From: Eubacterium sp.
GTDB lineage: Bacteria > Bacillota > Clostridia > Oscillospirales > Acutalibacteraceae
Length of the DNA stretch: 64,000 bases
NCBI GenBank assembly: GCA_017446095.1
Contig: JAFSRN010000009.1
Location: 1-64,000 of the forward strand
Reading direction: 5' to 3'
How positions within the stretch are numbered: the first letter of the stretch is position 1; every line of letters begins with the position of its first letter. The notes under the pieces were generated by a model. It had not been told where the DNA came from, searched no databases, and saw nothing but the letters and a program-made list of their open reading frames with translations. The translations under genes were made by a program, and so were the position numbers. Shown here in pieces: positions 1-64,000 of the stretch.

Positions 1-10
1 AGGAGAAATA

Positions 11-36
11 GTAGGGAGCGGCGACCCCGACGCTCC
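11..36 (+). repeat. REP-like GTAG hairpin
   Basis: GTAG is followed by a stem GGAGCG ... CGCTCC. It has the same architecture as the hairpins at 4151, 10496, 42307 and 60049, and its stem sequence is nearly the same as the one at 42307. The rest of 1-300 holds only hairpins (69-103, 194-254) and no credible gene. Confidence 0.7.
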
Positions 37-68
37 GCGTGCGAAGCACCTGATAAATAATATCTATG

Positions 69-103
69 AAAACCCGCAGAAACATTGAGTTCCTGCGGGT
101 TTT
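69..103. terminator. Intrinsic terminator-like hairpin
   Basis: AAAACCCGCAG pairs with CTGCGGGTTTT across a 13-base loop. The A-rich and T-rich flanks allow termination in either direction, so it may end the gene lying left of the window as well as minus-strand transcripts. Confidence 0.55.
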
Positions 104-193
104 GGCGTTTCCCGTTTTTTGCTCACAAGCGGTACCGTCGTACAGCAAAGTTCGCAAGAAAACGGGATTCTGCATCTTTTTCGTTCATCCTCA

Positions 194-254
194 CAGCGTG
201 TCGAATTTGTTTTTTAGGTTTTTCGACACGCTGAGGGCAGGTTTTTACCTGCCC
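194..254. terminator. Two adjacent hairpins downstream of the response regulator
   Basis: A 12-bp stem CAGCGTGTCGAA/TTCGACACGCTG (194-233) is followed directly by GGGCAGG/CCTGCCC (235-254) and a short T run. Position suggests a 3' end for the two-component operon, whose last gene stops at 301. A pair of heptamers of the GTTCACT/GTCCACT type follows at 261-274, a minimal version of the heptamer arrays seen later in the window. Confidence 0.45.
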
Positions 255-300
255 TTTACTGTTCACTGTCCACTAAAAGCTGTAATTTGACAGCTTTCAT

Positions 301-999
301 TTATTTATTAAACCTGTAGCCTTTTCCCCATACAGTATGAATGTACTCAAAGTCATCATCCACGGCAAAAATCTTGTCGCGTATTCTGTTAACGTGCACG
401 GTAACCGTTGACGTTTCGCCCATGGAGTCGTATTGCCATATTCTTTCAAACAACTCTTCCTTGTTAAATATCGTGTCGGGATTCTCTGCAAGGCAGGCGA
501 GTATGTCAAATTCTTTGTTTGTAAACAGAATTTCCTCGCCCTTCACAAACACGCGGTGCGAGCCTGTGTCAATAGTCATCGAGCCAGCCTCAATAACCCT
601 GCCTGCCGCGTTATCCTTTGCAGAAGTCAGCCTTTCGTAGCGGCTGATGTGCGCAATCACCCTCGCGGTGAGTTCGGACGGGCTGAACGGCTTAACTATG
701 TAGTCGTCGGCGCCGAGCCCAAGCCCCTTGATTTTGTCAAAATCGTCCTTTTTCGCGCTTACAAGCAGAATAGGGATGTCCTTTGTGCTGCGCACACGCT
801 TGCATATTTCAAGCCCGCTGACGCCCGGCAGCATAATGTCAAGCATAATCAGGTCGTAGCTGTTTTCCATCGCCATTTTCAGCCCGCTTGTGCCGTCGCA
901 GGCGGAATCCACCTTAAATCCGTTTGCCTCAAGATAGTCGGTTTCAAGGCGAAGAATACTCTCGTCATCTTCAACAATAAGCACCTTTTTGTTATTCAT
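301..999 (-). CDS. OmpR/PhoB-type response regulator
   Basis: This 232-residue protein has an N-terminal receiver domain (about 1-120) and a C-terminal winged-helix DNA-binding domain (about 135-230). The acidic pocket is VEDDE near residue 10, the phosphoacceptor Asp54 lies in LIMLDIMLPG, and the switch lysine is in YIVKPFS. Full length for the OmpR family. It is expected to bind DNA when phosphorylated by the kinase encoded just upstream (992-2509), with which it overlaps by 8 bp, so the two are surely co-transcribed and translationally coupled. The signal and target genes cannot be read from the sequence. Confidence 0.95.
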   Translation of the reverse strand: MNNKKVLIVEDDESILRLETDYLEANGFKVDSACDGTSGLKMAMENSYDLIMLDIMLPGVSGLEICKRVRSTKDIPILLVSAKKDDFDKIKGLGLGADDYIVKPFSPSELTARVIAHISRYERLTSAKDNAAGRVIEAGSMTIDTGSHRVFVKGEEILFTNKEFDILACLAENPDTIFNKEELFERIWQYDSMGETSTVTVHVNRIRDKIFAVDDDFEYIHTVWGKGYRFNK

Positions 1000-2509
1000 T
1001 TTCTTCCACCTTCCTTGGCATAGAAATAAGTATTGTCAGCCCTTTGCCCTCTTTGCCTGTTGCCCAGATTTTGCCGCCGTGCAGCTCAACAATCTGCCGC
1101 GCTACGGAAAGACCTATGCCCGAGCCCTCGCTCGTCTTTGTTCTTGCAGGGTCGGCGCGGTAAAAGCTCTCAAAAATCTTTGTCAGGTTTTCGCCCTCAA
1201 TGCCTATTCCGTTGTCGGCAAGCGTAATAATCACTGACTTCTGGTACGTCTGCGCCGTCAGTTCAATCCTGCCTTTTTCGTCCTTCTTTGCGTATTTCAG
1301 CGAGTTCGATATAATGTTGCGTATAACACGGTGAAATCTTTCCGCATCAAGCATAACCGTAAAGTCGCTGTCGCAGTTGTTGGTGTAGTTAAAATCAAAG
1401 TCGTGCTGCTGCAGCTCTGCCTTAAGTTCGCCTGCGCAGTCATCAAGAAAATCGTTTATGTTAACAGGCTTACACTCAAGCTCAATGTTGCCGAGCTCGA
1501 GGCGCGACACGGTAAGCAGCTCGTCAAGCAGGTGTTCCATATTCAGCGTAGAGGTGTAGATAGTTTTCAGGTAAAGTTCCTGCTTTTCGGGCGTGTTGGC
1601 AATGCCGTCGCGCAGCCCTTCAACGTAACCTTTAACTGATGTAAGCGGTGTGCGCAGATCGTGCGCAACGCCTGCAATCATCTCTTTACGCGACTGCTCA
1701 ATCGTCTGCTGCCGCTCTAACGACTGCTTTAACCTGTCTGTCATATGGTTAAACGACTTAACCGTCACGCCGATTTCATTCGTGGAATCGTAATCAATAA
1801 CGTAGTCGAGGTTGCCGTTTGCAATCTCATTTGCACCGTAAGACAGCTCGCGCAGCGGCTTGTTGATTGTCTTTGACGTGATGAACGAGATTATGATAAT
1901 CGCAATAATAAACACGCTTGCAATCAGCAGAATAAGTATACCTGTTCTGGAAAACAGCAGGTGAGTGATGTTCTGCGGCGCAAACCGCTTTGAAACATCG
2001 TTAACCGTATAGTTTTCGTTTGCAATAATCACAACGTACCTGTCGCTGCCGTCGTTAACGTGGTTAACAATAACCATACCGTTTTCGCCGAAGTAGTTGG
2101 TGTTGCGCTGCGTGTCCGTTTTTACAATGGACGACGCAAGCTCGGTAACCTCGCTTTTACTCGTCGTTGCGTAAAGCGCCGCGCCGTTTTTTTCAATGTA
2201 AATAACGCTTCCGAGTTTTTCAAGCGGGGCAACAAATTCGTTTATCTTTTTCACCTTCGCTTCTTCGCTGCTGTCGGACACAAGCTCGTTTGAAATTGAC
2301 GTAATCGTTTGGCTCCACTGTAACTGATTAACTGCGGAATACTCGTTTGTTGTAACCGTAGCAAAGCCGAAGTACGATGCCATAAAGCTCTGGAAAACCG
2401 ACGAAAACGCTATGAGAATTATCACCGGCACAAGTATTCCCACCACTGCGGAAATTGTAATTCGTGTGCCGATTTTTAGGTTTTTTGAACTTCGCTTTTT
2501 TCTGCTCAT
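992..2509 (-). CDS. Sensor histidine kinase
   Basis: A 505-residue membrane kinase. One transmembrane helix lies near residues 20-42, an extracellular sensor region of about 140 residues follows, then a second helix near 187-209, a HAMP linker, the dimerisation/phosphoacceptor segment with GVAHDLRTPLTS (H-box) near residue 280, and a catalytic domain with N-box NIISNSLKYA, G1 box DNGIGIE and G2 box GSGIGLSVA. The N-terminus KKRSSKN is basic, giving inside orientation. It is the first gene of a two-gene operon with the response regulator and has its own sigma-A promoter at 2539-2567. No sensor motif identifies the ligand. Confidence 0.95.
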   Translation of the reverse strand: MSRKKRSSKNLKIGTRITISAVVGILVPVIILIAFSSVFQSFMASYFGFATVTTNEYSAVNQLQWSQTITSISNELVSDSSEEAKVKKINEFVAPLEKLGSVIYIEKNGAALYATTSKSEVTELASSIVKTDTQRNTNYFGENGMVIVNHVNDGSDRYVVIIANENYTVNDVSKRFAPQNITHLLFSRTGILILLIASVFIIAIIIISFITSKTINKPLRELSYGANEIANGNLDYVIDYDSTNEIGVTVKSFNHMTDRLKQSLERQQTIEQSRKEMIAGVAHDLRTPLTSVKGYVEGLRDGIANTPEKQELYLKTIYTSTLNMEHLLDELLTVSRLELGNIELECKPVNINDFLDDCAGELKAELQQHDFDFNYTNNCDSDFTVMLDAERFHRVIRNIISNSLKYAKKDEKGRIELTAQTYQKSVIITLADNGIGIEGENLTKIFESFYRADPARTKTSEGSGIGLSVARQIVELHGGKIWATGKEGKGLTILISMPRKVEENE

Positions 2510-2538
2510 AAATTCACCTGCATAATTATTACCATTAC

Positions 2539-2567
2539 ATTATATATTTTTATCTTCCTGTTGTAAA
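2539..2567 (-). promoter_or_regulatory. Sigma-A promoter for the two-component operon
   Basis: On the minus strand TTTACA (2567-2562), 17-bp spacer, TATAAT (2544-2539), followed about 30 bp later by the kinase start codon. Confidence 0.65.
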
Positions 2568-2577
2568 TAGATATCGC

Positions 2578-2606
2578 TGGACAAAAATAATAATATCTGC
2601 TATAAT
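2578..2606 (+). promoter_or_regulatory. Sigma-A promoter for the secreted-protein gene
   Basis: TGGACA, 17-bp spacer, TATAAT (2601-2606), 33 bp before the GTG start at 2640. It is back to back with the kinase promoter. Confidence 0.65.
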
Positions 2607-2639
2607 AAAAATGAATTAATCTGCAAAGGGGGCAGGACT

Positions 2640-3863
2640 GTGAAAACTAAAAAGATTATTGCTGTAATACTGTCGGTTGCTGTAATTATGTCCGGTCTTG
2701 CTTTCTGGCTTGTTAATGCGTATGCCGAAACCGTCAGGCTTGACGATACAAAACTCGGCTTAGAGCTGTACAGCAATCCCAGCGGATATGACGATAAACT
2801 GTGGTACGTCTACACGCCCACGCAGTCGGGTATATACACATTTTACGGCATCAAAAACAGCGAAACGGGCGGCACAAACCTGTATAATACCGAAGCGTAC
2901 CTGTTTGAAAAAACAGAGGACGAAAACGGCAAAAAGTTCTACACCCAGCTTGCGTACTCAAACGGCAACCCCGACTATGCAAACTACCCCGGCGCAAGCT
3001 CAAAGCAGTTCTGCATCAAGTACCATCTTGAAGCAGGCAAAAACTATTACTACGCCGTTGGCTTTTTGCTTGAAGAGCGCTCTGGCACAATTTACTCAAA
3101 GCTTATTGCCGAATCGTACGACACGGCAAACCTTATAAGCATCACGCCGCACTGCGATGCAGAGCTTACCTGGTACACCGACGGCAGCTGGGAAAATGAT
3201 TCCGACGGCAACCCGTACTACCTTTACAACATTTCAAAAATCATTCAGAATATGTCGCTCACGCTGACCTTTGACGACGGTACGGTGCTTACCTCCAACG
3301 CAGGCGACTCAACGGTTGAGGGCTACCCGATTAAGTACACCCACACCCAGCAGACAAACCACTGGTACAACAGCGCAAACGTGCATTACACCGCGAACAC
3401 GCTGACCATAACAGTGCTTGACAAGAGCGTGGACTACGAGGTTGTTATTAACGAAAGCGCTATGCTTTCAGTTTCCGGCAAGATTGTTGATGATGAAACA
3501 CAGAGCGCTGTTGAGGGCGCGCAGATTATCATAGGCGGCAAAGCCCTCACCACCACAAAGAGCGACGGCACGTTCTCGTTCTCCGCGTCGCCGGGTTCGT
3601 ATCAGGTTACCGTTTCCGGTACCGGCATTGTGGCGCGCACATTCACGCTCAATATTGACGCAGTTAATGTTGCAGGCAACGACCACAGGGATACGCCTGT
3701 AAGCGTTGTGACGGGCGACTATGTTGACGATGATATCATCAACGGCAGGGATTATGCTTACATCACTTCAACTCTGCCGCAGTCTAAGCGCGCCGCGGCA
3801 AAAACGTCATTTGGCAAATATGTCGGCTTTGAAAAGTCGGATTATTCAAAACTGATTCTGTAA
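2640..3863 (+). CDS. Secreted protein with carboxypeptidase-regulatory-like and dockerin-like ends
   Basis: A 407-residue exported protein. It starts at GTG 2640 after the strong site AAAGGGGGCAGG. The signal peptide MKTKKIIAVILSVAVIM... ends near AYA. Residues about 30-160 form a beta-rich domain resembling bacterial pre-peptidase C-terminal folds. Residues about 275-345 (SGKIVDDETQSAVEGAQI onward) match the carboxypeptidase-regulatory-like/transthyretin fold. The tail GDYVDDDIINGRDYAYI has the D-x-D-x-I-N-x-x-D pattern of a dockerin calcium loop, but the second repeat has lost its loop. Function is unknown; cell-surface attachment is an inference. A PqqD-like gene follows 13 bp downstream, apparently in the same transcript. 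Confidence 0.8.
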   Translation: MKTKKIIAVILSVAVIMSGLAFWLVNAYAETVRLDDTKLGLELYSNPSGYDDKLWYVYTPTQSGIYTFYGIKNSETGGTNLYNTEAYLFEKTEDENGKKFYTQLAYSNGNPDYANYPGASSKQFCIKYHLEAGKNYYYAVGFLLEERSGTIYSKLIAESYDTANLISITPHCDAELTWYTDGSWENDSDGNPYYLYNISKIIQNMSLTLTFDDGTVLTSNAGDSTVEGYPIKYTHTQQTNHWYNSANVHYTANTLTITVLDKSVDYEVVINESAMLSVSGKIVDDETQSAVEGAQIIIGGKALTTTKSDGTFSFSASPGSYQVTVSGTGIVARTFTLNIDAVNVAGNDHRDTPVSVVTGDYVDDDIINGRDYAYITSTLPQSKRAAAKTSFGKYVGFEKSDYSKLIL

Positions 3864-3876
3864 ACAGGGTGATAAA

Positions 3877-4140
3877 ATGAAGATTAAAAGCGGATTTGCA
3901 AAACGCAATATTGCAGGCTCAAACATAGTTGTGCCTGTGGGTAAAAAGGCAACCGAGTTCAATGCGATGATTACGCTTAACGACACAGGCTCGTTTTTGT
4001 GGGACATTTTCCAGAAGGACATCACGGTTGACGAGGCGGTTGAACTTATCACTGCGGAATACGACGTGGCGCCAAACAGAGCGCGCGCGGATATAGAAAA
4101 GTTTGTTAAGCTTTTGCAGGACAACGACTTAACTGAATAA
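3877..4140 (+). CDS. PqqD-like peptide-recognition protein (orphan)
   Basis: This 87-residue protein matches the PqqD/RRE fold: an N-terminal three-stranded sheet (IAGSNIVVPVGKKATEFNAM), the family-typical LNDTGSFLWDIFQ segment, then a helical bundle (VDEAVELITAEYDV and IEKFVKLLQDNDL). Such domains bind leader peptides and present them to modification enzymes, classically radical SAM proteins. No radical SAM maturase, precursor peptide or protease sits beside it. It lies 13 bp after the dockerin-like secreted protein and has a GGTGATAAA start context. Its substrate is unknown; a stand-alone regulatory or RiPP role remains possible. Confidence 0.85.
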   Translation: MKIKSGFAKRNIAGSNIVVPVGKKATEFNAMITLNDTGSFLWDIFQKDITVDEAVELITAEYDVAPNRARADIEKFVKLLQDNDLTE

Positions 4141-4150
4141 TAAAAACCCT

Positions 4151-4176
4151 GTAGGGGTCGGCGTCCTCGACGACCC
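4151..4176 (+). repeat. REP-like GTAG hairpin
   Basis: GTAG followed by stem GGGTCG ... CGACCC. It differs from the copy at 10496 by a single base in the loop. It begins 11 bp after the PqqD-like stop codon. Confidence 0.8.
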
Positions 4177-4210
4177 GTTATTACAAACCTACAGTCACTC
4201 ACTATGTTCG

Positions 4211-4244
4211 TGACAGCTCCCCTTACACAGGGGAGCCTTTTTTT
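4211..4244 (+). repeat. GGCTCC-family hairpin, terminator-like
   Basis: GGCTCCCC/GGGGAGCC-type hairpin (AGCTCCCC ... GGGGAGCC) followed by seven T residues. Related hairpins occur at 10975, 22027 and 39143. It probably terminates the transcript of the secreted protein and the PqqD-like gene, ahead of the ohrR promoter. Confidence 0.7.
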
Positions 4245-4249
4245 GCACC

Positions 4250-4286
4250 TTGACAAAAACAATTTTATTGTGTACAATTTAATTGT
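4250..4286 (+). promoter_or_regulatory. ohrR promoter with two OhrR-type operators
   Basis: TTGACA (4250-4255), 17-bp spacer and TACAAT (4273-4278) form the promoter. Two near-palindromes, ACAATTTTATTGT (4259-4271) and ACAATTTAATTGT (4274-4286), lie 15 bp apart and cover the spacer and -10. They closely match the known OhrR operator pattern TACAATTxAATTGTA, so autoregulation is very likely. Confidence 0.75.
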
Positions 4287-4308
4287 CTTAACGAAAAGAG
4301 GTAATATT

Positions 4309-4740
4309 ATGACTGATAAATACAGCGCGCTTAAACTTGAAAAACAGCTTTGCTTTCCGCTTTACGCCTGCTCAAAAGAGGTTGTAAGGCGTTACAAGCC
4401 GTTTCTTGATAAACTCGATTTAACGTACACGCAGTACATCACAATGATGGTTATGTGGGATAAAAAAACCATAAACGTCAAAGACCTTGGCGATTGCCTT
4501 TTCCTCGATTCGGGCACGCTCACGCCGCTGCTTAAAAAGCTTGAGGCAAAGGGCTACATCACGCGTGAGCGCTCAAAAACCGACGAGCGCAACCTCATAG
4601 TTTCCATTACTGAAAAAGGCGACGCCCTCAAGGACGATGCAGTAGAAGTGCCTATGCAGATGATAAAGTGCGTTAACCTCACGCCTGAAGAATCAAAAAC
4701 GCTCTACACCTTACTCTACAAACTCCTCGGCGAAGAGTAG
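4309..4740 (+). CDS. ohrR: OhrR-type MarR regulator (organic peroxide sensor)
   Basis: A 143-residue winged-helix repressor, starting at ATG 4309 after AAGAGGT; upstream in-frame codons lie in the promoter and repeat and are not used. The sequence LKLEKQLCFPLYACSKE matches the Bacillus OhrR N-terminus, with the peroxide-sensing Cys at position 15. The wing segment DSGTLTPLLKKLEAKG and the basic motif RSKTDERN are typical. In the family, oxidation of Cys15 by organic hydroperoxides releases the repressor. No ohr peroxidase gene is in the window, so the regulated target may be elsewhere. A second cysteine (Cys20 region, YACSKE) may affect the redox chemistry. Confidence 0.9.
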   Translation: MTDKYSALKLEKQLCFPLYACSKEVVRRYKPFLDKLDLTYTQYITMMVMWDKKTINVKDLGDCLFLDSGTLTPLLKKLEAKGYITRERSKTDERNLIVSITEKGDALKDDAVEVPMQMIKCVNLTPEESKTLYTLLYKLLGEE

Positions 4741-4753
4741 GTAACGCATTATT

Positions 4754-4779
4754 GTAGGGTGCGATTCCCACATCGCGCC
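4754..4779 (+). repeat. REP-like GTAG hairpin
   Basis: GTAG then stem GGTGCGAT ... ATCGCGCC, so the stem differs from neighbouring copies while remaining paired. It lies between ohrR and the pyrophosphatase-like gene. Confidence 0.7.
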
Positions 4780-4839
4780 GCCTAATTGAAGGATTATTTT
4801 TGTTCTATATACTATAACGCAGTTAACGAGGCGATTAGA

Positions 4840-5379
4840 GTGGACGATTTAATAAAATATAATGAGCTACAGGCTCACATATCAAGAGAGTATTTGAAAA
4901 AGCATAATGTTTATAGATACCGCACCGTAAAAACTGACGATATGGATGACAGCAAAATAATCAATGTGTGTCATTGGTATTGCGAGGAAAATAATCTTGT
5001 TCAGGATTTTACGGCTTTTCTTGAACGGGAGATTAATCTTCAAAATGCAAAAGAGTACTTAGGAAAAACAATTAATGTAATTATTGACAGACCTTTGGGT
5101 TCACATCATCCTAAACACAACGAAGTGGTTTATCCTGTAAATTACGGGTTTTTTGAAGATGTTATAGCTCCTGACGGTGAGCCGCAGGATGTATATGTTC
5201 TGGGTGTTTATGAGCCTGTTTCCTGCTTTGAAGGAAGAGTTATTGCCGTTATTCACAGACTTGACGATGTTGAAGATAAGTGGGTTGTCGCACCTGATGA
5301 ATTACGTTTTACAAAAGAAGATATAATTGAAGCAACGCGTTTTCAGGAACAGTTTTTTAATATCGAAATAATAATGTGA
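4840..5379 (+). CDS. Inorganic pyrophosphatase-like protein with extra N-terminal region
   Basis: The C-terminal 110 residues match the short soluble family I pyrophosphatase group: IDRPLGSHHPKHNEVVYPVN, NYGFF, APDGEPQDVYVLG (metal-binding acidic cluster) and RLDDVEDKWVVAP. The first strands of the classic fold are missing, as in other short clostridial members, and about 65 residues of unrecognised sequence precede it. The start is uncertain. GTG 4840 has GAGG 8 bases upstream; an in-frame TTG at 4786 sits directly after a REP-like hairpin and has no ribosome site. The gene is visibly more AT-rich than its neighbours, using TAT, AAA and TTA codons often, which suggests a different origin. 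Catalytic activity is not certain. Confidence 0.7.
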   Translation: MDDLIKYNELQAHISREYLKKHNVYRYRTVKTDDMDDSKIINVCHWYCEENNLVQDFTAFLEREINLQNAKEYLGKTINVIIDRPLGSHHPKHNEVVYPVNYGFFEDVIAPDGEPQDVYVLGVYEPVSCFEGRVIAVIHRLDDVEDKWVVAPDELRFTKEDIIEATRFQEQFFNIEIIM

Positions 5380-5388
5380 TTAAAATAT

Positions 5389-5417
5389 AAGGTGACTGAG
5401 TTTAACTCAGCCACCTT
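5389..5417. terminator. Bidirectional terminator between convergent genes
   Basis: AAGGTGACTGAG pairs with CTCAGCCACCTT (one mismatch) around a TTTAA loop, between the stop codons of two convergent genes. Confidence 0.65.
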
Positions 5418-5436
5418 ATTACTTGCTTAGGGCTTT

Positions 5437-6588
5437 TTATTTTGCTGTAAACGTAGTTGCTTTTGACCACGTTGAGTAATACGTTTTGCCGTCCGTCTTT
5501 TTATAGGTGCGTATGCGGATATAGTACTTTTTACCCGACTTCAGCCCCTTGACGGTTCTGTAGCACTTTTTGCCGGTAAGCGAAACAAAGTGCTTTTTAT
5601 CGCTTGCAAAGCTTTTGCTTGTGCTGTACTGAACCTGGTAGCCCGTAGTCTGCACGGACTGCTTGTTCCAGTAAACCTTAACGCCGTTTTTAATCGGCGT
5701 TGTTTTTGATATTGTCGTACCCTTGGGCTTAATCACAAAGCAAACCGATTTTTTGCCGGAGTAGTTGTTTTTCATCACAACGTTAACGTAGTATTTGCCC
5801 ACGTTTTTCCTGCCTGCGGGGTACGTAACGGTGTAATTACTTTTCGGCACAACGCTCTTGCCGTCGTATACTGTTACCGCGGGATTTTTCACCTTGCCGT
5901 TATATGTGTACCTCGTGGTGGAAAGCTTAACCGTAAACTTCGTCTGCGGCACAATCGTAAATGTTTTGCTCACCACGCCGTCAAAGCAGCCTATGCCGGT
6001 AACGGTCGCAGTCGCGGTGCCTACCTTTGTGTTGTTTTGGTATTTAACAAGGTAGTCAACGTCCTTTTCAAGCGCCACGCCCTTGTGCGCAACCTTTATA
6101 TCGGGCTTAACGCCAGCAGGCGAGTAGGTGTATTTTGTGCCTTTTGTAAACGAAACGTCGCCGTTTTCAATCACGCCTTTAACGCCGAATTGGTACATAG
6201 TCAGCGAGGTTATGTACATATAATGTCCGCTTGAATCGGTAGCCTTAATCCGCGCAACGTTCCAGTAACCTGCTTCGGTATTTTCGGTAATCGCAATGCT
6301 CATATAGTACCATTCCGAATCCTCGTACTGAGTCATATACTTCGTAACGTTCTGCTTGCCCGACGGCGATTCAACCCCGATAATCACGCTTTCCACCTTA
6401 ACGTTGTCCGTTACGGGCACGGCAATGGTCACCGTGTCGCCTGCGGTGGCAAACGATTTATTGTCGGAAATCATTATCTGCAGCGAACTCATCCAGATTA
6501 TCGGCGCGTCTTCATCTGCTTCAGCAAACGCGGTTGCAGGTACTGCCATAATGATTAGTGCGAGGATCAGGGAAAGAGCCTTTTTCAA
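5437..6588 (-). CDS. Secreted protein with Ig-like repeats and C-terminal fibronectin type III domain
   Basis: The start is most likely TTG at 6588: GAGGTG lies 7 bases upstream and the product begins MKKALSLILALIIMAVPATA, a classic signal peptide. The longer GTG reading at 6597 overlaps the ribosome site itself. After the signal there is a beta-rich region (about 20-145), then two Ig-like modules of the YSPAGVKPDIKV and YNGKVKNPAVTV type, then a fibronectin type III domain (WNKQSVQTTGYQVQYSTS ... YYIRIRTYK) to the end. No enzyme motif is visible. It probably acts outside the cell or in the wall. It directly follows alanine racemase and is likely co-transcribed. Confidence 0.8.
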   Translation of the reverse strand: MKKALSLILALIIMAVPATAFAEADEDAPIIWMSSLQIMISDNKSFATAGDTVTIAVPVTDNVKVESVIIGVESPSGKQNVTKYMTQYEDSEWYYMSIAITENTEAGYWNVARIKATDSSGHYMYITSLTMYQFGVKGVIENGDVSFTKGTKYTYSPAGVKPDIKVAHKGVALEKDVDYLVKYQNNTKVGTATATVTGIGCFDGVVSKTFTIVPQTKFTVKLSTTRYTYNGKVKNPAVTVYDGKSVVPKSNYTVTYPAGRKNVGKYYVNVVMKNNYSGKKSVCFVIKPKGTTISKTTPIKNGVKVYWNKQSVQTTGYQVQYSTSKSFASDKKHFVSLTGKKCYRTVKGLKSGKKYYIRIRTYKKTDGKTYYSTWSKATTFTAK

Positions 6589-6598
6589 AAGAATCACC

Positions 6599-7747
6599 TC
6601 AGATATGTTTAATTACTTCGGCTTCGCAGCCGTTTTTAGTGTAAACTCTCGGTACTCTGCGCGCAACGCGGCAGGGGAGTTCGTAGTTAAAGGAGTGCGC
6701 CTTTTCGCTTACCTCTTCCATAGAAAGCATTTCGCCGCCCTGCGTGCCGACAAGCACAATTTCGCTGCCGAGCGCCGCGCCGTCAATTCCGGTAACGTCA
6801 ATCATAAACTGGTCCATGCAAACTCTGCCGATAATCTTTGCGCGCCTGCCGCAAACAAGAACTTCTCCTATATTTGACAGGCATCGCGGATAGCCGTCCG
6901 CATAGCCCACGGGGACAGTTGCAACCACCGTATCGGCAGTAGTAACAAAGTCGCCGCCGTAGCTGATTTCCCTGCCTGCAGGCAAAGTTTTGATGTGCGA
7001 AATGTGGGTTTTCCACTGCATTGCAGGCTTGATGTCAAGCAGGCTTTCGTCCACGTCGTGCGACGGATACAGCCCGTACAGAATTATACCCATGCGGCAC
7101 ATATTGAACTGCTTGTCAAAATTCATTATACCTGCGCTGTTGTTGATGTGCTTAATCGGGATATCAACTCCGCGCGCTTCAAGCTTGACGCAAAAATCGG
7201 CAAACAGCTTTTGCTGTGCCAGCGCCTTTGTAAGGTCGCTTTCGTCCGCTGTCGCGAAGTGGGAGAATATGCCCTCTGCCGTGATGTTCGGCAGCTTTGC
7301 GATTTCGGCGCAAACATCTGCGCTCTCGTCGTCCGCCTGAAAGCCTATACGGCTCATCCCCGTATCAAGGCAGAAGTGAAACGGCACCGTTTTGCCCTGC
7401 TTCACCGCCTCTGCAGACAGCGCCTTTGCGTCACCCTCGTGAAAAATCGGAATACGTATTTCGTTTTCAACAACATCTGCAAAGTCCTCGGGCGAAACGT
7501 AGCCGAGTATAAGAATCGGCGTTTTTATTCCTGCTTCTTTGAGCTCAAGCGCTTCCTCAATGCACGCCACGCCGAAAAAGTCAAAGTCCGCTTCAAACTC
7601 TTTTGCAAGCTTGACCGCGCCGTGACCGTAGCCGTCAGCCTTGATTACGCCGAGCAGCTTAACGCCGCTTTGCAGCTTTGCTTTTGTGTTATCTATGTTA
7701 TATTTAACCGCGTCCAAATCAATTTGCGCGTAGGTTCTTAAGTACAT
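6599..7747 (-). CDS. alr: Alanine racemase
   Basis: A 382-residue PLP enzyme that interconverts L- and D-alanine for peptidoglycan synthesis. The N-terminus RTYAQIDLDAVKYNI is typical, the PLP lysine is in IKADGYGHGAV, and the second catalytic base tyrosine is in ISYGGDF. VGYADGYPRCL and RVCMDQFMIDVT are family signatures. Full length for Alr. It has its own promoter at 7769-7797 and its stop codon overlaps the ribosome site of the next gene (secreted protein), indicating an operon. Divergent from polA. Confidence 0.97.
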   Translation of the reverse strand: MYLRTYAQIDLDAVKYNIDNTKAKLQSGVKLLGVIKADGYGHGAVKLAKEFEADFDFFGVACIEEALELKEAGIKTPILILGYVSPEDFADVVENEIRIPIFHEGDAKALSAEAVKQGKTVPFHFCLDTGMSRIGFQADDESADVCAEIAKLPNITAEGIFSHFATADESDLTKALAQQKLFADFCVKLEARGVDIPIKHINNSAGIMNFDKQFNMCRMGIILYGLYPSHDVDESLLDIKPAMQWKTHISHIKTLPAGREISYGGDFVTTADTVVATVPVGYADGYPRCLSNIGEVLVCGRRAKIIGRVCMDQFMIDVTGIDGAALGSEIVLVGTQGGEMLSMEEVSEKAHSFNYELPCRVARRVPRVYTKNGCEAEVIKHI

Positions 7748-7768
7748 AAAACCACCTCAATATATATT

Positions 7769-7797
7769 ATTTTATAACTTTTAACTATAAAATTCAA
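7769..7797 (-). promoter_or_regulatory. alr promoter
   Basis: Minus strand TTGAAT (7797-7792), 17-bp spacer, TAAAAT (7774-7769), 21 bp before the alr start codon. Confidence 0.55.
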
Positions 7798-7803
7798 CCC
7801 TTA

Positions 7804-7832
7804 TTGTAAAATCACTTTAATTGTGATATACT
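7804..7832 (+). promoter_or_regulatory. polA promoter
   Basis: TTGTAA (7804-7809), 17-bp spacer, TATACT (7827-7832), upstream of GAGGTG and the ATG at 7861. Back to back with the alr promoter. Confidence 0.6.
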
Positions 7833-7860
7833 AACCATAATTACTATTCGAGGTGTTGAT

Positions 7861-10455
7861 ATGAAACTTTTGGTCCTTGACGGCAACAGTATAGTTAACC
7901 GCGCTTTTTACGGCATAAGGATGCTTACAAACAAGAAGGGCGAGTATACTAACGCTATTTACGGATTTCTGAATATACTTCTCAAATTGCAGGAAATGAG
8001 CGGCGCCGAAGCGGTGACCGTCGCTTTTGACGTTCACGCGCCGACCTTCCGCCACGAGATGTACGACGAATACAAAGCAGGCAGGAAGGGTATGCCCGAC
8101 GAGCTTCGCCAGCAGATGCCTGTGCTCAAAAACCTGCTGCATCTCCTTGGCTACAAGACCATTGAGTGCGAGGGCTGGGAAGCAGACGACATTCTCGGTA
8201 CGCTTGCCGCAGAGTGCCGCAAAAACGGCGACGAGTGCTTTATCGCAACCGGCGACAGGGATTCGCTTCAGCTTGCGCACGACGGCGTAAAGGTGCTGCT
8301 TGCACGCACCAAGGGCGGTCAGGCGGTAACCGATGTGTACGACGAAAAGGCGATTATGGACGAATACGGCGTTACTCCGCAGCAGCTTATTCAGGTCAAG
8401 GCGCTGCAGGGCGACAGCTCCGACAACATCCCCGGCGTTAAGGGCATCGGCGCCAAGACCGCGCTTGATCTCATTGCGCGTTTCGGCAGCGTTGATAATA
8501 TCTACGAAAATCTTGAAACTATTGACGTAACAAAGGGTGTGCGCGCAAAGCTTGCAGCGGACAAGGACAATGCGTACCTGTCGCTCAAACTCGGCGAAAT
8601 CAACTGCAGCGCCCCGATTGATACCGATATCAACAGCTACGTTCTCACGGGCGGCGACAGCAAGGCTGCCGCAACGGAGTTTGTACGCCTTGAACTGTAT
8701 TCGCTGATTGACCGCTTCAACCTCGACGGCAACGACGCGGCGGAAAGCGAGCCTGACGAACAGCCGCGCGAGCTTACCTGCACCCAATGCGCTGACTGTG
8801 CGGAACTTCTGGGAAGACTCGACGGCGAAGCGTATGTGTACCCCGTGATTACCGACGGCGGCATCAGCGATCTGCTGTTTGCCTTCGGCGATGAGATTGT
8901 CGCTCTGCCGTCCGAAACCGCAGGTTACACTGACTTTATAACCGCATTTTTCGCTGACGAAAGTATTAGAAAATTCACTTACAATTCAAAGTATCTTCAC
9001 CGCCTCGCCGCGCAGAAAAACATCGACTGCAAGGGCGTTTGCGGCGACCTTATGCTGTCTGCATACCTGCTTAAGCCGTCCGACAACAAGTACGATATTG
9101 AGCACCTGTGCCTTGAATACGGCATTGCGCTGCCGAAGTATGACAACTCGCTCGGCGGCGAGGATGTTAACGTTTCGTACGCCGCGGTGCTCAAGCCGCT
9201 GTTTGAAAAAACGGACGTCCTGCTTGAAGAAGCAAATCAGATGAAACTGCTTGACGAAATCGAACTTCCGCTTGCGCGCGTGCTTGCCAAAATGGAAGTG
9301 GAAGGCTTTGCCGTTGACCGCAAGGGTATTGAAGATTTCGGCAAAAAACTGTCTGTAAGAATCGACGAACTCACCGGTTTAATCTATGACGCGGTGGGCT
9401 ACGAGTTCAATATAAACTCGCCAAAACAGCTTGGCGTTGCACTGTTTGAGGACTTGGGACTGCCGGCAAAGAAAAAGACAAAAAGCGGCTATTCCACCAA
9501 TGCAGAGGTGCTTGAGGGCTTGCGCCACGATCATTTTGTAATTGACTACATTCTTGAATACCGCTCGCTCACAAAGCTCAAATCGACCTACTGCGAAGGG
9601 CTGCTCAAGGTTATCGCGCCCGACGGCAGGATTCACACATCATTCAATCAGGTTGAGGCGCGCACGGGCAGAATCAGCTCGCTTGAACCAAACCTGCAGA
9701 ATATTCCTATCCGCACGGAACTCGGCAGGGAAATGCGCAAATTCTTCATAGCAGGCGACGGCAAAATGCTTGTTGACGCCGACTACAGCCAGATTGAGTT
9801 GCGCGTGCTGTCCGACCTCGCTAATGACGAAAATATGATTAACGCCTTCAATAACGGCGACGATATTCACACAATCACTGCTTCGCAGGTGTTCGGTATG
9901 CCTGTCGAGCTTATCACCAAGGAGCTGCGCTCACGCGCCAAGGCGGTTAACTTCGGTATTGTCTACGGTATAGGCGCGTTCAGCCTTGCAAAGGACATCG
10001 GCGTTACACGCAAAGAGGCGCAGGAATACATCAACAACTACCTTGCAACCTACAGCGGCGTTGACCGCTATATGACTAAAATGATTGACCTTGCCAAGGA
10101 CAGGGGCTACAGCGAAACGCTGTTCAACCGCCGCCGCTATCTGCCCGAGCTTGCCTCGTCAAATCATATGCTGCGCGCCTTCGGCGAGCGTGTGGCACGC
10201 AATATGCCAATTCAGGGCACCGCGGCGGACATAATTAAGATTGCAATGATTAAGGTGGACAAACGCCTTACGGACGAGGGTATGCAGTCAAAGCTTATCC
10301 TGCAGGTACACGACGAACTTATTGTTGAAGCACCCGAAAACGAAGCACAAAAAGCACTTGCAATCGTTACAGAGGAAATGGAATCCGCCTGCGAAATGAA
10401 AGTAAAACTCCGCGCCGACGGAGCAATCGGAAAGACCTGGTACGATGCTCATTAA
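7861..10455 (+). CDS. polA: DNA polymerase I
   Basis: An 864-residue polymerase for gap filling and RNA primer removal. Residues 1-290 are the 5'-3' exonuclease, with acidic motifs AFDVHAPTFRHE, YKAGRKGMP, EADDILGT and ATGDRDSLQL and the helix-hairpin-helix GVKGIGAKTA. The middle domain (about 300-480) lacks the acidic D-x-E of exonuclease motif I and the other proofreading aspartates, so 3'-5' proofreading is predicted absent, as in many Firmicutes PolI proteins. The polymerase domain has motif A DYSQIELRVLS, motif B RSRAKAVNFGIVYG and motif C LQVHDELIVE. It starts at ATG 7861 after GAGGTG. It heads the polA-rimI-tsaD run. Confidence 0.97.
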   Translation: MKLLVLDGNSIVNRAFYGIRMLTNKKGEYTNAIYGFLNILLKLQEMSGAEAVTVAFDVHAPTFRHEMYDEYKAGRKGMPDELRQQMPVLKNLLHLLGYKTIECEGWEADDILGTLAAECRKNGDECFIATGDRDSLQLAHDGVKVLLARTKGGQAVTDVYDEKAIMDEYGVTPQQLIQVKALQGDSSDNIPGVKGIGAKTALDLIARFGSVDNIYENLETIDVTKGVRAKLAADKDNAYLSLKLGEINCSAPIDTDINSYVLTGGDSKAAATEFVRLELYSLIDRFNLDGNDAAESEPDEQPRELTCTQCADCAELLGRLDGEAYVYPVITDGGISDLLFAFGDEIVALPSETAGYTDFITAFFADESIRKFTYNSKYLHRLAAQKNIDCKGVCGDLMLSAYLLKPSDNKYDIEHLCLEYGIALPKYDNSLGGEDVNVSYAAVLKPLFEKTDVLLEEANQMKLLDEIELPLARVLAKMEVEGFAVDRKGIEDFGKKLSVRIDELTGLIYDAVGYEFNINSPKQLGVALFEDLGLPAKKKTKSGYSTNAEVLEGLRHDHFVIDYILEYRSLTKLKSTYCEGLLKVIAPDGRIHTSFNQVEARTGRISSLEPNLQNIPIRTELGREMRKFFIAGDGKMLVDADYSQIELRVLSDLANDENMINAFNNGDDIHTITASQVFGMPVELITKELRSRAKAVNFGIVYGIGAFSLAKDIGVTRKEAQEYINNYLATYSGVDRYMTKMIDLAKDRGYSETLFNRRRYLPELASSNHMLRAFGERVARNMPIQGTAADIIKIAMIKVDKRLTDEGMQSKLILQVHDELIVEAPENEAQKALAIVTEEMESACEMKVKLRADGAIGKTWYDAH

Positions 10456-10495
10456 AGCCTTCCCTAACGAAAAAATCTGCTGATTTTTGATAACT

Positions 10496-10521
10496 GTAGG
10501 GGTCGGCGTCCCCGACGACCC
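10496..10521 (+). repeat. REP-like GTAG hairpin
   Basis: GTAG followed by GGGTCG ... CGACCC, nearly the same as the copy at 4151. It lies 12 bp before the rimI start codon, where a ribosome site would be expected, and may affect rimI translation. Confidence 0.8.
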
Positions 10522-10533
10522 AATTAAAGAATT

Positions 10534-10965
10534 ATGAAAATTGAAATCAAAAAAGCAACGCTCGATGACGTTGCCGAAATCGTCAAAATTGAACAGTCCT
10601 GCTTTTCAACCCCGTGGACAGAGCAGGGGATTAGCGAAAGCATAGAGAACGAGCACACGCACCTCTACCTTGCGCTTGCAGACGGCAAAGCCGCAGGCTA
10701 TATGGGCGTGCAGATTTTCAGCGGCGAGGGTTATGTTACCAATGTTGCAACCCTGCCCGAATTCAGACGGCAGGGGATAGCAAAAGCGCTGATAGAACGT
10801 GCTTTGCAGAACGATATGGAATTCTTAACCCTCGAAGTTCGCGAGAGCAATAACGCTGCAATCTTGCTTTACAAAAGCTTTGGCTTTGAACAGGTCGGCG
10901 TGCGCCCTCACTTTTACCGCAACCCCGACGAAAACGCAGTATTAATGACAATCAAATCGTCTTAA
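10534..10965 (+). CDS. rimI: Ribosomal-protein-alanine N-acetyltransferase RimI
   Basis: A 143-residue GNAT acetyltransferase. The start of the fold is IKKATLDDVAEIVKIEQSCF with the RimI-typical STPWTEQGI. The acetyl-CoA loop is RRQGIAKAL and the C-terminal motif is EVRESNNAAILLYKSFGF. RimI acetylates the N-terminal alanine of ribosomal protein S18 in E. coli. In Firmicutes the gene commonly lies beside tsaD, as here. TsaB and TsaE, the usual partners, are not in the window. Only a weak ribosome site is visible because a REP-like hairpin occupies the upstream region. Confidence 0.9.
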   Translation: MKIEIKKATLDDVAEIVKIEQSCFSTPWTEQGISESIENEHTHLYLALADGKAAGYMGVQIFSGEGYVTNVATLPEFRRQGIAKALIERALQNDMEFLTLEVRESNNAAILLYKSFGFEQVGVRPHFYRNPDENAVLMTIKSS

Positions 10966-10974
10966 AACTGATTT

Positions 10975-11030
10975 GGCTCCCTTGTGCAAAGGGAGCTGTC
11001 GCCGAATGGCGACTGAGGGATTGTTTTTTT
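10975..11030 (+). repeat. GGCTCC-family double hairpin, terminator-like
   Basis: GGCTCCCTT/AAGGGAGC followed by GTCGCC/GGCGAC, then GAGGGATTG and a T run. It shares layout with 22027-22078 (opposite orientation) and 39143-39191. It likely terminates the polA-rimI transcript. Confidence 0.7.
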
Positions 11031-11054
11031 AACGATATTTAAAGGACAAACTAA

Positions 11055-11085
11055 TGTGTCATTGGGGACAGTCCCCAATGACACA
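11055..11085. repeat. 31-bp palindrome with GGGGAC/GTCCCC core
   Basis: A perfect palindrome built of TGTGTCATTGGGGAC and its complement around a central A. Relatives with TGTTCAATT arms occur at 29554, 39240 and 44738. It ends 14 bp before the tsaD start codon. Confidence 0.8.
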
Positions 11086-11099
11086 TAAAAGGACTGAAT

Positions 11100-12113
11100 A
11101 TGAAAATTTTAGGCATTGAAAGTTCGTGCGACGAAACGGCTGCAGCCGTTGTTGAGGACGGACGCAAAGTATTATCAAACGTAATTGCAACCTCGCTTGA
11201 AGAGCATAAGCTCTACGGCGGAGTTGTGCCGGAAATCGCTTCCCGTCGCCATGCGGAGAGCATCAGCGGCGTAGTTAAGGAAGCGCTTTTGCAGGCTGAC
11301 TGCACCGTGCAGGATATCGATGCAATCGCCGTAACATACGCCCCCGGGCTTATCGGCAGCCTGCTTGTCGGTGTAAACTTCGCAAAGGGGCTTGCGCTGG
11401 CTTCCGATATTCCGCTTGTGCCTGTGCATCATCTGCGCGGTCACATCGCGTCAAATTACATCACGTCGGATATCGAGCCACCGTTTTTGTGCCTTGTTGT
11501 CAGCGGCGGTCATTCGCACATTGTTGCGGTTAAATCGTATACTGAATTTGAGGTAATCGGCAGAACGCGCGACGACGCGGCAGGCGAAGCGCTTGATAAG
11601 GCTGGGCGCACCCTGGGGCTTGAATATCCGGGCGGCGTGAGCATAGACAAACTCTCACCGCAAGGCGACGAAAACGCCTACAAATTCCCCGTGCCGAAGG
11701 TCAGCACCTCACCGTACGACTACTCATTCAGCGGACTTAAAACGGTTGTAATAAACCTTGTCCACAACGCAGAGCAAAAGGGCGAACCAATCAACACCGC
11801 CGACCTTGCGGCTTCTTTTCAAAAGGCGGTTGTCGGCTGTCTGCTGACTAATCTCGAAAAGGCGGCGCTTGACTTCGGCTTTGATAAAATAGTTATCGCA
11901 GGCGGCGTGTCTGCAAACTCAAAGCTCCGTGCCGAAGCGCAAAAGCTGTGCGATTCTCACGGCTGGCAGCTCAACATTCCCGAGCTCAAATACTGCGGCG
12001 ACAACGCGGCTATGATTGCCTCGCAGGGTTACTATGAATTTTTAGATGGCGCAAAAGCAGATGCAGACCTTAACGCATACGCCACAATGCCCCTTGACGA
12101 GGTGCATTTTTAG
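11100..12113 (+). CDS. tsaD: tRNA N6-threonylcarbamoyladenosine transferase TsaD
   Basis: A 337-residue ASKHA-fold enzyme that transfers the threonylcarbamoyl group to adenosine 37 of ANN-decoding tRNAs with TsaB and TsaE. Signatures are ILGIESSCDETAAAVV at the N-terminus, VVPEIASRRH, the metal-site HHLRGHIASN, VVSGGHSHIV and, near the end, KYCGDNAAMIA. Length is normal. It follows rimI after a repeat-filled gap of 134 bp, so it may have its own promoter. Confidence 0.97.
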   Translation: MKILGIESSCDETAAAVVEDGRKVLSNVIATSLEEHKLYGGVVPEIASRRHAESISGVVKEALLQADCTVQDIDAIAVTYAPGLIGSLLVGVNFAKGLALASDIPLVPVHHLRGHIASNYITSDIEPPFLCLVVSGGHSHIVAVKSYTEFEVIGRTRDDAAGEALDKAGRTLGLEYPGGVSIDKLSPQGDENAYKFPVPKVSTSPYDYSFSGLKTVVINLVHNAEQKGEPINTADLAASFQKAVVGCLLTNLEKAALDFGFDKIVIAGGVSANSKLRAEAQKLCDSHGWQLNIPELKYCGDNAAMIASQGYYEFLDGAKADADLNAYATMPLDEVHF

Positions 12114-12157
12114 TCCGTTTTATTTATGACAAATTAATGAATTTTAATGCATAACTA

Positions 12158-12186
12158 TTGCACATTTACTTAGAATTAAGTATAAT
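12158..12186 (+). promoter_or_regulatory. pckG promoter
   Basis: TTGCAC (12158-12163), 17-bp spacer, TATAAT (12181-12186). The 5' leader is about 50 bases, ending in AAAGGAGAT before ATG 12242. Confidence 0.65.
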
Positions 12187-12241
12187 TATGCTGATAAACT
12201 ATGAATTAGTTTAATTTGTAATTCTTTAAAGGAGATACGAT

Positions 12242-14020
12242 ATGAACACAAATCTTACAAAAAATCCTTCACTCCTTGCCTGGCTTGACGAAAAGGTTGC
12301 TTTTTTAAAGCCTGCACAGATTGTCTGGATTGACGGCTCACAGGAGCAGATTGACGCCCTTCGCGCAGAAGCTTGCGAAACAGGCGAAATGGTTAAGCTC
12401 AATCAGGATTTACTTCCTGACTGCTATCTTCACAGAACTGCGGTAAACGACGTTGCCCGTGTTGAGGCGCGCACACTCATCTGCACTACTAAGGAAGAAG
12501 ACGCAGGTCCGACCAACCACTGGATGGACCCCAAAGAGTGCTATGCGATGCTCGATAAAATCGCAGAAAATGCTTATGAAGGCAGAACAATGTACATCAT
12601 CCCTTATTCAATGGGTCCCGTTGGTTCGCCTTTCTCAAAAATCGGTATTGAAATCACCGACTCAATCTACGTTGTACTCAATATGGAGATTATGACAAGA
12701 GTCGGCAAGGACGTTCTTGACTGCCTTGGCGACAGCGACGACTGGGTACGCGGTATGCACTGCAAGTGCAACGTTGACCCCGACAACCGCTGGATTGTAC
12801 AGTTCCCCGAGGACAACACTATCGTATCTGTTAACTCAGCATACGGCGGTAACGTACTTCTCGGCAAAAAGTGCTTCGCACTCCGTATCGCTTCCTACCT
12901 CGGCAAAAACGAAGGCTGGCAGGCAGAGCATATGCTCATCCTCGGTCTTACAAAGCCGGGCGAGGAAACCAAGTACATCTGCGCAGCATTCCCGTCAGCT
13001 TGCGGTAAAACCAACCTCGCAATGCTCATTCCGCCCGAGGGATACCTCAAAAAGGGCTACAAGATTGAGTGCGTAGGCGATGATATTTCCTGGATTCGCA
13101 AGGGTCCGGACGGCAGACTTTACGCTATTAACCCCGAAAACGGCTTCTTCGGCGTTGCTCCGGGTACAAATGAAAAGTCAAACCCGAACGCTCTTGCTGC
13201 TACAAAGAAGGGCACAATCTTCACCAACGTTTGCCACGACCTTGACAACAACACCGTTTGGTGGGAGAAGCTTGACAAGAATCCTCCGACCCACTGCATC
13301 AACTGGAAGGGCGAGGAAATCAACGGCACATCTGACGAGCCGCTTGCTAACCCGAACTCAAGATTTACCGCACCTGCAAAGAATTGCCCGTGCCTGTCAC
13401 CGGAATTTGAAAATCCGAACGGTGTTCCGATTTCAGCATTCGTATTCGGCGGCAGACGTGCAAAGCTCACTCCGCTTGTATATCAGTCAAAGAGCTGGAA
13501 CAACGGCGTATTCGTTGGCTCAATCATGGGTTCCGAAACCACTGCTGCCGCAACAGGCGCAGTCGGCGTAGTTCGCCGCGACCCGATGGCTATGCTTCCG
13601 TTCTGCGGTTACAATATGGGCGACTACTGGAAGCACTGGATTGAAATCGGTGAAGGTCTTGACCCTGAAAAGGCACCGAAGATCTTTAACGTTAACTGGT
13701 TCCGCAAGGACGAAAACGACGACTTCATCTGGCCGGGATTCGGTGATAACCTTCGTGTACTCGACTGGATTATCGACCGCTGCGAAGGCAAGGTTGATGC
13801 GCAGGAAACTCCTATCGGCTACCTTCCGTATGCAGAGGACATCAACCTCGACGGTCTTGATATGACAGTAGATCAGCTTAACGCAATCCTTGACGTTGAC
13901 AAGGACGCTTGGGCAGAGGAATTTGCAGGCGTTGACGAGCTCTACGCAAAGTTTGGCGACAGACTTCCGCAGGAACTCGCAGACGAACTTGCATCCGTCC
14001 GCGCAGCATTTGAGGACTAA
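12242..14020 (+). CDS. pckG: Phosphoenolpyruvate carboxykinase, GTP type
   Basis: A 592-residue enzyme interconverting oxaloacetate and phosphoenolpyruvate with GTP/GDP. The length and the GTP-class motifs show the type: TNHWMDPKE, YIIPYSMGP, FPSACGKTNLAM (kinase P-loop with the reactive cysteine), GDDISWIRKGPDG, NPENGFFGVAPGT and FVFGGRRAKLTP. ATP-type enzymes of bacteria are shorter and have a different P-loop context. In a fermentative Clostridia member it probably runs in the carboxylating, GTP-forming direction or in gluconeogenesis. It has its own promoter and a clear terminator and is monocistronic. Confidence 0.96.
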   Translation: MNTNLTKNPSLLAWLDEKVAFLKPAQIVWIDGSQEQIDALRAEACETGEMVKLNQDLLPDCYLHRTAVNDVARVEARTLICTTKEEDAGPTNHWMDPKECYAMLDKIAENAYEGRTMYIIPYSMGPVGSPFSKIGIEITDSIYVVLNMEIMTRVGKDVLDCLGDSDDWVRGMHCKCNVDPDNRWIVQFPEDNTIVSVNSAYGGNVLLGKKCFALRIASYLGKNEGWQAEHMLILGLTKPGEETKYICAAFPSACGKTNLAMLIPPEGYLKKGYKIECVGDDISWIRKGPDGRLYAINPENGFFGVAPGTNEKSNPNALAATKKGTIFTNVCHDLDNNTVWWEKLDKNPPTHCINWKGEEINGTSDEPLANPNSRFTAPAKNCPCLSPEFENPNGVPISAFVFGGRRAKLTPLVYQSKSWNNGVFVGSIMGSETTAAATGAVGVVRRDPMAMLPFCGYNMGDYWKHWIEIGEGLDPEKAPKIFNVNWFRKDENDDFIWPGFGDNLRVLDWIIDRCEGKVDAQETPIGYLPYAEDINLDGLDMTVDQLNAILDVDKDAWAEEFAGVDELYAKFGDRLPQELADELASVRAAFED

Positions 14021-14030
14021 TCTATGTAAC

Positions 14031-14060
14031 AAAAAGCATCGACTTTGTCGATGCTTTTTT
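14031..14060 (+). terminator. pckG terminator
   Basis: AAAAAGCATCGAC pairs with GTCGATGCTTTTTT over a TTT loop, 11 bp after the stop codon. Confidence 0.9.
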
Positions 14061-14091
14061 GCTTGCTACAAGCTGTCAAGCAATACAATCA

Positions 14092-14110
14092 GGTGTGGAC
14101 AGAGTCCACC
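14092..14110. repeat. GTGGAC/GTCCAC hairpin module
   Basis: GTGGAC AGA GTCCAC within GGTG...CACC. The same core occurs inside the heptamer-array elements at 27816, 55857, 60099 and 62818. Confidence 0.6.
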
Positions 14111-14133
14111 CTTAAGTCTGTAGCCTGAAGCAA

Positions 14134-14164
14134 AAAACGGATGCAAAAACTTTGCATCCGTTTT
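14134..14164 (-). terminator. gpsA terminator
   Basis: A 14-bp stem AAAACGGATGCAAA/TTTGCATCCGTTTT with a T run on the minus strand, just after the gpsA stop codon. Confidence 0.85.
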
Positions 14165-14171
14165 CTCTGTA

Positions 14172-15176
14172 TTACTCCGCTTTTTTGCGGCGTGTCATCA
14201 GCTGATGTACCGCTTCTTTCGGCGTTACCTTGCTGTTAACAACGGCGTTTGCCATTTCTACAATCGGCATTTCAACCTTGTATTTTTCAGCAAGCACCAT
14301 TGCCGCTGGGATTGCGTTTATGCCCTCAACCACCATGCCGACCTCGTGAACAGCCTGCTCTACGGGTATACCCTGACCAATGCGGTAACCGCAGCGGTTG
14401 TTACGGCTGTGCATACTCGTTGCCGTCACAATCAAATCGCCTATACCTGCAAGCCCTAAAAATGTCTGCTCGTGGCAGCCCATAGCAAGACCGAGCCTTG
14501 TAATCTCAGCCATACCTCTTGTAATCAGCGCAGCCTTTGCGTTGTCGCCAAAGCCGAGCCCGCTCGACACACCTGCCGCAAGCGCCATAATATTTTTCAG
14601 CGCGCCGCAAAGCTCCACGCCAAGCATATCGGAGTTGGTGTAAACGCGCATACAGGTGTTCATAAAAATCTCCTGCACATATTTTGCCGCGCCCTCGTCC
14701 TTTGACGATGACACAATCGCAGTCGGCAAGTCGCGCGCAACCTCCTCGGCGTGAGTCGGTCCCGACAGCGCAACCACCCTGAAAGTTTTATTCGGCTGTG
14801 CCTTTGTCAGCTCGTCCTCAATGATTGCGGACATTGTCATAAGCGTGTCCGCTTCAATGCCCTTTGCCACGTCGACTATTACCTGCTCGGGTGTGATGAA
14901 TTCTGCCGCCTTTGCTGCAGTAGAGCGCACATACGGCGACGCAACGGAAAACATAATCAGGTCTTTGCCCTTGCACGCCTGCTCAATAGAGGTTGTGTAT
15001 TCAATCTCTTTCGGTATCTCCACACCGCTTAAATTCGGGTGCTTGTGCGTTGCGGTCAGCGCGTCAAGTTCCTTTGGAACAGCCGACCACACCGTAACGT
15101 CGTGACCGTTAAGGCATAACATTCTTGCCAGCGAGATGCCCCATGTGCCTGCGCCGAGTACGCCGATATTTGCCAT
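14172..15176 (-). CDS. gpsA: Glycerol-3-phosphate dehydrogenase [NAD(P)+]
   Basis: A 334-residue enzyme that reduces dihydroxyacetone phosphate to sn-glycerol 3-phosphate for phospholipid synthesis. The Rossmann start is IGVLGAGTWGISLA, followed by VASPYVRS, the substrate loop ALSGPTHAEEVA, ELCGALKNIMALAAG with the catalytic lysine, and LAGIGDLIVTATS. It starts at ATG 15176 after AAGGAG. It is the last gene of the minus-strand run and ends at the strong terminator 14134-14164. In many Firmicutes gpsA follows plsY; here a small membrane protein precedes it instead. Confidence 0.97.
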   Translation of the reverse strand: MANIGVLGAGTWGISLARMLCLNGHDVTVWSAVPKELDALTATHKHPNLSGVEIPKEIEYTTSIEQACKGKDLIMFSVASPYVRSTAAKAAEFITPEQVIVDVAKGIEADTLMTMSAIIEDELTKAQPNKTFRVVALSGPTHAEEVARDLPTAIVSSSKDEGAAKYVQEIFMNTCMRVYTNSDMLGVELCGALKNIMALAAGVSSGLGFGDNAKAALITRGMAEITRLGLAMGCHEQTFLGLAGIGDLIVTATSMHSRNNRCGYRIGQGIPVEQAVHEVGMVVEGINAIPAAMVLAEKYKVEMPIVEMANAVVNSKVTPKEAVHQLMTRRKKAE

Positions 15177-15212
15177 ATGATTACTCCTTGCTAAAATGAT
15201 TATTGGACGATA

Positions 15213-15659
15213 TTATTCATCGTCCGATTTCTTGTTTTTATTCGGATAAAGCGTAAAAACCTTTGTGCCAGTATAGATGTTCACAAGGCTTGAAGCAAGG
15301 TAAACTGCAGCGCTTGCAAGCATAATTGCAATCTCCCTCGCAGCAGCGCCCGTAACGCCGAAGTAGATGAAAAAGCAGGTGATAACCGCAGGGATAATCG
15401 CCCACACTATCGGGTACATAACAGTAACCTCGTCGCGGTTATACTCGCCCACAAGCATTGTGAGTACAACGCCAAGCAGCATAGTGCCAAGGCAGAACAG
15501 CGCCATATTGAAAAACAGACTTTCGTTATAGTTAAAGCCGCTTATAATGAACACTGCGATAAAATCCTTGTGCAGCAGCTTAATCAGCACCACGGCAATA
15601 CCTACGCCGTAAGTGCATAGGTTGATGAACGTTGCCAGCGCTTTTGCAAATTTGCCCAT
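15213..15659 (-). CDS. Hypothetical four-helix membrane protein
   Basis: 148 residues with about four predicted membrane helices (12-30, 45-68, 84-105 and 113-132) and a charged cytoplasmic tail NKNKKSDDE. No family is recognised. Its ATG lies immediately next to the hisC stop codon, with the ribosome site GGAGG inside hisC, so translation is coupled to hisC. gpsA follows 36 bp later. Confidence 0.75.
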   Translation of the reverse strand: MGKFAKALATFINLCTYGVGIAVVLIKLLHKDFIAVFIISGFNYNESLFFNMALFCLGTMLLGVVLTMLVGEYNRDEVTVMYPIVWAIIPAVITCFFIYFGVTGAAAREIAIMLASAAVYLASSLVNIYTGTKVFTLYPNKNKKSDDE

Positions 15660-16718
15660 TTATCTGTCCTCCAAAAACCCTTTGACCTCTGACAGAAATC
15701 TGTCCATTTCATCATCTGTGCCGATTGTAATGCGCACATATTTTTCAATCCTCGGCAGGCTGAAATAGCGTATAAACACCTTTTTAGTTTTAAGGTATTC
15801 AAACAGCTCCTTCATACTGTAGCCGTCGTGGGTCGCGAGTATGAAGTTCGTCTGCGAATCGAGCACCTCAAAGCCGAGCGCGCGCAGTTCGTTTGTCACG
15901 CGCGTGCGCGTTGCAATAACCTTGCCGATTGTTTCTTTAAAGTAGCCGTCGTCCTCAACCGCCGCAATACCCATCGCGATTGAAAGGCTGTCCACCGTGT
16001 AGGAATTGTAGGAATTTTTAACCGCTTCAAGCACGCCGATAAGTTCAGCCGAGCCGATAGCAAAGCCTATGCGCAGTCCTGCGAGCGAGCGCGATTTTGA
16101 AAAAGTGCCCGTAACAAGCAGGTTGGGGTATTCCTTCGTCAGCGCAACCGATGAGTAACCGCCGAAGTCAACATACGCCTCGTCTATTATTACCACGCTG
16201 TCGGCGTTGTATTCAACAAGCTTGCGCACAAATTCCTCGCCCTCGCCGAGTGAGGTCGGCGCGTTGGGGTTCGGCAGCACTACGCCGCCGTTTTCCGCTT
16301 TGTAGTCCTCAACGTTTATGCGGAAGTTTTCATCAAGCGGATAAGTAACGTACGGCACGTTGAACAAATCGCACCAAACGGGGTAAAAGCTGTACGTTAT
16401 GTCGGGGTAGGCAATCGGTTTGTCGCTGCAGAAAAACGACTGGAATGCAAGCGCCAGCACATCGTCAGAGCCGTTGCCCACAAACACGTTTTCCACGCCC
16501 ACACCGTAATACTTTGCAAGCGCTTCTTTAAGAATAGTCGCGTTTGCGTTTGGGTAAAAGCGCAGCTTTTCCGTGTCAAAATCCCTCATAGCCGCAGTCG
16601 CTTTAGGCGAAGGCGGATAAGGATTTTCGTTGGCATTGATTTTAACAATGTCCTTTTCCTTGCTCTGCTCACCCGGAACATAAGGATTAATTTTTCTCAA
16701 CTTGTCTTTGTAACTCAT
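15660..16718 (-). CDS. hisC: Histidinol-phosphate aminotransferase family
   Basis: A fold-type I PLP aminotransferase of 352 residues from ATG 16718 (TAGGAA upstream). An earlier in-frame ATG at 16748 would be translated from the heptamer array and is rejected. Features include INANENPYPPSP, GNGSDDVLALAF, the PLP aspartate/tyrosine segment IIDEAYVDFGG, and the PLP lysine in TFSKSRSLAGLRIGFA. In histidine synthesis the enzyme converts imidazole-acetol phosphate to histidinol phosphate. No other his genes are nearby, so related aromatic or threonine-phosphate specificity (CobD-like) cannot be excluded. It is flanked by GH43 and the small membrane protein in one run. Confidence 0.88.
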   Translation of the reverse strand: MSYKDKLRKINPYVPGEQSKEKDIVKINANENPYPPSPKATAAMRDFDTEKLRFYPNANATILKEALAKYYGVGVENVFVGNGSDDVLALAFQSFFCSDKPIAYPDITYSFYPVWCDLFNVPYVTYPLDENFRINVEDYKAENGGVVLPNPNAPTSLGEGEEFVRKLVEYNADSVVIIDEAYVDFGGYSSVALTKEYPNLLVTGTFSKSRSLAGLRIGFAIGSAELIGVLEAVKNSYNSYTVDSLSIAMGIAAVEDDGYFKETIGKVIATRTRVTNELRALGFEVLDSQTNFILATHDGYSMKELFEYLKTKKVFIRYFSLPRIEKYVRITIGTDDEMDRFLSEVKGFLEDR

Positions 16719-16727
16719 AGTGTTAGT

Positions 16728-16758
16728 TCCTAATTCCGAATTCCGCATTCCGAATTAT
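16728..16758. repeat. Heptamer array, AATTCCG units
   Basis: Four consecutive 7-bp units of the AATTCCG type (AATTCCG, AATTCCG, CATTCCG, AATTATA) fill the gap between GH43 and hisC. The GH43 stop codon at 16755 lies inside the array. Confidence 0.85.
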
Positions 16759-17702
16759 ACTCTGTCCTCATATCTCTCTGCAGTCAGAATGCCGTCATCT
16801 ACATTAATCTTACATATGCGGGCGTTGCGCGCGTCAAACGCGTTTGCGCCGAGCCCGTCATTGTAATCCCTCGCGTGGTAGATGGCGTACCACTGACCGT
16901 CTTTTTTTATCATCGAGTGGTGTCCCGTGCCTTCCTCAAAGCCGTTTGCCGCAATAATCGGGTGGTAGGTATTGTCGTCGGGATACTTTTCAAACTTAAT
17001 CTTGGTGAGGTCGGTTTCCTTCGTTTTCGCCCTCGCGTAGCCTATGTAATAGGTCGGCTGCTCGTAGCAGTTGCCCGAGTACATAACGTAGTGCCAGTCG
17101 CCCTCGCGGAAGTAGTACGCGCCCTCAATCGTGTGCCAGTGCTGACCTTCCTTATAGCGGTCGCGGTGGTAGATGTCCTCGTCAAGCGTCGGCTCAACAA
17201 CTACCTTCGGGTTGCGTTCAGGGGTGTAAGGGTCGAGCATTCTGTCCACCACAATATGCGTGCCGATTCTGTCGCCCTCAAACCTGTTTGTAGAGTAAAA
17301 CAGGAAGAGCCCGCTCTCGTTTTTAACTATGTGCGAGTCGATGGAAAACGGGTTGAGAATCTGCTTTGTGTCCCTGAACGGACCGAGCGGATTGTTAGCC
17401 TTGCTCACAAACATAGTCTGCCTGTGGCCGCCGATATCGGGGGTTGCGCCGTAGAACTCAAACGAGTTGTACATATAAAACCAGCCGTCAAGCTCAATAA
17501 CGCTCGGCGCCCAGAAGCCGTGATGCCCCGGCATAGTCATAACTATTCCGTGCAGCTTCCAATCGCCGAAAAGGTCGTCTGCATGGTAGGCGTAAATGCC
17601 GTCGTGCCCTGTGGTGTAAATATAGTAGCGTCCGCCGCTTTCAATAATATACGGGTCCGCCTGACCGATGTAGTTGTCTTTGTCAATCTGGAGTAAGTGC
17701 AT
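16755..17702 (-). CDS. Glycoside hydrolase family 43 protein
   Basis: A 315-residue five-bladed beta-propeller enzyme. GH43 signatures are the catalytic base aspartate in QADPYIIE, WAPSVIEL, the pKa-modulating aspartate in FSIDSHIVK, the general acid glutamate in TIEGAYYFR, and GTGHHSMIKK. Family members cleave arabinofuranosides or xylosides. There is no signal peptide, so it acts inside the cell on imported oligosaccharides. It lies in a minus-strand run with hisC and a hypothetical gene, without a dedicated sugar transporter nearby. Exact substrate is undetermined. Confidence 0.88.
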   Translation of the reverse strand: MHLLQIDKDNYIGQADPYIIESGGRYYIYTTGHDGIYAYHADDLFGDWKLHGIVMTMPGHHGFWAPSVIELDGWFYMYNSFEFYGATPDIGGHRQTMFVSKANNPLGPFRDTKQILNPFSIDSHIVKNESGLFLFYSTNRFEGDRIGTHIVVDRMLDPYTPERNPKVVVEPTLDEDIYHRDRYKEGQHWHTIEGAYYFREGDWHYVMYSGNCYEQPTYYIGYARAKTKETDLTKIKFEKYPDDNTYHPIIAANGFEEGTGHHSMIKKDGQWYAIYHARDYNDGLGANAFDARNARICKINVDDGILTAERYEDRV

Positions 17703-17712
17703 AGTGTTTCCT

Positions 17713-17788
17713 TAATTCGGAATGCGGAATTTCGGTTGCTTTGAATTCAGAATAATTCCTAATTCCGAGTTCCGAATTCCTAATTATT
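17713..17788. repeat. Paired inverted heptamer arrays
   Basis: The left arm repeats AATTCGG/AATGCGG and the right arm repeats AATTCCG/AGTTCCG in inverted orientation, separated by about 20 bp without a palindromic core. It fills the space between GH43 and the next upstream gene, whose stop at 17780 lies in the right arm. Confidence 0.85.
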
Positions 17789-18274
17789 TTTCTCTTCTTC
17801 AAGTTCCTTGATTTCTTTATAGAACATATTTGCCTTGAGGTAAACCTCAATAAAATCGTGGATTATATCCGCAAGCTCGCCCTCCTGATAGTTAATCGGC
17901 AGGATTCGCTCATCGTCGTCGATTGCAAGCGGACCTTTTTCAAAGTCATAAAACGTCGGCATCAACGAATAACCCGCCTGCATCTTTACAATTGAAATCA
18001 GCATATAATCCTTGGTTGCGTTAACAAAGCCTTTTTTCTTTGTAAAGCGCTCAATCGTCGAGGTTTCAACGCTGTCGTTGTGCTTCTTTGTGTAGCAGGC
18101 GTTGATTACCTTTTCAATATATTTTTCCACCTGCGCTGCAGAGTACGGCGCGTTTAACAGCATAACAGTGTCTATATCGGCAATGCCGTATTTGTCGCTT
18201 TCGCCGCAGGGGATGCCCACAAGGTTTTCATCCTTGTCAACGTAAACGGAAATTGTGTAAAACTCTCTGTCCAT
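17780..18274 (-). CDS. Hypothetical protein
   Basis: A 164-residue soluble protein, starting at ATG 18274 with AGGTGA six bases upstream (the GTG at 18283 overlaps that site). It is acidic with a C-terminal helical, Glu/Lys-rich end (KEIKELEEEKNN). Residues EFYTISVYVDKDENLVGIPC form a beta hairpin. No family or catalytic motif is recognised. It heads the minus-strand run leading to GH43 and hisC. Confidence 0.7.
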   Translation of the reverse strand: MDREFYTISVYVDKDENLVGIPCGESDKYGIADIDTVMLLNAPYSAAQVEKYIEKVINACYTKKHNDSVETSTIERFTKKKGFVNATKDYMLISIVKMQAGYSLMPTFYDFEKGPLAIDDDERILPINYQEGELADIIHDFIEVYLKANMFYKEIKELEEEKNN

Positions 18275-18361
18275 AACAGTCACCTGATCAAATTTTTTAT
18301 AATTATATACTATATGTTTGCAAAATTCAATAATAAATGTTATATTATTTTAGGTGATTAT

Positions 18362-19030
18362 ATGAAAAAAGTATTAATTACAGGTGCGGCAACGGGTATA
18401 GGCAAAGCCTGCGCCGAACTGTTTGTAAAAAATGGGTATGAAGTATTTGCGGTTTTTCACAAAACCCCGTGCGAAATTGAGGGCGTAACTGCCGTAAACT
18501 GCGACCTTGCAGATGTCGGCGATATTGAAAAACTGTTTGCCGAAGTCGGCGATGTTGACGTGCTTGTAAACAACGCAGGCGTGTCGCTTATTAAGATGAT
18601 TAACGACACAACGGCAGACGACTATGCAGCCGTAACCGCGGTTAACGAGCGCGCGGTGTATTTTTGCTCAAAACACGCCGCAATCGGTATGGTTAAAAAG
18701 CACACCGGCGCAATAATCAATATTTCCTCTATGTGGGGGCAGTGCGGCGCGTCGTGCGAAACGCTTTATTCAATGACAAAAGCAGGTGTTATCGGCTTAA
18801 CAAAGGCGCTTGCGCAGGAACTTGCACCGTCAGGTGTTACCGTAAACTGCGTTTGCCCCGGTATAATCAACACGCGTATGAACGCGCAGTTTGACAGTGC
18901 AGAGCTTGCAGATGAGGTGCCGCTCGGCAGACTCGGCACGGCTGCGGAAGTAGCAGACGCGGTGCTGTTTTTTGCACAAAACGGCTACACAACAGGGCAG
19001 GTGCTCGGCGTAAACGGTGGGATAGTATGA
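18362..19030 (+). CDS. Short-chain dehydrogenase/reductase (FabG/YmfI-like)
   Basis: A 222-residue NAD(P)-dependent oxidoreductase starting at ATG 18362 after AGGTGATT. Cofactor motif TGAATGIGKA, NNAGV, active-site Ser in NISSMWG, and Y-x-x-x-K in LYSMTKAGV, then PGIINTRM. It is likely a 3-oxoacyl-ACP reductase-type enzyme; substrate unknown. It overlaps the next gene by 4 bp (ATGA), starting a tight run that also holds trmN6-like, rsmI and a radical SAM gene. Confidence 0.88.
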   Translation: MKKVLITGAATGIGKACAELFVKNGYEVFAVFHKTPCEIEGVTAVNCDLADVGDIEKLFAEVGDVDVLVNNAGVSLIKMINDTTADDYAAVTAVNERAVYFCSKHAAIGMVKKHTGAIINISSMWGQCGASCETLYSMTKAGVIGLTKALAQELAPSGVTVNCVCPGIINTRMNAQFDSAELADEVPLGRLGTAAEVADAVLFFAQNGYTTGQVLGVNGGIV

Positions 19031-19773
19031 GTTACACTTTTGAGCGTTTATCGGATGATATAAAGATAGCCGTCACGCCCGACCACACCTTCGGCACGGA
19101 CGCGGTTATCCTTGCGTATTTTGCAAAGGCGAAGCGCAAGGACAGGTGCATTGATATGGGCACAGGCTGCGGAATTATACCGTTTTTGTGGCTGCGCGAC
19201 AGCGGGCAAAGCACCGTGCATTGCCTTGATATTCAGCAGAATGCGATTGAGCAGGTCAGTGCTTCGATTGAACACAACAACCTCGGCGGCAGGCTTGTGC
19301 CGCATCTGTGCGACCTGCGCGAAATTGAAAAGGAATTCACCCCCGAGGGCTTTACACTCGTCACGATGAATCCTCCGTACAAGCCCGTAAACACAGGCTT
19401 TGAGTCGCTTGGCGAAAGTGCGCGCATCGCACGCCACGAGGTCTGCTGCAATATTGAGGACGCGGTAAAGGCGGCGAACTATCTGCTGACCTACGGCGGC
19501 AGGTTCTGTATGTGCCACCGCCCTGAACGGCTTGTAGACGCGCTTGCAGTTATGCGGCAGTATAAAATTGAGCCAAAGCGCCTGCGGTTTGTAATGGACA
19601 AAGAGGGCGAAGAACCGTTTTTGTTCCTTGTAGACGGCAAAAAAGGCGCAAAGCCGTTTTTGCGCGTTGAGCCGCCGCTTGTCATAAAGGACAAGGAATC
19701 CAAATTCACAAAGGAAATGCTGTCTGTGTATGGTTCGTATGCGGACGGATACGAAAATGTAATTCGGAATTAG
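19027..19773 (+). CDS. TrmN6/YfiC-like tRNA adenine N6-methyltransferase
   Basis: A 248-residue SAM-dependent methyltransferase. SAM motif I is CIDMGTGCGIIPFLW and the amino-methyltransferase motif is VTMNPPYKP (NPPY). E. coli YfiC methylates A37 of tRNA-Val1; Firmicutes homologues (YabB type) lie next to rsmI, as here. It overlaps the SDR by 4 bp. The last four residues (VIRN) and the stop codon are encoded by the heptamer array beginning at 19761, so the C-terminus appears to have been rewritten by the repeat. Confidence 0.88.
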   Translation: MSYTFERLSDDIKIAVTPDHTFGTDAVILAYFAKAKRKDRCIDMGTGCGIIPFLWLRDSGQSTVHCLDIQQNAIEQVSASIEHNNLGGRLVPHLCDLREIEKEFTPEGFTLVTMNPPYKPVNTGFESLGESARIARHEVCCNIEDAVKAANYLLTYGGRFCMCHRPERLVDALAVMRQYKIEPKRLRFVMDKEGEEPFLFLVDGKKGAKPFLRVEPPLVIKDKESKFTKEMLSVYGSYADGYENVIRN

Positions 19774-19795
19774 GAATTCGGAAATCGGAATTATA
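19761..19795. repeat. Heptamer array, AATTCGG units
   Basis: AATTCGG, AATTAGG, AATTCGG, AAATCGG, AATTATA. It overlaps the end of the trmN6-like gene and stops just before the GGTGA ribosome site of rsmI. Confidence 0.9.
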
Positions 19796-19804
19796 GGTGA
19801 AGTT

Positions 19805-20623
19805 ATGAACGGAAAACTATATGTAGTCGGCACGCCTATCGGCAATCTGGGCGACCTTTCGCCCCGCGCGGCGGAAACGCTTGAGAGCGTCGATTTTATC
19901 GCTGCCGAAGATACAAGGGTAACGCTAAAGCTGCTCAACCATTTCGGCATAAAAAAAGAGATGGTGAGCTACTTTGAGCACAATAAGCGCGAACGCGGCG
20001 AGGTTATTACCGCGCGGATTCTGCAGGGCGAAACCTGCGCAATCGTAACGGACGCAGGTATGCCTGCAATTTCCGACCCCGGCGAGGATTTAGTGCGTAT
20101 GTGCCACGAGCTCGGCATCGCGGTTGAGTCCGTGCCGGGACCCACGGCGTTTGCAACGGCGCTTGCAATTTCGGGTATGAACACGGGCAGGTTTACGTTT
20201 GAGGGCTTTCTGTCCGTTGCAAAGAAATCGCGCCGCGAGCACCTTGAAGAGCTTGTAAACGAAAAGCGCACAATGGTATTCTACGAAGCGCCGCACAAGC
20301 TGTCGCGCACGCTTGACGATATGCTGCAGTTTTTCGGCGACAGGAACATCGCCATAGTACGCGAAATCACAAAGGTTCACGAGGAAGTTATCCGCACCAC
20401 GCTTGCAGAAGCGTCTGCAAGGTATCAGGAAGAAAAGCCGAAGGGCGAAATTGTGCTGATTATCGAGGGCAAAAAGGAAGAGGCAACAGAGCTCACGCTC
20501 GAAGATGCAATCGCTCAGGCGCAAAAGCTTGTGGACGGCGGTATGTCCGTAAACGCCGCCGCAAAGGAAATCGCAAACGCAACGCCGTTTAAGAAAAACG
20601 ACATCTATAAGGCACTGTTATGA
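19805..20623 (+). CDS. rsmI: 16S rRNA (cytidine1402-2'-O)-methyltransferase
   Basis: A 272-residue tetrapyrrole-methylase-fold enzyme that 2'-O-methylates C1402 in the ribosomal P site. Signatures are VGTPIGNLGDLSPRA, AAEDTRVTLKLL, VTDAGMPAISDPGEDLV, VPGPTAFATAL and EGFLSVAKK. Full length. The ATG at 19805 follows the heptamer array. Its stop overlaps the start of the radical SAM gene by 4 bp. Confidence 0.96.
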   Translation: MNGKLYVVGTPIGNLGDLSPRAAETLESVDFIAAEDTRVTLKLLNHFGIKKEMVSYFEHNKRERGEVITARILQGETCAIVTDAGMPAISDPGEDLVRMCHELGIAVESVPGPTAFATALAISGMNTGRFTFEGFLSVAKKSRREHLEELVNEKRTMVFYEAPHKLSRTLDDMLQFFGDRNIAIVREITKVHEEVIRTTLAEASARYQEEKPKGEIVLIIEGKKEEATELTLEDAIAQAQKLVDGGMSVNAAAKEIANATPFKKNDIYKALL

Positions 20624-21492
20624 TTTGCAATCAATGTCCGCGAAAATGTAATATCGACAGGGAAAACACGCTCGGATTCTGCCAAAGTCCCGAGCGTTTT
20701 CGTCTTGCACGCGCTGCGCTGCATTTCTGGGAAGAGCCGTGTATCAGCGGCACAAACGGCAGCGGCACAGTCTTTTTCAGCGGTTGCAACCTGCGCTGCG
20801 CCTACTGCCAGAATTACGAAATCAGCCACGAAAATAAGGGCAGGGAAGTCAGCGACGATGAACTGATTGCAATCTTTGAAAGTCTAATCGCGCAGGGTGC
20901 GCACAACATAAATCTCGTTAATCCCACGCACTACGCCGCGCGGCTTGCAAGCGTGCTGCAGGCGTGGAAATCGCCTGTGCCGATTGTCTACAACACCTCG
21001 GGCTACGACAGCGCAGACACACTTAAACTGCTTGACGGCCTGGTTGATATCCACCTTACCGACTTCAAGTACACGCGCCCCGACAAGGCGGCAAAATACA
21101 GCAAGGCAGGTGATTATACCGATGTTGCAAAGGCGGCGCTATGCGAAATGCGGCGGCAGATTCCAAACGATGAGTTTGATGAAAACGGCATTATGCAAAA
21201 GGGCATAATCGTGCGCCACCTCATCCTGCCGTCAAACACAAATTCCTCGCTTGAAGCAATCGACTACCTTGCCGAAAACTACCCCGGCACCTACATATCT
21301 CTAATGGCGCAGTACACGCCCTGCGGCGACCTTTCCGGCGCGCCTGAACTTGACCGCCGCATTACTCAAAGGGAGTACGATAAGGTTGTAAATCACGCAA
21401 TTTCAAGGGGGATAAACAACATTTTTATACAGGAGCTTACAGCCGCCGACAAAAAATTTATTCCTGCATTTGATTTTACGGGCATAATGTGA
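20620..21492 (+). CDS. Radical SAM protein, PflA-like (COG1313 type)
   Basis: 290 residues. The radical SAM cluster motif C-x3-C-x2-C is in FFSGCNLRCAYCQNYE. An N-terminal cysteine set (ICNQCPRKCNI ... GFCQSP) could bind a further cluster or metal. GAHNINLVNPTHY and HLTDFKYTRPDKA follow the pattern of pyruvate formate-lyase-activating-enzyme-related proteins. The family reaction is not established; a glycyl-radical or peptide substrate is possible. No glycyl-radical enzyme lies nearby. Translationally coupled to rsmI by a 4-bp overlap. Confidence 0.85.
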   Translation: MICNQCPRKCNIDRENTLGFCQSPERFRLARAALHFWEEPCISGTNGSGTVFFSGCNLRCAYCQNYEISHENKGREVSDDELIAIFESLIAQGAHNINLVNPTHYAARLASVLQAWKSPVPIVYNTSGYDSADTLKLLDGLVDIHLTDFKYTRPDKAAKYSKAGDYTDVAKAALCEMRRQIPNDEFDENGIMQKGIIVRHLILPSNTNSSLEAIDYLAENYPGTYISLMAQYTPCGDLSGAPELDRRITQREYDKVVNHAISRGINNIFIQELTAADKKFIPAFDFTGIM

Positions 21493-21503
21493 TATAGTAT
21501 ATA
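21475..21503 (+). promoter_or_regulatory. Possible mscL promoter
   Basis: TTTACG (21475-21480), 17-bp spacer, TATATA (21498-21503), inside the end of the radical SAM gene and the following gap. Confidence 0.4.
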
Positions 21504-21540
21504 TGTTAAAATTTAACTTTTTTTGAAAAGGAGAAGTATT

Positions 21541-21972
21541 ATGAAAAAGTTTATTGCAGAATTCAAAGAGTTTATCCAGCAGGGCAATGTGCTTGACCTC
21601 GCTGTCGGCGTTATAATCGGCGGCGCGTTCAAGACAATTGTTGACGCTTTCATCGAAAACGTTATCAATCCTCTCATTGCCTGCGTAGGCGGCACAGACA
21701 TCGGTTTTGTTATCCCACTTGTTAAGAACCAGGCAATTGACCTTGGCAAGTTCATTTCCGCTATCCTGAATTTCCTTATCATTGCGTTTGTTGTATTCCT
21801 TATTGTTAAGTCGGCAAATAAGGCTAAGGAAATCGCAAAGAAGGGCGAAGAGGAAGAAGAGGAAGAAACCACAAAAACCTGCCCGTTCTGCAAGAGCGAG
21901 ATTGACATTGATGCTACAAAGTGCCCGCACTGCACATCTGATATTCCGGAGGAAGAAGCAGAGGAAGAATAA
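21541..21972 (+). CDS. mscL: Large-conductance mechanosensitive channel MscL with C-terminal zinc ribbon
   Basis: A 143-residue channel subunit starting at ATG 21541 with AAAGGAGAA. The N-terminal amphipathic helix and TM1 (FKEFIQQGNVLDLAVGVIIG and GAFKTIVDA) are classic MscL, and TM2 is FISAILNFLIIAFVVFLIVK. After an acidic linker (EEEEEETTK) the C-terminus has two C-x-x-C pairs (CPFCKSEI and CPHCTSDI), a rubredoxin-like zinc ribbon replacing the plain cytoplasmic bundle. The pentameric channel opens under membrane tension to release solutes. A metal- or redox-sensitive cytoplasmic gate is an inference. Confidence 0.95.
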   Translation: MKKFIAEFKEFIQQGNVLDLAVGVIIGGAFKTIVDAFIENVINPLIACVGGTDIGFVIPLVKNQAIDLGKFISAILNFLIIAFVVFLIVKSANKAKEIAKKGEEEEEEETTKTCPFCKSEIDIDATKCPHCTSDIPEEEAEEE

Positions 21973-21991
21973 TTCGGAATTCGGAGTTAAT
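21971..21991. repeat. Short heptamer array, AATTCGG units
   Basis: AATTCGG, AATTCGG, AGTTAAT directly after the mscL stop codon, which it overlaps. Confidence 0.75.
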
Positions 21992-22026
21992 ATTGCAGGG
22001 AACGATGACCGCATCGTTCTGCTTAT

Positions 22027-22078
22027 CCCCTCATCAGTCAGCCGTTCGGCTGACAGCTTCCCCCCAGGGGGAAGCCTT
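22027..22078 (-). repeat. GGCTCC-family double hairpin
   Basis: CCCCTCATCAGTCAGCC/GGCTGAC, then GCTTCCCCC/GGGGGAAGC. It is the reverse orientation of the element type at 10975 and lies between mscL and the hydrolase gene. Confidence 0.75.
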
Positions 22079-22114
22079 GTAAGGTTTATTTGATTTTAAT
22101 TTGGGAGTAAAATT

Positions 22115-23047
22115 ATGAAAATCGAAGCATACAGTTATCCGTCAGCTACAGGCGAGTGCGAGATTTACGGCAACGCCTACACACCTGACGAAGGCGAAGT
22201 TAAAGCCGTACTCGTTATCAACCACGGTATGGCTGAACATCAGGAAAGATACCGCGTTTTTATCAAGTTTATGGTAAACAACGGCTTTGCTGTTTATATT
22301 CACGATATGGCAAACCACGGCAAGTCAAATTCCAATTTTGACGAAACCGGCTATTTCGGCGAAACGGACGGCTACAAAAAGCTTGTAGAGGACTTTAAAA
22401 CAAGTTTTGAAAAGGCAAAGTTTGCGTATCCCGACAAAAAGATTATTGTTATGGGACACTCAATGGGCTCGTTTATCGTTCGCTGCTTTACCGCGTGGTA
22501 CCCGAATGAGGGCTACGCTGGCGCAATCTATATGGGCACAGGCGGCGCAAACCCGATTGCCGGAGTTGGCGAAAAGGTTGCCACTCTCGTTGCAAAGGTT
22601 AAGGGACCCAAGCACAAGAGCAAAACGCTTGATAAGATGTCCTTCAGCGCATACGGCAAGCGCACAGAGGGCAGAACAAACTTTGACTGGCTCACGCGCG
22701 ACAGCGAGATTGTTGATAAATACATCGCAGACGATTACTGCGGTTTCCTGTTCAGCGCACAGGGTATGCACGACCTTGTTAAGCTGAATATTGAAGCTAA
22801 CACCGACGAGTGGTACAAGGGCGTTGCAACCGATTTGCCGATACTGCTTATCAGCGGCGCGGAGGATCCTGTGGGCGAATACGCAAAGGGTATACGCGAT
22901 ATTTATCAGCGCCTTCTTGCGTCCGACCACAAAAAGGTTACCCTTAAGCTTTACGATAACTGCCGCCACGAAATCCTTAACGAACTCAATAAAGAGGACG
23001 TTATGGACGACATTCTCGACTGGGCGGAAAAAGAAGTATTGGCATAG
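22115..23047 (+). CDS. Alpha/beta hydrolase, monoacylglycerol lipase-like
   Basis: 310 residues of the serine aminopeptidase S33/lysophospholipase type. NHGMAEHQERY holds the oxyanion strand region, the nucleophile elbow is VMGHSMGSF, an acid is in LISGAEDPVGEY, and the catalytic histidine is in NCRHEILNE. No signal peptide, so cytosolic. Expected to hydrolyse esters such as monoacylglycerols; the substrate is not defined. A GGGAG site precedes ATG 22115. Confidence 0.88.
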   Translation: MKIEAYSYPSATGECEIYGNAYTPDEGEVKAVLVINHGMAEHQERYRVFIKFMVNNGFAVYIHDMANHGKSNSNFDETGYFGETDGYKKLVEDFKTSFEKAKFAYPDKKIIVMGHSMGSFIVRCFTAWYPNEGYAGAIYMGTGGANPIAGVGEKVATLVAKVKGPKHKSKTLDKMSFSAYGKRTEGRTNFDWLTRDSEIVDKYIADDYCGFLFSAQGMHDLVKLNIEANTDEWYKGVATDLPILLISGAEDPVGEYAKGIRDIYQRLLASDHKKVTLKLYDNCRHEILNELNKEDVMDDILDWAEKEVLA

Positions 23048-23063
23048 TGTTTTGTCACTCCGC

Positions 23064-23087
23064 GGGCGATTCGTGAATCGCCCCTAC
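23064..23087 (-). repeat. REP-like GTAG hairpin
   Basis: Read on the minus strand, GTAG is followed by GGGCGATTC/GAATCGCCC. The 24 bases are identical to those at 39295-39318. Confidence 0.85.
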
Positions 23088-23107
23088 GGCTAAACGCAAA
23101 ATAAACA

Positions 23108-23134
23108 AAGAGCAAGGTTATTCACCTTGCTCTT
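23108..23134. terminator. Bidirectional terminator
   Basis: AAGAGCAAGGT pairs with ACCTTGCTCTT, between convergent genes. It includes the last codons and stop of the minus-strand membrane protein. Confidence 0.8.
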
Positions 23135-23630
23135 TTGTTATTTCATTGATGGTTTCTATAAAATCCTCTGCGTTTTGCAGCGGCAGGCGGACTTCCTTGC
23201 GTCCGCCGTAGCCGTACTTAATCAGCACATACGGCTCGTTGTAAGCGCCGCCCTCAACTTCCTCAATGCGCTGGCTTACGGGCTCTGTGCACAACTCTGC
23301 ACTTTCAATTCCTTTAATCAGAATTTCCTTTTCAAACATATGCACCGGCGGCACAATGCAGGCGTACTCAATAAGCAACTTGTCGTCTGTTATTGTTATG
23401 CCTTTGTGCCCCATCCAGTACACTGTCTGGAAAAAGCCGAAAACCAGTATCACCAGAGTCCAGATTACCGGCATAATCACGGGTGTTACGTCGATTTTGC
23501 ACAGCCACAGTATCCATAATATCAATATGGAAAACGGCACGGTAATCAGCCCCAGCGCAAAGTTCTGCAAGCACACATAAAGCGTGTTCAGCGCCTTTGA
23601 GCGGTACTTGAATTTATATCTTTTATTCAT
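23118..23630 (-). CDS. Hypothetical two-helix membrane protein, PH-like
   Basis: 170 residues: a basic N-terminus (NKRYKFKYRSK), two membrane helices near 20-45 and 50-75, then a cytoplasmic beta-rich region (KGITITDDKLLIEY ... YVLIKYGYGGRKEVRLPL) resembling bacterial PH/YcxB-like domains. Function is unknown. It starts 4 bp after the FGGY kinase stop codon and is probably the last gene of the tetR-kinase transcript. Confidence 0.7.
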   Translation of the reverse strand: MNKRYKFKYRSKALNTLYVCLQNFALGLITVPFSILILWILWLCKIDVTPVIMPVIWTLVILVFGFFQTVYWMGHKGITITDDKLLIEYACIVPPVHMFEKEILIKGIESAELCTEPVSQRIEEVEGGAYNEPYVLIKYGYGGRKEVRLPLQNAEDFIETINEITKEQGE

Positions 23631-23634
23631 ATAA

Positions 23635-25254
23635 TCATCCGTTCAGGATTTCAAAGTTTTTCTTGTTAGACTTGTACAGGTTTACAAAAACGCTGTAGTT
23701 TCTGTCGTAAACAGCCTTGTTAGCCTTGTTCGGCTTGTAAACGGTCTTTGCAGGGATGAGCTTTTTAACGTCCTTGATAGTAGGCAGCATACCTGTACCA
23801 ACTGCGATAAGCGCCGCTGCGCCTACTGCGCCGATGTTCTGCGGTGAGTCAACTACCTCAACGTTACGCTGCAGAATATCTGCAAGTATCTGGCAGGTGG
23901 AAGCACCGAGCGCGCCGCCGCCGCAGAAGCGTACCGTATCCTTGATATGTACCTCTTTCTTCTTGTCCTGGCGTTCAAGCATCCAGCGCATATGGAAGCA
24001 GATGCCCTCTACAACAGAGCGGATAAGTTCCGTTTTGCCGGTTTCAAGCTTGATGTTAAAGAACATACCTGCTGCGTTCGGGTCCTCAAACGGGCAGCGG
24101 TTGCCGTGCAGCCACGGCGTAAATACAACGCCGTTTGAGCCTGGTTCAGCCCTGTCAACAACCTCTTCAAGGTAATCGTAAAGGTTAACCGCGATGTCCT
24201 CGTAACTGTCTGACGGCTGACCGTGATGCTGCAGATAAACGCCAATTTCGTCAAGCGCAAGGTGATCCTTAACCCAGCTTACGCACTTGTTAGAGGTTTC
24301 AAGCTCTGCAAAATAGTTGTAAGCCTCAGGGTCTGCGCCGACGATTGCGGCAATCATAGCATTTGCGTCAACAATCTGCTTGTCAACAACTGTGCCAACC
24401 CAGCCCGAAGTGCCGGAATAAATATGCGTGTCGCCGATTTCAACCGCACCTGCGCCAACGCCGATAAGCGATGCGTCGCCGCCGCCGCCGAATACTGCAG
24501 TGCCGGGTGCAAGTCCAAGCTCGCCTGCAGCCTTTTCAGTAACCTCGCCGACCTTGTCGGTACAATTCATAATCTTCGGCAGGTGAGCGGTGTCAACGTT
24601 GAGCATATCGCAAACAGGCTTGCACCAGCCCTCGTGACCTTTTCTTGTATCGTAAAGCATTGTGGCAAAAGCGGAGTCGGTAGTCATAACAAACTCGCCG
24701 CTTGCGCGCAGAATAAGGTATTCCTTAACGTCAAGCCACTTGTAAAGCTTCTTAAAGTTCTCGGGCTCGTGAGCCTCAAGCCATTTGTATTTCCACACCG
24801 GGTCTTTAACGGACAGCGGTGCCGCGCCCGTGTACTTAAGGCATTTGAGCAGTTTTGCAGCGTCTGCGCCCGCAATCTGGAAACCGTGCGCAATACCTGA
24901 TTTAAGCTCTTCTGTTGCACGCTGGTCCATATATGTCATCGGGCGGCGGATGCAGTTGCCGTCCTTGTCAACAGGCACAAAGCCCTGCATGGCAGAGCAG
25001 AAGCTGATGCCCTCAATCTGCTCTTTTGTGATGCCCGGCGCCTTGCGGAAAACCTCTTTTGTGGTAATGCACATAGCCTGCCACCACTCGTCCGCGTCCT
25101 GCTCTGCGCCGCCTTTTACACCTGTTTCCTCGTCAACGTAAAGGCTGTAACCTGCAGTCTGCGAAGCGATAATTTTAATTTCCTTATCAATTTCAATAAG
25201 GCAGGTTTTGATACCTGTTGTACCGGTGTCGTAAGTTATTACGTATTTACTCAT
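23635..25254 (-). CDS. FGGY-family carbohydrate kinase
   Basis: 539 residues of the xylulokinase/gluconokinase superfamily. The phosphate-1 motif is VITYDTGTTGIKT, the catalytic base aspartate is in MTYMDQRATEE, and the adenosine motif is GGGDASLIGVGAG with a second in RFCGGGALGASTCQI. It phosphorylates a sugar, ketose or polyol; the exact substrate cannot be read. Strong site GGAGGT before ATG 25254. It sits downstream of tetR and divergently from an aminotransferase-aldolase pair, suggesting one catabolic pathway. Confidence 0.9.
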   Translation of the reverse strand: MSKYVITYDTGTTGIKTCLIEIDKEIKIIASQTAGYSLYVDEETGVKGGAEQDADEWWQAMCITTKEVFRKAPGITKEQIEGISFCSAMQGFVPVDKDGNCIRRPMTYMDQRATEELKSGIAHGFQIAGADAAKLLKCLKYTGAAPLSVKDPVWKYKWLEAHEPENFKKLYKWLDVKEYLILRASGEFVMTTDSAFATMLYDTRKGHEGWCKPVCDMLNVDTAHLPKIMNCTDKVGEVTEKAAGELGLAPGTAVFGGGGDASLIGVGAGAVEIGDTHIYSGTSGWVGTVVDKQIVDANAMIAAIVGADPEAYNYFAELETSNKCVSWVKDHLALDEIGVYLQHHGQPSDSYEDIAVNLYDYLEEVVDRAEPGSNGVVFTPWLHGNRCPFEDPNAAGMFFNIKLETGKTELIRSVVEGICFHMRWMLERQDKKKEVHIKDTVRFCGGGALGASTCQILADILQRNVEVVDSPQNIGAVGAAALIAVGTGMLPTIKDVKKLIPAKTVYKPNKANKAVYDRNYSVFVNLYKSNKKNFEILNG

Positions 25255-25301
25255 TATTCTACCTCCAAACGAGTATATAATAGGTGCGGGTGTCCCGCCC
25301 T

Positions 25302-25336
25302 CAATTCCGAATTCCGCATTCCGAAATCCGAATTAC
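25302..25336. repeat. Heptamer array, AATTCCG units
   Basis: Five units of AATTCCG/CATTCCG/AAATCCG type, ending in the tetR stop codon. A short GCGGG/CCCGC hairpin precedes it (25286-25299). Confidence 0.85.
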
Positions 25337-25992
25337 TTTTCAAACGTAAATGCTGACTCTATAAACTTCAGCAGTTGCGTAACCACCTGTTCCTCGTCCA
25401 TCTCGTCAACGTTAACGCCCGTGTAAATCTCAAACCGCTGGCGGTAGTAATCGCAGGTGTACGAAAACTGCAGCGACACAAGCAGGTTGTCAAGGAAAAA
25501 CGCAAACATCCTTGGGTCAAGGTCAGGGCGCACATCGTCCTTTGCAAGCGCCTGCGCAATCGACGTGATGTACTTGCGGCTTGTGTTCGTTTCAATCTCC
25601 TCTGCAAGCAGCCGCGCGCGCTCGCCGTTCTTTTCACTTGTGATTTCGTTGTAAAGCTTAATGTAATTCTTGTTCGCTTTCGAGTGCTGGCAGGTGGTGC
25701 GTATAACCTTTTCCGCCTTAACGAGCAGCTTGTCGTCGCTCTTCATAATCTCGTCAAGCGCGTCGTCAAGTATCTGCATACCGCGCTGCAGGCAGGTAAC
25801 AAACAAGTCCTCTTTGGTGGCAAAGTACTTATACATAAGTCCTATGCTTATTCCTGCGTTTTTAGCAATTACATTTATATTAGCGTTTTCGTAGCCTTTT
25901 GACGCAAATTCTTCTATGCCGACTTCAAGCAATTTTTCTTTTCTTTCGTCGCTTGCTCTGTCGAATGCGTCTTTGTATCTTTTTTCAATCAT
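25333..25992 (-). CDS. TetR family transcriptional regulator
   Basis: 219 residues from ATG 25992; the longer reading to 26112 covers the promoter region. The helix-turn-helix is IEEFASKGYENANINVIAKN followed by AGISIGLMYKYFATKEDLF. The C-terminal ligand domain is all-helical. Divergent from the aminotransferase gene. Two palindromic operators just downstream of that gene's -10 make local repression very likely. The minus-strand transcript probably continues into the FGGY kinase. The effector is unknown. Confidence 0.92.
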   Translation of the reverse strand: MIEKRYKDAFDRASDERKEKLLEVGIEEFASKGYENANINVIAKNAGISIGLMYKYFATKEDLFVTCLQRGMQILDDALDEIMKSDDKLLVKAEKVIRTTCQHSKANKNYIKLYNEITSEKNGERARLLAEEIETNTSRKYITSIAQALAKDDVRPDLDPRMFAFFLDNLLVSLQFSYTCDYYRQRFEIYTGVNVDEMDEEQVVTQLLKFIESAFTFEK

Positions 25993-26143
25993 AATGCGAT
26001 TTTTGTTTGTTTGCACAAAAAAGAGACTGTGCAGTTGTGCAAAGCACACAAAACCCCCACAAAAAATAGTGAATGTTGTTATTATAGTAGCATTAATTAT
26101 GCACTTTTGCAAGAAATTTAACTAATTTTTTACAACTTTTCAT

Positions 26144-26171
26144 TTGACAAATTGTTAATAAGTGATATAAT
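26144..26171 (+). promoter_or_regulatory. Promoter of the aminotransferase-aldolase operon
   Basis: TTGACA (26144-26149), 16-bp spacer, TATAAT (26166-26171), a near-consensus strong promoter. Confidence 0.75.
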
Positions 26172-26186
26172 TAATATGTAAATCTG

Positions 26187-26230
26187 GTGAGCAAGTACTC
26201 ACACGCCCAAAACGGTGAGCAGCTACTCAC
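26187..26230 (+). promoter_or_regulatory. Two palindromic operators, probable TetR sites
   Basis: GTGAGCAAGTACTCAC (26187-26202) and GTGAGCAGCTACTCAC (26215-26230) share GTGAG-N6-CTCAC and are spaced 28 bp apart. They lie just after the -10, where bound repressor would block initiation and elongation. Confidence 0.75.
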
Positions 26231-26258
26231 ACTACATAATTTCAAGGAGGAATTTACT

Positions 26259-27743
26259 ATGGATACAAGATTCGCAATTACAGAGTATCCTAACGCTGCT
26301 GCGATTACCGCACAGCTCGACGCACTCATCAAAAAACCTATCTACTCAATTAACAGAGCAGCACTCAAAAGATATGAGGACGAGTATTTTGAGAAGAAGT
26401 GCAAAAAGTCAAAGGAAATGATCGCACAGGCTAAGGATGTTATCCCCGGCGGCGTTCAGCACAACCTTGCATTTAACTATCCTTTCCCGATCGTTATGAC
26501 CAAAGCAAAGGGTAACAAGCTCTATGACATCGACGGTAACGAGTATTTTGACTTCCTGCAGGCAGGCGGTCCTACAATTATCGGTTCAAACGACGATGTT
26601 GTTAAAGAGGCTGTTAAAGAGCTTCTTGATGACTGCGGTCCGTCAACAGGTCTGTTCCACCCCTACGAGTACAAACTTGCTAAAAAAATCAGCGAGTGCG
26701 TACCTTCAGTAGAGATGTTCCGTATGCTCGGTTCAGGTACAGAGGCTTGTATGTGCGCAGTTCGTGTTGCACGTCTTGCTACAGGCCACAAGAACATTAT
26801 TAAAATGGGCGGCGCTTATCACGGCTGGTCAGATCAGCTTGCATGGGGTATGCGTGTTCCCGGTACTCTTAACACTCAGTCACACGGTGTTCCGCTCTTC
26901 GTATTCAAGCACACACAGGAATTCTTCCCCAACGACCTCAAGTCACTTGAAAAGAAGCTTATCATCAACCAGTTCCGCGGCGGCACAGCTGCAGTATTCA
27001 TTGAACCTGCAGGTCCTGAGTCAGCAACCCGTCCTGTAGATAAGGACTTCCCGAAGGGCGTACAGGCACTCTGCCGTAAGTATGGCGCTCTGCTCGTATG
27101 CGATGAGGTTGTATGCGGCTTCAGAATTGGTCTTTCAGGCGCACAGGGCTACTACGGTATTGATCCTGATATTACCATCTTCGGTAAGATTATCGCAGGC
27201 GGTTATCCGGGTGCAGGCGGCATCGGCGGTCACAAGGAAGTTATGAAGTACCTCGGCGCAGGTCTTGATAAGGCTGAGGGCAAGAAGATTCATAAGGCAA
27301 TGTGCGGCGGCACAATGGCTGCTACTCCTATTTCCTGCGTTGCAGGCTACACTGTAATTTGTGAGATTGAAAAGAGAAATGCTTGCCAGGTAGCAGGTCA
27401 GATGGCTGACAGACTTGTTAAGGGTATCAACGAGTCAATCAAGAAGTACGACCTTCCGTTCGTATGCTACAACGTTGGCTCAATCTGCCATCTCCACACT
27501 GTTGCAACAATGCACTTCAGAATTAACTGGAAGAAGCCTTGGGAAGTACCGAACGTACTTAAGCAGACCGGTATCCGCCAGACTGAAATGCAGTATATGG
27601 GCGCTGCTTACATGGCAGAAGGTCTTGTTACACTTGCAGGCTCACGTCTTTACACTTCAAGCGCTTATACCGAAGAGGATATCGATGAATGCATCCGCCG
27701 CTTCGACAAAGTTCTTGCACAGTGCGAAAAGATTGATTATTAA
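26259..27743 (+). CDS. Class III aminotransferase (glutamate-1-semialdehyde aminomutase-like)
   Basis: 494 residues from ATG 26259 (AAGGAGG upstream). A fold-type I PLP enzyme with GSGTEACMCAVRVARLATG, GGAYHGWSDQLAW, LVCDEVVCGFRIG and the PLP lysine in IFGKIIAGGYPGAGG. The sequence resembles GSA aminomutase, but the N-terminus is about 60 residues longer and no haem genes are present, so an omega- or amino-sugar transaminase is more likely. It is followed by a class II aldolase and faces tetR plus an FGGY kinase. Codon use is strongly biased toward favoured codons, suggesting high expression. Confidence 0.88.
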   Translation: MDTRFAITEYPNAAAITAQLDALIKKPIYSINRAALKRYEDEYFEKKCKKSKEMIAQAKDVIPGGVQHNLAFNYPFPIVMTKAKGNKLYDIDGNEYFDFLQAGGPTIIGSNDDVVKEAVKELLDDCGPSTGLFHPYEYKLAKKISECVPSVEMFRMLGSGTEACMCAVRVARLATGHKNIIKMGGAYHGWSDQLAWGMRVPGTLNTQSHGVPLFVFKHTQEFFPNDLKSLEKKLIINQFRGGTAAVFIEPAGPESATRPVDKDFPKGVQALCRKYGALLVCDEVVCGFRIGLSGAQGYYGIDPDITIFGKIIAGGYPGAGGIGGHKEVMKYLGAGLDKAEGKKIHKAMCGGTMAATPISCVAGYTVICEIEKRNACQVAGQMADRLVKGINESIKKYDLPFVCYNVGSICHLHTVATMHFRINWKKPWEVPNVLKQTGIRQTEMQYMGAAYMAEGLVTLAGSRLYTSSAYTEEDIDECIRRFDKVLAQCEKIDY

Positions 27744-27783
27744 TAGTTGTAATTAAAGGGGCAGGCAACTGCCCCTATATACG

Positions 27784-27906
27784 GTTTTAAGTTTTAAGTT
27801 TTAGGTTTAAGCTTTATGGCGGACTCTGTCCGCACCAATTTTATTGTTTGAGCGCAGCGAGTGACAATAAGCTTAACACTCAACACTTAACACTTAACAC
27901 TAATTT
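27784..27906. repeat. Composite element: inverted heptamer arrays with palindromic core
   Basis: The left arm is GTTTTAA units (27784-27814) and the right arm is CTTAACA units (27869-27906), which are near-complementary. Between them lie the GCGGAC/GTCCGC hairpin and GAGCGCAGCGAGTGAC. It fills the gap between aminotransferase and aldolase genes. Confidence 0.85.
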
Positions 27907-27925
27907 CTACCGAAGGGAGAAATTT

Positions 27926-29143
27926 ATGTCATACGAAATTCAGCAAGCAAAAGAATTAGTAGTAAAAGCAGGTAAAGAGCTTATTGAAAAAGGTCTTATT
28001 GCCCGCACTTGGGGTAATGTTTCCGCCCGTATTTCCGAAACACAGTTTGTTATCACACCGTCGGGCAGAGCATATGAGGATTTAACCCCTGAGGAAATCG
28101 TTGTTGTTAACATCGACGATTGCTCTTATGAGGGCGACATCAAGCCTTCGTCGGAAAAGGGCGTTCACGCTGCTGCATACCGTCATCATCCTACGGTTGA
28201 CTTTGTAATCCACACTCACCAGAAGGCGGCTACCATCGTGTCCATCACGGGTATGGAAATCCGCAACGTTTACAGTGAGTTCAAACCCGTTCTCGGCGAA
28301 AAGGTTCCGTGCGCTGCATACGCAATGTCTACCACGGATTCGCTGCGCAAAAAGGTTGAAATGTGCATTATGATGAACCCGAGCGCACGCGCTATTATGA
28401 TGATGCATCACGGCACGGTTTGCATGGGCGACTCATACGAGCACGCATTTGCACTTGCAGAAAATCTTGAAAATTGCTGCGAAAAGGTTATTAAGGATAA
28501 CTACCTTCGTCACTCATGGGCAAAGACCTACAGCGACGACGATAAGAGGAATTACTTCCTTAATAAAAAAGAAGCAGGCACAATGCCTGACGAGATTGCA
28601 GACCTCGGCTCATCTGTAAGAAACGGCAAAACCTTCACACTCACAGTCGGCGGCAAGAGCGTTGACGTTGACGTTGAAACAGGCGTTGGTATTAACGGTG
28701 TTCCGCCTAAAGTAGAAAAGCTGCACAGAGCAATCTACAATACAGAGGATTGCACGTTTATCCGCCAGATTGCATCTCCCGACGTTGTTGCAGTATCCTG
28801 CACGGGCGAAGGCATGACCCCGATGATTGACGACTTTGCACAGATTGTCGGCACGGACGTTAAGAATATCGCGTGGGTTGACGGCGACACAGACGCTTGC
28901 GCTAAAGAAGCAGGCGAGGCTATCGACCAGAGGAACGCAGTTCTTGTACAGGGCGCAGGCGCGCTCATCACAGGTAACACGGAGGGCGACCTGCAGGCGC
29001 TTGACATTATTATGGATAAGGCTTGCCAGGCAGTTATTGATGTTGATATCTTCAACCGCGCTCACTATGTACCAAAACTTGAGTGTATGCTGATGCGTAC
29101 CGTTTACCTCGCAAAATACTCAAAGAAAATCGATGAGAAATAA
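27926..29143 (+). CDS. Class II aldolase/adducin-family protein, tandem domain
   Basis: 405 residues from ATG 27926 (AAGGGAGA site). The first domain (about 1-215) has the metal and catalytic residues of fuculose-phosphate aldolase type enzymes: Glu in PSSEKGVHAA, the pair of histidines in VIHTHQKA and a third in MMMHHGTVCMG. The second half (about 240-400) looks like a degenerate copy (CTGEGMTPMIDDFAQIVG and LQALDIIMDKACQ) without the histidines. It probably splits a phosphorylated sugar or polyol into triose-type products. Together with the kinase and aminotransferase it defines a TetR-controlled catabolic locus with unknown substrate. Confidence 0.85.
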   Translation: MSYEIQQAKELVVKAGKELIEKGLIARTWGNVSARISETQFVITPSGRAYEDLTPEEIVVVNIDDCSYEGDIKPSSEKGVHAAAYRHHPTVDFVIHTHQKAATIVSITGMEIRNVYSEFKPVLGEKVPCAAYAMSTTDSLRKKVEMCIMMNPSARAIMMMHHGTVCMGDSYEHAFALAENLENCCEKVIKDNYLRHSWAKTYSDDDKRNYFLNKKEAGTMPDEIADLGSSVRNGKTFTLTVGGKSVDVDVETGVGINGVPPKVEKLHRAIYNTEDCTFIRQIASPDVVAVSCTGEGMTPMIDDFAQIVGTDVKNIAWVDGDTDACAKEAGEAIDQRNAVLVQGAGALITGNTEGDLQALDIIMDKACQAVIDVDIFNRAHYVPKLECMLMRTVYLAKYSKKIDEK

Positions 29144-29447
29144 AAAAGAGCCTTCGGGCACCCTACGGAAATAGGGTTAGGTTTTGGCTTTGTCCTTTTG
29201 CCCCTAAAGATATTAAAAACCGTCTGAATACGCGAGTATGCAGGCGGTTTTGTAATCCCTTTATGACCTAAAATTACTTTGCCAAAACTGCTTTGCACCC
29301 AAAAATGAGCAGATTTTTTGTTAGAACAAAGCACAAAATCACCATAAGGCTGACGCCTTATGGCGATTTTTAATACAGTTATAGCGGAAAAGATGCCATT
29401 TTTGGGCTGACACTATTTTCGCAGGGTGCCCCTTCGGGCTCTTTTTT
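29142..29447. mobile_element. MITE-like structured element with terminal inverted repeats
   Basis: The termini AAAAAAGAGCC...GCACCCT (29142-29164) and AGGGTGCCCC...GCTCTTTTTT (29423-29447) are inverted copies, and each forms an outward-facing terminator hairpin. Inside, CCCAAAAATG (29298) pairs with CATTTTTGGG (29397), enclosing a 16-bp stem AAAATCACCATAAGGC/GCCTTATGGCGATTTT (29335-29370) and TTTGTT/AACAAA. No ORF of note. It could be a non-autonomous element or encode a structured RNA. The gap 29144-29724 otherwise holds only repeats. Confidence 0.6.
29335..29374 (+). terminator. Strong hairpin with T run inside the structured element
   Basis: A 16-bp stem with one mismatch, loop TGAC, then TTTTT on the plus strand. 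A T-rich flank also exists on the minus strand, so it could terminate in either direction. Confidence 0.6.
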
Positions 29448-29448
29448 C

Positions 29449-29474
29449 GTAGGGGAGGTGCTCCCGCGCCTCCC
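29449..29474 (+). repeat. REP-like GTAG hairpin
   Basis: GTAG then GGGAGG ... CCTCCC. It begins two bases after the MITE-like element. A separate palindrome ATTGCAC/GTGCAAT follows at 29500-29516. Confidence 0.7.
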
Positions 29475-29553
29475 AAGAAAAATCAAACGGATTTTTCGAT
29501 TGCACGCAGTGCAATAAAACGGTAGCCTTAACCGCATTGTAACAATAACCATT

Positions 29554-29652
29554 TGTTCAATTGGGGACAGTCTCCAATTGAACATTAGTCCCCAATTGAA
29601 CATTGCGATATCGTTTATATCGCAACGGGGCGTCGGGGACGCCGCCCCCTAC
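29554..29652. repeat. Composite repeat: 31-bp palindrome, GATATC hairpin and REP
   Basis: The TGTTCAATTGGGGAC palindrome (29554-29584), a half copy (29586-29603), the hairpin TTGCGATAT/ATATCGCAA and a reverse REP hairpin ending in CTAC (29627-29652). The same order of modules occurs at 39240-39318. Confidence 0.85.
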
Positions 29653-29724
29653 AAAAATTTTTGCAACACTTTGGCACTTTTTTTACACTTAACAAGTGAA
29701 AGGTCTTTCAAAGGTGGTGACGCA

Positions 29725-30240
29725 ATGAACGAAAAAGAACTTGTTACCCGTGCTAAATCGGGCGACAAAGACGCATTTGCCGAGCTTTACGGCTTGTATA
29801 AAGATAGGCTGTACCGCTACGCGTTTTACCGTCTGCAGAGTCTGAGCGACGCGGAGGACGCCGTGCAGGACTGCGTGGTGTCCGCGTACATACAAATCGG
29901 TTCAGTTAAAAAAGCCGAGGCGTTTCCGGCGTGGATATTCCGTATTCTGTACTGCACAGTCAACGCGCAGATTAAGCGGCAGTCGATTGCACGCAACAAC
30001 AGCAATATTGACGATATGGCAAATCAGCTGTTTGACGATTCTGCCCAGAACACCGTGCAGAAAACGGAAATGCAAAACGCGCTTGCAAGCCTTAAGGACG
30101 ATGAAAGAGAGATTGTTCTTTTGTCCGTAGTGGCAGGCTTTTCAAGCAAAGAAATCGGCAAAATCGTAGATATGACATCAGGCGCTGTGCGTTCAAAACT
30201 GTCGCGCAGCCTGAAAAAAATGAAAGATTTTCTGGAGTGA
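29725..30240 (+). CDS. ECF-type RNA polymerase sigma factor
   Basis: 171 residues from ATG 29725 with AAAGGTGG upstream. Region 2 is AFAELYGLYKDRLYRYAFYR and DAEDAVQDCVVSAY; region 4 is DDEREIVLLSVVAGFSSKEI followed by MTSGAVRSKLSRSLKKM. The upstream TGCAACAC...TTACACTTAAC may be an autoregulated ECF promoter, which is a weak call. Next to it, 5 bp downstream, is a membrane-anchored beta-propeller protein that has the topology of an anti-sigma factor. Activating stress is unknown. Confidence 0.93.
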   Translation: MNEKELVTRAKSGDKDAFAELYGLYKDRLYRYAFYRLQSLSDAEDAVQDCVVSAYIQIGSVKKAEAFPAWIFRILYCTVNAQIKRQSIARNNSNIDDMANQLFDDSAQNTVQKTEMQNALASLKDDEREIVLLSVVAGFSSKEIGKIVDMTSGAVRSKLSRSLKKMKDFLE

Positions 30241-30245
30241 TTGCA

Positions 30246-32150
30246 ATGAAGGATAAAGATTTTATTACATCAAAATTCGAGAGCGAAAATATCACCGCCC
30301 CCGAATCACTGAGCGAAGAAAACATCAAAGCACGCCTTGAACAGGGCACAAAGGCGAGCGAGATGATTAAACTCAAAAAGAATAAAAAGCGCGTTATCAA
30401 GCCGATTATTTCCGTTGCCGCGTGCTTTGCGGTGGTTATCGGCACGCTCGCCACAGCGAATGTTATCCACGACCAGCGCGTTGAAAAGAAGATTCAGAGT
30501 CAGGTCGATAAAGGCTTCGTTCACTTCACGAGCTACGACGAGCTGAACACCTTTACCGATAATATGAAAACGGAAAACTATAACTCTTACGGCTCGGGCT
30601 TGCTCGGTATGTTCGGCAATCAGTCTGTCATAGTTGAAGAAAAAAGCGACGCAACCGTTGACGCTGAATCATCATCAGCCAATGCTGCAAATGGCGGCGC
30701 GGCGTCGCACAGCACAACCTATAAGCAGGTTGACGGCGTTGACGAGGCGGATATCGTTAAGACCGACGGCAAGTACATCTATGTTATTGATACTTCCGAC
30801 ATCGCGCTTGCGATTTACTCTGCCGACAGCGGAAAGACCAAGGTCGAAAGCAAAAAGTTCTTTGACGGCGAGTACACCGAAGTAAACGAGATGTTCCTCG
30901 ACGGCGACCGAATCTATGTTATAGGCAACGTTTACAGCGACGATGAGCAGTCAAAAACTTTTGTTAAAACGCTCGACATCAGCGACAAAAAGAACGTTAA
31001 GGAGCTTGACACCTACGAGCAGAGCGGCGCGTACAAAACCGCTCGTTTTACAGGCGGCTGCGTGTATGTAATTTCCAACACATACAACTATGATAAAAAG
31101 TTCATCCCGTACTGCACAACTGCAGACGGCGATTACAAAAAGCTTCCTGCAAGCGATATATGCGCGTTTGAGTGCTGCCAAAAGCCGCAGTACGTTATTG
31201 TCGGCGCGTTTGACACAAAGAGCGGCAAGAGCAACAGCAGAAAAACCAAGGCGATTATGGGCGACGCGGACAACGTTTACTGCAACACAAAGAACCTGTA
31301 TGTTGCCTGCACGGATTACAGAAACGGCAAACTGCGCACCTATATTGTTAAGTACTCGCTTGACGGCGTTCAGCTCACAGAGCAGGCTATCGGCAGCGTA
31401 AGAGGTTACGCCGAAAGTCAGTGGGCGTTTGATGAAAAGGACGGCTATCTGCGAGTGGCGACCACCACAACGGACAGCAATAATAACGATATAAATAAGC
31501 TGTTTGTGCTTGATGAGGAGCTTAACACCGTCGGTTCGGTTGGCGGCTACGCAAAGGGCGAGCACATTGAGGCGGTTAAGTACATTGGCGATATGGCGTA
31601 CGTTATCACTTACGAAACGACTGACCCGCTGTTCATCATCGACCTCAGCGATCCGAAGAATCCGCAAATCACGGGCAAGGTTAAGATTGACGGCTTTTCC
31701 ACAAACCTTGTGCCTGTAGGCAAGGATAAGCTTATGGGTATCGGCTTTGCCACAGAGGAAACCGAGTGGGGCGAATCGCGCTCCGGCGTAAAGCTTGCGC
31801 TGTTTGATATCAGCGATAAGAACAACCCCAGGGTGCTTGACACCAAGGTTTTTGACAACTCAAGCAGCGACGCGCAGTACAACCACAAGGCTATTCTGCA
31901 AAACAGCGACGCGGGCTACCTTGCAATCCCGATGACGTGGGATGAAGCATATGCAGTTGACGGCGACGAGTACGTTGAAGAGTACGAACCCTACGGCGGT
32001 GCAATCGTGTTCACCGAAAAGGACGGCAAAATCAAAATGCTAAAGGAGCAGAAAACGGACAACGCGCCCGACAGACTTGTGTATATCGACGACGATATTT
32101 ACACAGTCAGCACGCTTGAAGGCACAATAGATTCGTTCAGATTAAAATAG
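30246..32150 (+). CDS. Membrane-anchored beta-propeller protein, probable anti-sigma partner
   Basis: 634 residues from ATG 30246 (GGAG nine bases upstream). A cytoplasmic acidic/helical segment (about 1-55) precedes one membrane helix (PIISVAACFAVVIGTLATAN). A large extracellular domain follows with repeats typical of the secreted C-terminal beta-propeller family: QVDGVDEADIVKTDGKYIYV, NEMFLDGDRIYVIGN, FVKTLDISDKKN, HIEAVKYIGDMAYVITYE and LVYIDDDIYTVSTLEGTID. Coupled to the sigma factor gene. The inference is that the N-terminus holds the sigma factor and the propeller senses an outside ligand or cell-wall state. Confidence 0.88.
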   Translation: MKDKDFITSKFESENITAPESLSEENIKARLEQGTKASEMIKLKKNKKRVIKPIISVAACFAVVIGTLATANVIHDQRVEKKIQSQVDKGFVHFTSYDELNTFTDNMKTENYNSYGSGLLGMFGNQSVIVEEKSDATVDAESSSANAANGGAASHSTTYKQVDGVDEADIVKTDGKYIYVIDTSDIALAIYSADSGKTKVESKKFFDGEYTEVNEMFLDGDRIYVIGNVYSDDEQSKTFVKTLDISDKKNVKELDTYEQSGAYKTARFTGGCVYVISNTYNYDKKFIPYCTTADGDYKKLPASDICAFECCQKPQYVIVGAFDTKSGKSNSRKTKAIMGDADNVYCNTKNLYVACTDYRNGKLRTYIVKYSLDGVQLTEQAIGSVRGYAESQWAFDEKDGYLRVATTTTDSNNNDINKLFVLDEELNTVGSVGGYAKGEHIEAVKYIGDMAYVITYETTDPLFIIDLSDPKNPQITGKVKIDGFSTNLVPVGKDKLMGIGFATEETEWGESRSGVKLALFDISDKNNPRVLDTKVFDNSSSDAQYNHKAILQNSDAGYLAIPMTWDEAYAVDGDEYVEEYEPYGGAIVFTEKDGKIKMLKEQKTDNAPDRLVYIDDDIYTVSTLEGTIDSFRLK

Positions 32151-32160
32151 TAAAAATAAT

Positions 32161-32187
32161 GAGGGGGCATTTGCCCCCTTGTTTTTT
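32161..32187. terminator. Terminator after the beta-propeller gene
   Basis: AGGGGGC ATTT GCCCCCT then GTTTTTTG, between convergent genes. Confidence 0.85.
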
Positions 32188-32192
32188 GCGCT

Positions 32193-32501
32193 TTAGTTAA
32201 GCGCGTCGCTCACTGCGTCGCCTGCTTTATCCGCTGCGTCGCCCACGCCGTCGGCAACATCGTTTGCACCTTCGCCGATGTCATCGCCAACTTTGTCGGC
32301 TCTGTCCTTAACTTCTTCGCCCGTGTCGCTCAAATCCTCTTCCACCTTGTTTTTGGTGGTGTTGTCGGTTGTGGTAACGGTTGTGGTCTGGGTAGTGGTT
32401 TCGTTTTTAGTTGTGGATACCTTGCCTCTGTCGCTGTTGCAGCCTGTAAAAATAACTGCCGAAATTGCAATCGCGGCAATAACAATAAATAGCTTTTTCA
32501 T
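32193..32501 (-). CDS. Small Thr-rich lipoprotein
   Basis: 102 residues. Signal peptide with lipobox FTGC (Cys about 21), a Thr-rich stretch (ETTTQTTTVTTT), then an acidic amphipathic repeat with D/A/G-x3 periodicity (GDDIGEGANDVADGVGDAAD and on), predicted to be a surface helix. Site AAAGGAAG precedes ATG 32501. Function unknown. It follows ypeB on the same strand and may be co-transcribed. Confidence 0.8.
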   Translation of the reverse strand: MKKLFIVIAAIAISAVIFTGCNSDRGKVSTTKNETTTQTTTVTTTDNTTKNKVEEDLSDTGEEVKDRADKVGDDIGEGANDVADGVGDAADKAGDAVSDALN

Positions 32502-32532
32502 AATATCTTCCTTTCATTTTCCTTTTAACATA

Positions 32533-32567
32533 AAATTCCGAATTCCGAACTCCGAATTCCGAATTAC
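32533..32567. repeat. Heptamer array, AATTCCG units
   Basis: Five units of AATTCCG/AACTCCG between ypeB and the lipoprotein gene. The ypeB stop codon (32564) lies in the array. Confidence 0.85.
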
Positions 32568-33901
32568 TTTACAAGCGTGCCGCCGTCGGTATAAAGCAGC
32601 AGCATTATATCCTCCTCGGCACCTGTTTTTGCATTTATATAAACGAGAGCGTCCTCGCCCGTTTCCTTGCCTGTGCAGTTGAACTCATAGCATTGCACCT
32701 CTTTGCCGTTTTCCTTGGGAATCACGCAGCGCGTCATACCGTTAACCGTAAGGTACGGCGACAGTTTACTCTGCGCACTCTTGCCCGAAACGGCAGGCGA
32801 AAAACTGCTTCTCGGAATATGATTTGTAAGGTAGGTTGCGGTGTCAAGCGTAACCACCTTGCCGCTGTCAAGCGCCACGCCGCACTTGATAAGGTCGCTG
32901 TAACAGTACATACCGCCCTGCTTGTAAACAAAGTTTACCGTGCAAATGTTGTCCTGCACCGAATAGTAGTTGGGGCTCATATTGTCAAAGCCGATTTCCT
33001 GCAGGTACCTCTGCGCGATGTTTTGGGCGTTACTTTCCGTAATCGCGGTGCTTGTTACCGCACCGGAATACAAAATGCTTTTAACGTATCCGCCCTGCTT
33101 TGTAACGGATATCGTGTACCTGCCGCAGCGGAAGGTGTAGCAGGGGAGGGACGACCTGTCGTCCTCGGAATACACCACGCGCTCTTTGTTCACACCGAGC
33201 GTGCGCGCGGCAATCGCTTTGCACTCGTCCTTTGTCCTGACTGCGGAATTGGCAATCAGCCTCGATTTTTTGTTAAGCACCTGGTCGGCAAACGGGCCGT
33301 CGTACAGCAGGGTGGGAAAACTCTCAAAAGTCTTTGCTCCTGCGGAAAAATCCGTTTCAAGCACGCCTGTGTTAACCTTTGCTTCACTCTTAACAGCGCC
33401 TTCGGTAATCAGCGCGCCGGACTGCGATTTCTGCACCATTTCGTCGGCGGATTTGCTGAACTTCTCCGCGTATTCAAGCAGGGTGTAAAGTGTTTTGTGC
33501 TGCGCAGGCGTGATGGATTTGCCGTCTGCAATTTCGTTGCCTATAAACTGCGCGTAGTCGCTCGCCTGGCTCAAAAACTTGTACACGTTGCCGAGCTCCA
33601 TTTGCGACACAGGCAGGCGGCTCACCGCGTTTTTCGCTGTCTGGCACTGCGCGTAAAGGTCGCGGCTCAGGCTGTACAGTTCCTTTGATGAATTTGAGTA
33701 CAGCGTTTTTGTAAGGTCGGTATTCACGGTTTCAAGGCAGCCCGACAGCTCGCCGAGCGACTGCTGGTACGACGCTTCAAGCCTTGTTTTGTACTCGCGC
33801 TTCTGGTTTGTGTTGATTATCGCAAACGCAGTCAGTATGCCGAAAATTGCAAGCAGGTACGACACAGCGCGTATATAGCTTCTTCTGGTAAAATATGACA
33901 T
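32564..33901 (-). CDS. ypeB: Germination protein YpeB
   Basis: 445 residues. One N-terminal membrane helix (AVSYLLAIFGILTAFAIINT), a helical N-terminal domain with LEASYQQSLGELSGCLETVN and LPVSQMELGNVYKFLSQASD, and PepSY repeats in the C-terminal half (AIAARTLGVNKERVVYS, AQNIAQRYLQEIGFD, KTGAEEDIMLLL). In Bacillus YpeB localises and stabilises the cortex-lytic enzyme SleB in spores. The usual sleB neighbour is not in the window. Its presence indicates a spore former or recent descent from one. Confidence 0.92.
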   Translation of the reverse strand: MSYFTRRSYIRAVSYLLAIFGILTAFAIINTNQKREYKTRLEASYQQSLGELSGCLETVNTDLTKTLYSNSSKELYSLSRDLYAQCQTAKNAVSRLPVSQMELGNVYKFLSQASDYAQFIGNEIADGKSITPAQHKTLYTLLEYAEKFSKSADEMVQKSQSGALITEGAVKSEAKVNTGVLETDFSAGAKTFESFPTLLYDGPFADQVLNKKSRLIANSAVRTKDECKAIAARTLGVNKERVVYSEDDRSSLPCYTFRCGRYTISVTKQGGYVKSILYSGAVTSTAITESNAQNIAQRYLQEIGFDNMSPNYYSVQDNICTVNFVYKQGGMYCYSDLIKCGVALDSGKVVTLDTATYLTNHIPRSSFSPAVSGKSAQSKLSPYLTVNGMTRCVIPKENGKEVQCYEFNCTGKETGEDALVYINAKTGAEEDIMLLLYTDGGTLVK

Positions 33902-33903
33902 AA

Positions 33904-33942
33904 AAAATCCCCCTGTTCACTTGTATTGTGTACAGGGGATTT
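33904..33942. terminator. Hairpin upstream of ypeB
   Basis: AAATCCCCCTGT pairs with ACAGGGGATTT. It lies 16 bp after the small upstream gene's stop and overlaps the ypeB ribosome site (AGGGGGGA on the minus strand), so it could also limit ypeB translation. Confidence 0.65.
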
Positions 33943-33957
33943 CGGTTTTATTCAGTT

Positions 33958-34224
33958 TTATTCGCAAATTTCAAAAAACCAGCGTGTTTCTTCAAGAAAC
34001 AGGTAAGTTTTTTTGCCCGCAACATAGCAGGTGTAGCGTATTCCCGCGCCGCCCGATTTTAGCGATGCGGCAGGGCGGATGTCTGTGATTCTGTCCACTT
34101 CGTACTCGGTGTCCTCATACGTCAGCGACAGCGGCATAATGTTGCCCTCAAGGTCAAACTGCGCCGTAACCGCCACAAAGTGCTTGTTGGGATTATTATA
34201 TTCCGTTGAAGTAAATTTAATCAT
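33958..34224 (-). CDS. Hypothetical 88-residue protein
   Basis: A small all-beta protein: TSTEYNNPNKHFVAVTAQFD, LEGNIMPLSLTYEDTEYEVD, GIRYTCYVAGKKTYLFLEE, RWFFEICE. The pattern (strand-rich, no signal, ligand-like IRYTCYVAG) recalls small clostridial proteins of unknown function. No ribosome site is seen, because a heptamer array begins 5 bases upstream of the ATG. Lies upstream of ypeB on the same strand. Confidence 0.7.
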   Translation of the reverse strand: MIKFTSTEYNNPNKHFVAVTAQFDLEGNIMPLSLTYEDTEYEVDRITDIRPAASLKSGGAGIRYTCYVAGKKTYLFLEETRWFFEICE

Positions 34225-34228
34225 AGTA

Positions 34229-34346
34229 ATAATTATGAATTATGAATTATGAATTTCGGGTGCTGCGCACGGCTATTATATTAATCGGGTGAGGGCAGCG
34301 CCCTCCATTAATTCTCAATTATCAACTCTCAATTCTCCATTGATTA
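34229..34346. repeat. Composite element: inverted heptamer arrays with palindromic core
   Basis: Left arm AATTATG units (34229-34257), right arm TTCTCAA-type units (34307-34346). The core has GTGCTGCGCAC, the AT-rich CTATTATATTAA and GAGGGCAGCGCCCTC. The amino-acid ABC ATPase stop codon (34344) touches the right arm. Confidence 0.88.
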
Positions 34347-35087
34347 TAAAACTTTAGAAAGAAAGTCCACAAGTCTTGGGTCTTTCGGGTTGTCAAATAT
34401 TTCCTGCGGTGTGCCTTCTTCAAGGATTTTGCCGCCGTCCATAAACACAACGCGTGTTGCAACCTCGCGGGCAAAGCCCATCTCGTGCGTTACAACAACC
34501 ATCGTCATACCCTCCTGTGCAAGCGCTTTCATAACCTGCAGTACCTCGCCTACCATTTCGGGGTCGAGGGCGGAGGTCGGCTCGTCAAACAGCATAACCT
34601 CGGGTTCCATACAGAGTGCGCGTACAATCGCCACACGCTGCTTCTGACCGCCGGAAAGCTGGCTCGGGTAGGAATCTGCTCTGTCTGCAAGACCTACTCT
34701 TTCAAGCAGCTCGCGTGCCTTTGCTTCCGCTTCCTCTTTCGATTTGCCAAGCAGCTTCATCGGCGCAATTGTCATATTCTTCAGCACCGTCATATTCGGG
34801 AAAAGGTTGAAGTGCTGGAACACCATACCCATCTTCTGGCGGTGGCTGTTGATGTTGAGTTTGGGGTTAGTCAAATCCTCGCCGTCAAAAATGATGCTGC
34901 CGCCTGTCGGAATTTCCAGCAGGTTGAGCGAGCGCAGCACAGTCGATTTACCCGAACCCGAAGGTCCGATAATTACAACAACCTCGCCTCTGTCAATTGT
35001 AAGGTCAATGCCGTCAAGCGCTTTAACCGTGCCGTCAATGTAGTGCTTTTTAAGTCCGTCTACAATAATAAGTGCGTTATCGTTCAC
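34344..35087 (-). CDS. Polar amino-acid ABC transporter ATP-binding protein
   Basis: 247 residues from GTG 35087 (AAAGGAGG upstream); an earlier in-frame start at 35120 lies inside the permease gene without a ribosome site. Walker [11 protein letters not shown]-loop [10 protein letters not shown], signature [11 protein letters not shown], Walker [13 protein letters not shown] and H-loop VVTHEMGFA are all intact. GlnQ/HisP type. It overlaps the permease by 11 bp. Powers import of an amino acid captured by the adjacent binding protein. Confidence 0.95.
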
Positions 35088-35811
35088 TCTTGCGCAGCCT
35101 CCTTTCAACCTTGCCGACAAGCCAGGTTAGAATAATGACTGTTATAAGATAGATTATCGCTACCGTAAACAGCGGAATAAAATAGTTAAACGTGCGTCCT
35201 GCTATTACGTTGCCCGCTTTGGTGAGTTCTATTACGCCAACGTAACCGGCAACAGAGGTTTCCTTAAGCAGGGCGATGAATTCGTTAAGCAGAGTGGGCA
35301 GCACGGCTTTGAACATCTGCGGAATTATGATGTACCGCATCGTCTGCAGGTAGTTAAAGCCAAGGCTTCTGCCTGCCTCAAACTGACCCTGATCAACCGA
35401 CATAATGCCTGCGCGGAAGATTTCCGCAACATACGCGCCGGAGTTGATACCGAACGCAAATATGCCCACAAGTACGCCGTTATCGGTGGAAACAAAGATT
35501 ACAAAATACGCAATCATAAGCTGCACAACAACAGGCGTGCCGCGTATAACGGTAAGGTAGAGCTTGCAGATGCCGTTCAGCAAACTCAGTATGTAGTAGC
35601 CTAAACCGCCTTTTAGTTTAAGCGTTTCCTTGTTTTTATCAAAGGACGAGCGTATTGCGGCGATTACAATACCAATAATAACACCCACAAGCAGCGCGCC
35701 GCCCGTGATTTTAAACGTGTTAAAAAAGCCGTCAATCAAGCCGAGATATCTTGCGTCCTCAATAAAAACGTTTTTAAAATCTTCAACAAGATTTAATGTG
35801 TAAAAATCCAT
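35077..35811 (-). CDS. Polar amino-acid ABC transporter permease
   Basis: 244 residues of the His/Glu/Gln/Arg/opine family, with about five membrane helices. The EAA loop is [20 protein letters not shown] and the upstream motif [17 protein letters not shown] is family typical. It has an unusually long N-terminal segment before the first helix ([20 protein letters not shown]). Middle gene of a binding protein-permease-ATPase operon. Confidence 0.95.
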
Positions 35812-35829
35812 TGTTTATCCTCAAAAATA

Positions 35830-35847
35830 GGGCGGGATAACCCGCCC
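35830..35847. terminator. Intercistronic hairpin after the binding-protein gene
   Basis: GGGCGGG ATAA CCCGCCC between the binding-protein and permease genes. It has no strong T run. Such hairpins commonly stabilise the abundant upstream mRNA and reduce read-through; the divergent operon has one at the same place (37672-37697). Confidence 0.6.
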
Positions 35848-35866
35848 CGTAAATGGTAATACCTAA

Positions 35867-36637
35867 TTAAGCCTTGATGTACTTGTCAACAATCTTCTGA
35901 ACAGTACCGTCTTTAATCAGTTCTTCAAGTGCGCCGTTAACTTTGTCCCTGAGCTCTGTGTTCTCTTTGTTAAAGCAGATAGCGTACTCTTCTTCAACAT
36001 AGTTTGTTTCAAGAATCTTAAGACCTTCGTTAGCTTCAACGTAGCTCTTTGCAGGCTCGTTGTCGATGATAACGCAGTCAACCTTGCCGGATACAAGCGC
36101 CTGAACAGCAACTGCACCGTTGTCGTACTTTGTGATGTGATCTTCGCCGAAATCGTCTGTTGCATAGATGTCGCCTGTAGTAGAGGTCTGAACGCCGATC
36201 TTCTTATCCTTGATGTCGTCAACAGTCTTGATGTCGGAATCTTCCTTAACGATTACAACCTGAACGCCCTTTGCGTAAGATGTTGAAAAGTCAACGCTCT
36301 TAAGTCTTTCCTCGTTAACGGTCATACCTGCCATACCCATATCGTACTTTTTGGACTGTACGCCGGGGATAATGGAGTCAAATGCAACGTCCTCAATCTT
36401 AAGTTCCATACCGAGCTTGTCTGCAATTGCCTGTGCAATTTCAGCGTCGATACCAACGATAGCGTCGCCCTCATGGTATTCATAAGGCGGGAACTCTGCG
36501 TTAGTTGCCATAACAAGTGTTTCTTTTGCTGTGTCGTCTGCTGCGGTAGTATCCTCTGTGCTGCCGCCCTTTGAGCAAGCAACAAATGTGAGTGCAAGCA
36601 TAGCTACTGCAAGAAGTACGCATAAAAACTTTTTCAT
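35867..36637 (-). CDS. Amino-acid ABC transporter substrate-binding lipoprotein
   Basis: 256 residues. Signal peptide with lipobox VACS, Thr/Ala/Asp linker, then a type II periplasmic-binding fold: NAEFPPYEYHEGDAIVGIDA, GMAGMTVNEERLKSVDFS, GVQTSTTGDIYATDD and VDCVIIDNEPAKSYV. The ligand aspartate in GIDAEIAQA suits a polar amino acid; exact ligand unknown. First gene of the minus-strand transporter operon; AAGGAG site before ATG 36637. Confidence 0.95.
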   Translation of the reverse strand: MKKFLCVLLAVAMLALTFVACSKGGSTEDTTAADDTAKETLVMATNAEFPPYEYHEGDAIVGIDAEIAQAIADKLGMELKIEDVAFDSIIPGVQSKKYDMGMAGMTVNEERLKSVDFSTSYAKGVQVVIVKEDSDIKTVDDIKDKKIGVQTSTTGDIYATDDFGEDHITKYDNGAVAVQALVSGKVDCVIIDNEPAKSYVEANEGLKILETNYVEEEYAICFNKENTELRDKVNGALEELIKDGTVQKIVDKYIKA

Positions 36638-36685
36638 AAATATCTTCTCCTTAAAATTATTATTTATACAATTTTATGCACGACT

Positions 36686-36714
36686 AACATATCATAACAC
36701 GGTATAATTGTCAA
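36686..36714 (-). promoter_or_regulatory. Promoter of the minus-strand amino-acid transporter operon
   Basis: Minus strand TTGACA (36714-36709), 17-bp spacer, TATGTT (36691-36686). Confidence 0.65.
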
Positions 36715-36804
36715 TTGTTATGTTTAAATATTCACAAAAAGAATAAATATACAGCACGCTTTCGGTTTTTATCAAGATTTTTTGTTCAATTATCAAATTA
36801 GCAC

Positions 36805-36833
36805 TTTACAACACTAAATAAATAAAGTATAAT
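36805..36833 (+). promoter_or_regulatory. Promoter of the plus-strand amino-acid transporter operon
   Basis: TTTACA (36805-36810), 17-bp spacer, TATAAT (36828-36833). No shared operator between the two divergent promoters was recognised. Confidence 0.65.
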
Positions 36834-36873
36834 AACAGCGTTGAAAAACAATTATTTGAAAGAGGTATTTTTT

Positions 36874-37659
36874 ATGAAAAAATTATTATCAGTTCTTTTA
36901 TCCGTTTTACTGATTGCCGCAATCTTCGCAGGCTGCTCTTCAAAGGAAGCAAGCGATGTTGAGCAAATCACTAAAGAGGGCGTTCTTGTAGTAGGTATCA
37001 CAGACTACGCGCCTATGGATTACAAAGAAAAGGGCAGCGACGAATGGATCGGCTTTGATGCAGACCTTGCAAACGCAGTTGCACAGAAGATGGGCGTTAA
37101 GGTTGAATTCAAAGTAATCGACTGGGACAACAAATTCCTTGAGCTCAACACAAGAGCAATCGACTGCATCTGGAACGGTATGACAATCACCGACGAGGTT
37201 AAGAAGAACACTTCCGTTACCGAAGCTTATGCAAGAAACCGTCAGGTAGTTGTAGTTAAAAAGGATATCGCTTCCGAGATTAAGACAGTTGACGACCTCA
37301 AGGCACTTAAGGACTTCTCTGTTTCCGTAGAAAAGGGCTCATCCGGCGAAGCAGTTGCAGAGGAAAACGGCTTTAAGTACACCTCGGTTAACTCGCAGGC
37401 AGACACACTTCTCGAAGTTAACTCGGGCGCAGCTACAGCAGCGATTATCGACTCCACAATGGCGGACGCTATGACAGGCGACGGCACAGACTATAAAGAC
37501 CTTACATCAACAGTAACCCTCAGCGAGGAACAGTACGGTATCGGCTGCCGCAAGGATTCAGACCTCACAGAGCAGCTTAATAAGTACATCAAGGAACTCA
37601 AGGAAGACGGCACAATGAAGCAGCTTTCCGACAAGTACCAGATTGAACTTGTAGACTGA
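36874..37659 (+). CDS. Amino-acid ABC transporter substrate-binding lipoprotein (second system)
   Basis: 261 residues from ATG 36874 after GAAAGAGGT. Lipobox FAGC at about residue 20. Binding-fold motifs are ITDYAPMDYKEKGSDEWIGF, DADLANAVAQKMGV, WNGMTITDEVKKNTSVTEAY and AAIIDSTMADAM. Clearly paralogous to, but diverged from, the protein at 35867-36637; the Trp-rich EWIGFD segment suggests a different amino-acid ligand. First gene of the plus-strand operon. Confidence 0.94.
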   Translation: MKKLLSVLLSVLLIAAIFAGCSSKEASDVEQITKEGVLVVGITDYAPMDYKEKGSDEWIGFDADLANAVAQKMGVKVEFKVIDWDNKFLELNTRAIDCIWNGMTITDEVKKNTSVTEAYARNRQVVVVKKDIASEIKTVDDLKALKDFSVSVEKGSSGEAVAEENGFKYTSVNSQADTLLEVNSGAATAAIIDSTMADAMTGDGTDYKDLTSTVTLSEEQYGIGCRKDSDLTEQLNKYIKELKEDGTMKQLSDKYQIELVD

Positions 37660-37671
37660 TAACGATTAGCT

Positions 37672-37697
37672 TTCGGGCAGGATTAATCTTGCCCGAA
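37672..37697. terminator. Intercistronic hairpin after the binding-protein gene
   Basis: TTCGGGCA...TTGCCCGAA with internal GATTAATC, between binding protein and permease. It is in the same position as 35830-35847 in the divergent operon, so likely an mRNA-stabilising or attenuating hairpin. Confidence 0.6.
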
Positions 37698-37723
37698 TTA
37701 CTTTTACATACAAAGAGGATTTT

Positions 37724-38365
37724 ATGTTTTTAACAGTAACGTTAAGCCTGCTCAAAGGCTTTTGGGAAACCTTTAAAATTTTTGCCGCAACTCTCGTATT
37801 TGCGTTGCCGCTTGGTCTTGTGCTGAGCTTTGGCTCAATGTCAAAGTTTTCGCCAATCAGGTGGCTTGTAAAAACGTTTGTGTGGATTATCCGCGGCACG
37901 CCGCTTATGCTGCAGCTCATCATCGTGTACTACGGTCCGGGGCTGCTGTTCGGCTGGGATTTGATGGAACGCTTTAACGCCGTGCTTGTGGCGTTTGTAA
38001 TCAACTATTCCTGCTATTTCAGCGAGATTTATCGCGGCGGCATCCAGTCAATCCCCGTAGGTCAGCAGGAGGCAGGTCTTGTGCTGGGTATGACCAAAAG
38101 GCAGATTTTCTTCAAGGTAACTCTGCTGCAGGTTGTTAAGCGCATTGTTCCGCCTATGAGTAACGAGATTATTACGCTCGTCAAGGATACTTCGCTTGCG
38201 CGTATTATCGCGGTGTACGAGGTTATATTTATGGGGCAGAACTTCATCAAGTCTGCAGGTCTTATCTGGCCGCTGTTCTACACAGCTGTATTCTACCTCG
38301 TTTTCTGCGGAATGCTCACGCTTATTTTCGGCGCAATCGAAAAGAAAATGAGCTACTTTGAATAA
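37724..38365 (+). CDS. Amino-acid ABC transporter permease (second system)
   Basis: 213 residues with about five membrane helices. WIIRGTPLMLQLIIVYYGPG and the EAA loop QEAGLVLGMTKRQIFFKVTL identify the polar amino-acid family; NEIITLVKDTSLARIIAVYE is the conserved C-terminal segment. AGAGGA site before ATG 37724; 14 bp separates it from the ATPase. Confidence 0.95.
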   Translation: MFLTVTLSLLKGFWETFKIFAATLVFALPLGLVLSFGSMSKFSPIRWLVKTFVWIIRGTPLMLQLIIVYYGPGLLFGWDLMERFNAVLVAFVINYSCYFSEIYRGGIQSIPVGQQEAGLVLGMTKRQIFFKVTLLQVVKRIVPPMSNEIITLVKDTSLARIIAVYEVIFMGQNFIKSAGLIWPLFYTAVFYLVFCGMLTLIFGAIEKKMSYFE

Positions 38366-38378
38366 GGGGGACTGAATT

Positions 38379-39137
38379 ATGGCATTACTTGAAGTTAGAA
38401 ATATTGTCAAACGCTTCGGCAAAGCCGAGGTGCTTAAGGGCATCGACTTCGACCTTGAAAAAGGCGAGGTTATATCCATAATCGGTTCGTCCGGCTCGGG
38501 CAAAACTACGCTGCTGCGCTGCATCAACTTCCTTGAATTTGCCGACGAGGGCACTATCACCGTTGACGGCGAGTGCCTGTATAACGGCGAAACCGATAAA
38601 AAGATTAAGGAAAAACAGCTGCGCGAACGTCGCCTGCATTTCGGGCTTGTGTTCCAGCAGTTCAACCTGTTCCCGCAGTACAGCGTAATGCAAAATCTTA
38701 TGCTTGCGCCGTCGCTTATGAAAACGGACAGCAAGGCTAATCTTGAAAAGCGTGCGCTTGAAATTATCGACAGCGTTAATATGCTTGACAAAAAGGATTA
38801 CTATCCGTGCCAGCTTTCGGGTGGTCAGCAGCAGCGTGTGGCAATCGCGCGTGCGCTTATGATGAACCCCGATATCCTTTGCTTTGACGAGCCGACCTCC
38901 GCCCTTGACCCCGAACTCACGGGCGAGGTTCTTAAGGCGATTAAAGAGCTTAAGGAAAAGGGCAGCACGATGATAGTCGTAACGCACGAAATGGAGTTTG
39001 CGCGCAACGTGTCCGACAAGGTTATATTTATGGCGGACGGCGTTGTTGAGGAAATCGGCACGCCGCAGCAGGTGTTTGATAATCCGCAAAGCGAAAAAAC
39101 GCGCGCCTTCCTCGCAACATCGCTTGAAAAGATTTGA
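38379..39137 (+). CDS. Amino-acid ABC transporter ATP-binding protein (second system)
   Basis: 252 residues. Walker [11 protein letters not shown]-loop [10 protein letters not shown], signature [11 protein letters not shown], Walker [14 protein letters not shown]-loop VVTHEMEFA. An insertion [18 protein letters not shown] before the Q-loop distinguishes it from the ATPase at 34344-35087. GGGGGA site upstream of ATG 38379. Confidence 0.95.
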
Positions 39138-39142
39138 CTTTA

Positions 39143-39191
39143 TGCCTTCCCCTTGGGAAAGGTGGCTGCACAAAGTGCAGTCGGATGAGGG
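39143..39191 (+). repeat. GGCTCC-family double hairpin (variant)
   Basis: GCCTTCCCC/GGGAAAGG followed by CTGCAC/GTGCAG and GATGAGGGG. Same two-hairpin plan as 10975-11030, just after the second transporter operon. Confidence 0.65.
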
Positions 39192-39239
39192 GTAACAGTT
39201 TAGAACCGATTGCCTCAACCACGATTAACAACAACCACT

Positions 39240-39318
39240 TGTTCAATTGGGGACTGTCCCCAATTGAACATTGCGATATCGTTCATATCGCAACGGGCGA
39301 TTCGTGAATCGCCCCTAC
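39240..39318. repeat. Composite repeat: 31-bp palindrome, GATATC hairpin and REP
   Basis: Perfect palindrome TGTTCAATTGGGGAC (39240-39270), hairpin TTGCGATAT/ATATCGCAA, then a reverse REP hairpin GGGCGATTC/GAATCGCCC ending CTAC (39295-39318). It matches 29554-29652 in order. The whole 39138-39344 gap is repeats. Confidence 0.88.
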
Positions 39319-39344
39319 TGACCACTCAAAAAAGAGGTGCAGCA

Positions 39345-40985
39345 ATGAAATACGCATATCATTTTACATACACTGCAAACGGTGAAGTCAAAACGGCTAA
39401 CGGCTCAAACGGCGATTTTGATTTTGCGCTTACCGAAGGCAAAAATTCGCTCAAGGCGGTTATCACGCCTAAAACGGATATTATGATTCACAGCTTTTTT
39501 GTTGAGCGCGAGTACGTTTTTGCCGACGATAGCAGGTTTTTTGCCAACGGCTTCCAGTCCTGGACGGATACAAGGGAGTTCGTTAAAAGCGATAAGATGG
39601 ACGGTCTTAACACCGTCGGCAAGAGTCTCTACGGCAGGATTAACGGCATTAACTATGTGGGCGACTACTCCTTTGTTAATGAGGAAAAAGAGGCGGGCGC
39701 CTTCCACAGCCACGGTCTTGCGTACGTTAGAAACGGCGACGAGATTGACTTTTTCGGCTCGCTCACAGACCGCACGGGCTACACCGTAATCTACGCCGAT
39801 ATGAACAAAAACACGCTTAAAATCTCCAAGGATGTTGAGGGCGTTACTATCAGCGAGCCGTACAAGCTGCTTGATATGTTCCTTATGCAGGGCGAATACG
39901 GCGAGGTGTTTGATTCATACTTTGCCGCTATGGGCGTTAAGCCGATTACGCAGGAAAAAATCAAGGGCTACACTTCGTGGTACAACTACTATGAGCGCAT
40001 TAATGAGGATGTTATCCTGCGCGACCTTGATTCGCTTGCAAAGTACAAGGACAGCGTTAACATTTACCAGATTGACGACGGGTACGAAACACGCGTGGGC
40101 GACTGGTTTTCGATTGACCCGAAGAAGTTCCCCAACGGCATAAAGCACATTGCCGACGCGATTCACGAAAAGGGCTTTAAGGCAGGCATATGGATTGCAC
40201 CCTTCGGCGCGCACAAGCGCTCACAGCTTGCAAAAGAGCACCCCGACTGGCTTATTAAATATCCAAACGGCAAGCCTGTTCCCGTAGGCCACAACTGGGG
40301 CGGCTTCTACGGGCTTGATATTTACAACGACGGCGCGCGCAACTACATAAAAAGCGTGTTTAACGAAGTGCTTAATGTATGGGGCTTCGATATGGTAAAG
40401 CTCGATTTCCTCTACGCCGCTTCGGTTATCCCGATGCACGGCAAGAGCAGGGGAGAGATTATTTACGACGCTATCGACCTTCTTCGCGAGTGCTGCGGCG
40501 ACACGCCTATTCTTGCCTGCGGCGTTCAGCAGATGCCGTGCTTCGGCAAGGTTGAGTATATGCGCATCGGCTCTGATATGTCGCTTGGCTGGACGCACAA
40601 CCTGCTGCGTAAGAATATGCACCGCGAGGACGTTTCCACGCCTAATGCACTGCGCAACAGCATCTACCGCCGCTGCTTCAACGGCAGGGCGTTCCTGTGC
40701 GATCCGGACGTTTTCCTGCTGCGCAGAACTAATATCAAGTTTACGCCCGAACAGCAGGGCGTGCTTGCGGAATTCATCAAGCTTTTTGGCAAGGTGCTGC
40801 TTATGAGCGACAATATTGCCGACTACGACGAGCAGCAGCTTGCGACCTTCCACCATATGATGGACGATGAGGATACCGAGCTTGTTGCAGTTAAAGAGGA
40901 AAACGACATTGTGTTTATCGACTACCTTGACCGCGGCGAAGCAAAAATGCTCAAGTTCAACGTGGTTGACGGAACTATATTCTGA
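39345..40985 (+). CDS. Alpha-galactosidase-type glycoside hydrolase (GH36)
   Basis: 546 residues from ATG 39345 with AAGAGGTG; the longer frame upstream is repeat sequence. Clan GH-D motifs: GYTSWYNYYERINED, YQIDDGYETRVGDW, GIWIAPFGAHKRS, the nucleophile aspartate in MVKLDFLYAA, and the acid/base in MRIGSDMSLGW. No signal peptide, so it acts on imported raffinose-type or other alpha-galactosides. It is shorter than typical 700-residue GH36 enzymes and belongs to the short, NagA-unlike group. Followed by rmuC after 14 bp. Confidence 0.9.
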   Translation: MKYAYHFTYTANGEVKTANGSNGDFDFALTEGKNSLKAVITPKTDIMIHSFFVEREYVFADDSRFFANGFQSWTDTREFVKSDKMDGLNTVGKSLYGRINGINYVGDYSFVNEEKEAGAFHSHGLAYVRNGDEIDFFGSLTDRTGYTVIYADMNKNTLKISKDVEGVTISEPYKLLDMFLMQGEYGEVFDSYFAAMGVKPITQEKIKGYTSWYNYYERINEDVILRDLDSLAKYKDSVNIYQIDDGYETRVGDWFSIDPKKFPNGIKHIADAIHEKGFKAGIWIAPFGAHKRSQLAKEHPDWLIKYPNGKPVPVGHNWGGFYGLDIYNDGARNYIKSVFNEVLNVWGFDMVKLDFLYAASVIPMHGKSRGEIIYDAIDLLRECCGDTPILACGVQQMPCFGKVEYMRIGSDMSLGWTHNLLRKNMHREDVSTPNALRNSIYRRCFNGRAFLCDPDVFLLRRTNIKFTPEQQGVLAEFIKLFGKVLLMSDNIADYDEQQLATFHHMMDDEDTELVAVKEENDIVFIDYLDRGEAKMLKFNVVDGTIF

Positions 40986-40999
40986 TTACCGGTGATAAT

Positions 41000-42199
41000 A
41001 TGATTTTATACATTTTAATCGGCGTTGTTATTGTGCTTCTGATTGTAAATGTCATCTTAACTCTCAGGGGCAAAACCGACTCAAACGCCGAGCTTATCAA
41101 ACAGCAGATTGAACTTTCAAACAAAACGACGGGGGATAAAATCGGCGAGCTTTCCGGCAAGATGAACAGCCTTACGGAAAAGAATTACGAGCAGCAGATT
41201 AAGCTGATGGAAACCCTGAACGAGAATACGGAAAAGCAGACCAAGGCGATGAGCGACGCCATCGGCAAAATGCAGGAAAGCAACGAGAAAAAGCTTGAAG
41301 AAATGCGTGCAACCGTTGACGAAAAGCTGACTAAAACGCTCAACACGCGCCTTAACGAAAGCTTTGAAACTGTGTCAAAGCAGCTCGGCGCGGTTTACCG
41401 TTCGCTCGGCGAAATGCAAAAGATTTCCGGCGACGTCACCACAAGCGTACAGGGGCTCAACCGCGTGCTTACAAACGTAAAAAGCCGCGGCACCTGGGCG
41501 GAGGTTCAGCTTGGCAACATCCTCGACCAGACCATCCCCGGTATGTACGAAACGAATGTAAAAACCAACCAGAAGTACAACGGTCAGGTTGAGTTCGCCG
41601 TTAAAATTCCGAGTTCGGAGGACGACACGGTAACGTGGCTGCCGATAGACAGCAAGTTCCCTATGGAGGATTACGCGCGGCTGTCCGCAGCGGCGGAAGC
41701 AGGCAATGCGGAAGCACTTGACGCAGCACGCAAAGCGCTTGAAACACGCATAAAAGCCGAAGCAAAGGACATCACAAAGTACATCGACGTGCCAAACACC
41801 ACGCCGTTTGCGATTATGTACCTTGCAACCGAAGGGCTGTACGCAGAGGTCATGAGCAGCAAAACAGGTCTTGCCGAGCAGGTGCAGGCGCAGGGCATAA
41901 TGCTTGCAGGTCCAAGCACCGTAACGGCGCTGCTCAACTCGCTTGCAATGGGCTTCCGCTCAATCGCAATAAACAAAAAGGCAAGCGAGGTTTACAACGT
42001 ACTCGGCGCCGCAAAAGCGCAGTACGACAAGTTCGGCGAACTGCTTGAAACTGCGCGCAAACGCATAGAAAGCGCAGGCAGAGCAATCGGCGACGCAGAA
42101 AAAAAGAACGTCTATATCCAGCGTAAACTCAAAACCGTGGAAACGCTCGACACAGACGAAGCACAGGATATTTTAGGTATAGAAGAAGGGACTGATTGA
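41000..42199 (+). CDS. rmuC: DNA recombination protein RmuC
   Basis: 399 residues. One N-terminal membrane helix (ILYILIGVVIVLLIVNVILT), a long coiled coil (about 30-150), then the RmuC domain: VKSRGTWAEVQLGNILDQTI, WLPIDSKFPMEDYARL and TPFAIMYLATEGLYAEVMS. The domain is restriction-endonuclease-like and limits DNA inversions in E. coli. Normal family length. GGTGATA site before ATG 41000; terminator at 42188-42213 overlaps the stop codon region. Confidence 0.95.
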   Translation: MILYILIGVVIVLLIVNVILTLRGKTDSNAELIKQQIELSNKTTGDKIGELSGKMNSLTEKNYEQQIKLMETLNENTEKQTKAMSDAIGKMQESNEKKLEEMRATVDEKLTKTLNTRLNESFETVSKQLGAVYRSLGEMQKISGDVTTSVQGLNRVLTNVKSRGTWAEVQLGNILDQTIPGMYETNVKTNQKYNGQVEFAVKIPSSEDDTVTWLPIDSKFPMEDYARLSAAAEAGNAEALDAARKALETRIKAEAKDITKYIDVPNTTPFAIMYLATEGLYAEVMSSKTGLAEQVQAQGIMLAGPSTVTALLNSLAMGFRSIAINKKASEVYNVLGAAKAQYDKFGELLETARKRIESAGRAIGDAEKKNVYIQRKLKTVETLDTDEAQDILGIEEGTD

Positions 42200-42213
42200 T
42201 TCAGTCCCTTTTT
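42188..42213 (+). terminator. rmuC terminator
   Basis: GGGACTGA TTGAT TCAGTCCC TTTTT, overlapping the end of rmuC. Confidence 0.9.
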
Positions 42214-42394
42214 AATTATGAATGATGAATTATGAGTTATGAATTTCGGGCGGGGCACCCGCACCCGATTATATTATGGAATGTCGAGGTCGCCATTCCC
42301 TACAATGTAGGGAGCGGCCACCGGACGCTCCACATTATTGTCCGAGCGCAGTGAGTAACCACAATTCATCATTCATAATTCATAATTCATCATT
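42212..42394. repeat. Composite element: long inverted heptamer arrays flanking a head-to-head REP pair
   Basis: Left arm of AATTATG/AATGATG units (42212-42245) and right arm of CATAATT/CATCATT units (42361-42394) are nearly complementary. The core has GGGGCACCCGCACCC, AT-rich ATTATATTA, a reverse REP (42278-42303, ends CTAC), AAT, a forward REP (42307-42331, starts GTAG) and GAGCGCAGTGAG. The final codons and stop of the MATE gene lie in the right arm. Confidence 0.92.
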
Positions 42395-43738
42395 TTGCCT
42401 TGCCGTTAACTCTTTCAAAAACTTCAGCAAATACGGTACTGCGATTGCGGCGGATAGAACAAAGCCGAGCGGCTGTGCAACCTCAATGCCAGTAACACCT
42501 ATAAACCGCGGCAGTATCAGCACAAGCGGTATGAAGAACAGTCCGTTCTGCGCGCAGGCGAGTAGGAACGATACTCCTGCTCTGCCGACGCATTGGAAGG
42601 TCATATTCGCTATCATAATCGTCGGCAAAAACAGCATAGCGCAGCAGCCGAATCTTGTCGCCGCCGTGCCGATGTCAACCACTGCAGCTTCACTCCTGAA
42701 CAGCGCGATAACCGTCGGCGCAAACGCAAACAGCACTGACGCGAGCACCGCCATTACGGCTGTACACATCGCCCAGGAATACTTGATTGCCTCGCGCACT
42801 CTGCCGTAAAGCTGTGCGCCGTAGTTGAAGCTGCACACGGGCTGGAAGCCCTGACCGATTCCGAGGCATATGCTGAAAATGAACATAATGCACCTTGCCG
42901 AAATGCTCATCGCGGCTATGCACTCGTCGCCGTAAGCCGCCGCCTGCAGGTTCATAATCATAGTTGAAATACTGCTCAACCCCTGCCGCGCAAGGCTCGG
43001 CGCACCGGTGGAAACAATCTCCCACAAAAGCCGCGGGTCGGTTGAAAAGAGCTTGAGGCTAATTCTGCTCTGTGGCTTGCCCCTGTAAAATACAGAGTAC
43101 AAAATCGCAAGGCTGATGTACTGCGAAACAGCGGTTGCTACTCCCGCGCCGGCAATACCCATATCAAACAGAAAAATCATTATCGGGTCAAGCGCGATAT
43201 TCAGCACCGCGCCCGAAAGCAGACCAATCATCGCAAGGCTTGCCATACCCTCGTAGCGCAGTATGTTGTTGAGCACGCACGCCGCCGTCATAGCAGGCGC
43301 GGCAATCAGAATATACATACCGTAGGTTTTGGAGTAGGGCAGTATGGTCGCCGTGCTGCCGAGCGCGCTCATAAGCGGCGTGAGGAACAGCAGACCGAAC
43401 AGCGATATCGCCATGCCGAAGCCGAGCGCGGTAAAAAATCCCGTTGAGCAGTATCTGCCCGCGGCTTCGATATCCTGCGCGCCGAGCTTCCTGCCTGCGC
43501 AGCTGCCCGAGCCGTGCCCGAACATAAACCCGATTGCCTGAATTATGCCCATAAGGCTGAACACAATACCCGTCGCGCCGCTTGCCGCAACGCTGATTTT
43601 GGACACAAAATATGTGTCGGCAAGGTTGTAGATAATCGTAACCATCATACTGATTATCGTCGGCACAGCCAGGGTGTTAATCAGCCTTTTCACAGGCGTT
43701 TTTGTCATCTTGTCAAATTGCTTTGTGTTACTTTTCAT
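42380..43738 (-). CDS. MATE family efflux transporter
   Basis: 452 residues with twelve predicted membrane helices; two homologous halves. N-half TPVKRLINTLAVPTIISMMV and VSGATGIVF-like segment SVAASGATGIVFSL; second half GAPSLARQGLSSISTMIMN and SFNYGAQLYGRVREAI are MATE signatures. Expected to export cationic compounds or drugs with Na+ or H+. The last residues NDEL and stop are encoded by units of the heptamer array at 42361-42394. Confidence 0.93.
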   Translation of the reverse strand: MKSNTKQFDKMTKTPVKRLINTLAVPTIISMMVTIIYNLADTYFVSKISVAASGATGIVFSLMGIIQAIGFMFGHGSGSCAGRKLGAQDIEAAGRYCSTGFFTALGFGMAISLFGLLFLTPLMSALGSTATILPYSKTYGMYILIAAPAMTAACVLNNILRYEGMASLAMIGLLSGAVLNIALDPIMIFLFDMGIAGAGVATAVSQYISLAILYSVFYRGKPQSRISLKLFSTDPRLLWEIVSTGAPSLARQGLSSISTMIMNLQAAAYGDECIAAMSISARCIMFIFSICLGIGQGFQPVCSFNYGAQLYGRVREAIKYSWAMCTAVMAVLASVLFAFAPTVIALFRSEAAVVDIGTAATRFGCCAMLFLPTIMIANMTFQCVGRAGVSFLLACAQNGLFFIPLVLILPRFIGVTGIEVAQPLGFVLSAAIAVPYLLKFLKELTARQNDEL

Positions 43739-43783
43739 AATAAACTATTATATTATGTTCGTATTTATAATTCAAGTAAAAAA

Positions 43784-43807
43784 CGGCGTGATGTGTTCAT
43801 CACGCCG
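43784..43807 (-). terminator. Terminator upstream of the MATE gene
   Basis: CGGCGTGATG TGTT CATCACGCCG with TTTTTT on the minus strand. It would stop read-through from the SDR gene before the MATE promoter. Confidence 0.8.
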
Positions 43808-43813
43808 AAAATA

Positions 43814-43859
43814 ATTGAGTGTGAGCGAGGCTCACCAAACAACTGAAAACTGAAATCAG
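43814..43859. repeat. Short heptamer element
   Basis: GTGAGCGAGGCTCAC hairpin followed by ACTGAAA, ACTGAAA and a partial unit. A reduced version of the composite elements. Confidence 0.6.
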
Positions 43860-43866
43860 TAAGAAA

Positions 43867-43886
43867 AACCGCCGAAGCGGTTTTTT
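43867..43886 (-). terminator. Terminator of the SDR gene
   Basis: On the minus strand AACCGC TTCG GCGGTT TTTCTT, beginning 3 bp after the SDR stop codon. Confidence 0.85.
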
Positions 43887-43888
43887 TC

Positions 43889-44662
43889 TTACATACAAGT
43901 ATATCCGCCGTCTACAGCGAGGTTTGTACCTGTTACGTAGCTTGATTCTTTAGCTGCAAAGAAAAGTGTTGCAGTGTCAAGCTCGCCCTCGTTGCCGTAT
44001 CTTTCCATAGGAATCATTGTTTTAGCATTCTGCTGGAAGAAGTCGGAATTGAGCGTATCTCTCGTAAGGTCGGTGTAGAAGTAACCCGGGCAAATTGAGT
44101 TAACCGTGATGCAGTATTTGCCCCACTCTGCTGCGAGTGCTCTTGTAAGGTTAACAACGCCGCCCTTTGCTGCGTGGTACGGTGCAGAGCCTGCAATCTT
44201 GTTACCAACAAGACCGTACATCGATGCGATGTTGATGATTCTGCCGTACTGTGCAGGAATCATAGCCTGATTTGCAACTGCTCTTGCAACCTTGAAGGTA
44301 CCGAAAAGGTCAATATCAAATTCATCACTGAACTGCTTATCCGTGATATTTTCTGCTGCTGCAACTGCGCCTGTGCCGGCGTTGTTGATAAGGATATCAA
44401 TTCTGCCAAAATGCTCCATAGCCTTTGCAACAACGGCTTCGATATTCTGCGTGTCGGTAATATCGCACTTAAGCGGAAGCGTTTCAACCCCGTAAGCGTC
44501 TGCAATTTCCTTGCAGACTGCCTCAAGCTTGTCCTGCCTTCTTGCGATTGCAACGATGTTGCAGCCCTGATTAGCAAGAGCCTTCGCCATCTGTACGCCA
44601 AGACCGCCCGAGCAGCCTGTTACCAGCGCAACCTGACCTTTAAAATCAAAATAATTGTTCAT
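43889..44662 (-). CDS. SDR family oxidoreductase (gluconate/deoxygluconate dehydrogenase-like)
   Basis: 257 residues. Cofactor loop VTGCSGGLGVQMA with IARRQDKLE (Arg after the second strand favours NADP), INNAGTG, catalytic Ser in NIASMYG, Y-x-x-x-K in PYHAAKGG and PGYFYTDLTRDTLNS. It resembles 5-keto-gluconate and 2-deoxy-gluconate dehydrogenases. AAGGAG site before ATG 44662; monocistronic with its own terminator. The substrate is unconfirmed. Confidence 0.9.
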   Translation of the reverse strand: MNNYFDFKGQVALVTGCSGGLGVQMAKALANQGCNIVAIARRQDKLEAVCKEIADAYGVETLPLKCDITDTQNIEAVVAKAMEHFGRIDILINNAGTGAVAAAENITDKQFSDEFDIDLFGTFKVARAVANQAMIPAQYGRIINIASMYGLVGNKIAGSAPYHAAKGGVVNLTRALAAEWGKYCITVNSICPGYFYTDLTRDTLNSDFFQQNAKTMIPMERYGNEGELDTATLFFAAKESSYVTGTNLAVDGGYTCM

Positions 44663-44737
44663 TGGAATCCACTCCTTTTCATTTTATTGATAATATTATA
44701 ACAATCTTTCGCCGAAAAATCAAGAGTTTTTAACGGC

Positions 44738-44768
44738 TGTTCAATCGGGGTACGACCCCAATTGAACA
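44738..44768. repeat. 31-bp palindrome with GGGG/CCCC core (variant)
   Basis: TGTTCAATCGGGGTA and its near complement, ending AATTGAACA. It is related to 11055, 29554 and 39240. It lies between the divergent SDR and LRR genes, just upstream of the LRR promoter. Confidence 0.8.
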
Positions 44769-44771
44769 TTA

Positions 44772-44800
44772 TTGACTAAACGGTGATATAATGTTAAAAT
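44772..44800 (+). promoter_or_regulatory. Promoter of the LRR surface protein gene
   Basis: TTGACT (44772-44777), 17-bp spacer, TAAAAT (44795-44800). An alternative pair uses TTGAAC, supplied by the palindrome's end (44763-44768), with TATAAT at 44787 after 18 bp. Confidence 0.55.
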
Positions 44801-44831
44801 GATTAAGATAAATTCTTTTGGAGGATGTTAT

Positions 44832-47216
44832 ATGAAAAAGGTACTTAGTATACTCTTATCGGTGGTGATGCTGCTTTCCGTAACCGCAGGACTGAATATC
44901 AGCGCTTTTGCGCTGAACAGCAGCGGTGAATGCGGCAGTGACGCAACTTACACGTTTGACGAAGCGACGGGTGAGCTTGTTATTAGCGGAAGCGGTTTGC
45001 TTCGTGGTTACGCTTTTCAAGATGTGGACAGTATAAAGTCTGTTATTATCAATGACGGTATCACGAATATCAGCACCGGGTTATTTCTCGATTGCACCAA
45101 TCTTGAGAGTGTAATAATAGGCGATAGCGTAAAAAATATTGACGCAGAAGCCTTCAGGAACTGCATAAGTCTTGCAAGTGTGACGATGGGCAGCGGCGTA
45201 ACAGTTATTGGCTGCGGCGCTTTTACCAAATGCACAAGCCTTGCAAGCATAGAAATACCGAACAGTGTAACAAGGATTGACGTTTATGCATTTGAAGGCT
45301 GCACAAGCCTTGCAAGCATAGAAATACCGAACGGTGTAACAAAGATTGATGGTACTCTCTTTAAAGACTGCACAAGCCTTACAAGTGTAACAATGGGCAA
45401 CGAGGTAACAACAATATGCGACGCGGCTTTTTACTGTTGCACAAGTCTTGCAAACATAGAAATACCGAACAGCGTAACAAGCATTGGCAGTAATGCATTT
45501 AATGGCTGCACGAGTCTTTCAAGCATAGAAATTCCGAACGGTGTAACGTGCATTGACCCGGGTACTTTCAGAGGCTGCACAAGTCTTGCAAGTGTAGAAA
45601 TACCAAACGGTGTAACAAGTATTGACAGTTTTGCATTTGCAGACTGCATAAGTCTTACGAGCATGGTGATACCGAACAGTGTAACAAGCATTGGCGATTC
45701 TGCCTTCGAAGGCTGCAAAAGTCTTGCGAGCATAGAAATACCGAACAGTGTAACAAACATTGGCGATTCTGCTTTTGAAGACTGCGCAAACCTTGAAAAT
45801 GTTTCGTTACTTAACGGCTTGAAAACTATAGGCAAAGAAGCTTTTTATGATTGCGATAAGCTGACGGCGTTAACCGTTCCTGCCTCTGTAACACACATAG
45901 GCGAAGAAGCGTTTTACGATTGCGACAGCATAAAAAGCGTAACGTTTGAAGACTGTGCCGCCGATATAGGCGAAGAAGCTTTTTGCGGTTGTGACAGCTT
46001 GACCGACGTAGAATTCGGCAACAAGCTTACAGGTTTAGGCAAAAACGCATTCAGCGGTTGCGTTAAAATCAAAAGCATTAGTATCCCAAAAAGCGTAACA
46101 AATATCGACGCTCCTCTGTTTGCCGGCTGCAACAGCTTAACAAGCCTGACGGTTGATAATGACAACACGGTTTACGACAGCAGGAACAACTGCAACGCGA
46201 TTATCCAAACTGCAACAGATTCGCTTATCAGCGGCTGCGGTGCCACCGTATTCCCAAGTGGTATTAAGAGTATCGGCGACGGAGCGCTTTATCAGACAAA
46301 AGGCTTAACGCAGGCAGTTATTCCGGAAGGTGTTACGGCAATAGGAGATAACGCATTCAGCTCGTGTTACAAGCTTAAAAAATTAAGTATTCCAAAGAGC
46401 GTGACAAGCATCGGCTCTAACGCGTTCAATCTCTGCGTTTCACTGACAAGCGTCAGCATTAACAGCGATATCGCAGAGATAAGCGAGGGAATGTTTTATG
46501 ATTGCTTTTATCTTAACGAAGTGACAATTCCCAAAAGTGTAAAAAAGATATGCAACGACGCGTTTAACGGCTGCTCCGACCTGGCACGTGTTTACTATGA
46601 GGGAAGCAAGGACGAGTGGAACGAGATTACCCTCTTTGACGGTAACAACAGCATAAAAAGCGCTGCTAAAACGTATAACTATATCATCCACGACCACAGC
46701 TACAAAGCTGTTGTAACCGCACCTACCTGCGCTGCGCAGGGCTACACTACCCACACCTGCACAATCTGCGGCAAGAGTTATAGGGACAATTATGTCAAAG
46801 CAACGGGCAAGCACACTTTCACAAACGGCAAAATTACTTCAACCACTGCTACAACCTACACTAAAACTTTCACCTGCAGCGGTTGTAAGTCAACGTGTAA
46901 AAATACGTTCAATAAATCCGAAAACACGCTCGTCGCAAAGGGCAAAACAAAAAAGATAAAGCTTGCAACGCTTAAGAAAAAGAACGTCACCGTTGAGCGC
47001 AAAGACGCAATCGATGTAAGCAAAAACATCGGCAAAGTGACATATAAAAAGACAAACGGCAACGGCAAAATTTCCGTATCGCCTGCAGGCAAAATCACCG
47101 TTAAGAAGGGACTTAAAAAGGGCACGTACAAAGTGAAAGTGAATGTCACCGCAGCGGGCAACAGCACCACAAAAACGGCTACAAAACCCGTTACGGTTAC
47201 AATCGTAGTAAAATAG
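44832..47216 (+). CDS. BspA-like leucine-rich repeat surface protein
   Basis: 794 residues from ATG 44832 (TGGAGGAT site). Signal peptide MKKVLSILLSVVMLLSVTAG. About 20 repeats of 23 residues follow (about 85-600) with the Treponema/BspA pattern CTSLASIEIPNSVTSIGSNA. Then a Cys-rich module (CAAQGYTTHTCTICGKSY and TKTFTCSGCKSTC) and a Lys-rich Ig-like end (KKGTYKVKVNVTAAGNS). No sortase motif, so the Lys-rich end may bind the wall. The family mediates adhesion and host or glycan contact. Repeats in the middle are nearly identical in DNA, so copy number may vary. Confidence 0.93.
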   Translation: MKKVLSILLSVVMLLSVTAGLNISAFALNSSGECGSDATYTFDEATGELVISGSGLLRGYAFQDVDSIKSVIINDGITNISTGLFLDCTNLESVIIGDSVKNIDAEAFRNCISLASVTMGSGVTVIGCGAFTKCTSLASIEIPNSVTRIDVYAFEGCTSLASIEIPNGVTKIDGTLFKDCTSLTSVTMGNEVTTICDAAFYCCTSLANIEIPNSVTSIGSNAFNGCTSLSSIEIPNGVTCIDPGTFRGCTSLASVEIPNGVTSIDSFAFADCISLTSMVIPNSVTSIGDSAFEGCKSLASIEIPNSVTNIGDSAFEDCANLENVSLLNGLKTIGKEAFYDCDKLTALTVPASVTHIGEEAFYDCDSIKSVTFEDCAADIGEEAFCGCDSLTDVEFGNKLTGLGKNAFSGCVKIKSISIPKSVTNIDAPLFAGCNSLTSLTVDNDNTVYDSRNNCNAIIQTATDSLISGCGATVFPSGIKSIGDGALYQTKGLTQAVIPEGVTAIGDNAFSSCYKLKKLSIPKSVTSIGSNAFNLCVSLTSVSINSDIAEISEGMFYDCFYLNEVTIPKSVKKICNDAFNGCSDLARVYYEGSKDEWNEITLFDGNNSIKSAAKTYNYIIHDHSYKAVVTAPTCAAQGYTTHTCTICGKSYRDNYVKATGKHTFTNGKITSTTATTYTKTFTCSGCKSTCKNTFNKSENTLVAKGKTKKIKLATLKKKNVTVERKDAIDVSKNIGKVTYKKTNGNGKISVSPAGKITVKKGLKKGTYKVKVNVTAAGNSTTKTATKPVTVTIVVK
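45172..45790 (+). repeat. Near-identical 69-bp coding repeats in the LRR gene
   Basis: Consecutive 69-bp units start with TGCACAAGTCTTGCAAGC-like sequence and carry ATAGAAATACCGAACAG. Several neighbours differ at only a few bases, while the units after 45790 are diverged. This fits recent unit duplication or gene conversion. Confidence 0.85.
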
Positions 47217-47228
47217 TAAACAGCTTCA

Positions 47229-47252
47229 GGGCGCGAGGTCATCGCGCCCTAC
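47229..47252 (-). repeat. REP-like GTAG hairpin
   Basis: Minus strand GTAG then GGGCGCGAT/GTCGCGCCC-type stem (GGGCGCGA...TCGCGCCC). It lies 12 bp after the LRR gene stop codon. Confidence 0.75.
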
Positions 47253-47375
47253 TGTCCACTTGAATTCTGTTAACTGATATGTTATTATTAACCCAATGTG
47301 ATAGCATTATGTTTCAATCAAAAAACACAAATCAAAAAGCAACAAAGTGAAATTTTGATTTGGGAGGAGAAACAT

Positions 47376-47465
47376 ATGGAGTGCTCATTAGCAAAAGCTA
47401 CTGCATTTTGCTTCGAGCACGGAATATGTTTGGACGAGACGACTGCCCGTAGCATAACCGGATAA
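47376..47465 (+). pseudogene. 29-codon ORF overlapping the tRNA gene (truncated gene or leader)
   Basis: ATG 47376 follows an excellent ribosome site GGGAGGAG. The frame reads MECSLAKATAFCFEHGICLD and continues ETTARSITG to a stop at 47463-47465, inside the tRNA-Arg D-arm. The last nine codons overlap tRNA sequence or its flank, so the real 3' part seems to have been lost. An AAATCAAAA/TTTTGATTT hairpin (47329-47361) precedes the ribosome site. It may be the stump of a gene cut at the tRNA, or chance. Confidence 0.4.
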
Positions 47466-47519
47466 TGCATCAGATTCCGATTCTGACGACTGGGGGTTCG
47501 AATCCCTTCGGGCAGGCCA
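47443..47519 (+). tRNA. tRNA-Arg (anticodon CCG)
   Basis: All stems fold: acceptor CTGCCCG/CGGGCAG, D-stem GCAT/ATGC, anticodon stem TCAGA/TCTGA with loop TTCCGAT (anticodon CCG, reading CGG), variable CGACT, T-stem GGGGG/CCCTT with loop TTCGAAT, discriminator G and encoded CCA. Length 77. A terminator follows at 47527. No second copy of its 3' end (attachment-site repeat) was noticed in the window. Confidence 0.97.
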
Positions 47520-47526
47520 TTTAAAG

Positions 47527-47550
47527 CGGCACAAATGCGTGCCGTTTTTT
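47527..47550 (+). terminator. tRNA-Arg terminator
   Basis: CGGCAC AAATGC GTGCCG followed by TTTTTT, 7 bp after the tRNA. Confidence 0.9.
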
Positions 47551-47605
47551 AATTTGTGAGTTATTATACAGTATATAAAAAATATATAAAATTTCGCATA
47601 TTGCA

Positions 47606-47634
47606 TTGACTTAAATGTTTTAAACTGTTAAAAT
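47606..47634 (+). promoter_or_regulatory. Promoter of the Fe-S flavoprotein operon
   Basis: TTGACT (47606-47611), 17-bp spacer, TAAAAT (47629-47634). The leader then carries a small CCCCC GAC GGGGG hairpin (47653-47665) about 20 bases before the AAGGAGA ribosome site. Confidence 0.65.
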
Positions 47635-47694
47635 ATTAACAATGGAAATAAAACCCCCGACGGGGGATATTCAGTAAATGAAAAGGAGAAAGTT

Positions 47695-50505
47695 ATGCCT
47701 GACAAAATGTTAGATTTCGCTCCCGAATGGACGTACGATAAGGACCTCGTTATGCGCGAGCCAATCGTAAAACTCGGTAAAATGATTACTGACAGAGTTC
47801 CGATTGTTCTCGGTATGCGAAAAATCGTGCCCCAGGACCCTGAATACTGGGCAGTGGCGACTATTTGTCCGACGGACGAAATGGCAGAGGTTGCCATGAA
47901 AATGAAAAAACGTCACCCCCGTACGTGGGCTGATATGAAAAAGATTGTTGCGAATATGGGTATTTCCGACGAGCACCTCAAGGAGCTGCTTGACCAGATG
48001 AGCGAAAACGGACTTATCGAGTGGAATTACGAAAATCCGCAGCACGAAAAACAGTGGGTGCTCCCGATGTTCGTACCCGGTTCGGGCGAGTTCTCAAATA
48101 TGAACCACGAGATGCTTGAAAAGCATCCCGAGCTCGGCTATTTCTTTGAGAGAATGACCCGTAACCCGCTTGAAAAGATTACGCCTATGGTGCCTCCCGG
48201 AGGCGGCGGAATCGGTATGCACGTCATCCCTGTTGAAAAGGCAATCGAGATGGAGAACGAGGCAATCGGAATTGAAAAGATTTCGCACTGGCTCGACAAA
48301 TATGACGGCCACTATGCAGCTTCTCCCTGCTCCTGCCGTTATTCAAGAAAAACTTATGACGAAGGCTGCGCCGACGACCCTGAGGGTTGGTGTGTTGCTA
48401 TGGGCGATATGGCTGACTATGTTGTTGAAACAAAGAAGGGCGGCCACTACATCACCCGCGAGCAGGCGCTTGAAATCTTTAAGCAGGGCGAGGAAAACGG
48501 CTTCGTTCATCAGATTACAAACATCGACGGCGAGGATAAGATTTTCGCTATCTGTAACTGTAATGTTAACGTCTGCTACGCGCTTCGTACCTCGCAGCTC
48601 TTTAACACGCCGAATATGTCGCGCTCGGCATATGTTGCGCACGTTAAGAAAGAGAACTGCGTTGCCTGCGGACGCTGTGTAGAGCATTGTCCTGCAGGTG
48701 CGCTCAAGCTCGGTCAGAAGCTTTGCAAGAAGGACGGCAGCGAGGTTACATATCCGAAGCAGGAACTTCCCGATACAGTTAAATGGGGACCCGAAAAGTG
48801 GGAGGTTGAATACAGGGACAAAAACCGTATCAATTCTCACGAATCAGGTACTGCTCCGTGTAAGACTGCGTGCCCGGCACACATCGCAATTCAGGGTTAT
48901 CTGAAAATGGCGGCGCAGGGCAGATACGAGGACGCTCTCGCTCTTATCAAAAAGGAAAATCCGTTCCCTGCAGTCTGCGGTCACATCTGCAACAAGCGCT
49001 GTGAGGAAGCCTGCACAAGAGGCACGATTGACGAGGCAATCGCTATCGATGACGTTAAGAAATTCCTTGCTCACCGCGATATGGATAACGCCACAAGAAT
49101 GATTCCGAAGAAAGTTATTCCGAAGATTACCGTTCCCGGCGTGTTTGACCGAGAGCCCGGCTTCACCGAAAAGGTTGCAATCATCGGCGCAGGTCCTGCA
49201 GGACTTTCGTGTGCGTTCTTCCTTGCCGAAAAGGGCTATATGAACGTAACTGTATTTGAGAAAAACGAGGAGCCCGGCGGTATGCTGCGCTACGGTATCC
49301 CGAACTATAAGCTTGAAAAAGAAGTTATCGACGCTGAAATCGACATCATCCGCGAGATGGGTGTTGAGATAAAGTGCGGCGTTGAAATCGGCAAGGACAT
49401 CACCCTTGACGAGCTGCGCAAGGACGGCTACAAGGCGTTCTATATGGCAATCGGCGCACAGGGCGGACGCAAGGCAGGCGTTGACGGCGAGGACGCAGAC
49501 GGCGTATTCACCGCTGTTGAATTCCTGCACGAGGCTGCGGAAAAAGAAGCGTTTGACATCGGCAAAAAGGTTGTAGTTGTCGGCGGCGGTAACGTTGCTA
49601 TTGACGCTGCAAGAGTAAGCGTACACTGCGGCGCAGAGGAAGTCGGTATGTACTGCCTTGAGAGCAGGGAAGAGATGCCAGCTTCCGACGACGAGGTTGA
49701 AGAGGCGCTTGAGGACGGCGCAACCGTAAATAACGGCTGGGGTCCAAAGGAAATCGTTAAGGACGACAAGGGCAAGGTTAAGGCAATCGTGTTCAAAAAG
49801 TGCGTATCCGTATTTGACGGCGAGCACCGCTTTGCACCAGTTTACGATGAGGACGACACCATCACCGTTGAGTGCGACAACGTTATCCTTTCCATCGGCC
49901 AGGCTATCGAGTGGGGCGGACTCCTCGACGGCACCGCTGTTGAAACTAACAGGAATATGACTGCAAAGGCTGACACCTTCACCTTCCAGACTGCAGAGCC
50001 GGATATCTTTGTAGGCGGCGACGCGTTCACAGGTCCGCGCTTTGCAATAGACGCAATCGCAATGGGTAAAGAGGGCGCAATTTCGATTCACCGCTTTGTT
50101 CAGCCGCACTCAACCCTCACAATCGGCAGAAATCCGAGATACTATGTTGAACTTGACAAGGACGACATCAAGGTTGAGGGCTACGACACCGCGCACCGTC
50201 AGGTACCAAAGGCAACAAAGAAGGTTGACCCGAAGGGCTTTAAGGACGATTGCAAGATGCTCACCGAGGAGCAGGTTAAGGTTGAAACCTCGCGTTGCCT
50301 CGGCTGCGGCGCAACTATCGTTGACGAAAACCGCTGCGTAGGCTGCGGCGTCTGCACCACAAAGTGCGAGTTTGAAGCAATCGAGCTCCACCGCGACAGA
50401 CCCGAATGCTCCACTATGTACAGGGCGGAGGATAAGCTCAAAGCTATCTTCCCGTATATGGTTAAGCGTGAATTCGCTATCAAAAAAGCAAAGAAGAATA
50501 AATAA
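47695..50505 (+). CDS. Multi-cluster Fe-S NAD(P)-dependent flavoprotein (GltD-like)
   Basis: 936 residues. Residues 1-320 are an unusual N-terminal region with a possible winged-helix segment (about 60-120) and cysteine groups CSCR (212-215), C225, C233 and ICNCNVNVC (286-294). A ferredoxin motif CVACGRCVEHCP follows (322-333), then the GltD-type [4Fe-4S] helix domain (C389, C393, C428, C432, C436, C440), the FAD site IIGAGPAGLSCA (about 496), the NAD(P) site VVVVGGGNVAIDAA and a C-terminal CLGCG...CVGCGVCTTKC cluster pair. It probably moves electrons between NAD(P)H and ferredoxin-like partners; the reaction is unknown. HypA and a membrane protein follow. Confidence 0.88.
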   Translation: MPDKMLDFAPEWTYDKDLVMREPIVKLGKMITDRVPIVLGMRKIVPQDPEYWAVATICPTDEMAEVAMKMKKRHPRTWADMKKIVANMGISDEHLKELLDQMSENGLIEWNYENPQHEKQWVLPMFVPGSGEFSNMNHEMLEKHPELGYFFERMTRNPLEKITPMVPPGGGGIGMHVIPVEKAIEMENEAIGIEKISHWLDKYDGHYAASPCSCRYSRKTYDEGCADDPEGWCVAMGDMADYVVETKKGGHYITREQALEIFKQGEENGFVHQITNIDGEDKIFAICNCNVNVCYALRTSQLFNTPNMSRSAYVAHVKKENCVACGRCVEHCPAGALKLGQKLCKKDGSEVTYPKQELPDTVKWGPEKWEVEYRDKNRINSHESGTAPCKTACPAHIAIQGYLKMAAQGRYEDALALIKKENPFPAVCGHICNKRCEEACTRGTIDEAIAIDDVKKFLAHRDMDNATRMIPKKVIPKITVPGVFDREPGFTEKVAIIGAGPAGLSCAFFLAEKGYMNVTVFEKNEEPGGMLRYGIPNYKLEKEVIDAEIDIIREMGVEIKCGVEIGKDITLDELRKDGYKAFYMAIGAQGGRKAGVDGEDADGVFTAVEFLHEAAEKEAFDIGKKVVVVGGGNVAIDAARVSVHCGAEEVGMYCLESREEMPASDDEVEEALEDGATVNNGWGPKEIVKDDKGKVKAIVFKKCVSVFDGEHRFAPVYDEDDTITVECDNVILSIGQAIEWGGLLDGTAVETNRNMTAKADTFTFQTAEPDIFVGGDAFTGPRFAIDAIAMGKEGAISIHRFVQPHSTLTIGRNPRYYVELDKDDIKVEGYDTAHRQVPKATKKVDPKGFKDDCKMLTEEQVKVETSRCLGCGATIVDENRCVGCGVCTTKCEFEAIELHRDRPECSTMYRAEDKLKAIFPYMVKREFAIKKAKKNK

Positions 50506-50507
50506 TT

Positions 50508-50852
50508 ATGCACGAGTTAGGTATAGTCTTTCACGTGATTAAAACGATTGAAGAGGTTGCGGAAGAGCAGAATTTAACAAAGGTTTCTTCCGTAACGCTC
50601 GAGGTCGGCGAGGTTTCCACCGTTATTGTTGACTATCTTGAGGACTGCTGGGACTGGGCTTGCAAAAAGAGCGAGCTTATGGCAGGCTCAAAGCTGAAGC
50701 ACGAGATTATTAAGGGCGTGACCTTTTGCGAGGATTGCGGCAAAACGTACGAAACCGTTAAATATGCCAAAATCTGCCCCTATTGCCAATCGGAAAATAC
50801 ATATCTGATTCAGGGCAATGAGGTGCAGATTAAGGAAATTGAGGCTCAATGA
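50508..50852 (+). CDS. hypA: HypA-like metallochaperone
   Basis: 114 residues. The N-terminal MHELGIV carries the nickel-ligand His2 of HypA, and the zinc site has two C-x2-C pairs (CEDCGKTYETVKYAKICPYC). HypA delivers nickel to [NiFe]-hydrogenase or urease. No hydrogenase, hypB, hypC or urease gene is in the window. It starts 2 bp after the flavoprotein stop codon, with no ribosome site, so it is translationally coupled. Its pairing with the Fe-S flavoprotein suggests service to that enzyme or use as an electron-transfer or zinc-binding accessory. Confidence 0.88.
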   Translation: MHELGIVFHVIKTIEEVAEEQNLTKVSSVTLEVGEVSTVIVDYLEDCWDWACKKSELMAGSKLKHEIIKGVTFCEDCGKTYETVKYAKICPYCQSENTYLIQGNEVQIKEIEAQ

Positions 50853-50857
50853 GCCTC

Positions 50858-50970
50858 AGCTTTCAGTTTTCGGTTTTCAGTTTTCGGCTTGTTGGTGCTG
50901 CGCACGGCAATAATATGGGTATGGGCGAAGCCCATCCCTGCTGAACACTGAACACTGAATACTGAACACC
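50858..50970. repeat. Composite element: inverted heptamer arrays with palindromic core
   Basis: Left arm GTTTTCA/GTTTTCG units (50858-50887), right arm CTGAACA units (50941-50970), which read GTGTTCA on the other strand. Core: GTGCTGCGCAC, AT-rich CAATAATATG, and ATGGGCGAAGCCCAT. It separates hypA from the membrane gene. Confidence 0.9.
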
Positions 50971-51001
50971 AATATACATTATTTAGGGGAGGAAAAACAT
51001 A

Positions 51002-52105
51002 ATGAATGGTATGTTATTCCAAATTTACGGTGACATGTCTATGTGGCAGCTGCTCGGCTGGTGCATGGTTTTCACCGGACTCGTAGTTGCGAATGAAATC
51101 GCACGCCGCACTAAAGCAGGCGGTATTTTCTGCTTTGTTGTTATTCCGGTTGCGCTCACAATTTACTTTGTGGTAATCAACATTGCGGCAAGTTCAGGCG
51201 CCGAATGGGCAACCAACAACCCGACTATTGTTCAGATGAACGGCTGGTTCCACTATGCAAAGCTGTATGCTGCAACAATCGGCTGCGTGGGCTTTATGAT
51301 TTTAAAGTACCACTGGGGCAAACTGGGCAATGTTAACTGGTTCAAATGCTATCCGTTTATCATCGTAGCAATCAACATCCTTATCGCTGTTGCTTCCGAC
51401 TTTGAGTCTGCTGCAAAAGGTATTGCTAAAGGCGGTATGGAAGGCGGCTGGTGGTACTCATCAGAAGGCGTATGGCTTTTCGGCGGTTGGTGGAACATCC
51501 TCAACGGCGTTGCAGGTATCATCAACATCTTCTGTATGACAGGCTGGTTCGGCATCTATTCGTCAAAGAATAAGCAGCAGGATATGCTCTGGCCGGATAT
51601 GACCTGGATGTTCATCCTTGCATACGATGTTTGGAACTTTGAGTATACTTACCTCAATCTTCCGCTTCACACCTGGTACTGCGGCGTTGCGCTTCTTCTT
51701 GCGCCAACCTTCGCAAACGCTTTCTGGAACAAGGGCGGCTGGATTCAGAACCGTGCAAACACCCTTGCACTGTGGTGTATGTTCGCGCAGGTATTCCCGA
51801 GCTTCCAGAACCACTCCAAGTTCACAACGCTCCCGACTATCTACAAGGACGCTGCGCTCTTTGCAACTGACGCAACAGGCAGAATGAATCCTGACCTTGT
51901 ACTCTCTGCTGCAGATGCAAGACCTACAGCACAGGGCGTAGTTGCAATCGCTGCAATCGCTGTAAACATCCTGGTGCTCACGGCAATCATCAAACGTTCC
52001 AAGGAACAGAAGAAGAATCCGTACAAGTACGAAATCTTCTCCGACACAAGAGATTTCAAACTTGCAATGGAACGCGCTGCCGAAGCACACAAGGACGTGG
52101 CATAG
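51002..52105 (+). CDS. Multipass membrane protein (possibly DUF5692 family)
   Basis: 367 residues with about eight or nine membrane helices, and a short charged C-terminal tail (FKLAMERAAEAHKDVA). It is rich in Trp, with motifs GGMEGGWWYSSEGVWLFGGW, WPDMTWMFILAYDVWNFEYT and LPLHTWYCGVALLLAPT. The conserved-looking His and Trp residues in membrane segments could bind a quinone, haem or small substrate. The family call is from memory and tentative. GGGGAGG site before ATG 51002. Likely in the same functional unit as the flavoprotein and HypA; terminator follows. Confidence 0.7.
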   Translation: MNGMLFQIYGDMSMWQLLGWCMVFTGLVVANEIARRTKAGGIFCFVVIPVALTIYFVVINIAASSGAEWATNNPTIVQMNGWFHYAKLYAATIGCVGFMILKYHWGKLGNVNWFKCYPFIIVAINILIAVASDFESAAKGIAKGGMEGGWWYSSEGVWLFGGWWNILNGVAGIINIFCMTGWFGIYSSKNKQQDMLWPDMTWMFILAYDVWNFEYTYLNLPLHTWYCGVALLLAPTFANAFWNKGGWIQNRANTLALWCMFAQVFPSFQNHSKFTTLPTIYKDAALFATDATGRMNPDLVLSAADARPTAQGVVAIAAIAVNILVLTAIIKRSKEQKKNPYKYEIFSDTRDFKLAMERAAEAHKDVA

Positions 52106-52118
52106 TTTTACAAAAAAT

Positions 52119-52144
52119 GGCTCCCTTCGGGGAGCCTTTTTTTG
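52119..52144 (+). terminator. Terminator of the Fe-S flavoprotein locus
   Basis: GGCTCCC TTCG GGGAGCC followed by seven T residues. Confidence 0.93.
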
Positions 52145-52230
52145 TAGCGGATGTAGCAGACTAATATGGTATTTTTTTATATTTGTTTTTCTATAGGAAA
52201 TTACTGTTTTTACCTGCTACATCCGCTACA
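52143..52230. repeat. 17-bp perfect inverted repeat with AT-rich spacer
   Basis: TGTAGCGGATGTAGCAG (52143-52159) and its exact complement (52214-52230) enclose a 54-bp AT-rich stretch. GTAGC is repeated within each arm. It does not match the other repeat families. It sits between the terminator and the proB promoter. Confidence 0.8.
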
Positions 52231-52277
52231 TCATCCTATTAAAGAACCAATTTATTACAAAAAAGTAACAAAACATC

Positions 52278-52306
52278 TTGCATTACAAAATTTACTATGC
52301 TATAAT
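52278..52306 (+). promoter_or_regulatory. proBA promoter
   Basis: TTGCAT (52278-52283), 17-bp spacer, TATAAT (52301-52306), 34 bp before the proB ATG. Confidence 0.65.
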
Positions 52307-52339
52307 ACTAAAGATTATATATTATGGAGTAGTATACAT

Positions 52340-53125
52340 ATGCCACGGGATGATAATAAACGAATAGTCGTTAAGGTCGGCACATCGACTTTAACGCATA
52401 AAACAGGCAAAACCAATATCGCACGCATGGCAAAGCTTGTGTCCGTGCTTGCGGATTTGCACAATATGGGGCACGAGGTTATTCTTGTGTCGTCCGGCGC
52501 CGTTTCTATCGGCAAGGGCAGGCTCAATATTACAGATAAGCCCAGCGCCACCAAGGAACTGCAGGCGCTTGCGGCAATCGGTCAGGGCGAGCTGATGTTT
52601 ATGTACGACAAGCTGTTCGGCGAATACGACGTTGTTGTGTCGCAGCTGTTATTCACAACAGACGTGCTTGAGCGTGAGCAAGACCGTCAGCACCTGCTTG
52701 ATACATTTAATCAGCTGCTTGCGTACGGCGCAATCCCGATTGTTAATGAAAACGACAGTATCTCCGTAGACGAGCTGTTAAACGGCGATAACGACTGCCT
52801 TTCCGCCACTGTTGCGGCGCTTATTAACGCGGATATGCTTGTTATGTTTACCGATACGGACGGGCTTTACGACAGTAACCCCAGCGAAAATAAAAACGCA
52901 AAGCTTATAGAACTTGTGGAGGAAATCACGCCTGAAATCAGATCCCTCGCAGGCGGCGCAGGCTCGCGCGGCACAGGCGGCTTCACCACAAAAATCAAGT
53001 CGGCGGAGATTGCAACAAACGCAGGCATACCCGTTGTTATTGCAAACGGCAACAAGCCGACAAAGCTTTACAAAATACTTGAAGGCAAGAACGTAGGCAC
53101 AAAGTTTTTGCCGAAGGAGATATAA
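52340..53125 (+). CDS. proB: Glutamate 5-kinase
   Basis: 261 residues from ATG 52340 with GGAG upstream; the longer frame starts in promoter sequence. It phosphorylates glutamate for proline synthesis. Amino-acid kinase motifs: VVKVGTSTLTHKTGK, VSSGAVSIGKGRL, IVNENDSISVDELLNGDND, MFTDTDGLYDSNPSENKNA and GGAGSRGTGGFTTKIKSAEI. It ends after the kinase domain and lacks the C-terminal PUA domain found in E. coli ProB, a known short form. Starts the proBA operon (1-bp gap to proA). Confidence 0.96.
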   Translation: MPRDDNKRIVVKVGTSTLTHKTGKTNIARMAKLVSVLADLHNMGHEVILVSSGAVSIGKGRLNITDKPSATKELQALAAIGQGELMFMYDKLFGEYDVVVSQLLFTTDVLEREQDRQHLLDTFNQLLAYGAIPIVNENDSISVDELLNGDNDCLSATVAALINADMLVMFTDTDGLYDSNPSENKNAKLIELVEEITPEIRSLAGGAGSRGTGGFTTKIKSAEIATNAGIPVVIANGNKPTKLYKILEGKNVGTKFLPKEI

Positions 53126-53126
53126 A

Positions 53127-54368
53127 ATGACAGTACAGGAACTCGGAATCAAAGCAAAAAAGACGCAGACGTTTCTGTCGCGCGTCAGCACAGAAGATAA
53201 AAACCGCGCACTGCTTGCAATCGCAGACGCGCTTGAAAACGGCAAGGACGAAATTATCGCAGCCAACGCCATCGACCTTGAAAACGGCAAAAAAGCAGGG
53301 CTCGGCGCAGGTCTGCTTGACAGGCTTATGCTCAACGCACAGCGCATTGACGGCATCGCAGACGGCGTGCGTCAGGTTGCGGCTCTGCCCGACGCTTGCG
53401 GTAAGGTCGTGTATGAGTACGAAAAGGATAACGGTCTTAAGATTCAGAAAATCACCGTGCCTATCGGCGTTATCGGCATTATCTACGAGGCACGCCCCAA
53501 CGTCACAGCCGACGCTGCGGCGCTCTGCCTTAAAAGCGGCAACGCGGTAATCCTGCGCGGCGGCAAAGAGGCTATTAACTCAAACAAGGCAGAAGTCGAA
53601 ATTATGCAGAGAGCGCTTGAGGGCGCAGGCTTCCCCCGCGACACAGTGCAGCTTGTTGAGGACACCACGCGTGCCTCTGCAACAGAGATGATGAAAATGA
53701 CCGACTACCTCGATTGCCTTATTCCGCGCGGCGGCAAGGGGCTTATTAAGTCGGTGGTTGAGAGCTCTACCGTTCCCGTTATCGAAACGGGTTCGGGCAA
53801 CTGCCACATCTACGTTGACGAGAGCGCGGATATCGATATGGCGGCGAACATAATCTTCAACGCAAAAACGCAGCGCATCAGCGTATGCAACGCTTGCGAA
53901 AGCCTTGTTATTCACTCTGCGGTTATCGCAAAGGCACTGCCTGCAATCAAGGCGCGTCTTGACGAAAAGAATGTGGAAATCCGCGGCGACGAACGTGCGC
54001 AGGCAGCCTGCGGCGGCATTATTCCTGCTACCGAAGAGGATTTTTACACCGAGTACCTTGACTATATTATCAGCGTTAAAACGGTTGATTCGCTTGACGA
54101 GGCGATTGACCATATCAACGAACACTCCACCGGTCACAGCGAGGCGATTATCACGGCAAACGACGATAACGCAAAGAAGTTTATGCAGTGCGTAGATTCA
54201 TCGTCTGTATACGTTAACGCTTCAACACGCTTTACAGACGGCGGCGAGTTCGGCTTGGGTGCGGAAATAGGCATCAGCACGCAGAAGCTGCACGCCCGCG
54301 GACCTATGGGCATCGACGGACTGACGTCAACGAAGTATCTGATTTTCGGGGAAGGGCAGATTAGATAA
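53127..54368 (+). CDS. proA: Gamma-glutamyl phosphate reductase
   Basis: 413 residues, aldehyde-dehydrogenase fold. IYEARPNVTADAAALCLKSG and GGKEAINSN bind NADPH and substrate, the catalytic cysteine is in RISVCNACESLVIH, and TDGGEFGLGAEIGISTQKLH is near the end. It reduces glutamyl-5-phosphate to the semialdehyde. AAGGAGAT site. proC is not in the window. The stop codon is followed immediately by a heptamer array. Confidence 0.97.
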   Translation: MTVQELGIKAKKTQTFLSRVSTEDKNRALLAIADALENGKDEIIAANAIDLENGKKAGLGAGLLDRLMLNAQRIDGIADGVRQVAALPDACGKVVYEYEKDNGLKIQKITVPIGVIGIIYEARPNVTADAAALCLKSGNAVILRGGKEAINSNKAEVEIMQRALEGAGFPRDTVQLVEDTTRASATEMMKMTDYLDCLIPRGGKGLIKSVVESSTVPVIETGSGNCHIYVDESADIDMAANIIFNAKTQRISVCNACESLVIHSAVIAKALPAIKARLDEKNVEIRGDERAQAACGGIIPATEEDFYTEYLDYIISVKTVDSLDEAIDHINEHSTGHSEAIITANDDNAKKFMQCVDSSSVYVNASTRFTDGGEFGLGAEIGISTQKLHARGPMGIDGLTSTKYLIFGEGQIR

Positions 54369-54530
54369 ATGATGAATGATGAATTGCGGTTGCTTGCTGC
54401 GCTCGGACAATTTTAACGGACGAGCACTGCTCGTCCCTACGATGACAGCAAAAAATATAATATTCCGTAGGGACGACCATTGGTCGTCCGCAATACAATG
54501 AGCGTAGCTCACTCATAATTCATAATTATT
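54367..54530. repeat. Composite element: heptamer arms around a head-to-head REP pair
   Basis: Left arm AATGATG units (54367-54386) and right arm CATAATT units (54511-54530). The core holds a reverse REP GGACGAGC/GCTCGTCC ending CTAC (54418-54440), 26 bp with AT-rich AATATAATATT, and a forward REP GTAG GGACGACC/GGTCGTCC (54467-54489), then GAGCGTAGCTC. Confidence 0.92.
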
Positions 54531-54542
54531 AAGGAATCACAT

Positions 54543-55814
54543 ATGAAAAACGATTATTTTGAAAATGACGGCGCTGATACAAAGCGCAAAAAACGCAAGA
54601 AGAAAAAGAAGGAACGCAAGGCGCTCAAGGGCTTTTTAGTGTTCATTTCTATGGTAGTAGTGGGGCTTACCGTGTTTGTTATTACGGTCAAGCTGCTCGC
54701 ACCCGACTTTGACTTTTCCACGCTTGTTCCAAAGAAGGCGTACACCTTTGTGGACGAGAAGATTATGGGGCACACCACAACTACCGAGCCTACCACAACC
54801 ACCACTACGGAACCCACCACCGCCGAGCCGACCACGGCAAAGCGCATTGACTACCTTGAGTTCGACGAGTTTGAGATGAACACCGAGCGCCAGGGCAACG
54901 CGATGGGTAACCTTATGAACGGCGGTCAGGTTGCAACCGACTACTCGTACATCTACCACATCACGACCACGGGCATCTACCGCATTAATCCCGAAACGGA
55001 GGATTACGCGCGTATTTACGAAACGAAGGACAAGCTGTCCTCGCTCAATCTGCGCGGCGATTTTCTGTACTTCGTTAACGAAAAGTCGCACGAGCTTCTT
55101 AAGATGGAAAAAGGCAGTTCCGAGCCCTCGCGCATTGCAAAGGACGTCCGCTTTGCTTATGTTTACGACAATAAGATTTTCTACGTAACTACGGGCAACA
55201 CGCTGTGCGTTATGGCAATTAAGGATATGAAGCCGTCGCAGATTTACTCCTCTGCGGACAACGAGCTTCGCCTCGTAGGTATTTCGCTCAAGCGCGTGTT
55301 CTTTGCGGTTACAAACGGTCTTGGCAAGATTGATTACCTCACCGTTGAGCTTGATGACGAGGAACGCGCCGTTGCACCTTTCCGCGACAGTGAGGAAAAC
55401 AGCGACTCAAAGCTCGTTATGGAAAACGGCTTTATGTACTACTACACGCCAAACGGCAGCGGCACGTACAATGTCTGCCGCCAGAAGTTCGGCAGCGAGC
55501 AGGTTGTTACGCTTGCCGAGGATTCCGACGCGTCAAGCTACATCGAGGTGGACAGCAACAGGCTGTTCTACCCCGAATACAAGGACGGCAGCTATATGCT
55601 TACCGAGGTGAATATGAACTCGGGCGACAGTCGCTATCTTATGACGATAAAAGACGTTGACTCACAGCATCAGCTTAAGTATTACCACAGCTATCAGTAC
55701 GATTTTGTTATAGGCAAAACCGCTGCCGACGGCAAGGACATCTACCGCGCAGGCTGCGTATTCACCGGCTCAACGCACTATATGAAGTTTAATAAGGGCA
55801 ACTGGTCTTATTAG
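54543..55814 (+). CDS. Membrane-anchored DUF5050-like beta-propeller protein
   Basis: 423 residues. A very basic cytoplasmic N-terminus (TKRKKRKKKKKERKALKG), one membrane helix (VFISMVVVGLTVFVITVKLL), a Thr/Glu/Pro linker (TTTTEPTTTTTTEPTTAEPT), then repeated beta blades such as YSYIYHITTTGIYRINPE, RGDFLYFVNEKSHELLK and NGFMYYYTPNGSGTYNVC. DUF5050-type propellers occur in surface proteins of Clostridia; no enzyme motif. Precedes a flippase gene, so a link to surface polysaccharide is possible. Confidence 0.8.
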   Translation: MKNDYFENDGADTKRKKRKKKKKERKALKGFLVFISMVVVGLTVFVITVKLLAPDFDFSTLVPKKAYTFVDEKIMGHTTTTEPTTTTTTEPTTAEPTTAKRIDYLEFDEFEMNTERQGNAMGNLMNGGQVATDYSYIYHITTTGIYRINPETEDYARIYETKDKLSSLNLRGDFLYFVNEKSHELLKMEKGSSEPSRIAKDVRFAYVYDNKIFYVTTGNTLCVMAIKDMKPSQIYSSADNELRLVGISLKRVFFAVTNGLGKIDYLTVELDDEERAVAPFRDSEENSDSKLVMENGFMYYYTPNGSGTYNVCRQKFGSEQVVTLAEDSDASSYIEVDSNRLFYPEYKDGSYMLTEVNMNSGDSRYLMTIKDVDSQHQLKYYHSYQYDFVIGKTAADGKDIYRAGCVFTGSTHYMKFNKGNWSY

Positions 55815-55904
55815 TTAGCCGTTAGCCGTGTGCCGTTAGCAGACTTAATATAATAGGCGTGGACGAAGTCCACCCGATAACTGCAAACTGCAAACTGCAA
55901 ACTG
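55812..55904. repeat. Composite element: two different heptamer arms around a GTGGAC core
   Basis: Left GTTAGCC/GTTAGCA units (55812-55842), right AACTGCA units (55877-55904). Core: AT-rich TTAATATAATAGG and GTGGAC GAA GTCCAC. It starts at the stop codon of the preceding gene and ends 16 bp before the flippase ATG. Confidence 0.88.
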
Positions 55905-55919
55905 TTTACGGAGTAAACC

Positions 55920-57347
55920 ATGGACAAATACAAAAAATTAGCAACAAACACCATAATATTTGCAATCGGCACATTTTCGTCAAAGGCGCTGGCTTTTCTG
56001 CTTATGCCGTTCGTTACGCGTATGCTCACAACGAGCGACTACGGCGACGCGGACCTGATTCAGCAGACGGTTAATGTGCTTATTCCCATTGTATTTTTGC
56101 AGATAAACAGCGCCGCGCTGCGTTTTTCGCTTGATAAAAACAGCGATAAGGGCGAGGTATTTACAGTCGGTCTGCGCACAACGTTTATCGGCTTTTGCGT
56201 ATTCCTTGCGCTGTGGTACCCAATCAGCCTTATCAAAATCAAGGATTTCTGCCTCGGCGACTACATGGTGCAGATTTATATATTTGTGCTTGTGTCGGGT
56301 ATCAGACAGCTTTCGCAGCAGTTTGTGCGCGGCTCGGGGCACGTCAAGACCTATGCGATTGACGGCATACTTGCAACCGTTACCACGCTTGCGTTTAACC
56401 TGCTGTTCCTCGGCGTGTTCAAGTGGGGCGTAAACGGCTACATCTTCGCTATTATCGCGTCAGACGCCTGCTCTGTGCTGTTCCTTTTCTTCACCTGCAA
56501 GCTGTGGCGCTACACAAAATTCAGGGGCATACGTATGTCCTCGTGGGGCGAGATGCTGCGTTACTCCGTGCCGATGATGCCCACGATTATCCTGTGGTGG
56601 ATTATCAATGTGTCGGACAGATATATGATTACCGGCTTTATCGGCTCTGCGGATAACGGTCTGTATACCGCGGCTTCCAAGATACCGAACTTCGTAATCA
56701 TCTTTTCCACAATTTTCATCGACGCGTGGCAGCTGTCCGCCGTTGATGAGTACAATAACGACGATACGGAGGACTTTTTTACCAAGGTATTCAGGGTGTA
56801 TTCGGGCGGCACGTTTGCAGTTGCTTCGGCGCTTGTTATCACCTGCCAGCTTCTGACAAAAATCCTTGTTGCGCCGAGTTATTATGATTCGTGGAAGTAT
56901 GTGCCGATTCTGATTATGGCAACGGCGATTTCCTGCCACGTTAACTTCCTCGCTTCGGTCTATATGGCGGAAAAAAAGAATATTATGTCCATGTTCACGG
57001 CGCTTGCGGGCGCGGTGGTTAACATCGGGCTCAACCTTATACTTATACCCAAAATGGGCGCAAACGGCGCGGCTATAGCAACCTTTGCGGCGTTTGTGGT
57101 TGTGTTTGTAACGCGCTGCTTCGACACAAAGCGATTTATCAAAATCAGGTTCAACACACCGATTATACTTGTTGAGGTCGCAATCCTTGCGGCGCAGGCG
57201 GTAATAATGCTCTATATGCAGTCGGGCTTGGTTATGTACGCGCTCGAAGCACTGCTCGTGGTTGCAATGCTCGCATTCAACAATAAGCCGATAATGGAAA
57301 TTATCGCCCTGCTCAAGGATAAGTTCCTTAAGAGGAAGAAGCAGTAG
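55920..57347 (+). CDS. Polysaccharide biosynthesis flippase (Wzx/PST type)
   Basis: 475 residues with about fourteen membrane helices. The start DKYKKLATNTIIFAIGTFSS is typical of the oligosaccharide flippase family, as are LLMPFVTRMLTTSDYGDADL, YSVPMMPTIILWWIINVSDR and SVYMAEKKNIMSMFTALAGA. Expected to move lipid-linked oligosaccharide across the membrane. No glycosyltransferases adjoin it, so its pathway is elsewhere. GGAG site before ATG 55920. Confidence 0.92.
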   Translation: MDKYKKLATNTIIFAIGTFSSKALAFLLMPFVTRMLTTSDYGDADLIQQTVNVLIPIVFLQINSAALRFSLDKNSDKGEVFTVGLRTTFIGFCVFLALWYPISLIKIKDFCLGDYMVQIYIFVLVSGIRQLSQQFVRGSGHVKTYAIDGILATVTTLAFNLLFLGVFKWGVNGYIFAIIASDACSVLFLFFTCKLWRYTKFRGIRMSSWGEMLRYSVPMMPTIILWWIINVSDRYMITGFIGSADNGLYTAASKIPNFVIIFSTIFIDAWQLSAVDEYNNDDTEDFFTKVFRVYSGGTFAVASALVITCQLLTKILVAPSYYDSWKYVPILIMATAISCHVNFLASVYMAEKKNIMSMFTALAGAVVNIGLNLILIPKMGANGAAIATFAAFVVVFVTRCFDTKRFIKIRFNTPIILVEVAILAAQAVIMLYMQSGLVMYALEALLVVAMLAFNNKPIMEIIALLKDKFLKRKKQ

Positions 57348-57356
57348 GCTCAAATT

Positions 57357-57456
57357 ATGCGCTCGGCGCATGAGGGCATCGCGCCCTACAGAATAATGGG
57401 TGAGGGCGAAGCCCTCCTGACACTAACCACCGTCCACTGTCCACTGAACACTAATA
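57357..57456. repeat. Composite element with REP-like hairpin and GTCCACT heptamers
   Basis: ATGCGC/GCGCAT hairpin, a short reverse REP (GGGC...GCCCTAC, 57374-57389), GAGGGCGAAGCCCTC, then CGTCCACTGTCCACTGAACA units (57430-57449 region). The arm is on the right side only. Confidence 0.8.
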
Positions 57457-57482
57457 ATAGACAACAATTAATTGATTGACGG

Positions 57483-57511
57483 TTGAAATTATATTATTTT
57501 TAGTATATAAT
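57483..57511 (+). promoter_or_regulatory. glgP promoter
   Basis: TTGAAA (57483-57488), 17-bp spacer, TATAAT (57506-57511). Confidence 0.65.
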
Positions 57512-57566
57512 ATACAAAAGATAAAAAATTTATTTAAACCCAGCAAACTATTTTTGGAGGATTTGT

Positions 57567-60044
57567 ATGAAAACTACACTTTCTGTATCACAAGCAAAAA
57601 AGCAGATTACAGATAAATTATCTCACTTTTTCGGCGTTACCCCAAGCGTTGCGACCAACGAGCAGTTTTACAAAGCTGTTTCGATGATTGTAAGGGATAA
57701 GCTTGCCGAAAAGCAGTCTGAATTCAGAAAAGACGCAAAGGAAAGCGATTCAAAGGAAATCTACTACCTTTGCATGGAGTTCCTTATGGGACGCTCGCTC
57801 AAAAACAACCTCTACAACCTCGGTCTTACCAAGGTGTTTGAGGAAGCGCTTGAGTCTATGGACGTTAAGCTTGACAAGATTTATGAGCTTGAGCCGGACG
57901 CAGGTCTTGGCAACGGCGGCCTTGGCAGACTCGCAGCCTGCTATCTTGACGGTCTTGCAACCGACGGCTTCCAGTCCATGGGCTACTCAATCCGCTACGA
58001 GGCAGGTATTTTTAAGCAAAAGCTTGTTGACGGCTGGCAGACCGAGCTGCCTGACTTCTGGCTTCCCGGCGGCGACGTATGGCTTGTACCGCGTGAGGAA
58101 CGTGCCTGCGAGGTTAAGTTTGAGGGCAAAATTGTTGATTCCTGGGACGGCGACTACCACCACGTTGACCACGTTGACGCAAACGTTGTAACCGCTATCC
58201 CGTACGATATGTACGTTTCCGGCGCAGGCGAGGGTGTTTCAAGGCTTCGTCTGTGGGCTTCCAAAAAGCCCGAGCTTGATATGGCGCTGTTCAATCAGGG
58301 CTCATACATCAAGGCTATGGAGCAGTCCGCTATGGCAGAGGCTATCTCAAAAATTCTCTACCCTGCGGATAACTCACCAGAGGGCAAGGCGCTTCGCCTT
58401 CGTCAGCAGTACTTCCTTGTTTCCGCTTCCATTCAGGATATCATTCAGCGCCACCTCACAAAGTACGGCACGCTTGATAACCTGCCGGAAAAGGTTGCAA
58501 TCCATATTAACGACACACACCCGACTATGGCTATCCCCGAGCTTATGCGTATTATGCTCGATGAGTGCGGCTACGGCTGGGACGAGGCGTGGTCAATCGT
58601 AACAAGAACCGTTGCGTACACAAACCACACCGTTATGAAAGAGGCGCTTGAGTGCTGGACAGAGGAACTTTACTCACGTCTGCTTCCGCGTATCTACCAG
58701 ATTACCAAGGAAATCGATAACCGCTTCAGAGCATACGTATGGTCTGCAACTCAGGACGCTGACAGGGTTGAAAGAATGGCTATCGTTTCAGGCGGCGTTG
58801 TGCGCATGGCTAACCTCTGCGTTGCAGGCTCGCACAGCGTAAACGGCGTATCCGCCCTTCACAGCGAGATTCTTAAGGATACCGTTTTCAGCGATTTCTA
58901 CAACCTCACACCGGATAAATTCACAAACGTTACAAACGGTATCGCATTCAGACGCTGGCTCTGCCAGGCAAACCCTGCGCTTACCGAGTATATCACCTCG
59001 CTCATCGGCAGCGACTTCATCACAAAGTCTGACGAACTGCTTAAGCTGCGCGACTTCAAGGACGACAAAAAGGTGCTTGACAAGCTTGCAGAGATTAAGT
59101 ACGAAAATAAGGTTCGCTTTGCAAAATACATCAAGCGTAAGCAGGGCGTTGAAATCAACCCCGATTCAATCTTCGACGTTCAGGTTAAGCGCCTGCACGA
59201 GTACAAAAGGCAGCAGCTCAACGTGCTCAACATCATTGCAGAGTACCAGATGCTCAAGGCTAACCCAAACGCAGAGTACTATCCAAAAACTTACATCTTC
59301 GCTTCAAAGGCGGCGCCCGGCTACTTTATGGCGAAGAAGATTATCGAGCTTATCGACGCACTGTCAAAGGTTATCAACAACGACCCCGACGTAAACGGCA
59401 AGCTCAAGGTTGTGTTTGTTGAGGATTACAGCGTTTCCGTTGCAGAGATGCTTATGCCTGCCGCTGATGTGTCAGAGCAGATTTCGCTCGCAGGCACAGA
59501 GGCTTCGGGTACGGGTAATATGAAGCTTATGCTCAACGGCGCAATCACACTCGGCACGCTCGACGGCGCGAATGTTGAAATCTACGACGCTGTCGGCGCG
59601 GATAACATCGTAATCTTCGGTATGAAAACGCCCGAGGTTGAGGAACTTAAGCGCGTTGGCTACTACCCGATGAACTATATCAGCAACAACGAGGTGCTTA
59701 AGGGTGCAATCGACTTCATCATTGCAGGCGTAAACGGCAAGCGTTTTGACGAAATTACATCGTCGCTTATGAATGTCGACCCGTATATGGCGCTTGCGGA
59801 CTTTGCCGATTACCAAAAGGCACAGCAGCAGATTCAGCGTTTGTATGCAGATAAGCAGAAGTTTGCGCAGATGTCGCTTATGAACATCAGCGGCGCAGGC
59901 GTGTTCAGCGCAGACCGTTCGATTATGGACTACGCAAATAACATCTGGCACACAGCACCTGTTCAGAAGAAGGAACACCACGCTGCACCAAAGACTTCAA
60001 AGAAGCCTGCTCCGCGCAAAAGAGCAAGCAAAAAAGCAAAATAA
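57567..60044 (+). CDS. glgP: Glycogen/starch/maltodextrin phosphorylase
   Basis: 825 residues. It releases glucose-1-phosphate from alpha-1,4-glucans. Motifs: YYLCMEFLMGRSLKNNLYNL, DAGLGNGGLGRLAACYLDGL, IHINDTHPTMAIPELMRI, RLHEYKRQQLNVLNI and the PLP lysine in EASGTGNMKLMLNGA. The N-terminus lacks the phosphorylation/AMP site of animal enzymes. The last 25 residues form a Lys/Ala/Pro tail (KKEHHAAPKTSKKPAPRKRA...) absent from most homologues. GGAGGA site; followed by a GH13 enzyme, so the pair degrades stored or imported glucans. Confidence 0.97.
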   Translation: MKTTLSVSQAKKQITDKLSHFFGVTPSVATNEQFYKAVSMIVRDKLAEKQSEFRKDAKESDSKEIYYLCMEFLMGRSLKNNLYNLGLTKVFEEALESMDVKLDKIYELEPDAGLGNGGLGRLAACYLDGLATDGFQSMGYSIRYEAGIFKQKLVDGWQTELPDFWLPGGDVWLVPREERACEVKFEGKIVDSWDGDYHHVDHVDANVVTAIPYDMYVSGAGEGVSRLRLWASKKPELDMALFNQGSYIKAMEQSAMAEAISKILYPADNSPEGKALRLRQQYFLVSASIQDIIQRHLTKYGTLDNLPEKVAIHINDTHPTMAIPELMRIMLDECGYGWDEAWSIVTRTVAYTNHTVMKEALECWTEELYSRLLPRIYQITKEIDNRFRAYVWSATQDADRVERMAIVSGGVVRMANLCVAGSHSVNGVSALHSEILKDTVFSDFYNLTPDKFTNVTNGIAFRRWLCQANPALTEYITSLIGSDFITKSDELLKLRDFKDDKKVLDKLAEIKYENKVRFAKYIKRKQGVEINPDSIFDVQVKRLHEYKRQQLNVLNIIAEYQMLKANPNAEYYPKTYIFASKAAPGYFMAKKIIELIDALSKVINNDPDVNGKLKVVFVEDYSVSVAEMLMPAADVSEQISLAGTEASGTGNMKLMLNGAITLGTLDGANVEIYDAVGADNIVIFGMKTPEVEELKRVGYYPMNYISNNEVLKGAIDFIIAGVNGKRFDEITSSLMNVDPYMALADFADYQKAQQQIQRLYADKQKFAQMSLMNISGAGVFSADRSIMDYANNIWHTAPVQKKEHHAAPKTSKKPAPRKRASKKAK

Positions 60045-60048
60045 AACT

Positions 60049-60154
60049 GTAGGGGCGGATATCATCCGCCCTTAACTATCCACCGTCCGCATACAATAGG
60101 TGTGGACGGAGTCCACCCGACACTGTCCACTATCCACTGTTCACCGTCCACTAT
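60049..60154. repeat. REP-like hairpin joined to a composite heptamer element
   Basis: GTAG GGGCGGAT/ATCCGCCC (60049-60071) starts 5 bp after glgP. Then ACTATCC/ACCGTCC units, AT-containing ATACAATAGG, GTGGAC GGA GTCCAC (60099-60118) and a right arm of GTCCACT/ATCCACT/GTTCACC units (60121-60154), which ends 5 bp before the GH13 start codon. Confidence 0.88.
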
Positions 60155-60158
60155 AAAT

Positions 60159-62018
60159 ATGCAAATCTTCAACTCGCGCAAAACAGAATACAAGGACATA
60201 ATCAGAGCCGTTGCCACTGACGAAGGGGTAAGGCTTCGCATTGTTGTGCCCAGAAGTATGTCCTGCAACTGCGCGATGCTATGCGTTCATAAGGATAAAG
60301 AGGAAAATGTTTTTTACTCAATGTTCTGGGCAGGTATGTGCGGCAGCGACCACGAGTACTGGGAACTGCATTTTTCAGCCACAACGCCCGGACTTTACTG
60401 GTACCACTTTGAACTTGACACGCCGTGGGGCAGGAACTTTGTTTACAATGTCGGCGGCGGTGTGGGCGATATTGCGCCTACGGGCAACGACTTCCAGCAG
60501 ACGGTGTACGACAGGAACTTTACCACGCCCGACTGGCTCAAGGGCGGTCTGATTTACCAGATTTTTCCCGACCGTTTCTTCAACAGCGGCACGCCTAAAG
60601 TCGGTGTGCGCGAATCGCGCGTAATGCGCGACTGGGGCGACGAGCCTTACTGGAAAGAGGAACAGATGGGCGGCGTCTGGAACAACGACTACTTCTGCGG
60701 CGACCTAAAGGGTATTGAGGAAAAACTGCCTTATCTTGCGGATTTGTGCGTAAGCTGCATCTACCTCAACCCGATATTTGAGGCTAACTCAAATCACCGT
60801 TACGACACCGCGGACTATGAACGCATCGACCCGCTGCTCGGCACGGAATACGACCTTAAGGACCTCTGCAAAAAGGCAAAGGAAGAATACGGCATCAGCA
60901 TTATTCTTGACGGCGTGTTCAGCCACACGGGCTGCGACAGTAAATATTTTAACATATATAATAACTACGACAGCGTGGGCGCTTACAACAGCAAGGAAAG
61001 CCCGTACTTTTCGTGGTACAAATTCATAGATTATCCAAACGACTACCATTCGTGGTGGGGCATTAAGCTTTTGCCCGAGGTTATTGAGGAGGACGAGAGC
61101 TACCGCAATTATATCTGCGGCAAGCACGGTATTCTGCGCAAGTGGCTGCGCTGCGGCATTAGCGGCTGGCGGCTTGACGTTGCAGACGAGCTGCCCGATA
61201 TTTTCCTTGACGATTTGCGCAAAACCGTTAAGGACGAAAATCCCGACGCGGTTATTATCGGCGAGGTCTGGGAGGATGCCACCACCAAGTTTGCCTACGG
61301 CGAGCGCAGGCGCTACCTGATGGGGCAGCAGCTTGATTCGGTTATGAACTATCCGTTTGCGGACGCGGTGCTTAATTTTGTGCGCTTTAAGAATGCGGAC
61401 GCGTTCTTTGACAGCGTGCTCAGCATAGTGGAAAACTATCCGCCGCAGGTCACAAACGTGCTGATGAATCACATCGGCACGCACGACACGGAACGTGCAA
61501 TCAACCGCCTTGCAGGCGAGGACTGCGAGGGTCACGGCAGGGAATGGCAGTACGAGCGCAATAAACTTTCGCAGTACGACTACCTGCACGGCGTGTCGCT
61601 GCTGAAGCTCGCCTCGCTGTTGCAGTACACCTTGCCCGGCGTGCCATCGCTCTACTACGGCGACGAAATCGGTATGATGGGCTACAAGGACCCGTTTAAC
61701 CGCGGCTGTATGCAGTGGGATAACATCAACGAAGAACTGCTGCGCTGGTACAAACGCCTTGGCGAAATCAGGCGCGGCTGCCACGTGTTTAAGGAAGGTG
61801 CGTTTGAGCCTGTGTTCTGCTCGCATAAAACTATTGCCTACAAGCGCACCGACGAGGCAAGCGAAGTGCTTATTGCAATGAATCTTGACGAAATGCCGAT
61901 AGAAATCGAAATCGGCGCAGAGTGGAACAATTCCTACACCCTGCTCGGCGACGTCAGCGGCGCAGAAAAAATAACCCTCGAGCCGTATAGGTACGCGCTG
62001 ATTACGAGAGTGAAATAG
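60159..62018 (+). CDS. GH13 alpha-amylase-family enzyme (neopullulanase/alpha-glucosidase-like)
   Basis: 619 residues from ATG 60159. An N-terminal beta-sandwich (about 1-130) like CBM34/neopullulanase domains, then the catalytic barrel: DGVFSHTG (region I), GWRLDVADELP with the nucleophile Asp (region II), IIGEVWEDA with the acid Glu (region III), NHIGTHDTERA with the transition-state Asp (region IV), and a C-terminal beta domain. Intracellular, no signal peptide. It probably hydrolyses maltodextrins, cyclodextrins or glycogen branches together with GlgP. No ribosome site is visible because the heptamer array abuts the start. Confidence 0.93.
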   Translation: MQIFNSRKTEYKDIIRAVATDEGVRLRIVVPRSMSCNCAMLCVHKDKEENVFYSMFWAGMCGSDHEYWELHFSATTPGLYWYHFELDTPWGRNFVYNVGGGVGDIAPTGNDFQQTVYDRNFTTPDWLKGGLIYQIFPDRFFNSGTPKVGVRESRVMRDWGDEPYWKEEQMGGVWNNDYFCGDLKGIEEKLPYLADLCVSCIYLNPIFEANSNHRYDTADYERIDPLLGTEYDLKDLCKKAKEEYGISIILDGVFSHTGCDSKYFNIYNNYDSVGAYNSKESPYFSWYKFIDYPNDYHSWWGIKLLPEVIEEDESYRNYICGKHGILRKWLRCGISGWRLDVADELPDIFLDDLRKTVKDENPDAVIIGEVWEDATTKFAYGERRRYLMGQQLDSVMNYPFADAVLNFVRFKNADAFFDSVLSIVENYPPQVTNVLMNHIGTHDTERAINRLAGEDCEGHGREWQYERNKLSQYDYLHGVSLLKLASLLQYTLPGVPSLYYGDEIGMMGYKDPFNRGCMQWDNINEELLRWYKRLGEIRRGCHVFKEGAFEPVFCSHKTIAYKRTDEASEVLIAMNLDEMPIEIEIGAEWNNSYTLLGDVSGAEKITLEPYRYALITRVK

Positions 62019-62189
62019 AATGATGAATGATAAATGATGAATGATGAATTTAGGTTACTCGGCTTTGCCTCAGACAATAAGTAGGGGTCAATCATGATTG
62101 ACCCGCGGGCGATTCTTGAATCGCCCCTACAATGAGTGTGAGCGAAGCTCACCCTAAATTCATAATTCATAACTCATAATTCATAATTA
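62017..62189. repeat. Composite element: inverted heptamer arrays around a tail-to-tail REP pair
   Basis: Left arm AATGATG units (62017-62052), right arm CATAATT units (62154-62189). Core: GTAG GGGTCAATC/GATTGACCC (62081-62104), two bases, then a reverse REP GGGCGATTC/GAATCGCCC ending CTAC (62107-62130), then GTGAGCGAAGCTCAC. Confidence 0.93.
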
Positions 62190-62190
62190 A

Positions 62191-62218
62191 AACGGTAACC
62201 ATTTGGTTGCCGTTTTTT
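62191..62218 (+). terminator. Terminator of the GH13 gene
   Basis: AACGGTAACC ATTT GGTTGCCGTT then TTTT. Confidence 0.88.
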
Positions 62219-62247
62219 AATAATATTTGAAAAATGATAATTAATTA

Positions 62248-62276
62248 TTGACAAACAATAATTATTGTGCTATAAC
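62248..62276 (+). promoter_or_regulatory. Promoter with internal palindrome for the DUF2975-XRE pair
   Basis: TTGACA (62248-62253), 17-bp spacer, TATAAC (62271-62276). A perfect palindrome ACAATAATTATTGT (62255-62268) fills the spacer and is a candidate operator for the small XRE repressor encoded downstream. Confidence 0.7.
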
Positions 62277-62306
62277 AATGGTGAAAATTACCTTTGGAGG
62301 TACACT

Positions 62307-62783
62307 ATGAAATACAGTATCAAGAGCGCAGGACTGACGCAGATTGTCGTCAGAATATGCTATGTGCTGCTTGCGGCGTCGGTGATTTTGTTCCCGATTC
62401 TTATGAAGCAGCAGGACGGCGACACATTCTATTTTGTTATGATTGCCGAGCACGGCAAGTACCTGATTTTTCCGTTTTATGCGGTTGTGCCTGCAGGCTA
62501 TGCTGCGCTGATTTGCCTTGACAAACTGCTCACCAACATCAAGCGCGACATTGTGTTTGACGAGCGCAACGTCACAATTCTCGGCACGCTCACGCTGTGC
62601 TGCCTTTACGCGGCGCTTGTCGGCGTGGTTTCGTACATCGTAATCGCGCTGTGCTACAAGTCAATCGAAACGGTGCTTCTCCTCGCCTTCGGCGAAGCGT
62701 TTATGGCGCTCGTCATCCGCGTAGTCCGCGATGTAATCAAAAAGGCGATTGAGATTAAAGAGGATAATGACCTCGTTGTTTAG
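62307..62783 (+). CDS. DUF2975-like membrane protein
   Basis: 158 residues from ATG 62307 (TGGAGG site), with four predicted membrane helices. It fits the DUF2975 pattern: small four-helix protein whose C-terminal loop-helix segment (MALVIRVVRDVIKKAIEIKE) precedes DNDLVV. In Firmicutes such genes are nearly always followed by a small XRE regulator, as here at 62912. Role unknown; a membrane partner of the regulator is one possibility. Confidence 0.82.
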   Translation: MKYSIKSAGLTQIVVRICYVLLAASVILFPILMKQQDGDTFYFVMIAEHGKYLIFPFYAVVPAGYAALICLDKLLTNIKRDIVFDERNVTILGTLTLCCLYAALVGVVSYIVIALCYKSIETVLLLAFGEAFMALVIRVVRDVIKKAIEIKEDNDLVV

Positions 62784-62900
62784 AATGTAGAATGGAGAAT
62801 GGAGAATGGAGAATTTAGGGTGGACTTTGTCCACACCTATTATAATAGCCGTGCGCAGCACCATTAATTCTCAATTCTCAACTCTCAATTCTCAATTATT
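62782..62900. repeat. Composite element: inverted GAGAATG arrays around GTGGAC and GTGCGCAGCAC cores
   Basis: Left arm GGAGAAT units (62782-62817), right arm TTCTCAA units (62864-62900), complementary. Core: GTGGAC TTT GTCCAC, AT-rich CTATTATAATAG (itself palindromic), and GTGCGCAGCAC. It separates the DUF2975-like gene from its regulator gene. Confidence 0.93.
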
Positions 62901-62911
62901 ACGGTGATTTT

Positions 62912-63118
62912 ATGATAGTAATTAATTTAGATGTAATGCTTGCCAGGCGGAAGATGAGCTCGCTTGAGCTGGCAAACAGAATAGGTATAACGCAGGCTAA
63001 TCTGTCGATACTCAAAACGGGGAAGGCGAGGGCTATCCGCTTTTCCACGCTCGATGCAATCTGCAAGGAGCTCGACTGCCAGCCTGCCGATATAATTGAA
63101 TATAAGGAGGATGAATAA
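62912..63118 (+). CDS. Small XRE-family regulator (YozG type)
   Basis: 68 residues, essentially one helix-turn-helix: VMLARRKMSSLELANRIGIT then QANLSILKTGKARAIRFSTL, and the end CQPADIIEYKEDE typical of this group. It likely binds as a dimer and represses the DUF2975-like gene and itself; the palindrome at 62255-62268 is the best candidate site. ATG 62912; the next gene starts directly after its stop codon. Confidence 0.92.
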   Translation: MIVINLDVMLARRKMSSLELANRIGITQANLSILKTGKARAIRFSTLDAICKELDCQPADIIEYKEDE

Positions 63119-64000
63119 ATGAATCAGAATCCAAACAACAACGGCACATACTACGCGCCGCCGCAGGGTGGGCAGTATCAGCCACAGCAGCAATATGCAC
63201 AGCCGCAGCAGGCGTATCAGATGTCGCAGTATGCTATGCATCCGGGGTACTATCCGCAGCAGAATTACCGCCCGTATGTACCGCAGAAAAAGGTGTACAA
63301 ACCCTTTGAAAAAAAGGACAATCTGTTCTTCTTTTTAACGCTGCTCGCATCGTTTCTGATGCTCGACTTCGGGCTTTTCAAGGGCGTTAAGCTCGGCTTC
63401 ACAATCGCGTACCTTGTGCTGTTTGAAATAACAACTGTGTACCTGTGGAAAAAGTCGTTGAAAAAATCGCTGTTTTCACTTTCGTGCGGAGTGCTTTCCG
63501 TCGCAGGTGCGTTTACATTTTCACTATACGACAACCTGCTTGTCAACTCAATTATGTTCATGCTCGTGTTCGGGCTTTACGGCTTTTATGTCCTTGGCAT
63601 AAGCGGCTGCTTTACGCGAAAGCAGGGCAATTTCAAGGTGCTGTTCAACCTCGGCTATTCCGTGTTTATTCAGCCGTTTGAAGGGCTCATTAACGTAATC
63701 GGCTCGGCACACGCAACGTCAAAGAAAAACAAAAGGCTTATCTACACAATTATCGGTGTGGCAATTGCTCTGCCGGTACTCGGTATTGTAATTCCGCTGC
63801 TCGTAAAGAGCGACGCTGCTTTTGAAGCGCTTGTGGGCAAAATCATCAAGAACCTCGGCATCTACATTGCGGAAATCGTGCTTGCCGTAATCGCCACGCC
63901 GTTCTTGTTCAGCTACTTCTACAACAAGCGCGCGGAGGTCGAGCAGAAAAAGCCTATGAAAAACGACGCGCACCGCTTCGTCGTAAGCCCCATAAGCATC
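63119..64000 (+). CDS. DUF4153/DUF4173-like membrane protein (partial, runs off the window)
   Basis: The reading frame starts at ATG 63119, directly after the regulator stop codon, with AAGGAGG 9 bases upstream, and stays open for 294 codons to the window edge. A Gln/Tyr/Pro-rich cytoplasmic N-terminus (QQQYAQPQQAYQMSQYAM) precedes at least six membrane helices beginning at NLFFFLTLLASFLMLDFGLF. The LDFGLFKGVKLGFTIAY segment recalls DUF4153/DUF4173 proteins. Function unknown. Likely co-transcribed with the XRE regulator. Confidence 0.8.
   Translation, partial: MNQNPNNNGTYYAPPQGGQYQPQQQYAQPQQAYQMSQYAMHPGYYPQQNYRPYVPQKKVYKPFEKKDNLFFFLTLLASFLMLDFGLFKGVKLGFTIAYLVLFEITTVYLWKKSLKKSLFSLSCGVLSVAGAFTFSLYDNLLVNSIMFMLVFGLYGFYVLGISGCFTRKQGNFKVLFNLGYSVFIQPFEGLINVIGSAHATSKKNKRLIYTIIGVAIALPVLGIVIPLLVKSDAAFEALVGKIIKNLGIYIAEIVLAVIATPFLFSYFYNKRAEVEQKKPMKNDAHRFVVSPISI

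Follow-up and report, generated by a model that had tools for sequence, protein, structure and literature searches.

The window, a 64,000-nucleotide stretch of the genome of a Eubacterium sp., carries short intergenic arrays of 7-bp units, and it has to be asked what these arrays are and how they reach the spacers between genes. The original prediction listed 17 array starts with a 7-bp period, and for all 17 TRF gives a period-7 row that lies at the listed start or no more than 50 bp away. The weakest TRF support is at 21971 and 43840 (2.1 copies each); for the start at 17713 the TRF row begins at 17753 and an opposite arm lies at 17714–17731, and the array at 60074 is degenerate, with a TRF row at 60121–60152. 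The arrays are probably arms that terminate a mobile insertion element, whose gene-bearing form has the structure arm–(hairpin)–PF05635 gene–(hairpin)–inverted arm. This gene belongs to the 23S rRNA-intervening-sequence or S23p family of four-helix-bundle proteins.

A total of 455,673 bases, made up of the window and 20 further stretches of its genome, was scanned for runs with at least 21 matches out of 25, the runs with a shorter period being filtered out. This strict scan gives 99 arrays at period 7 versus 0–2 at each other period from 4 to 15; at period 14, 15 runs were present before filtering and none after. The original prediction was right about a period of exactly 7, and the large excess of period-7 arrays over other periods does not refute it. 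With a looser threshold the same bases contain 149 period-7 arrays, 78 of which are 30–33 nt long, which implies a near-constant arm size of four heptads plus four bases. Naively called coding sequence holds 10 of the 149 arrays, and 102 of the 132 intergenic ones are located in co-directional gaps. The heptad units recur at many loci of the genome, and the view that the unit is specific to the locus, with a common degenerate form, was right. A universal NANT+NNN grammar was rejected: [AC]A[CT]T+NNN fits 129 of the 149 arrays, but, as judged by hand, chance alone would often give such a fit, and several heptads of other genomes fall outside the pattern. A search of the window against Rfam at gathering scores matched tRNA alone.

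The arrays of the window are the following (strand given where assigned; G numbers denote genomes, the window's own being G000).

16724–16756, minus strand: solo arm with a CCG unit, placed at the stop codon of the minus-strand gene upstream; in the scan absent from G036 and G101, other heptad in G034 and G006.
17714–17785: short arm pair with a 29-nt centre, CGG/CCG units; no array in four relatives by scan, a degenerate array with another unit in G006 by eye.
19761–19792, plus strand: solo arm with a CGG unit, at the gene junction preceding rsmI; in relatives the genes overlap here by ATGA.
21971–21985, plus strand: two-unit arm remnant, AATTCGG, overlapping a TAA stop codon.
25303–25334, minus strand: solo arm, CCG unit, hairpin on one side; no array in four relatives, whereas this gap holds other heptads in G006.
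27784–27901: arm–hairpins–arm doublet, TAA units.
32534–32565, minus strand: solo arm, CCG unit, at a TAA stop.
34231–34341: doublet with unlike arms, CAT on the left and CTC on the right.
42214–42394: doublet, CAT, with REP-like palindromes filling the linker.
43841–43855, plus strand: two-unit remnant, AACTGAA.
50856–50969: doublet, GAA, A/C arms, with hypA on one side and a DUF5692 gene on the other; empty or other heptads in relatives.
54364–54527: doublet, CAT, with REP-like palindromes within.
55814–55904: doublet, GCC/GCA units.
57427–57452, plus strand: right arm, GTC unit, hairpin upstream.
60074–60152: degenerate left part and right arm, GTC unit.
62018–62188: doublet, CAT, C/A arms, REP-like palindromes in the linker; a different heptad, GTAAGCA, in G036.
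62781–62897: doublet, CTC, C/A arms; an 18-bp gap in G036.

Many arrays are close inverted pairs around one or two small GC hairpins, an arrangement that the original prediction had missed. An L...R polarity is common to 51 of the 55 close pairs in the window's genome, and both arms carry the same triad in 33 of 54 pairs, compared to a mean of 10.1 and a maximum of 19 in 2000 shuffles. The A/C rule is obeyed by 29 of the 33 same-triad doublets of this genome, on which it rests, same-triad LR pairs being only 4 in G039 and 1 in G052 (3 and 1 conform). The polarity is not universal: all 17 loci with an inverted partner show it in one set, but it is reversed in G150 and mixed among the close pairs of G039 (12 of 20 LR) and G052 (7 of 13 LR). 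Compensatory changes are seen in the stems, in which every 7th pair is a mismatch.

The comparison of 55 orthologous gaps between the window's genome and five relatives shows that 48 have no array in the relative, 7 have a different heptad and none has the same heptad. Two of the five relatives are poor in arrays in the stretches covered (2.2 and 0 per 100 kb); when they are left out, 26 gaps are empty, 6 are different and none is the same (n = 32). Full conservation, which would have spoken against the original prediction, is therefore not observed among these relatives, each species being represented by one genome. By eye, degenerate arrays below the threshold of the gap scan are visible at 17703 in G006 and at 50853 in G036 and G034. 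Some elements are common to closer species: G039 and G052 have the same heptad at at least three gaps and different ones at four.

The junction before rsmI has received four unlike insertions, three of which are heptad-armed, and nine listed relatives have an ATGA overlap at this position. The inserted sequences have ATGA, GTGA or ATG edges on both sides and end, as judged by eye, in a stretch that resembles a ribosome-binding site. In Nostoc sp. C052, a 417-bp arm–gene–arm insertion is present on one plasmid and absent from another plasmid of the same strain, as well as from a plasmid of Nostoc sp. ATCC 53789, and the empty site is clean to the base. Four such insertions were aligned (Calothrix, Aulosira, Nostoc C052 and Nostoc ATCC 53789 plasmid c), of which that of Nostoc C052 is the base-clean one. 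Target duplication is inconsistent, with none at the Nostoc empty site versus ATGA-like edges at rsmI.

These sites bear on the idea that the arrays are simple-sequence repeats produced in place by polymerase slippage, 7 nt being favoured by the stretch of DNA in contact with the polymerase (a 2007 hypothesis, cited in PMC4692102). This explanation is very improbable, even if heptamers are reported to be over-represented in many bacteria (PMC4692102) and some arrays elsewhere, in other genomes, reach a length of about 16 units. Indeed, complete arms are found where relatives have no seed heptad from which a repeat could grow (rsmI and Nostoc), the AATT arm is missing from 42 of the 60 genomes of the genus, other periods are not elevated, and slippage explains neither the inverted pairing nor the linkage to a single gene family described below. 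Because no orthologous gap has the same heptad and the arm at rsmI is ready-made, the arrays are not slippage tracts formed in place. A 7-nt staggered-cut-and-fill-in origin was also rejected, since the empty rsmI site holds no seed of the unit. Of the "active 7-nt mechanism" predicted at first, the activity stands, whereas the making of 7-nt repeats in place is not supported, the arms arriving ready-made at empty sites.

Could the arrays instead be retained between co-transcribed genes for a regulatory or mRNA-structural role, through REP-like transcript protection, translational control or the G-quadruplex effects proposed for GC-rich heptads? The compensatory stem changes with their regular mismatch, the location in co-directional gaps and the ribosome-binding-site-like ends at rsmI would fit. 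Yet relatives have few arrays in common, AT-rich units are incapable of forming G-quadruplexes, and the preference for co-directional gaps is expected if only insertions at junctions are tolerated, which makes this explanation quite unlikely.

The gene-bearing form carries a PF05635/TIGR02436 gene as its sole gene, and the copies of the window have none. The window's genome has PF05635 matches on contigs C2, C6 and C14, and one gene-bearing element (L031) has CTC arms and hairpins resembling those of the gene-less doublets, which therefore have terminal inverted repeats in common with a gene-bearing element of the same genome, as MITEs do. In the genus, matching inverted arms are found within 300 bp of 27 of 71 PF05635 genes compared with 3 of 383 control genes, among them one that is itself a PF05635 gene. 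The 71 genes come from 73 loci, open frames shorter than 240 bases being skipped; L031 and L209 were found via their arms, and without them 25 of 69 genes are flanked. Similarly, arms flank PF05635 at 9 of 30 loci of other phyla (L420, a run of N, was counted as one-sided). On cyanobacterial plasmids, arrays lie on both sides of the S23p gene in 9 of 10 cases by scan and in the tenth by eye, L519 and L520 being near-identical (97%) and hence not independent. Arms of the same 32-nt type are present in contigs of many phyla, so the arms are not specific to Clostridia.

Arms and gene also occur together by genome. In the genus, the PF05635 gene is present in 18 of 18 arm-bearing genomes versus 14 of 42 others (p = 5e-7), and gene copy number follows arm number among the arm-bearing ones (rho 0.87). 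Arm presence was scored here with a single AATT pattern with one mismatch allowed (the reversed control gives 0–18 matches per arm-bearing genome), so that the 14 are genomes with the gene and no AATT-type arms, the match of G027 being below the family cut-off. In the phylum of the window the gene is present in 9 of 12 arm-bearing genomes versus 64 of 386 (p = 2e-5; G110, one of the nine, is below cut-off), and across many phyla in 46 of 49. No gene was detected in 3 of these 49 and 3 of these 12 genomes.

Small, modular, gene-less copies with inverted ends and a partner gene elsewhere are known as REPINs, BIMEs and MITEs. The present elements differ from these by their heptad-array ends and by a partner which is neither a RAYT nor a known transposase. 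That the arrays are REPIN-like elements mobilised by RAYT (Y1) transposases is extremely improbable, despite the REP-like palindromes in some linkers and the abundance of Y1_Tnp genes in some arm-rich genomes. None of 20 Y1_Tnp loci is flanked by heptad arrays to the left and to the right at a distance of up to 300 bp, many of the 20 have their own GGGGAC/GTCCCC or GGGGTC/GACCCC palindromes, and G034, G036, G026 and G029 bear arms and have no Y1_Tnp match; a RAYT gene that co-occurs with the arms and has the same repeat was not found in this set. A reverse transcriptase, as in diversity-generating retroelements, was likewise rejected as the partner: RVT_1 has no match in the window's genome and in 10 of the 13 arm-bearing genus genomes tested.

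Heptad similarity tracks the identity of the S23p proteins (r = 0.57 after dereplication; none of 5000 permutations was as high), and the heptads follow the S23p protein tree. The insertions, the arm–gene linkage, the co-occurrence by genome and this match between heptads and protein clades are established. The association of arms and gene does not prove that the S23p protein mobilises the element. Avd, a relative, is an accessory to a reverse transcriptase, and we know of no catalytic domain or activity in the PF05635 family. Other machinery, from the host or acting in trans, might thus move the element, the S23p protein being an arm-binding passenger, a repressor or an RNA chaperone. NCBIfam DivGenRetAVD matches one of three proteins, below its cut-off. 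Armless PF05635 genes exist (31 of 71 in the genus, most of which cluster on the protein tree, and 13 of 30 in other phyla), and the protein evidently does not require arms everywhere. We nevertheless consider this alternative rather doubtful: the 417-bp Nostoc insertion has no other annotated gene, the gene-bearing element of the window's genome has no other long frame, gene copy number follows arm number, and the RVT_1 result above applies here too.

We favor the mobile element with S23p as its reader. The two solved relatives 2rld and 2gsc have five chains each, and PMC4990558 describes a toroidal homopentamer. A pentameric S23p protein would read the repeats, each subunit of its ring, a homopentamer in these two relatives, contacting one heptad of the arm; five tetrads with three-base spacers make 32 nt. 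Binding of this kind would set both the period of 7 nt and the length of the arm and let the unit drift with protein specificity. The window copies are MITE-like doublets (arm–hairpin–hairpin–arm) or single arms that would move in trans, and the elements lie at gene junctions near stop codons and turn over fast.

The element resembles the 23S rRNA intervening sequences with an S23p/IVP gene, which have the PF05635 family and inverted repeats at their ends, and for which a mobile origin has already been proposed; one of them has heptameric repeats directly before the S23p gene (PMC4990558). In contrast, the heptad element sits between protein genes, has heptad arrays at both termini and exists as many gene-less copies per genome. 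Indeed, the annotated neighbors of the ten plasmid copies are protein genes, and no LSU rRNA was found at 20 armless PF05635 loci, so that location in a 23S rRNA helix was not seen at either set. One query of phage records returned no S23p match.

The predicted resemblance to the cyanobacterial heptanucleotide repeats, known as STRR, was borne out: the cyanobacterial plasmid S23p genes carry STRR-like heptamer arrays on both sides. STRR and TAACTGA repeats are also locus-specific intergenic heptamers, and the available part of PMC4679880 mentions neither S23 nor intervening sequences. The GGGAATC repeats of Xanthomonas and GGGGA(C/T)T repeats of Nostoc have period 7, mostly four units and an intergenic location; they lie nearer the 5' neighbor gene, 7–8% are between divergent genes, and 70 and 75 close pairs are on opposite strands (PMC4692102). 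They differ in being described as G-quadruplex repeats, not as element ends, S23 and intervening sequences being absent from the accessible text of PMC4692102. It is quite possible, though somewhat less likely than not, that the clostridial, Bacteroidota, cyanobacterial STRR and Xanthomonas GGGAATC arrays all terminate a single pan-bacterial class of minimal mobile element with one gene, that for a pentameric S23p ring. This ring would read its arm one heptad per subunit, favor stop/start junctions and move the DNA by a mechanism that involves none of the known recombinases, transposases or reverse transcriptases. The intervening sequence of 23S rRNA in its classic form would then be a special case that landed in rRNA.

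Heptanucleotide repeats, so far described as simple-sequence repeats without an explanation, thereby receive a common, testable origin, and S23p/IVP, a widespread protein family to which no role is known, gains a first lead towards its function. Element turnover accounts for lineage-specific changes of spacers inside operons. If the S23p protein moves the element, this would be a mobile element without a recognized catalytic domain. Similar repeats flank the S23p gene in many bacteria, and this would account for a class of bacterial repeats that has long been puzzling.

The original prediction that the window holds arrays of exactly 7-bp units was confirmed, the arrays being recovered by TRF. 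In 455,673 bases of the window's own genome (G000; the window and 20 further stretches), 99 strict period-7 runs were counted; after removal of shorter-period runs, each of the other periods from 4 to 15 gave only 0–2. A looser threshold yields 149 arrays, of which 78 measure 30–33 nt. The typical array, or arm, is 32 nt long and consists of five four-base words with four three-base words (triads) between them (e.g., AATT CTC AATT CTC AACT CTC AATT CTC AATT). In the 64 AATT-type arms, the middle word is off-consensus in 41 (AACT 18, CATT 18) and the other four in 6, 20, 22 and 15; AACT occurs only 0–4 times at each non-middle position, while CATT is frequent there too.

Arms occur singly or as doublets, inverted pairs around small hairpins. 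The left–right order is found in 51 of 55 close pairs (reversed in 3, unclear in 1), and the space between the arms contains one or two small hairpins and an AT-rich linker; in some pairs larger palindromes are nested there. Both arms carry the same triad in 33 of 54 pairs (shuffles: mean 10.1, maximum 19), and in 29 of these 33 the first position of the word is A on one arm and C on the other (shuffled mean 17.7; 0 of 5000 shuffles as high). If the arms paired, they would form a repeating pattern of six base pairs followed by one mismatch. When 18 doublets are aligned, pairing across the 28 stem pairs is 91%, with 34 double-changed cells (shuffled 12.5); for the first hairpin the figures are 77% and 14 (shuffled 4.8), in shuffles that ignore the relatedness of the doublets. 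At the position-1 pairs, pairing is seen in 20% of cells versus 53% when shuffled, all shuffles being equal or higher. The number of pairs with any double change does not exceed the shuffles (9 vs 8.1; 4 vs 2.5), nor do further pair types in this alignment. RNA folds of six examples gave z-scores of −2.7 to −8.3.

Other repeats were also noted. GTAG-tagged REP-like palindromes are nested in the linkers at window positions 54417–54490, about 62085–62135 and about 42280–42335. A palindromic module of about 65 bp (CCCTTGGAGCGGGCGCC...AGGGGAA) sits in the element-hairpin loop of one of two loci from relatives, L194 (G039, near 8600) and L232 (G052), and is missing from the other; it is a second small mobile unit, which targets hairpin tips. 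In another genome of the phylum (G150, loci L275–L282), heptads lie in opposite polarity around GGGGACA...TGTCCCC hairpins, and one gap holds several heptad types. The window also has GGGGAC/GTCCCC palindromes (11054–11086, 39240–39270 and 29569–29640) of the kind that flanks Y1 transposase genes in relatives, a 69-bp repeat of about 8 copies within an 805-aa open frame (45231–45789), and a repeat of about 305 bp (about 29140–29440) that is 91% identical to about 13000–13310 of the fetched stretch L018, with an additional 165-bp copy in L035.

With naive gene calls, 10 of the 149 arrays fall in coding sequence and 7 at an edge; the remaining 132 lie in co-directional (102), convergent (17) and divergent (13) gaps, a bias that holds when tested against gap length (p = 1e-4). 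Arm ends cluster at stop codons: 8 of 10 single CCG-typed arms start within 2 bases of one. Among loci collected from many phyla with the AACT-centre arm (below), 40 have an outer neighbour gene that points at the arm, and in 13 of these no more than 3 bases separate the arm from that gene's stop codon (naive gene calls).

Comparison with relatives reveals the empty sites. At the junction before rsmI, nine listed relatives (G036, G006, G010, G101, G034, G031, G003, G037 and G001) have a four-base ATGA gene overlap, the protein identity of G036 being 93%. At this site G000 carries a CGG arm of 32 nt together with a stretch resembling a ribosome-binding site, G039 and G052 an arm of a different heptad with a hairpin, G007 a third arm type, and G050 and G002 a hairpin element in which clear heptads are absent. 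These insertions would be independent of each other, because their sequences are unlike. The hypA/DUF5692 gap holds elements of four heptad types in seven genomes and is empty (60–68 bp) in seven. Across the window, among 55 orthologues of array-bearing G000 gaps in five relatives, 48 have no array, 7 a different heptad and none the same; G036 and G101 are array-poor in the stretches compared, and excluding both leaves 26 empty, 6 different and 0 same of 32. Orthologues of array-free G000 gaps carry an array in 1 of 84 cases (p = 0.0065 for shared hot gaps). The closer species G039 and G052 share the heptad in at least three gaps and differ in four.

The AATT arm (one mismatch allowed; reversed-pattern control 0–18) is present in 2–111 copies in 18 of 60 genus genomes and absent from 42. 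An AACT-centre pattern matched at least 114 stretches from many phyla. The 80 listed loci (560,011 bases) contain 77 more period-7 arrays beyond the seeded arm and at most 4 at any other period, and 17 of them have an inverted partner, always on the same side. No period-7 array was found in 17 loci (59,107 bases) of array-free genus genomes. In the window's phylum, inferred to be Bacillota, 12 of 398 genomes have the arm pattern.

A search for genes lying between left and right arms of the same triad (350–3500 bp) returned five, three of which belong to PF05635, the 23S rRNA-intervening-sequence protein family (S23p). The element on G000 contig 6 reads arm, hairpin, gene, hairpin, arm, and its CTC arms resemble those of gene-less doublets. 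PF05635 is present in 18 of 18 arm-bearing genus genomes versus 14 of 42 others (p = 5e-7), and its copy number follows arm number (rho 0.73 in the 60 genomes, 0.87 in the 18). It was found in 46 of 49 arm-bearing genomes reached via 50 of the 80 named loci; 14 well-known control genomes all lack it. Within the phylum, a match (in one case below the family cut-off) was obtained for 9 of the 12 genomes with the pattern versus 64 of 386 others. The transposase Y1_Tnp and the reverse transcriptase RVT_1, also considered as partners, fail a comparable co-occurrence test.

Of 71 genus PF05635 genes, two of which were found via their arms, 29 are flanked by arrays on both sides within 300 bp, 11 on one side and 31 on neither. 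The arrays are inverted and matching in 27 of the 29; among 383 G000 control genes, two-sided arrays occur at 32 and match at 3, one of these 3 genes being itself PF05635. Heptad similarity rises with protein identity (r = 0.62 over 29 genes and 0.57 over the 26 left after dereplication; 0 of 5000 permutations). Armed and armless genes each cluster on the tree (5 changes vs 22 shuffled). Eleven of 20 armless loci scanned contain a tRNA (L407, L408, L411, L417, L499, L507) or Gut-1 RNA, RF01706 (L412, L414, L506, L507, L508, L509), and none an LSU rRNA; Gut-1 may be part of a second S23p element type.

In other phyla, 10 of 30 PF05635 loci have arrays on both sides, inverted and matching in 9. 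Thirty plasmid records match one S23p query; the ten retrieved, two of them near-copies, are all cyanobacterial, with two-sided arrays in nine by scan and in the tenth by eye. In Nostoc sp. C052, a 417-bp insertion in plasmid D, bounded at both ends by heptad arrays and with S23p as its sole gene, is absent from plasmid B, in which three bases separate the stop and start codons on either side of the empty site. Signs of target duplication disagree between this site and the rsmI junction. S23p elements with unlike heptads share a cas6/cas4 CRISPR-operon junction in Anabaena sp. 90 (L521) and Pseudanabaena galeata (L524).

Related repeats have been described. The accessible text of PMC4990558 reports tandem heptamers directly 5' of the S23p gene in the Coxiella intervening sequence, their number differing by strain. 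In Xanthomonas and Nostoc, heptamer arrays have four units in most cases, lie near the upstream gene and form 70 and 75 close opposite-strand pairs, but S23 is not mentioned in the available portion of that paper (PMC4692102), nor in that of the TAACTGA repeat paper. No paper linking intergenic heptamers with S23p appeared among the titles and abstract openings listed by searches of the open-access literature.

The solved structures 2rld and 2gsc have five chains each, and S23p is described in the same accessible text as a homopentameric torus (PMC4990558). Such a pentamer could bind an arm with each subunit taking one heptad. An arm would then correspond to five words set 7 nt apart, which would account for a constant period and length despite sequence drift.

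The arms bound insertions at gene junctions, and these are linked to S23p with matching specificity. The 7-bp arrays belong to something larger, heptad-armed insertion elements, likely with the S23p gene as their driver, and the window copies are gene-less derivatives of those that carry it.
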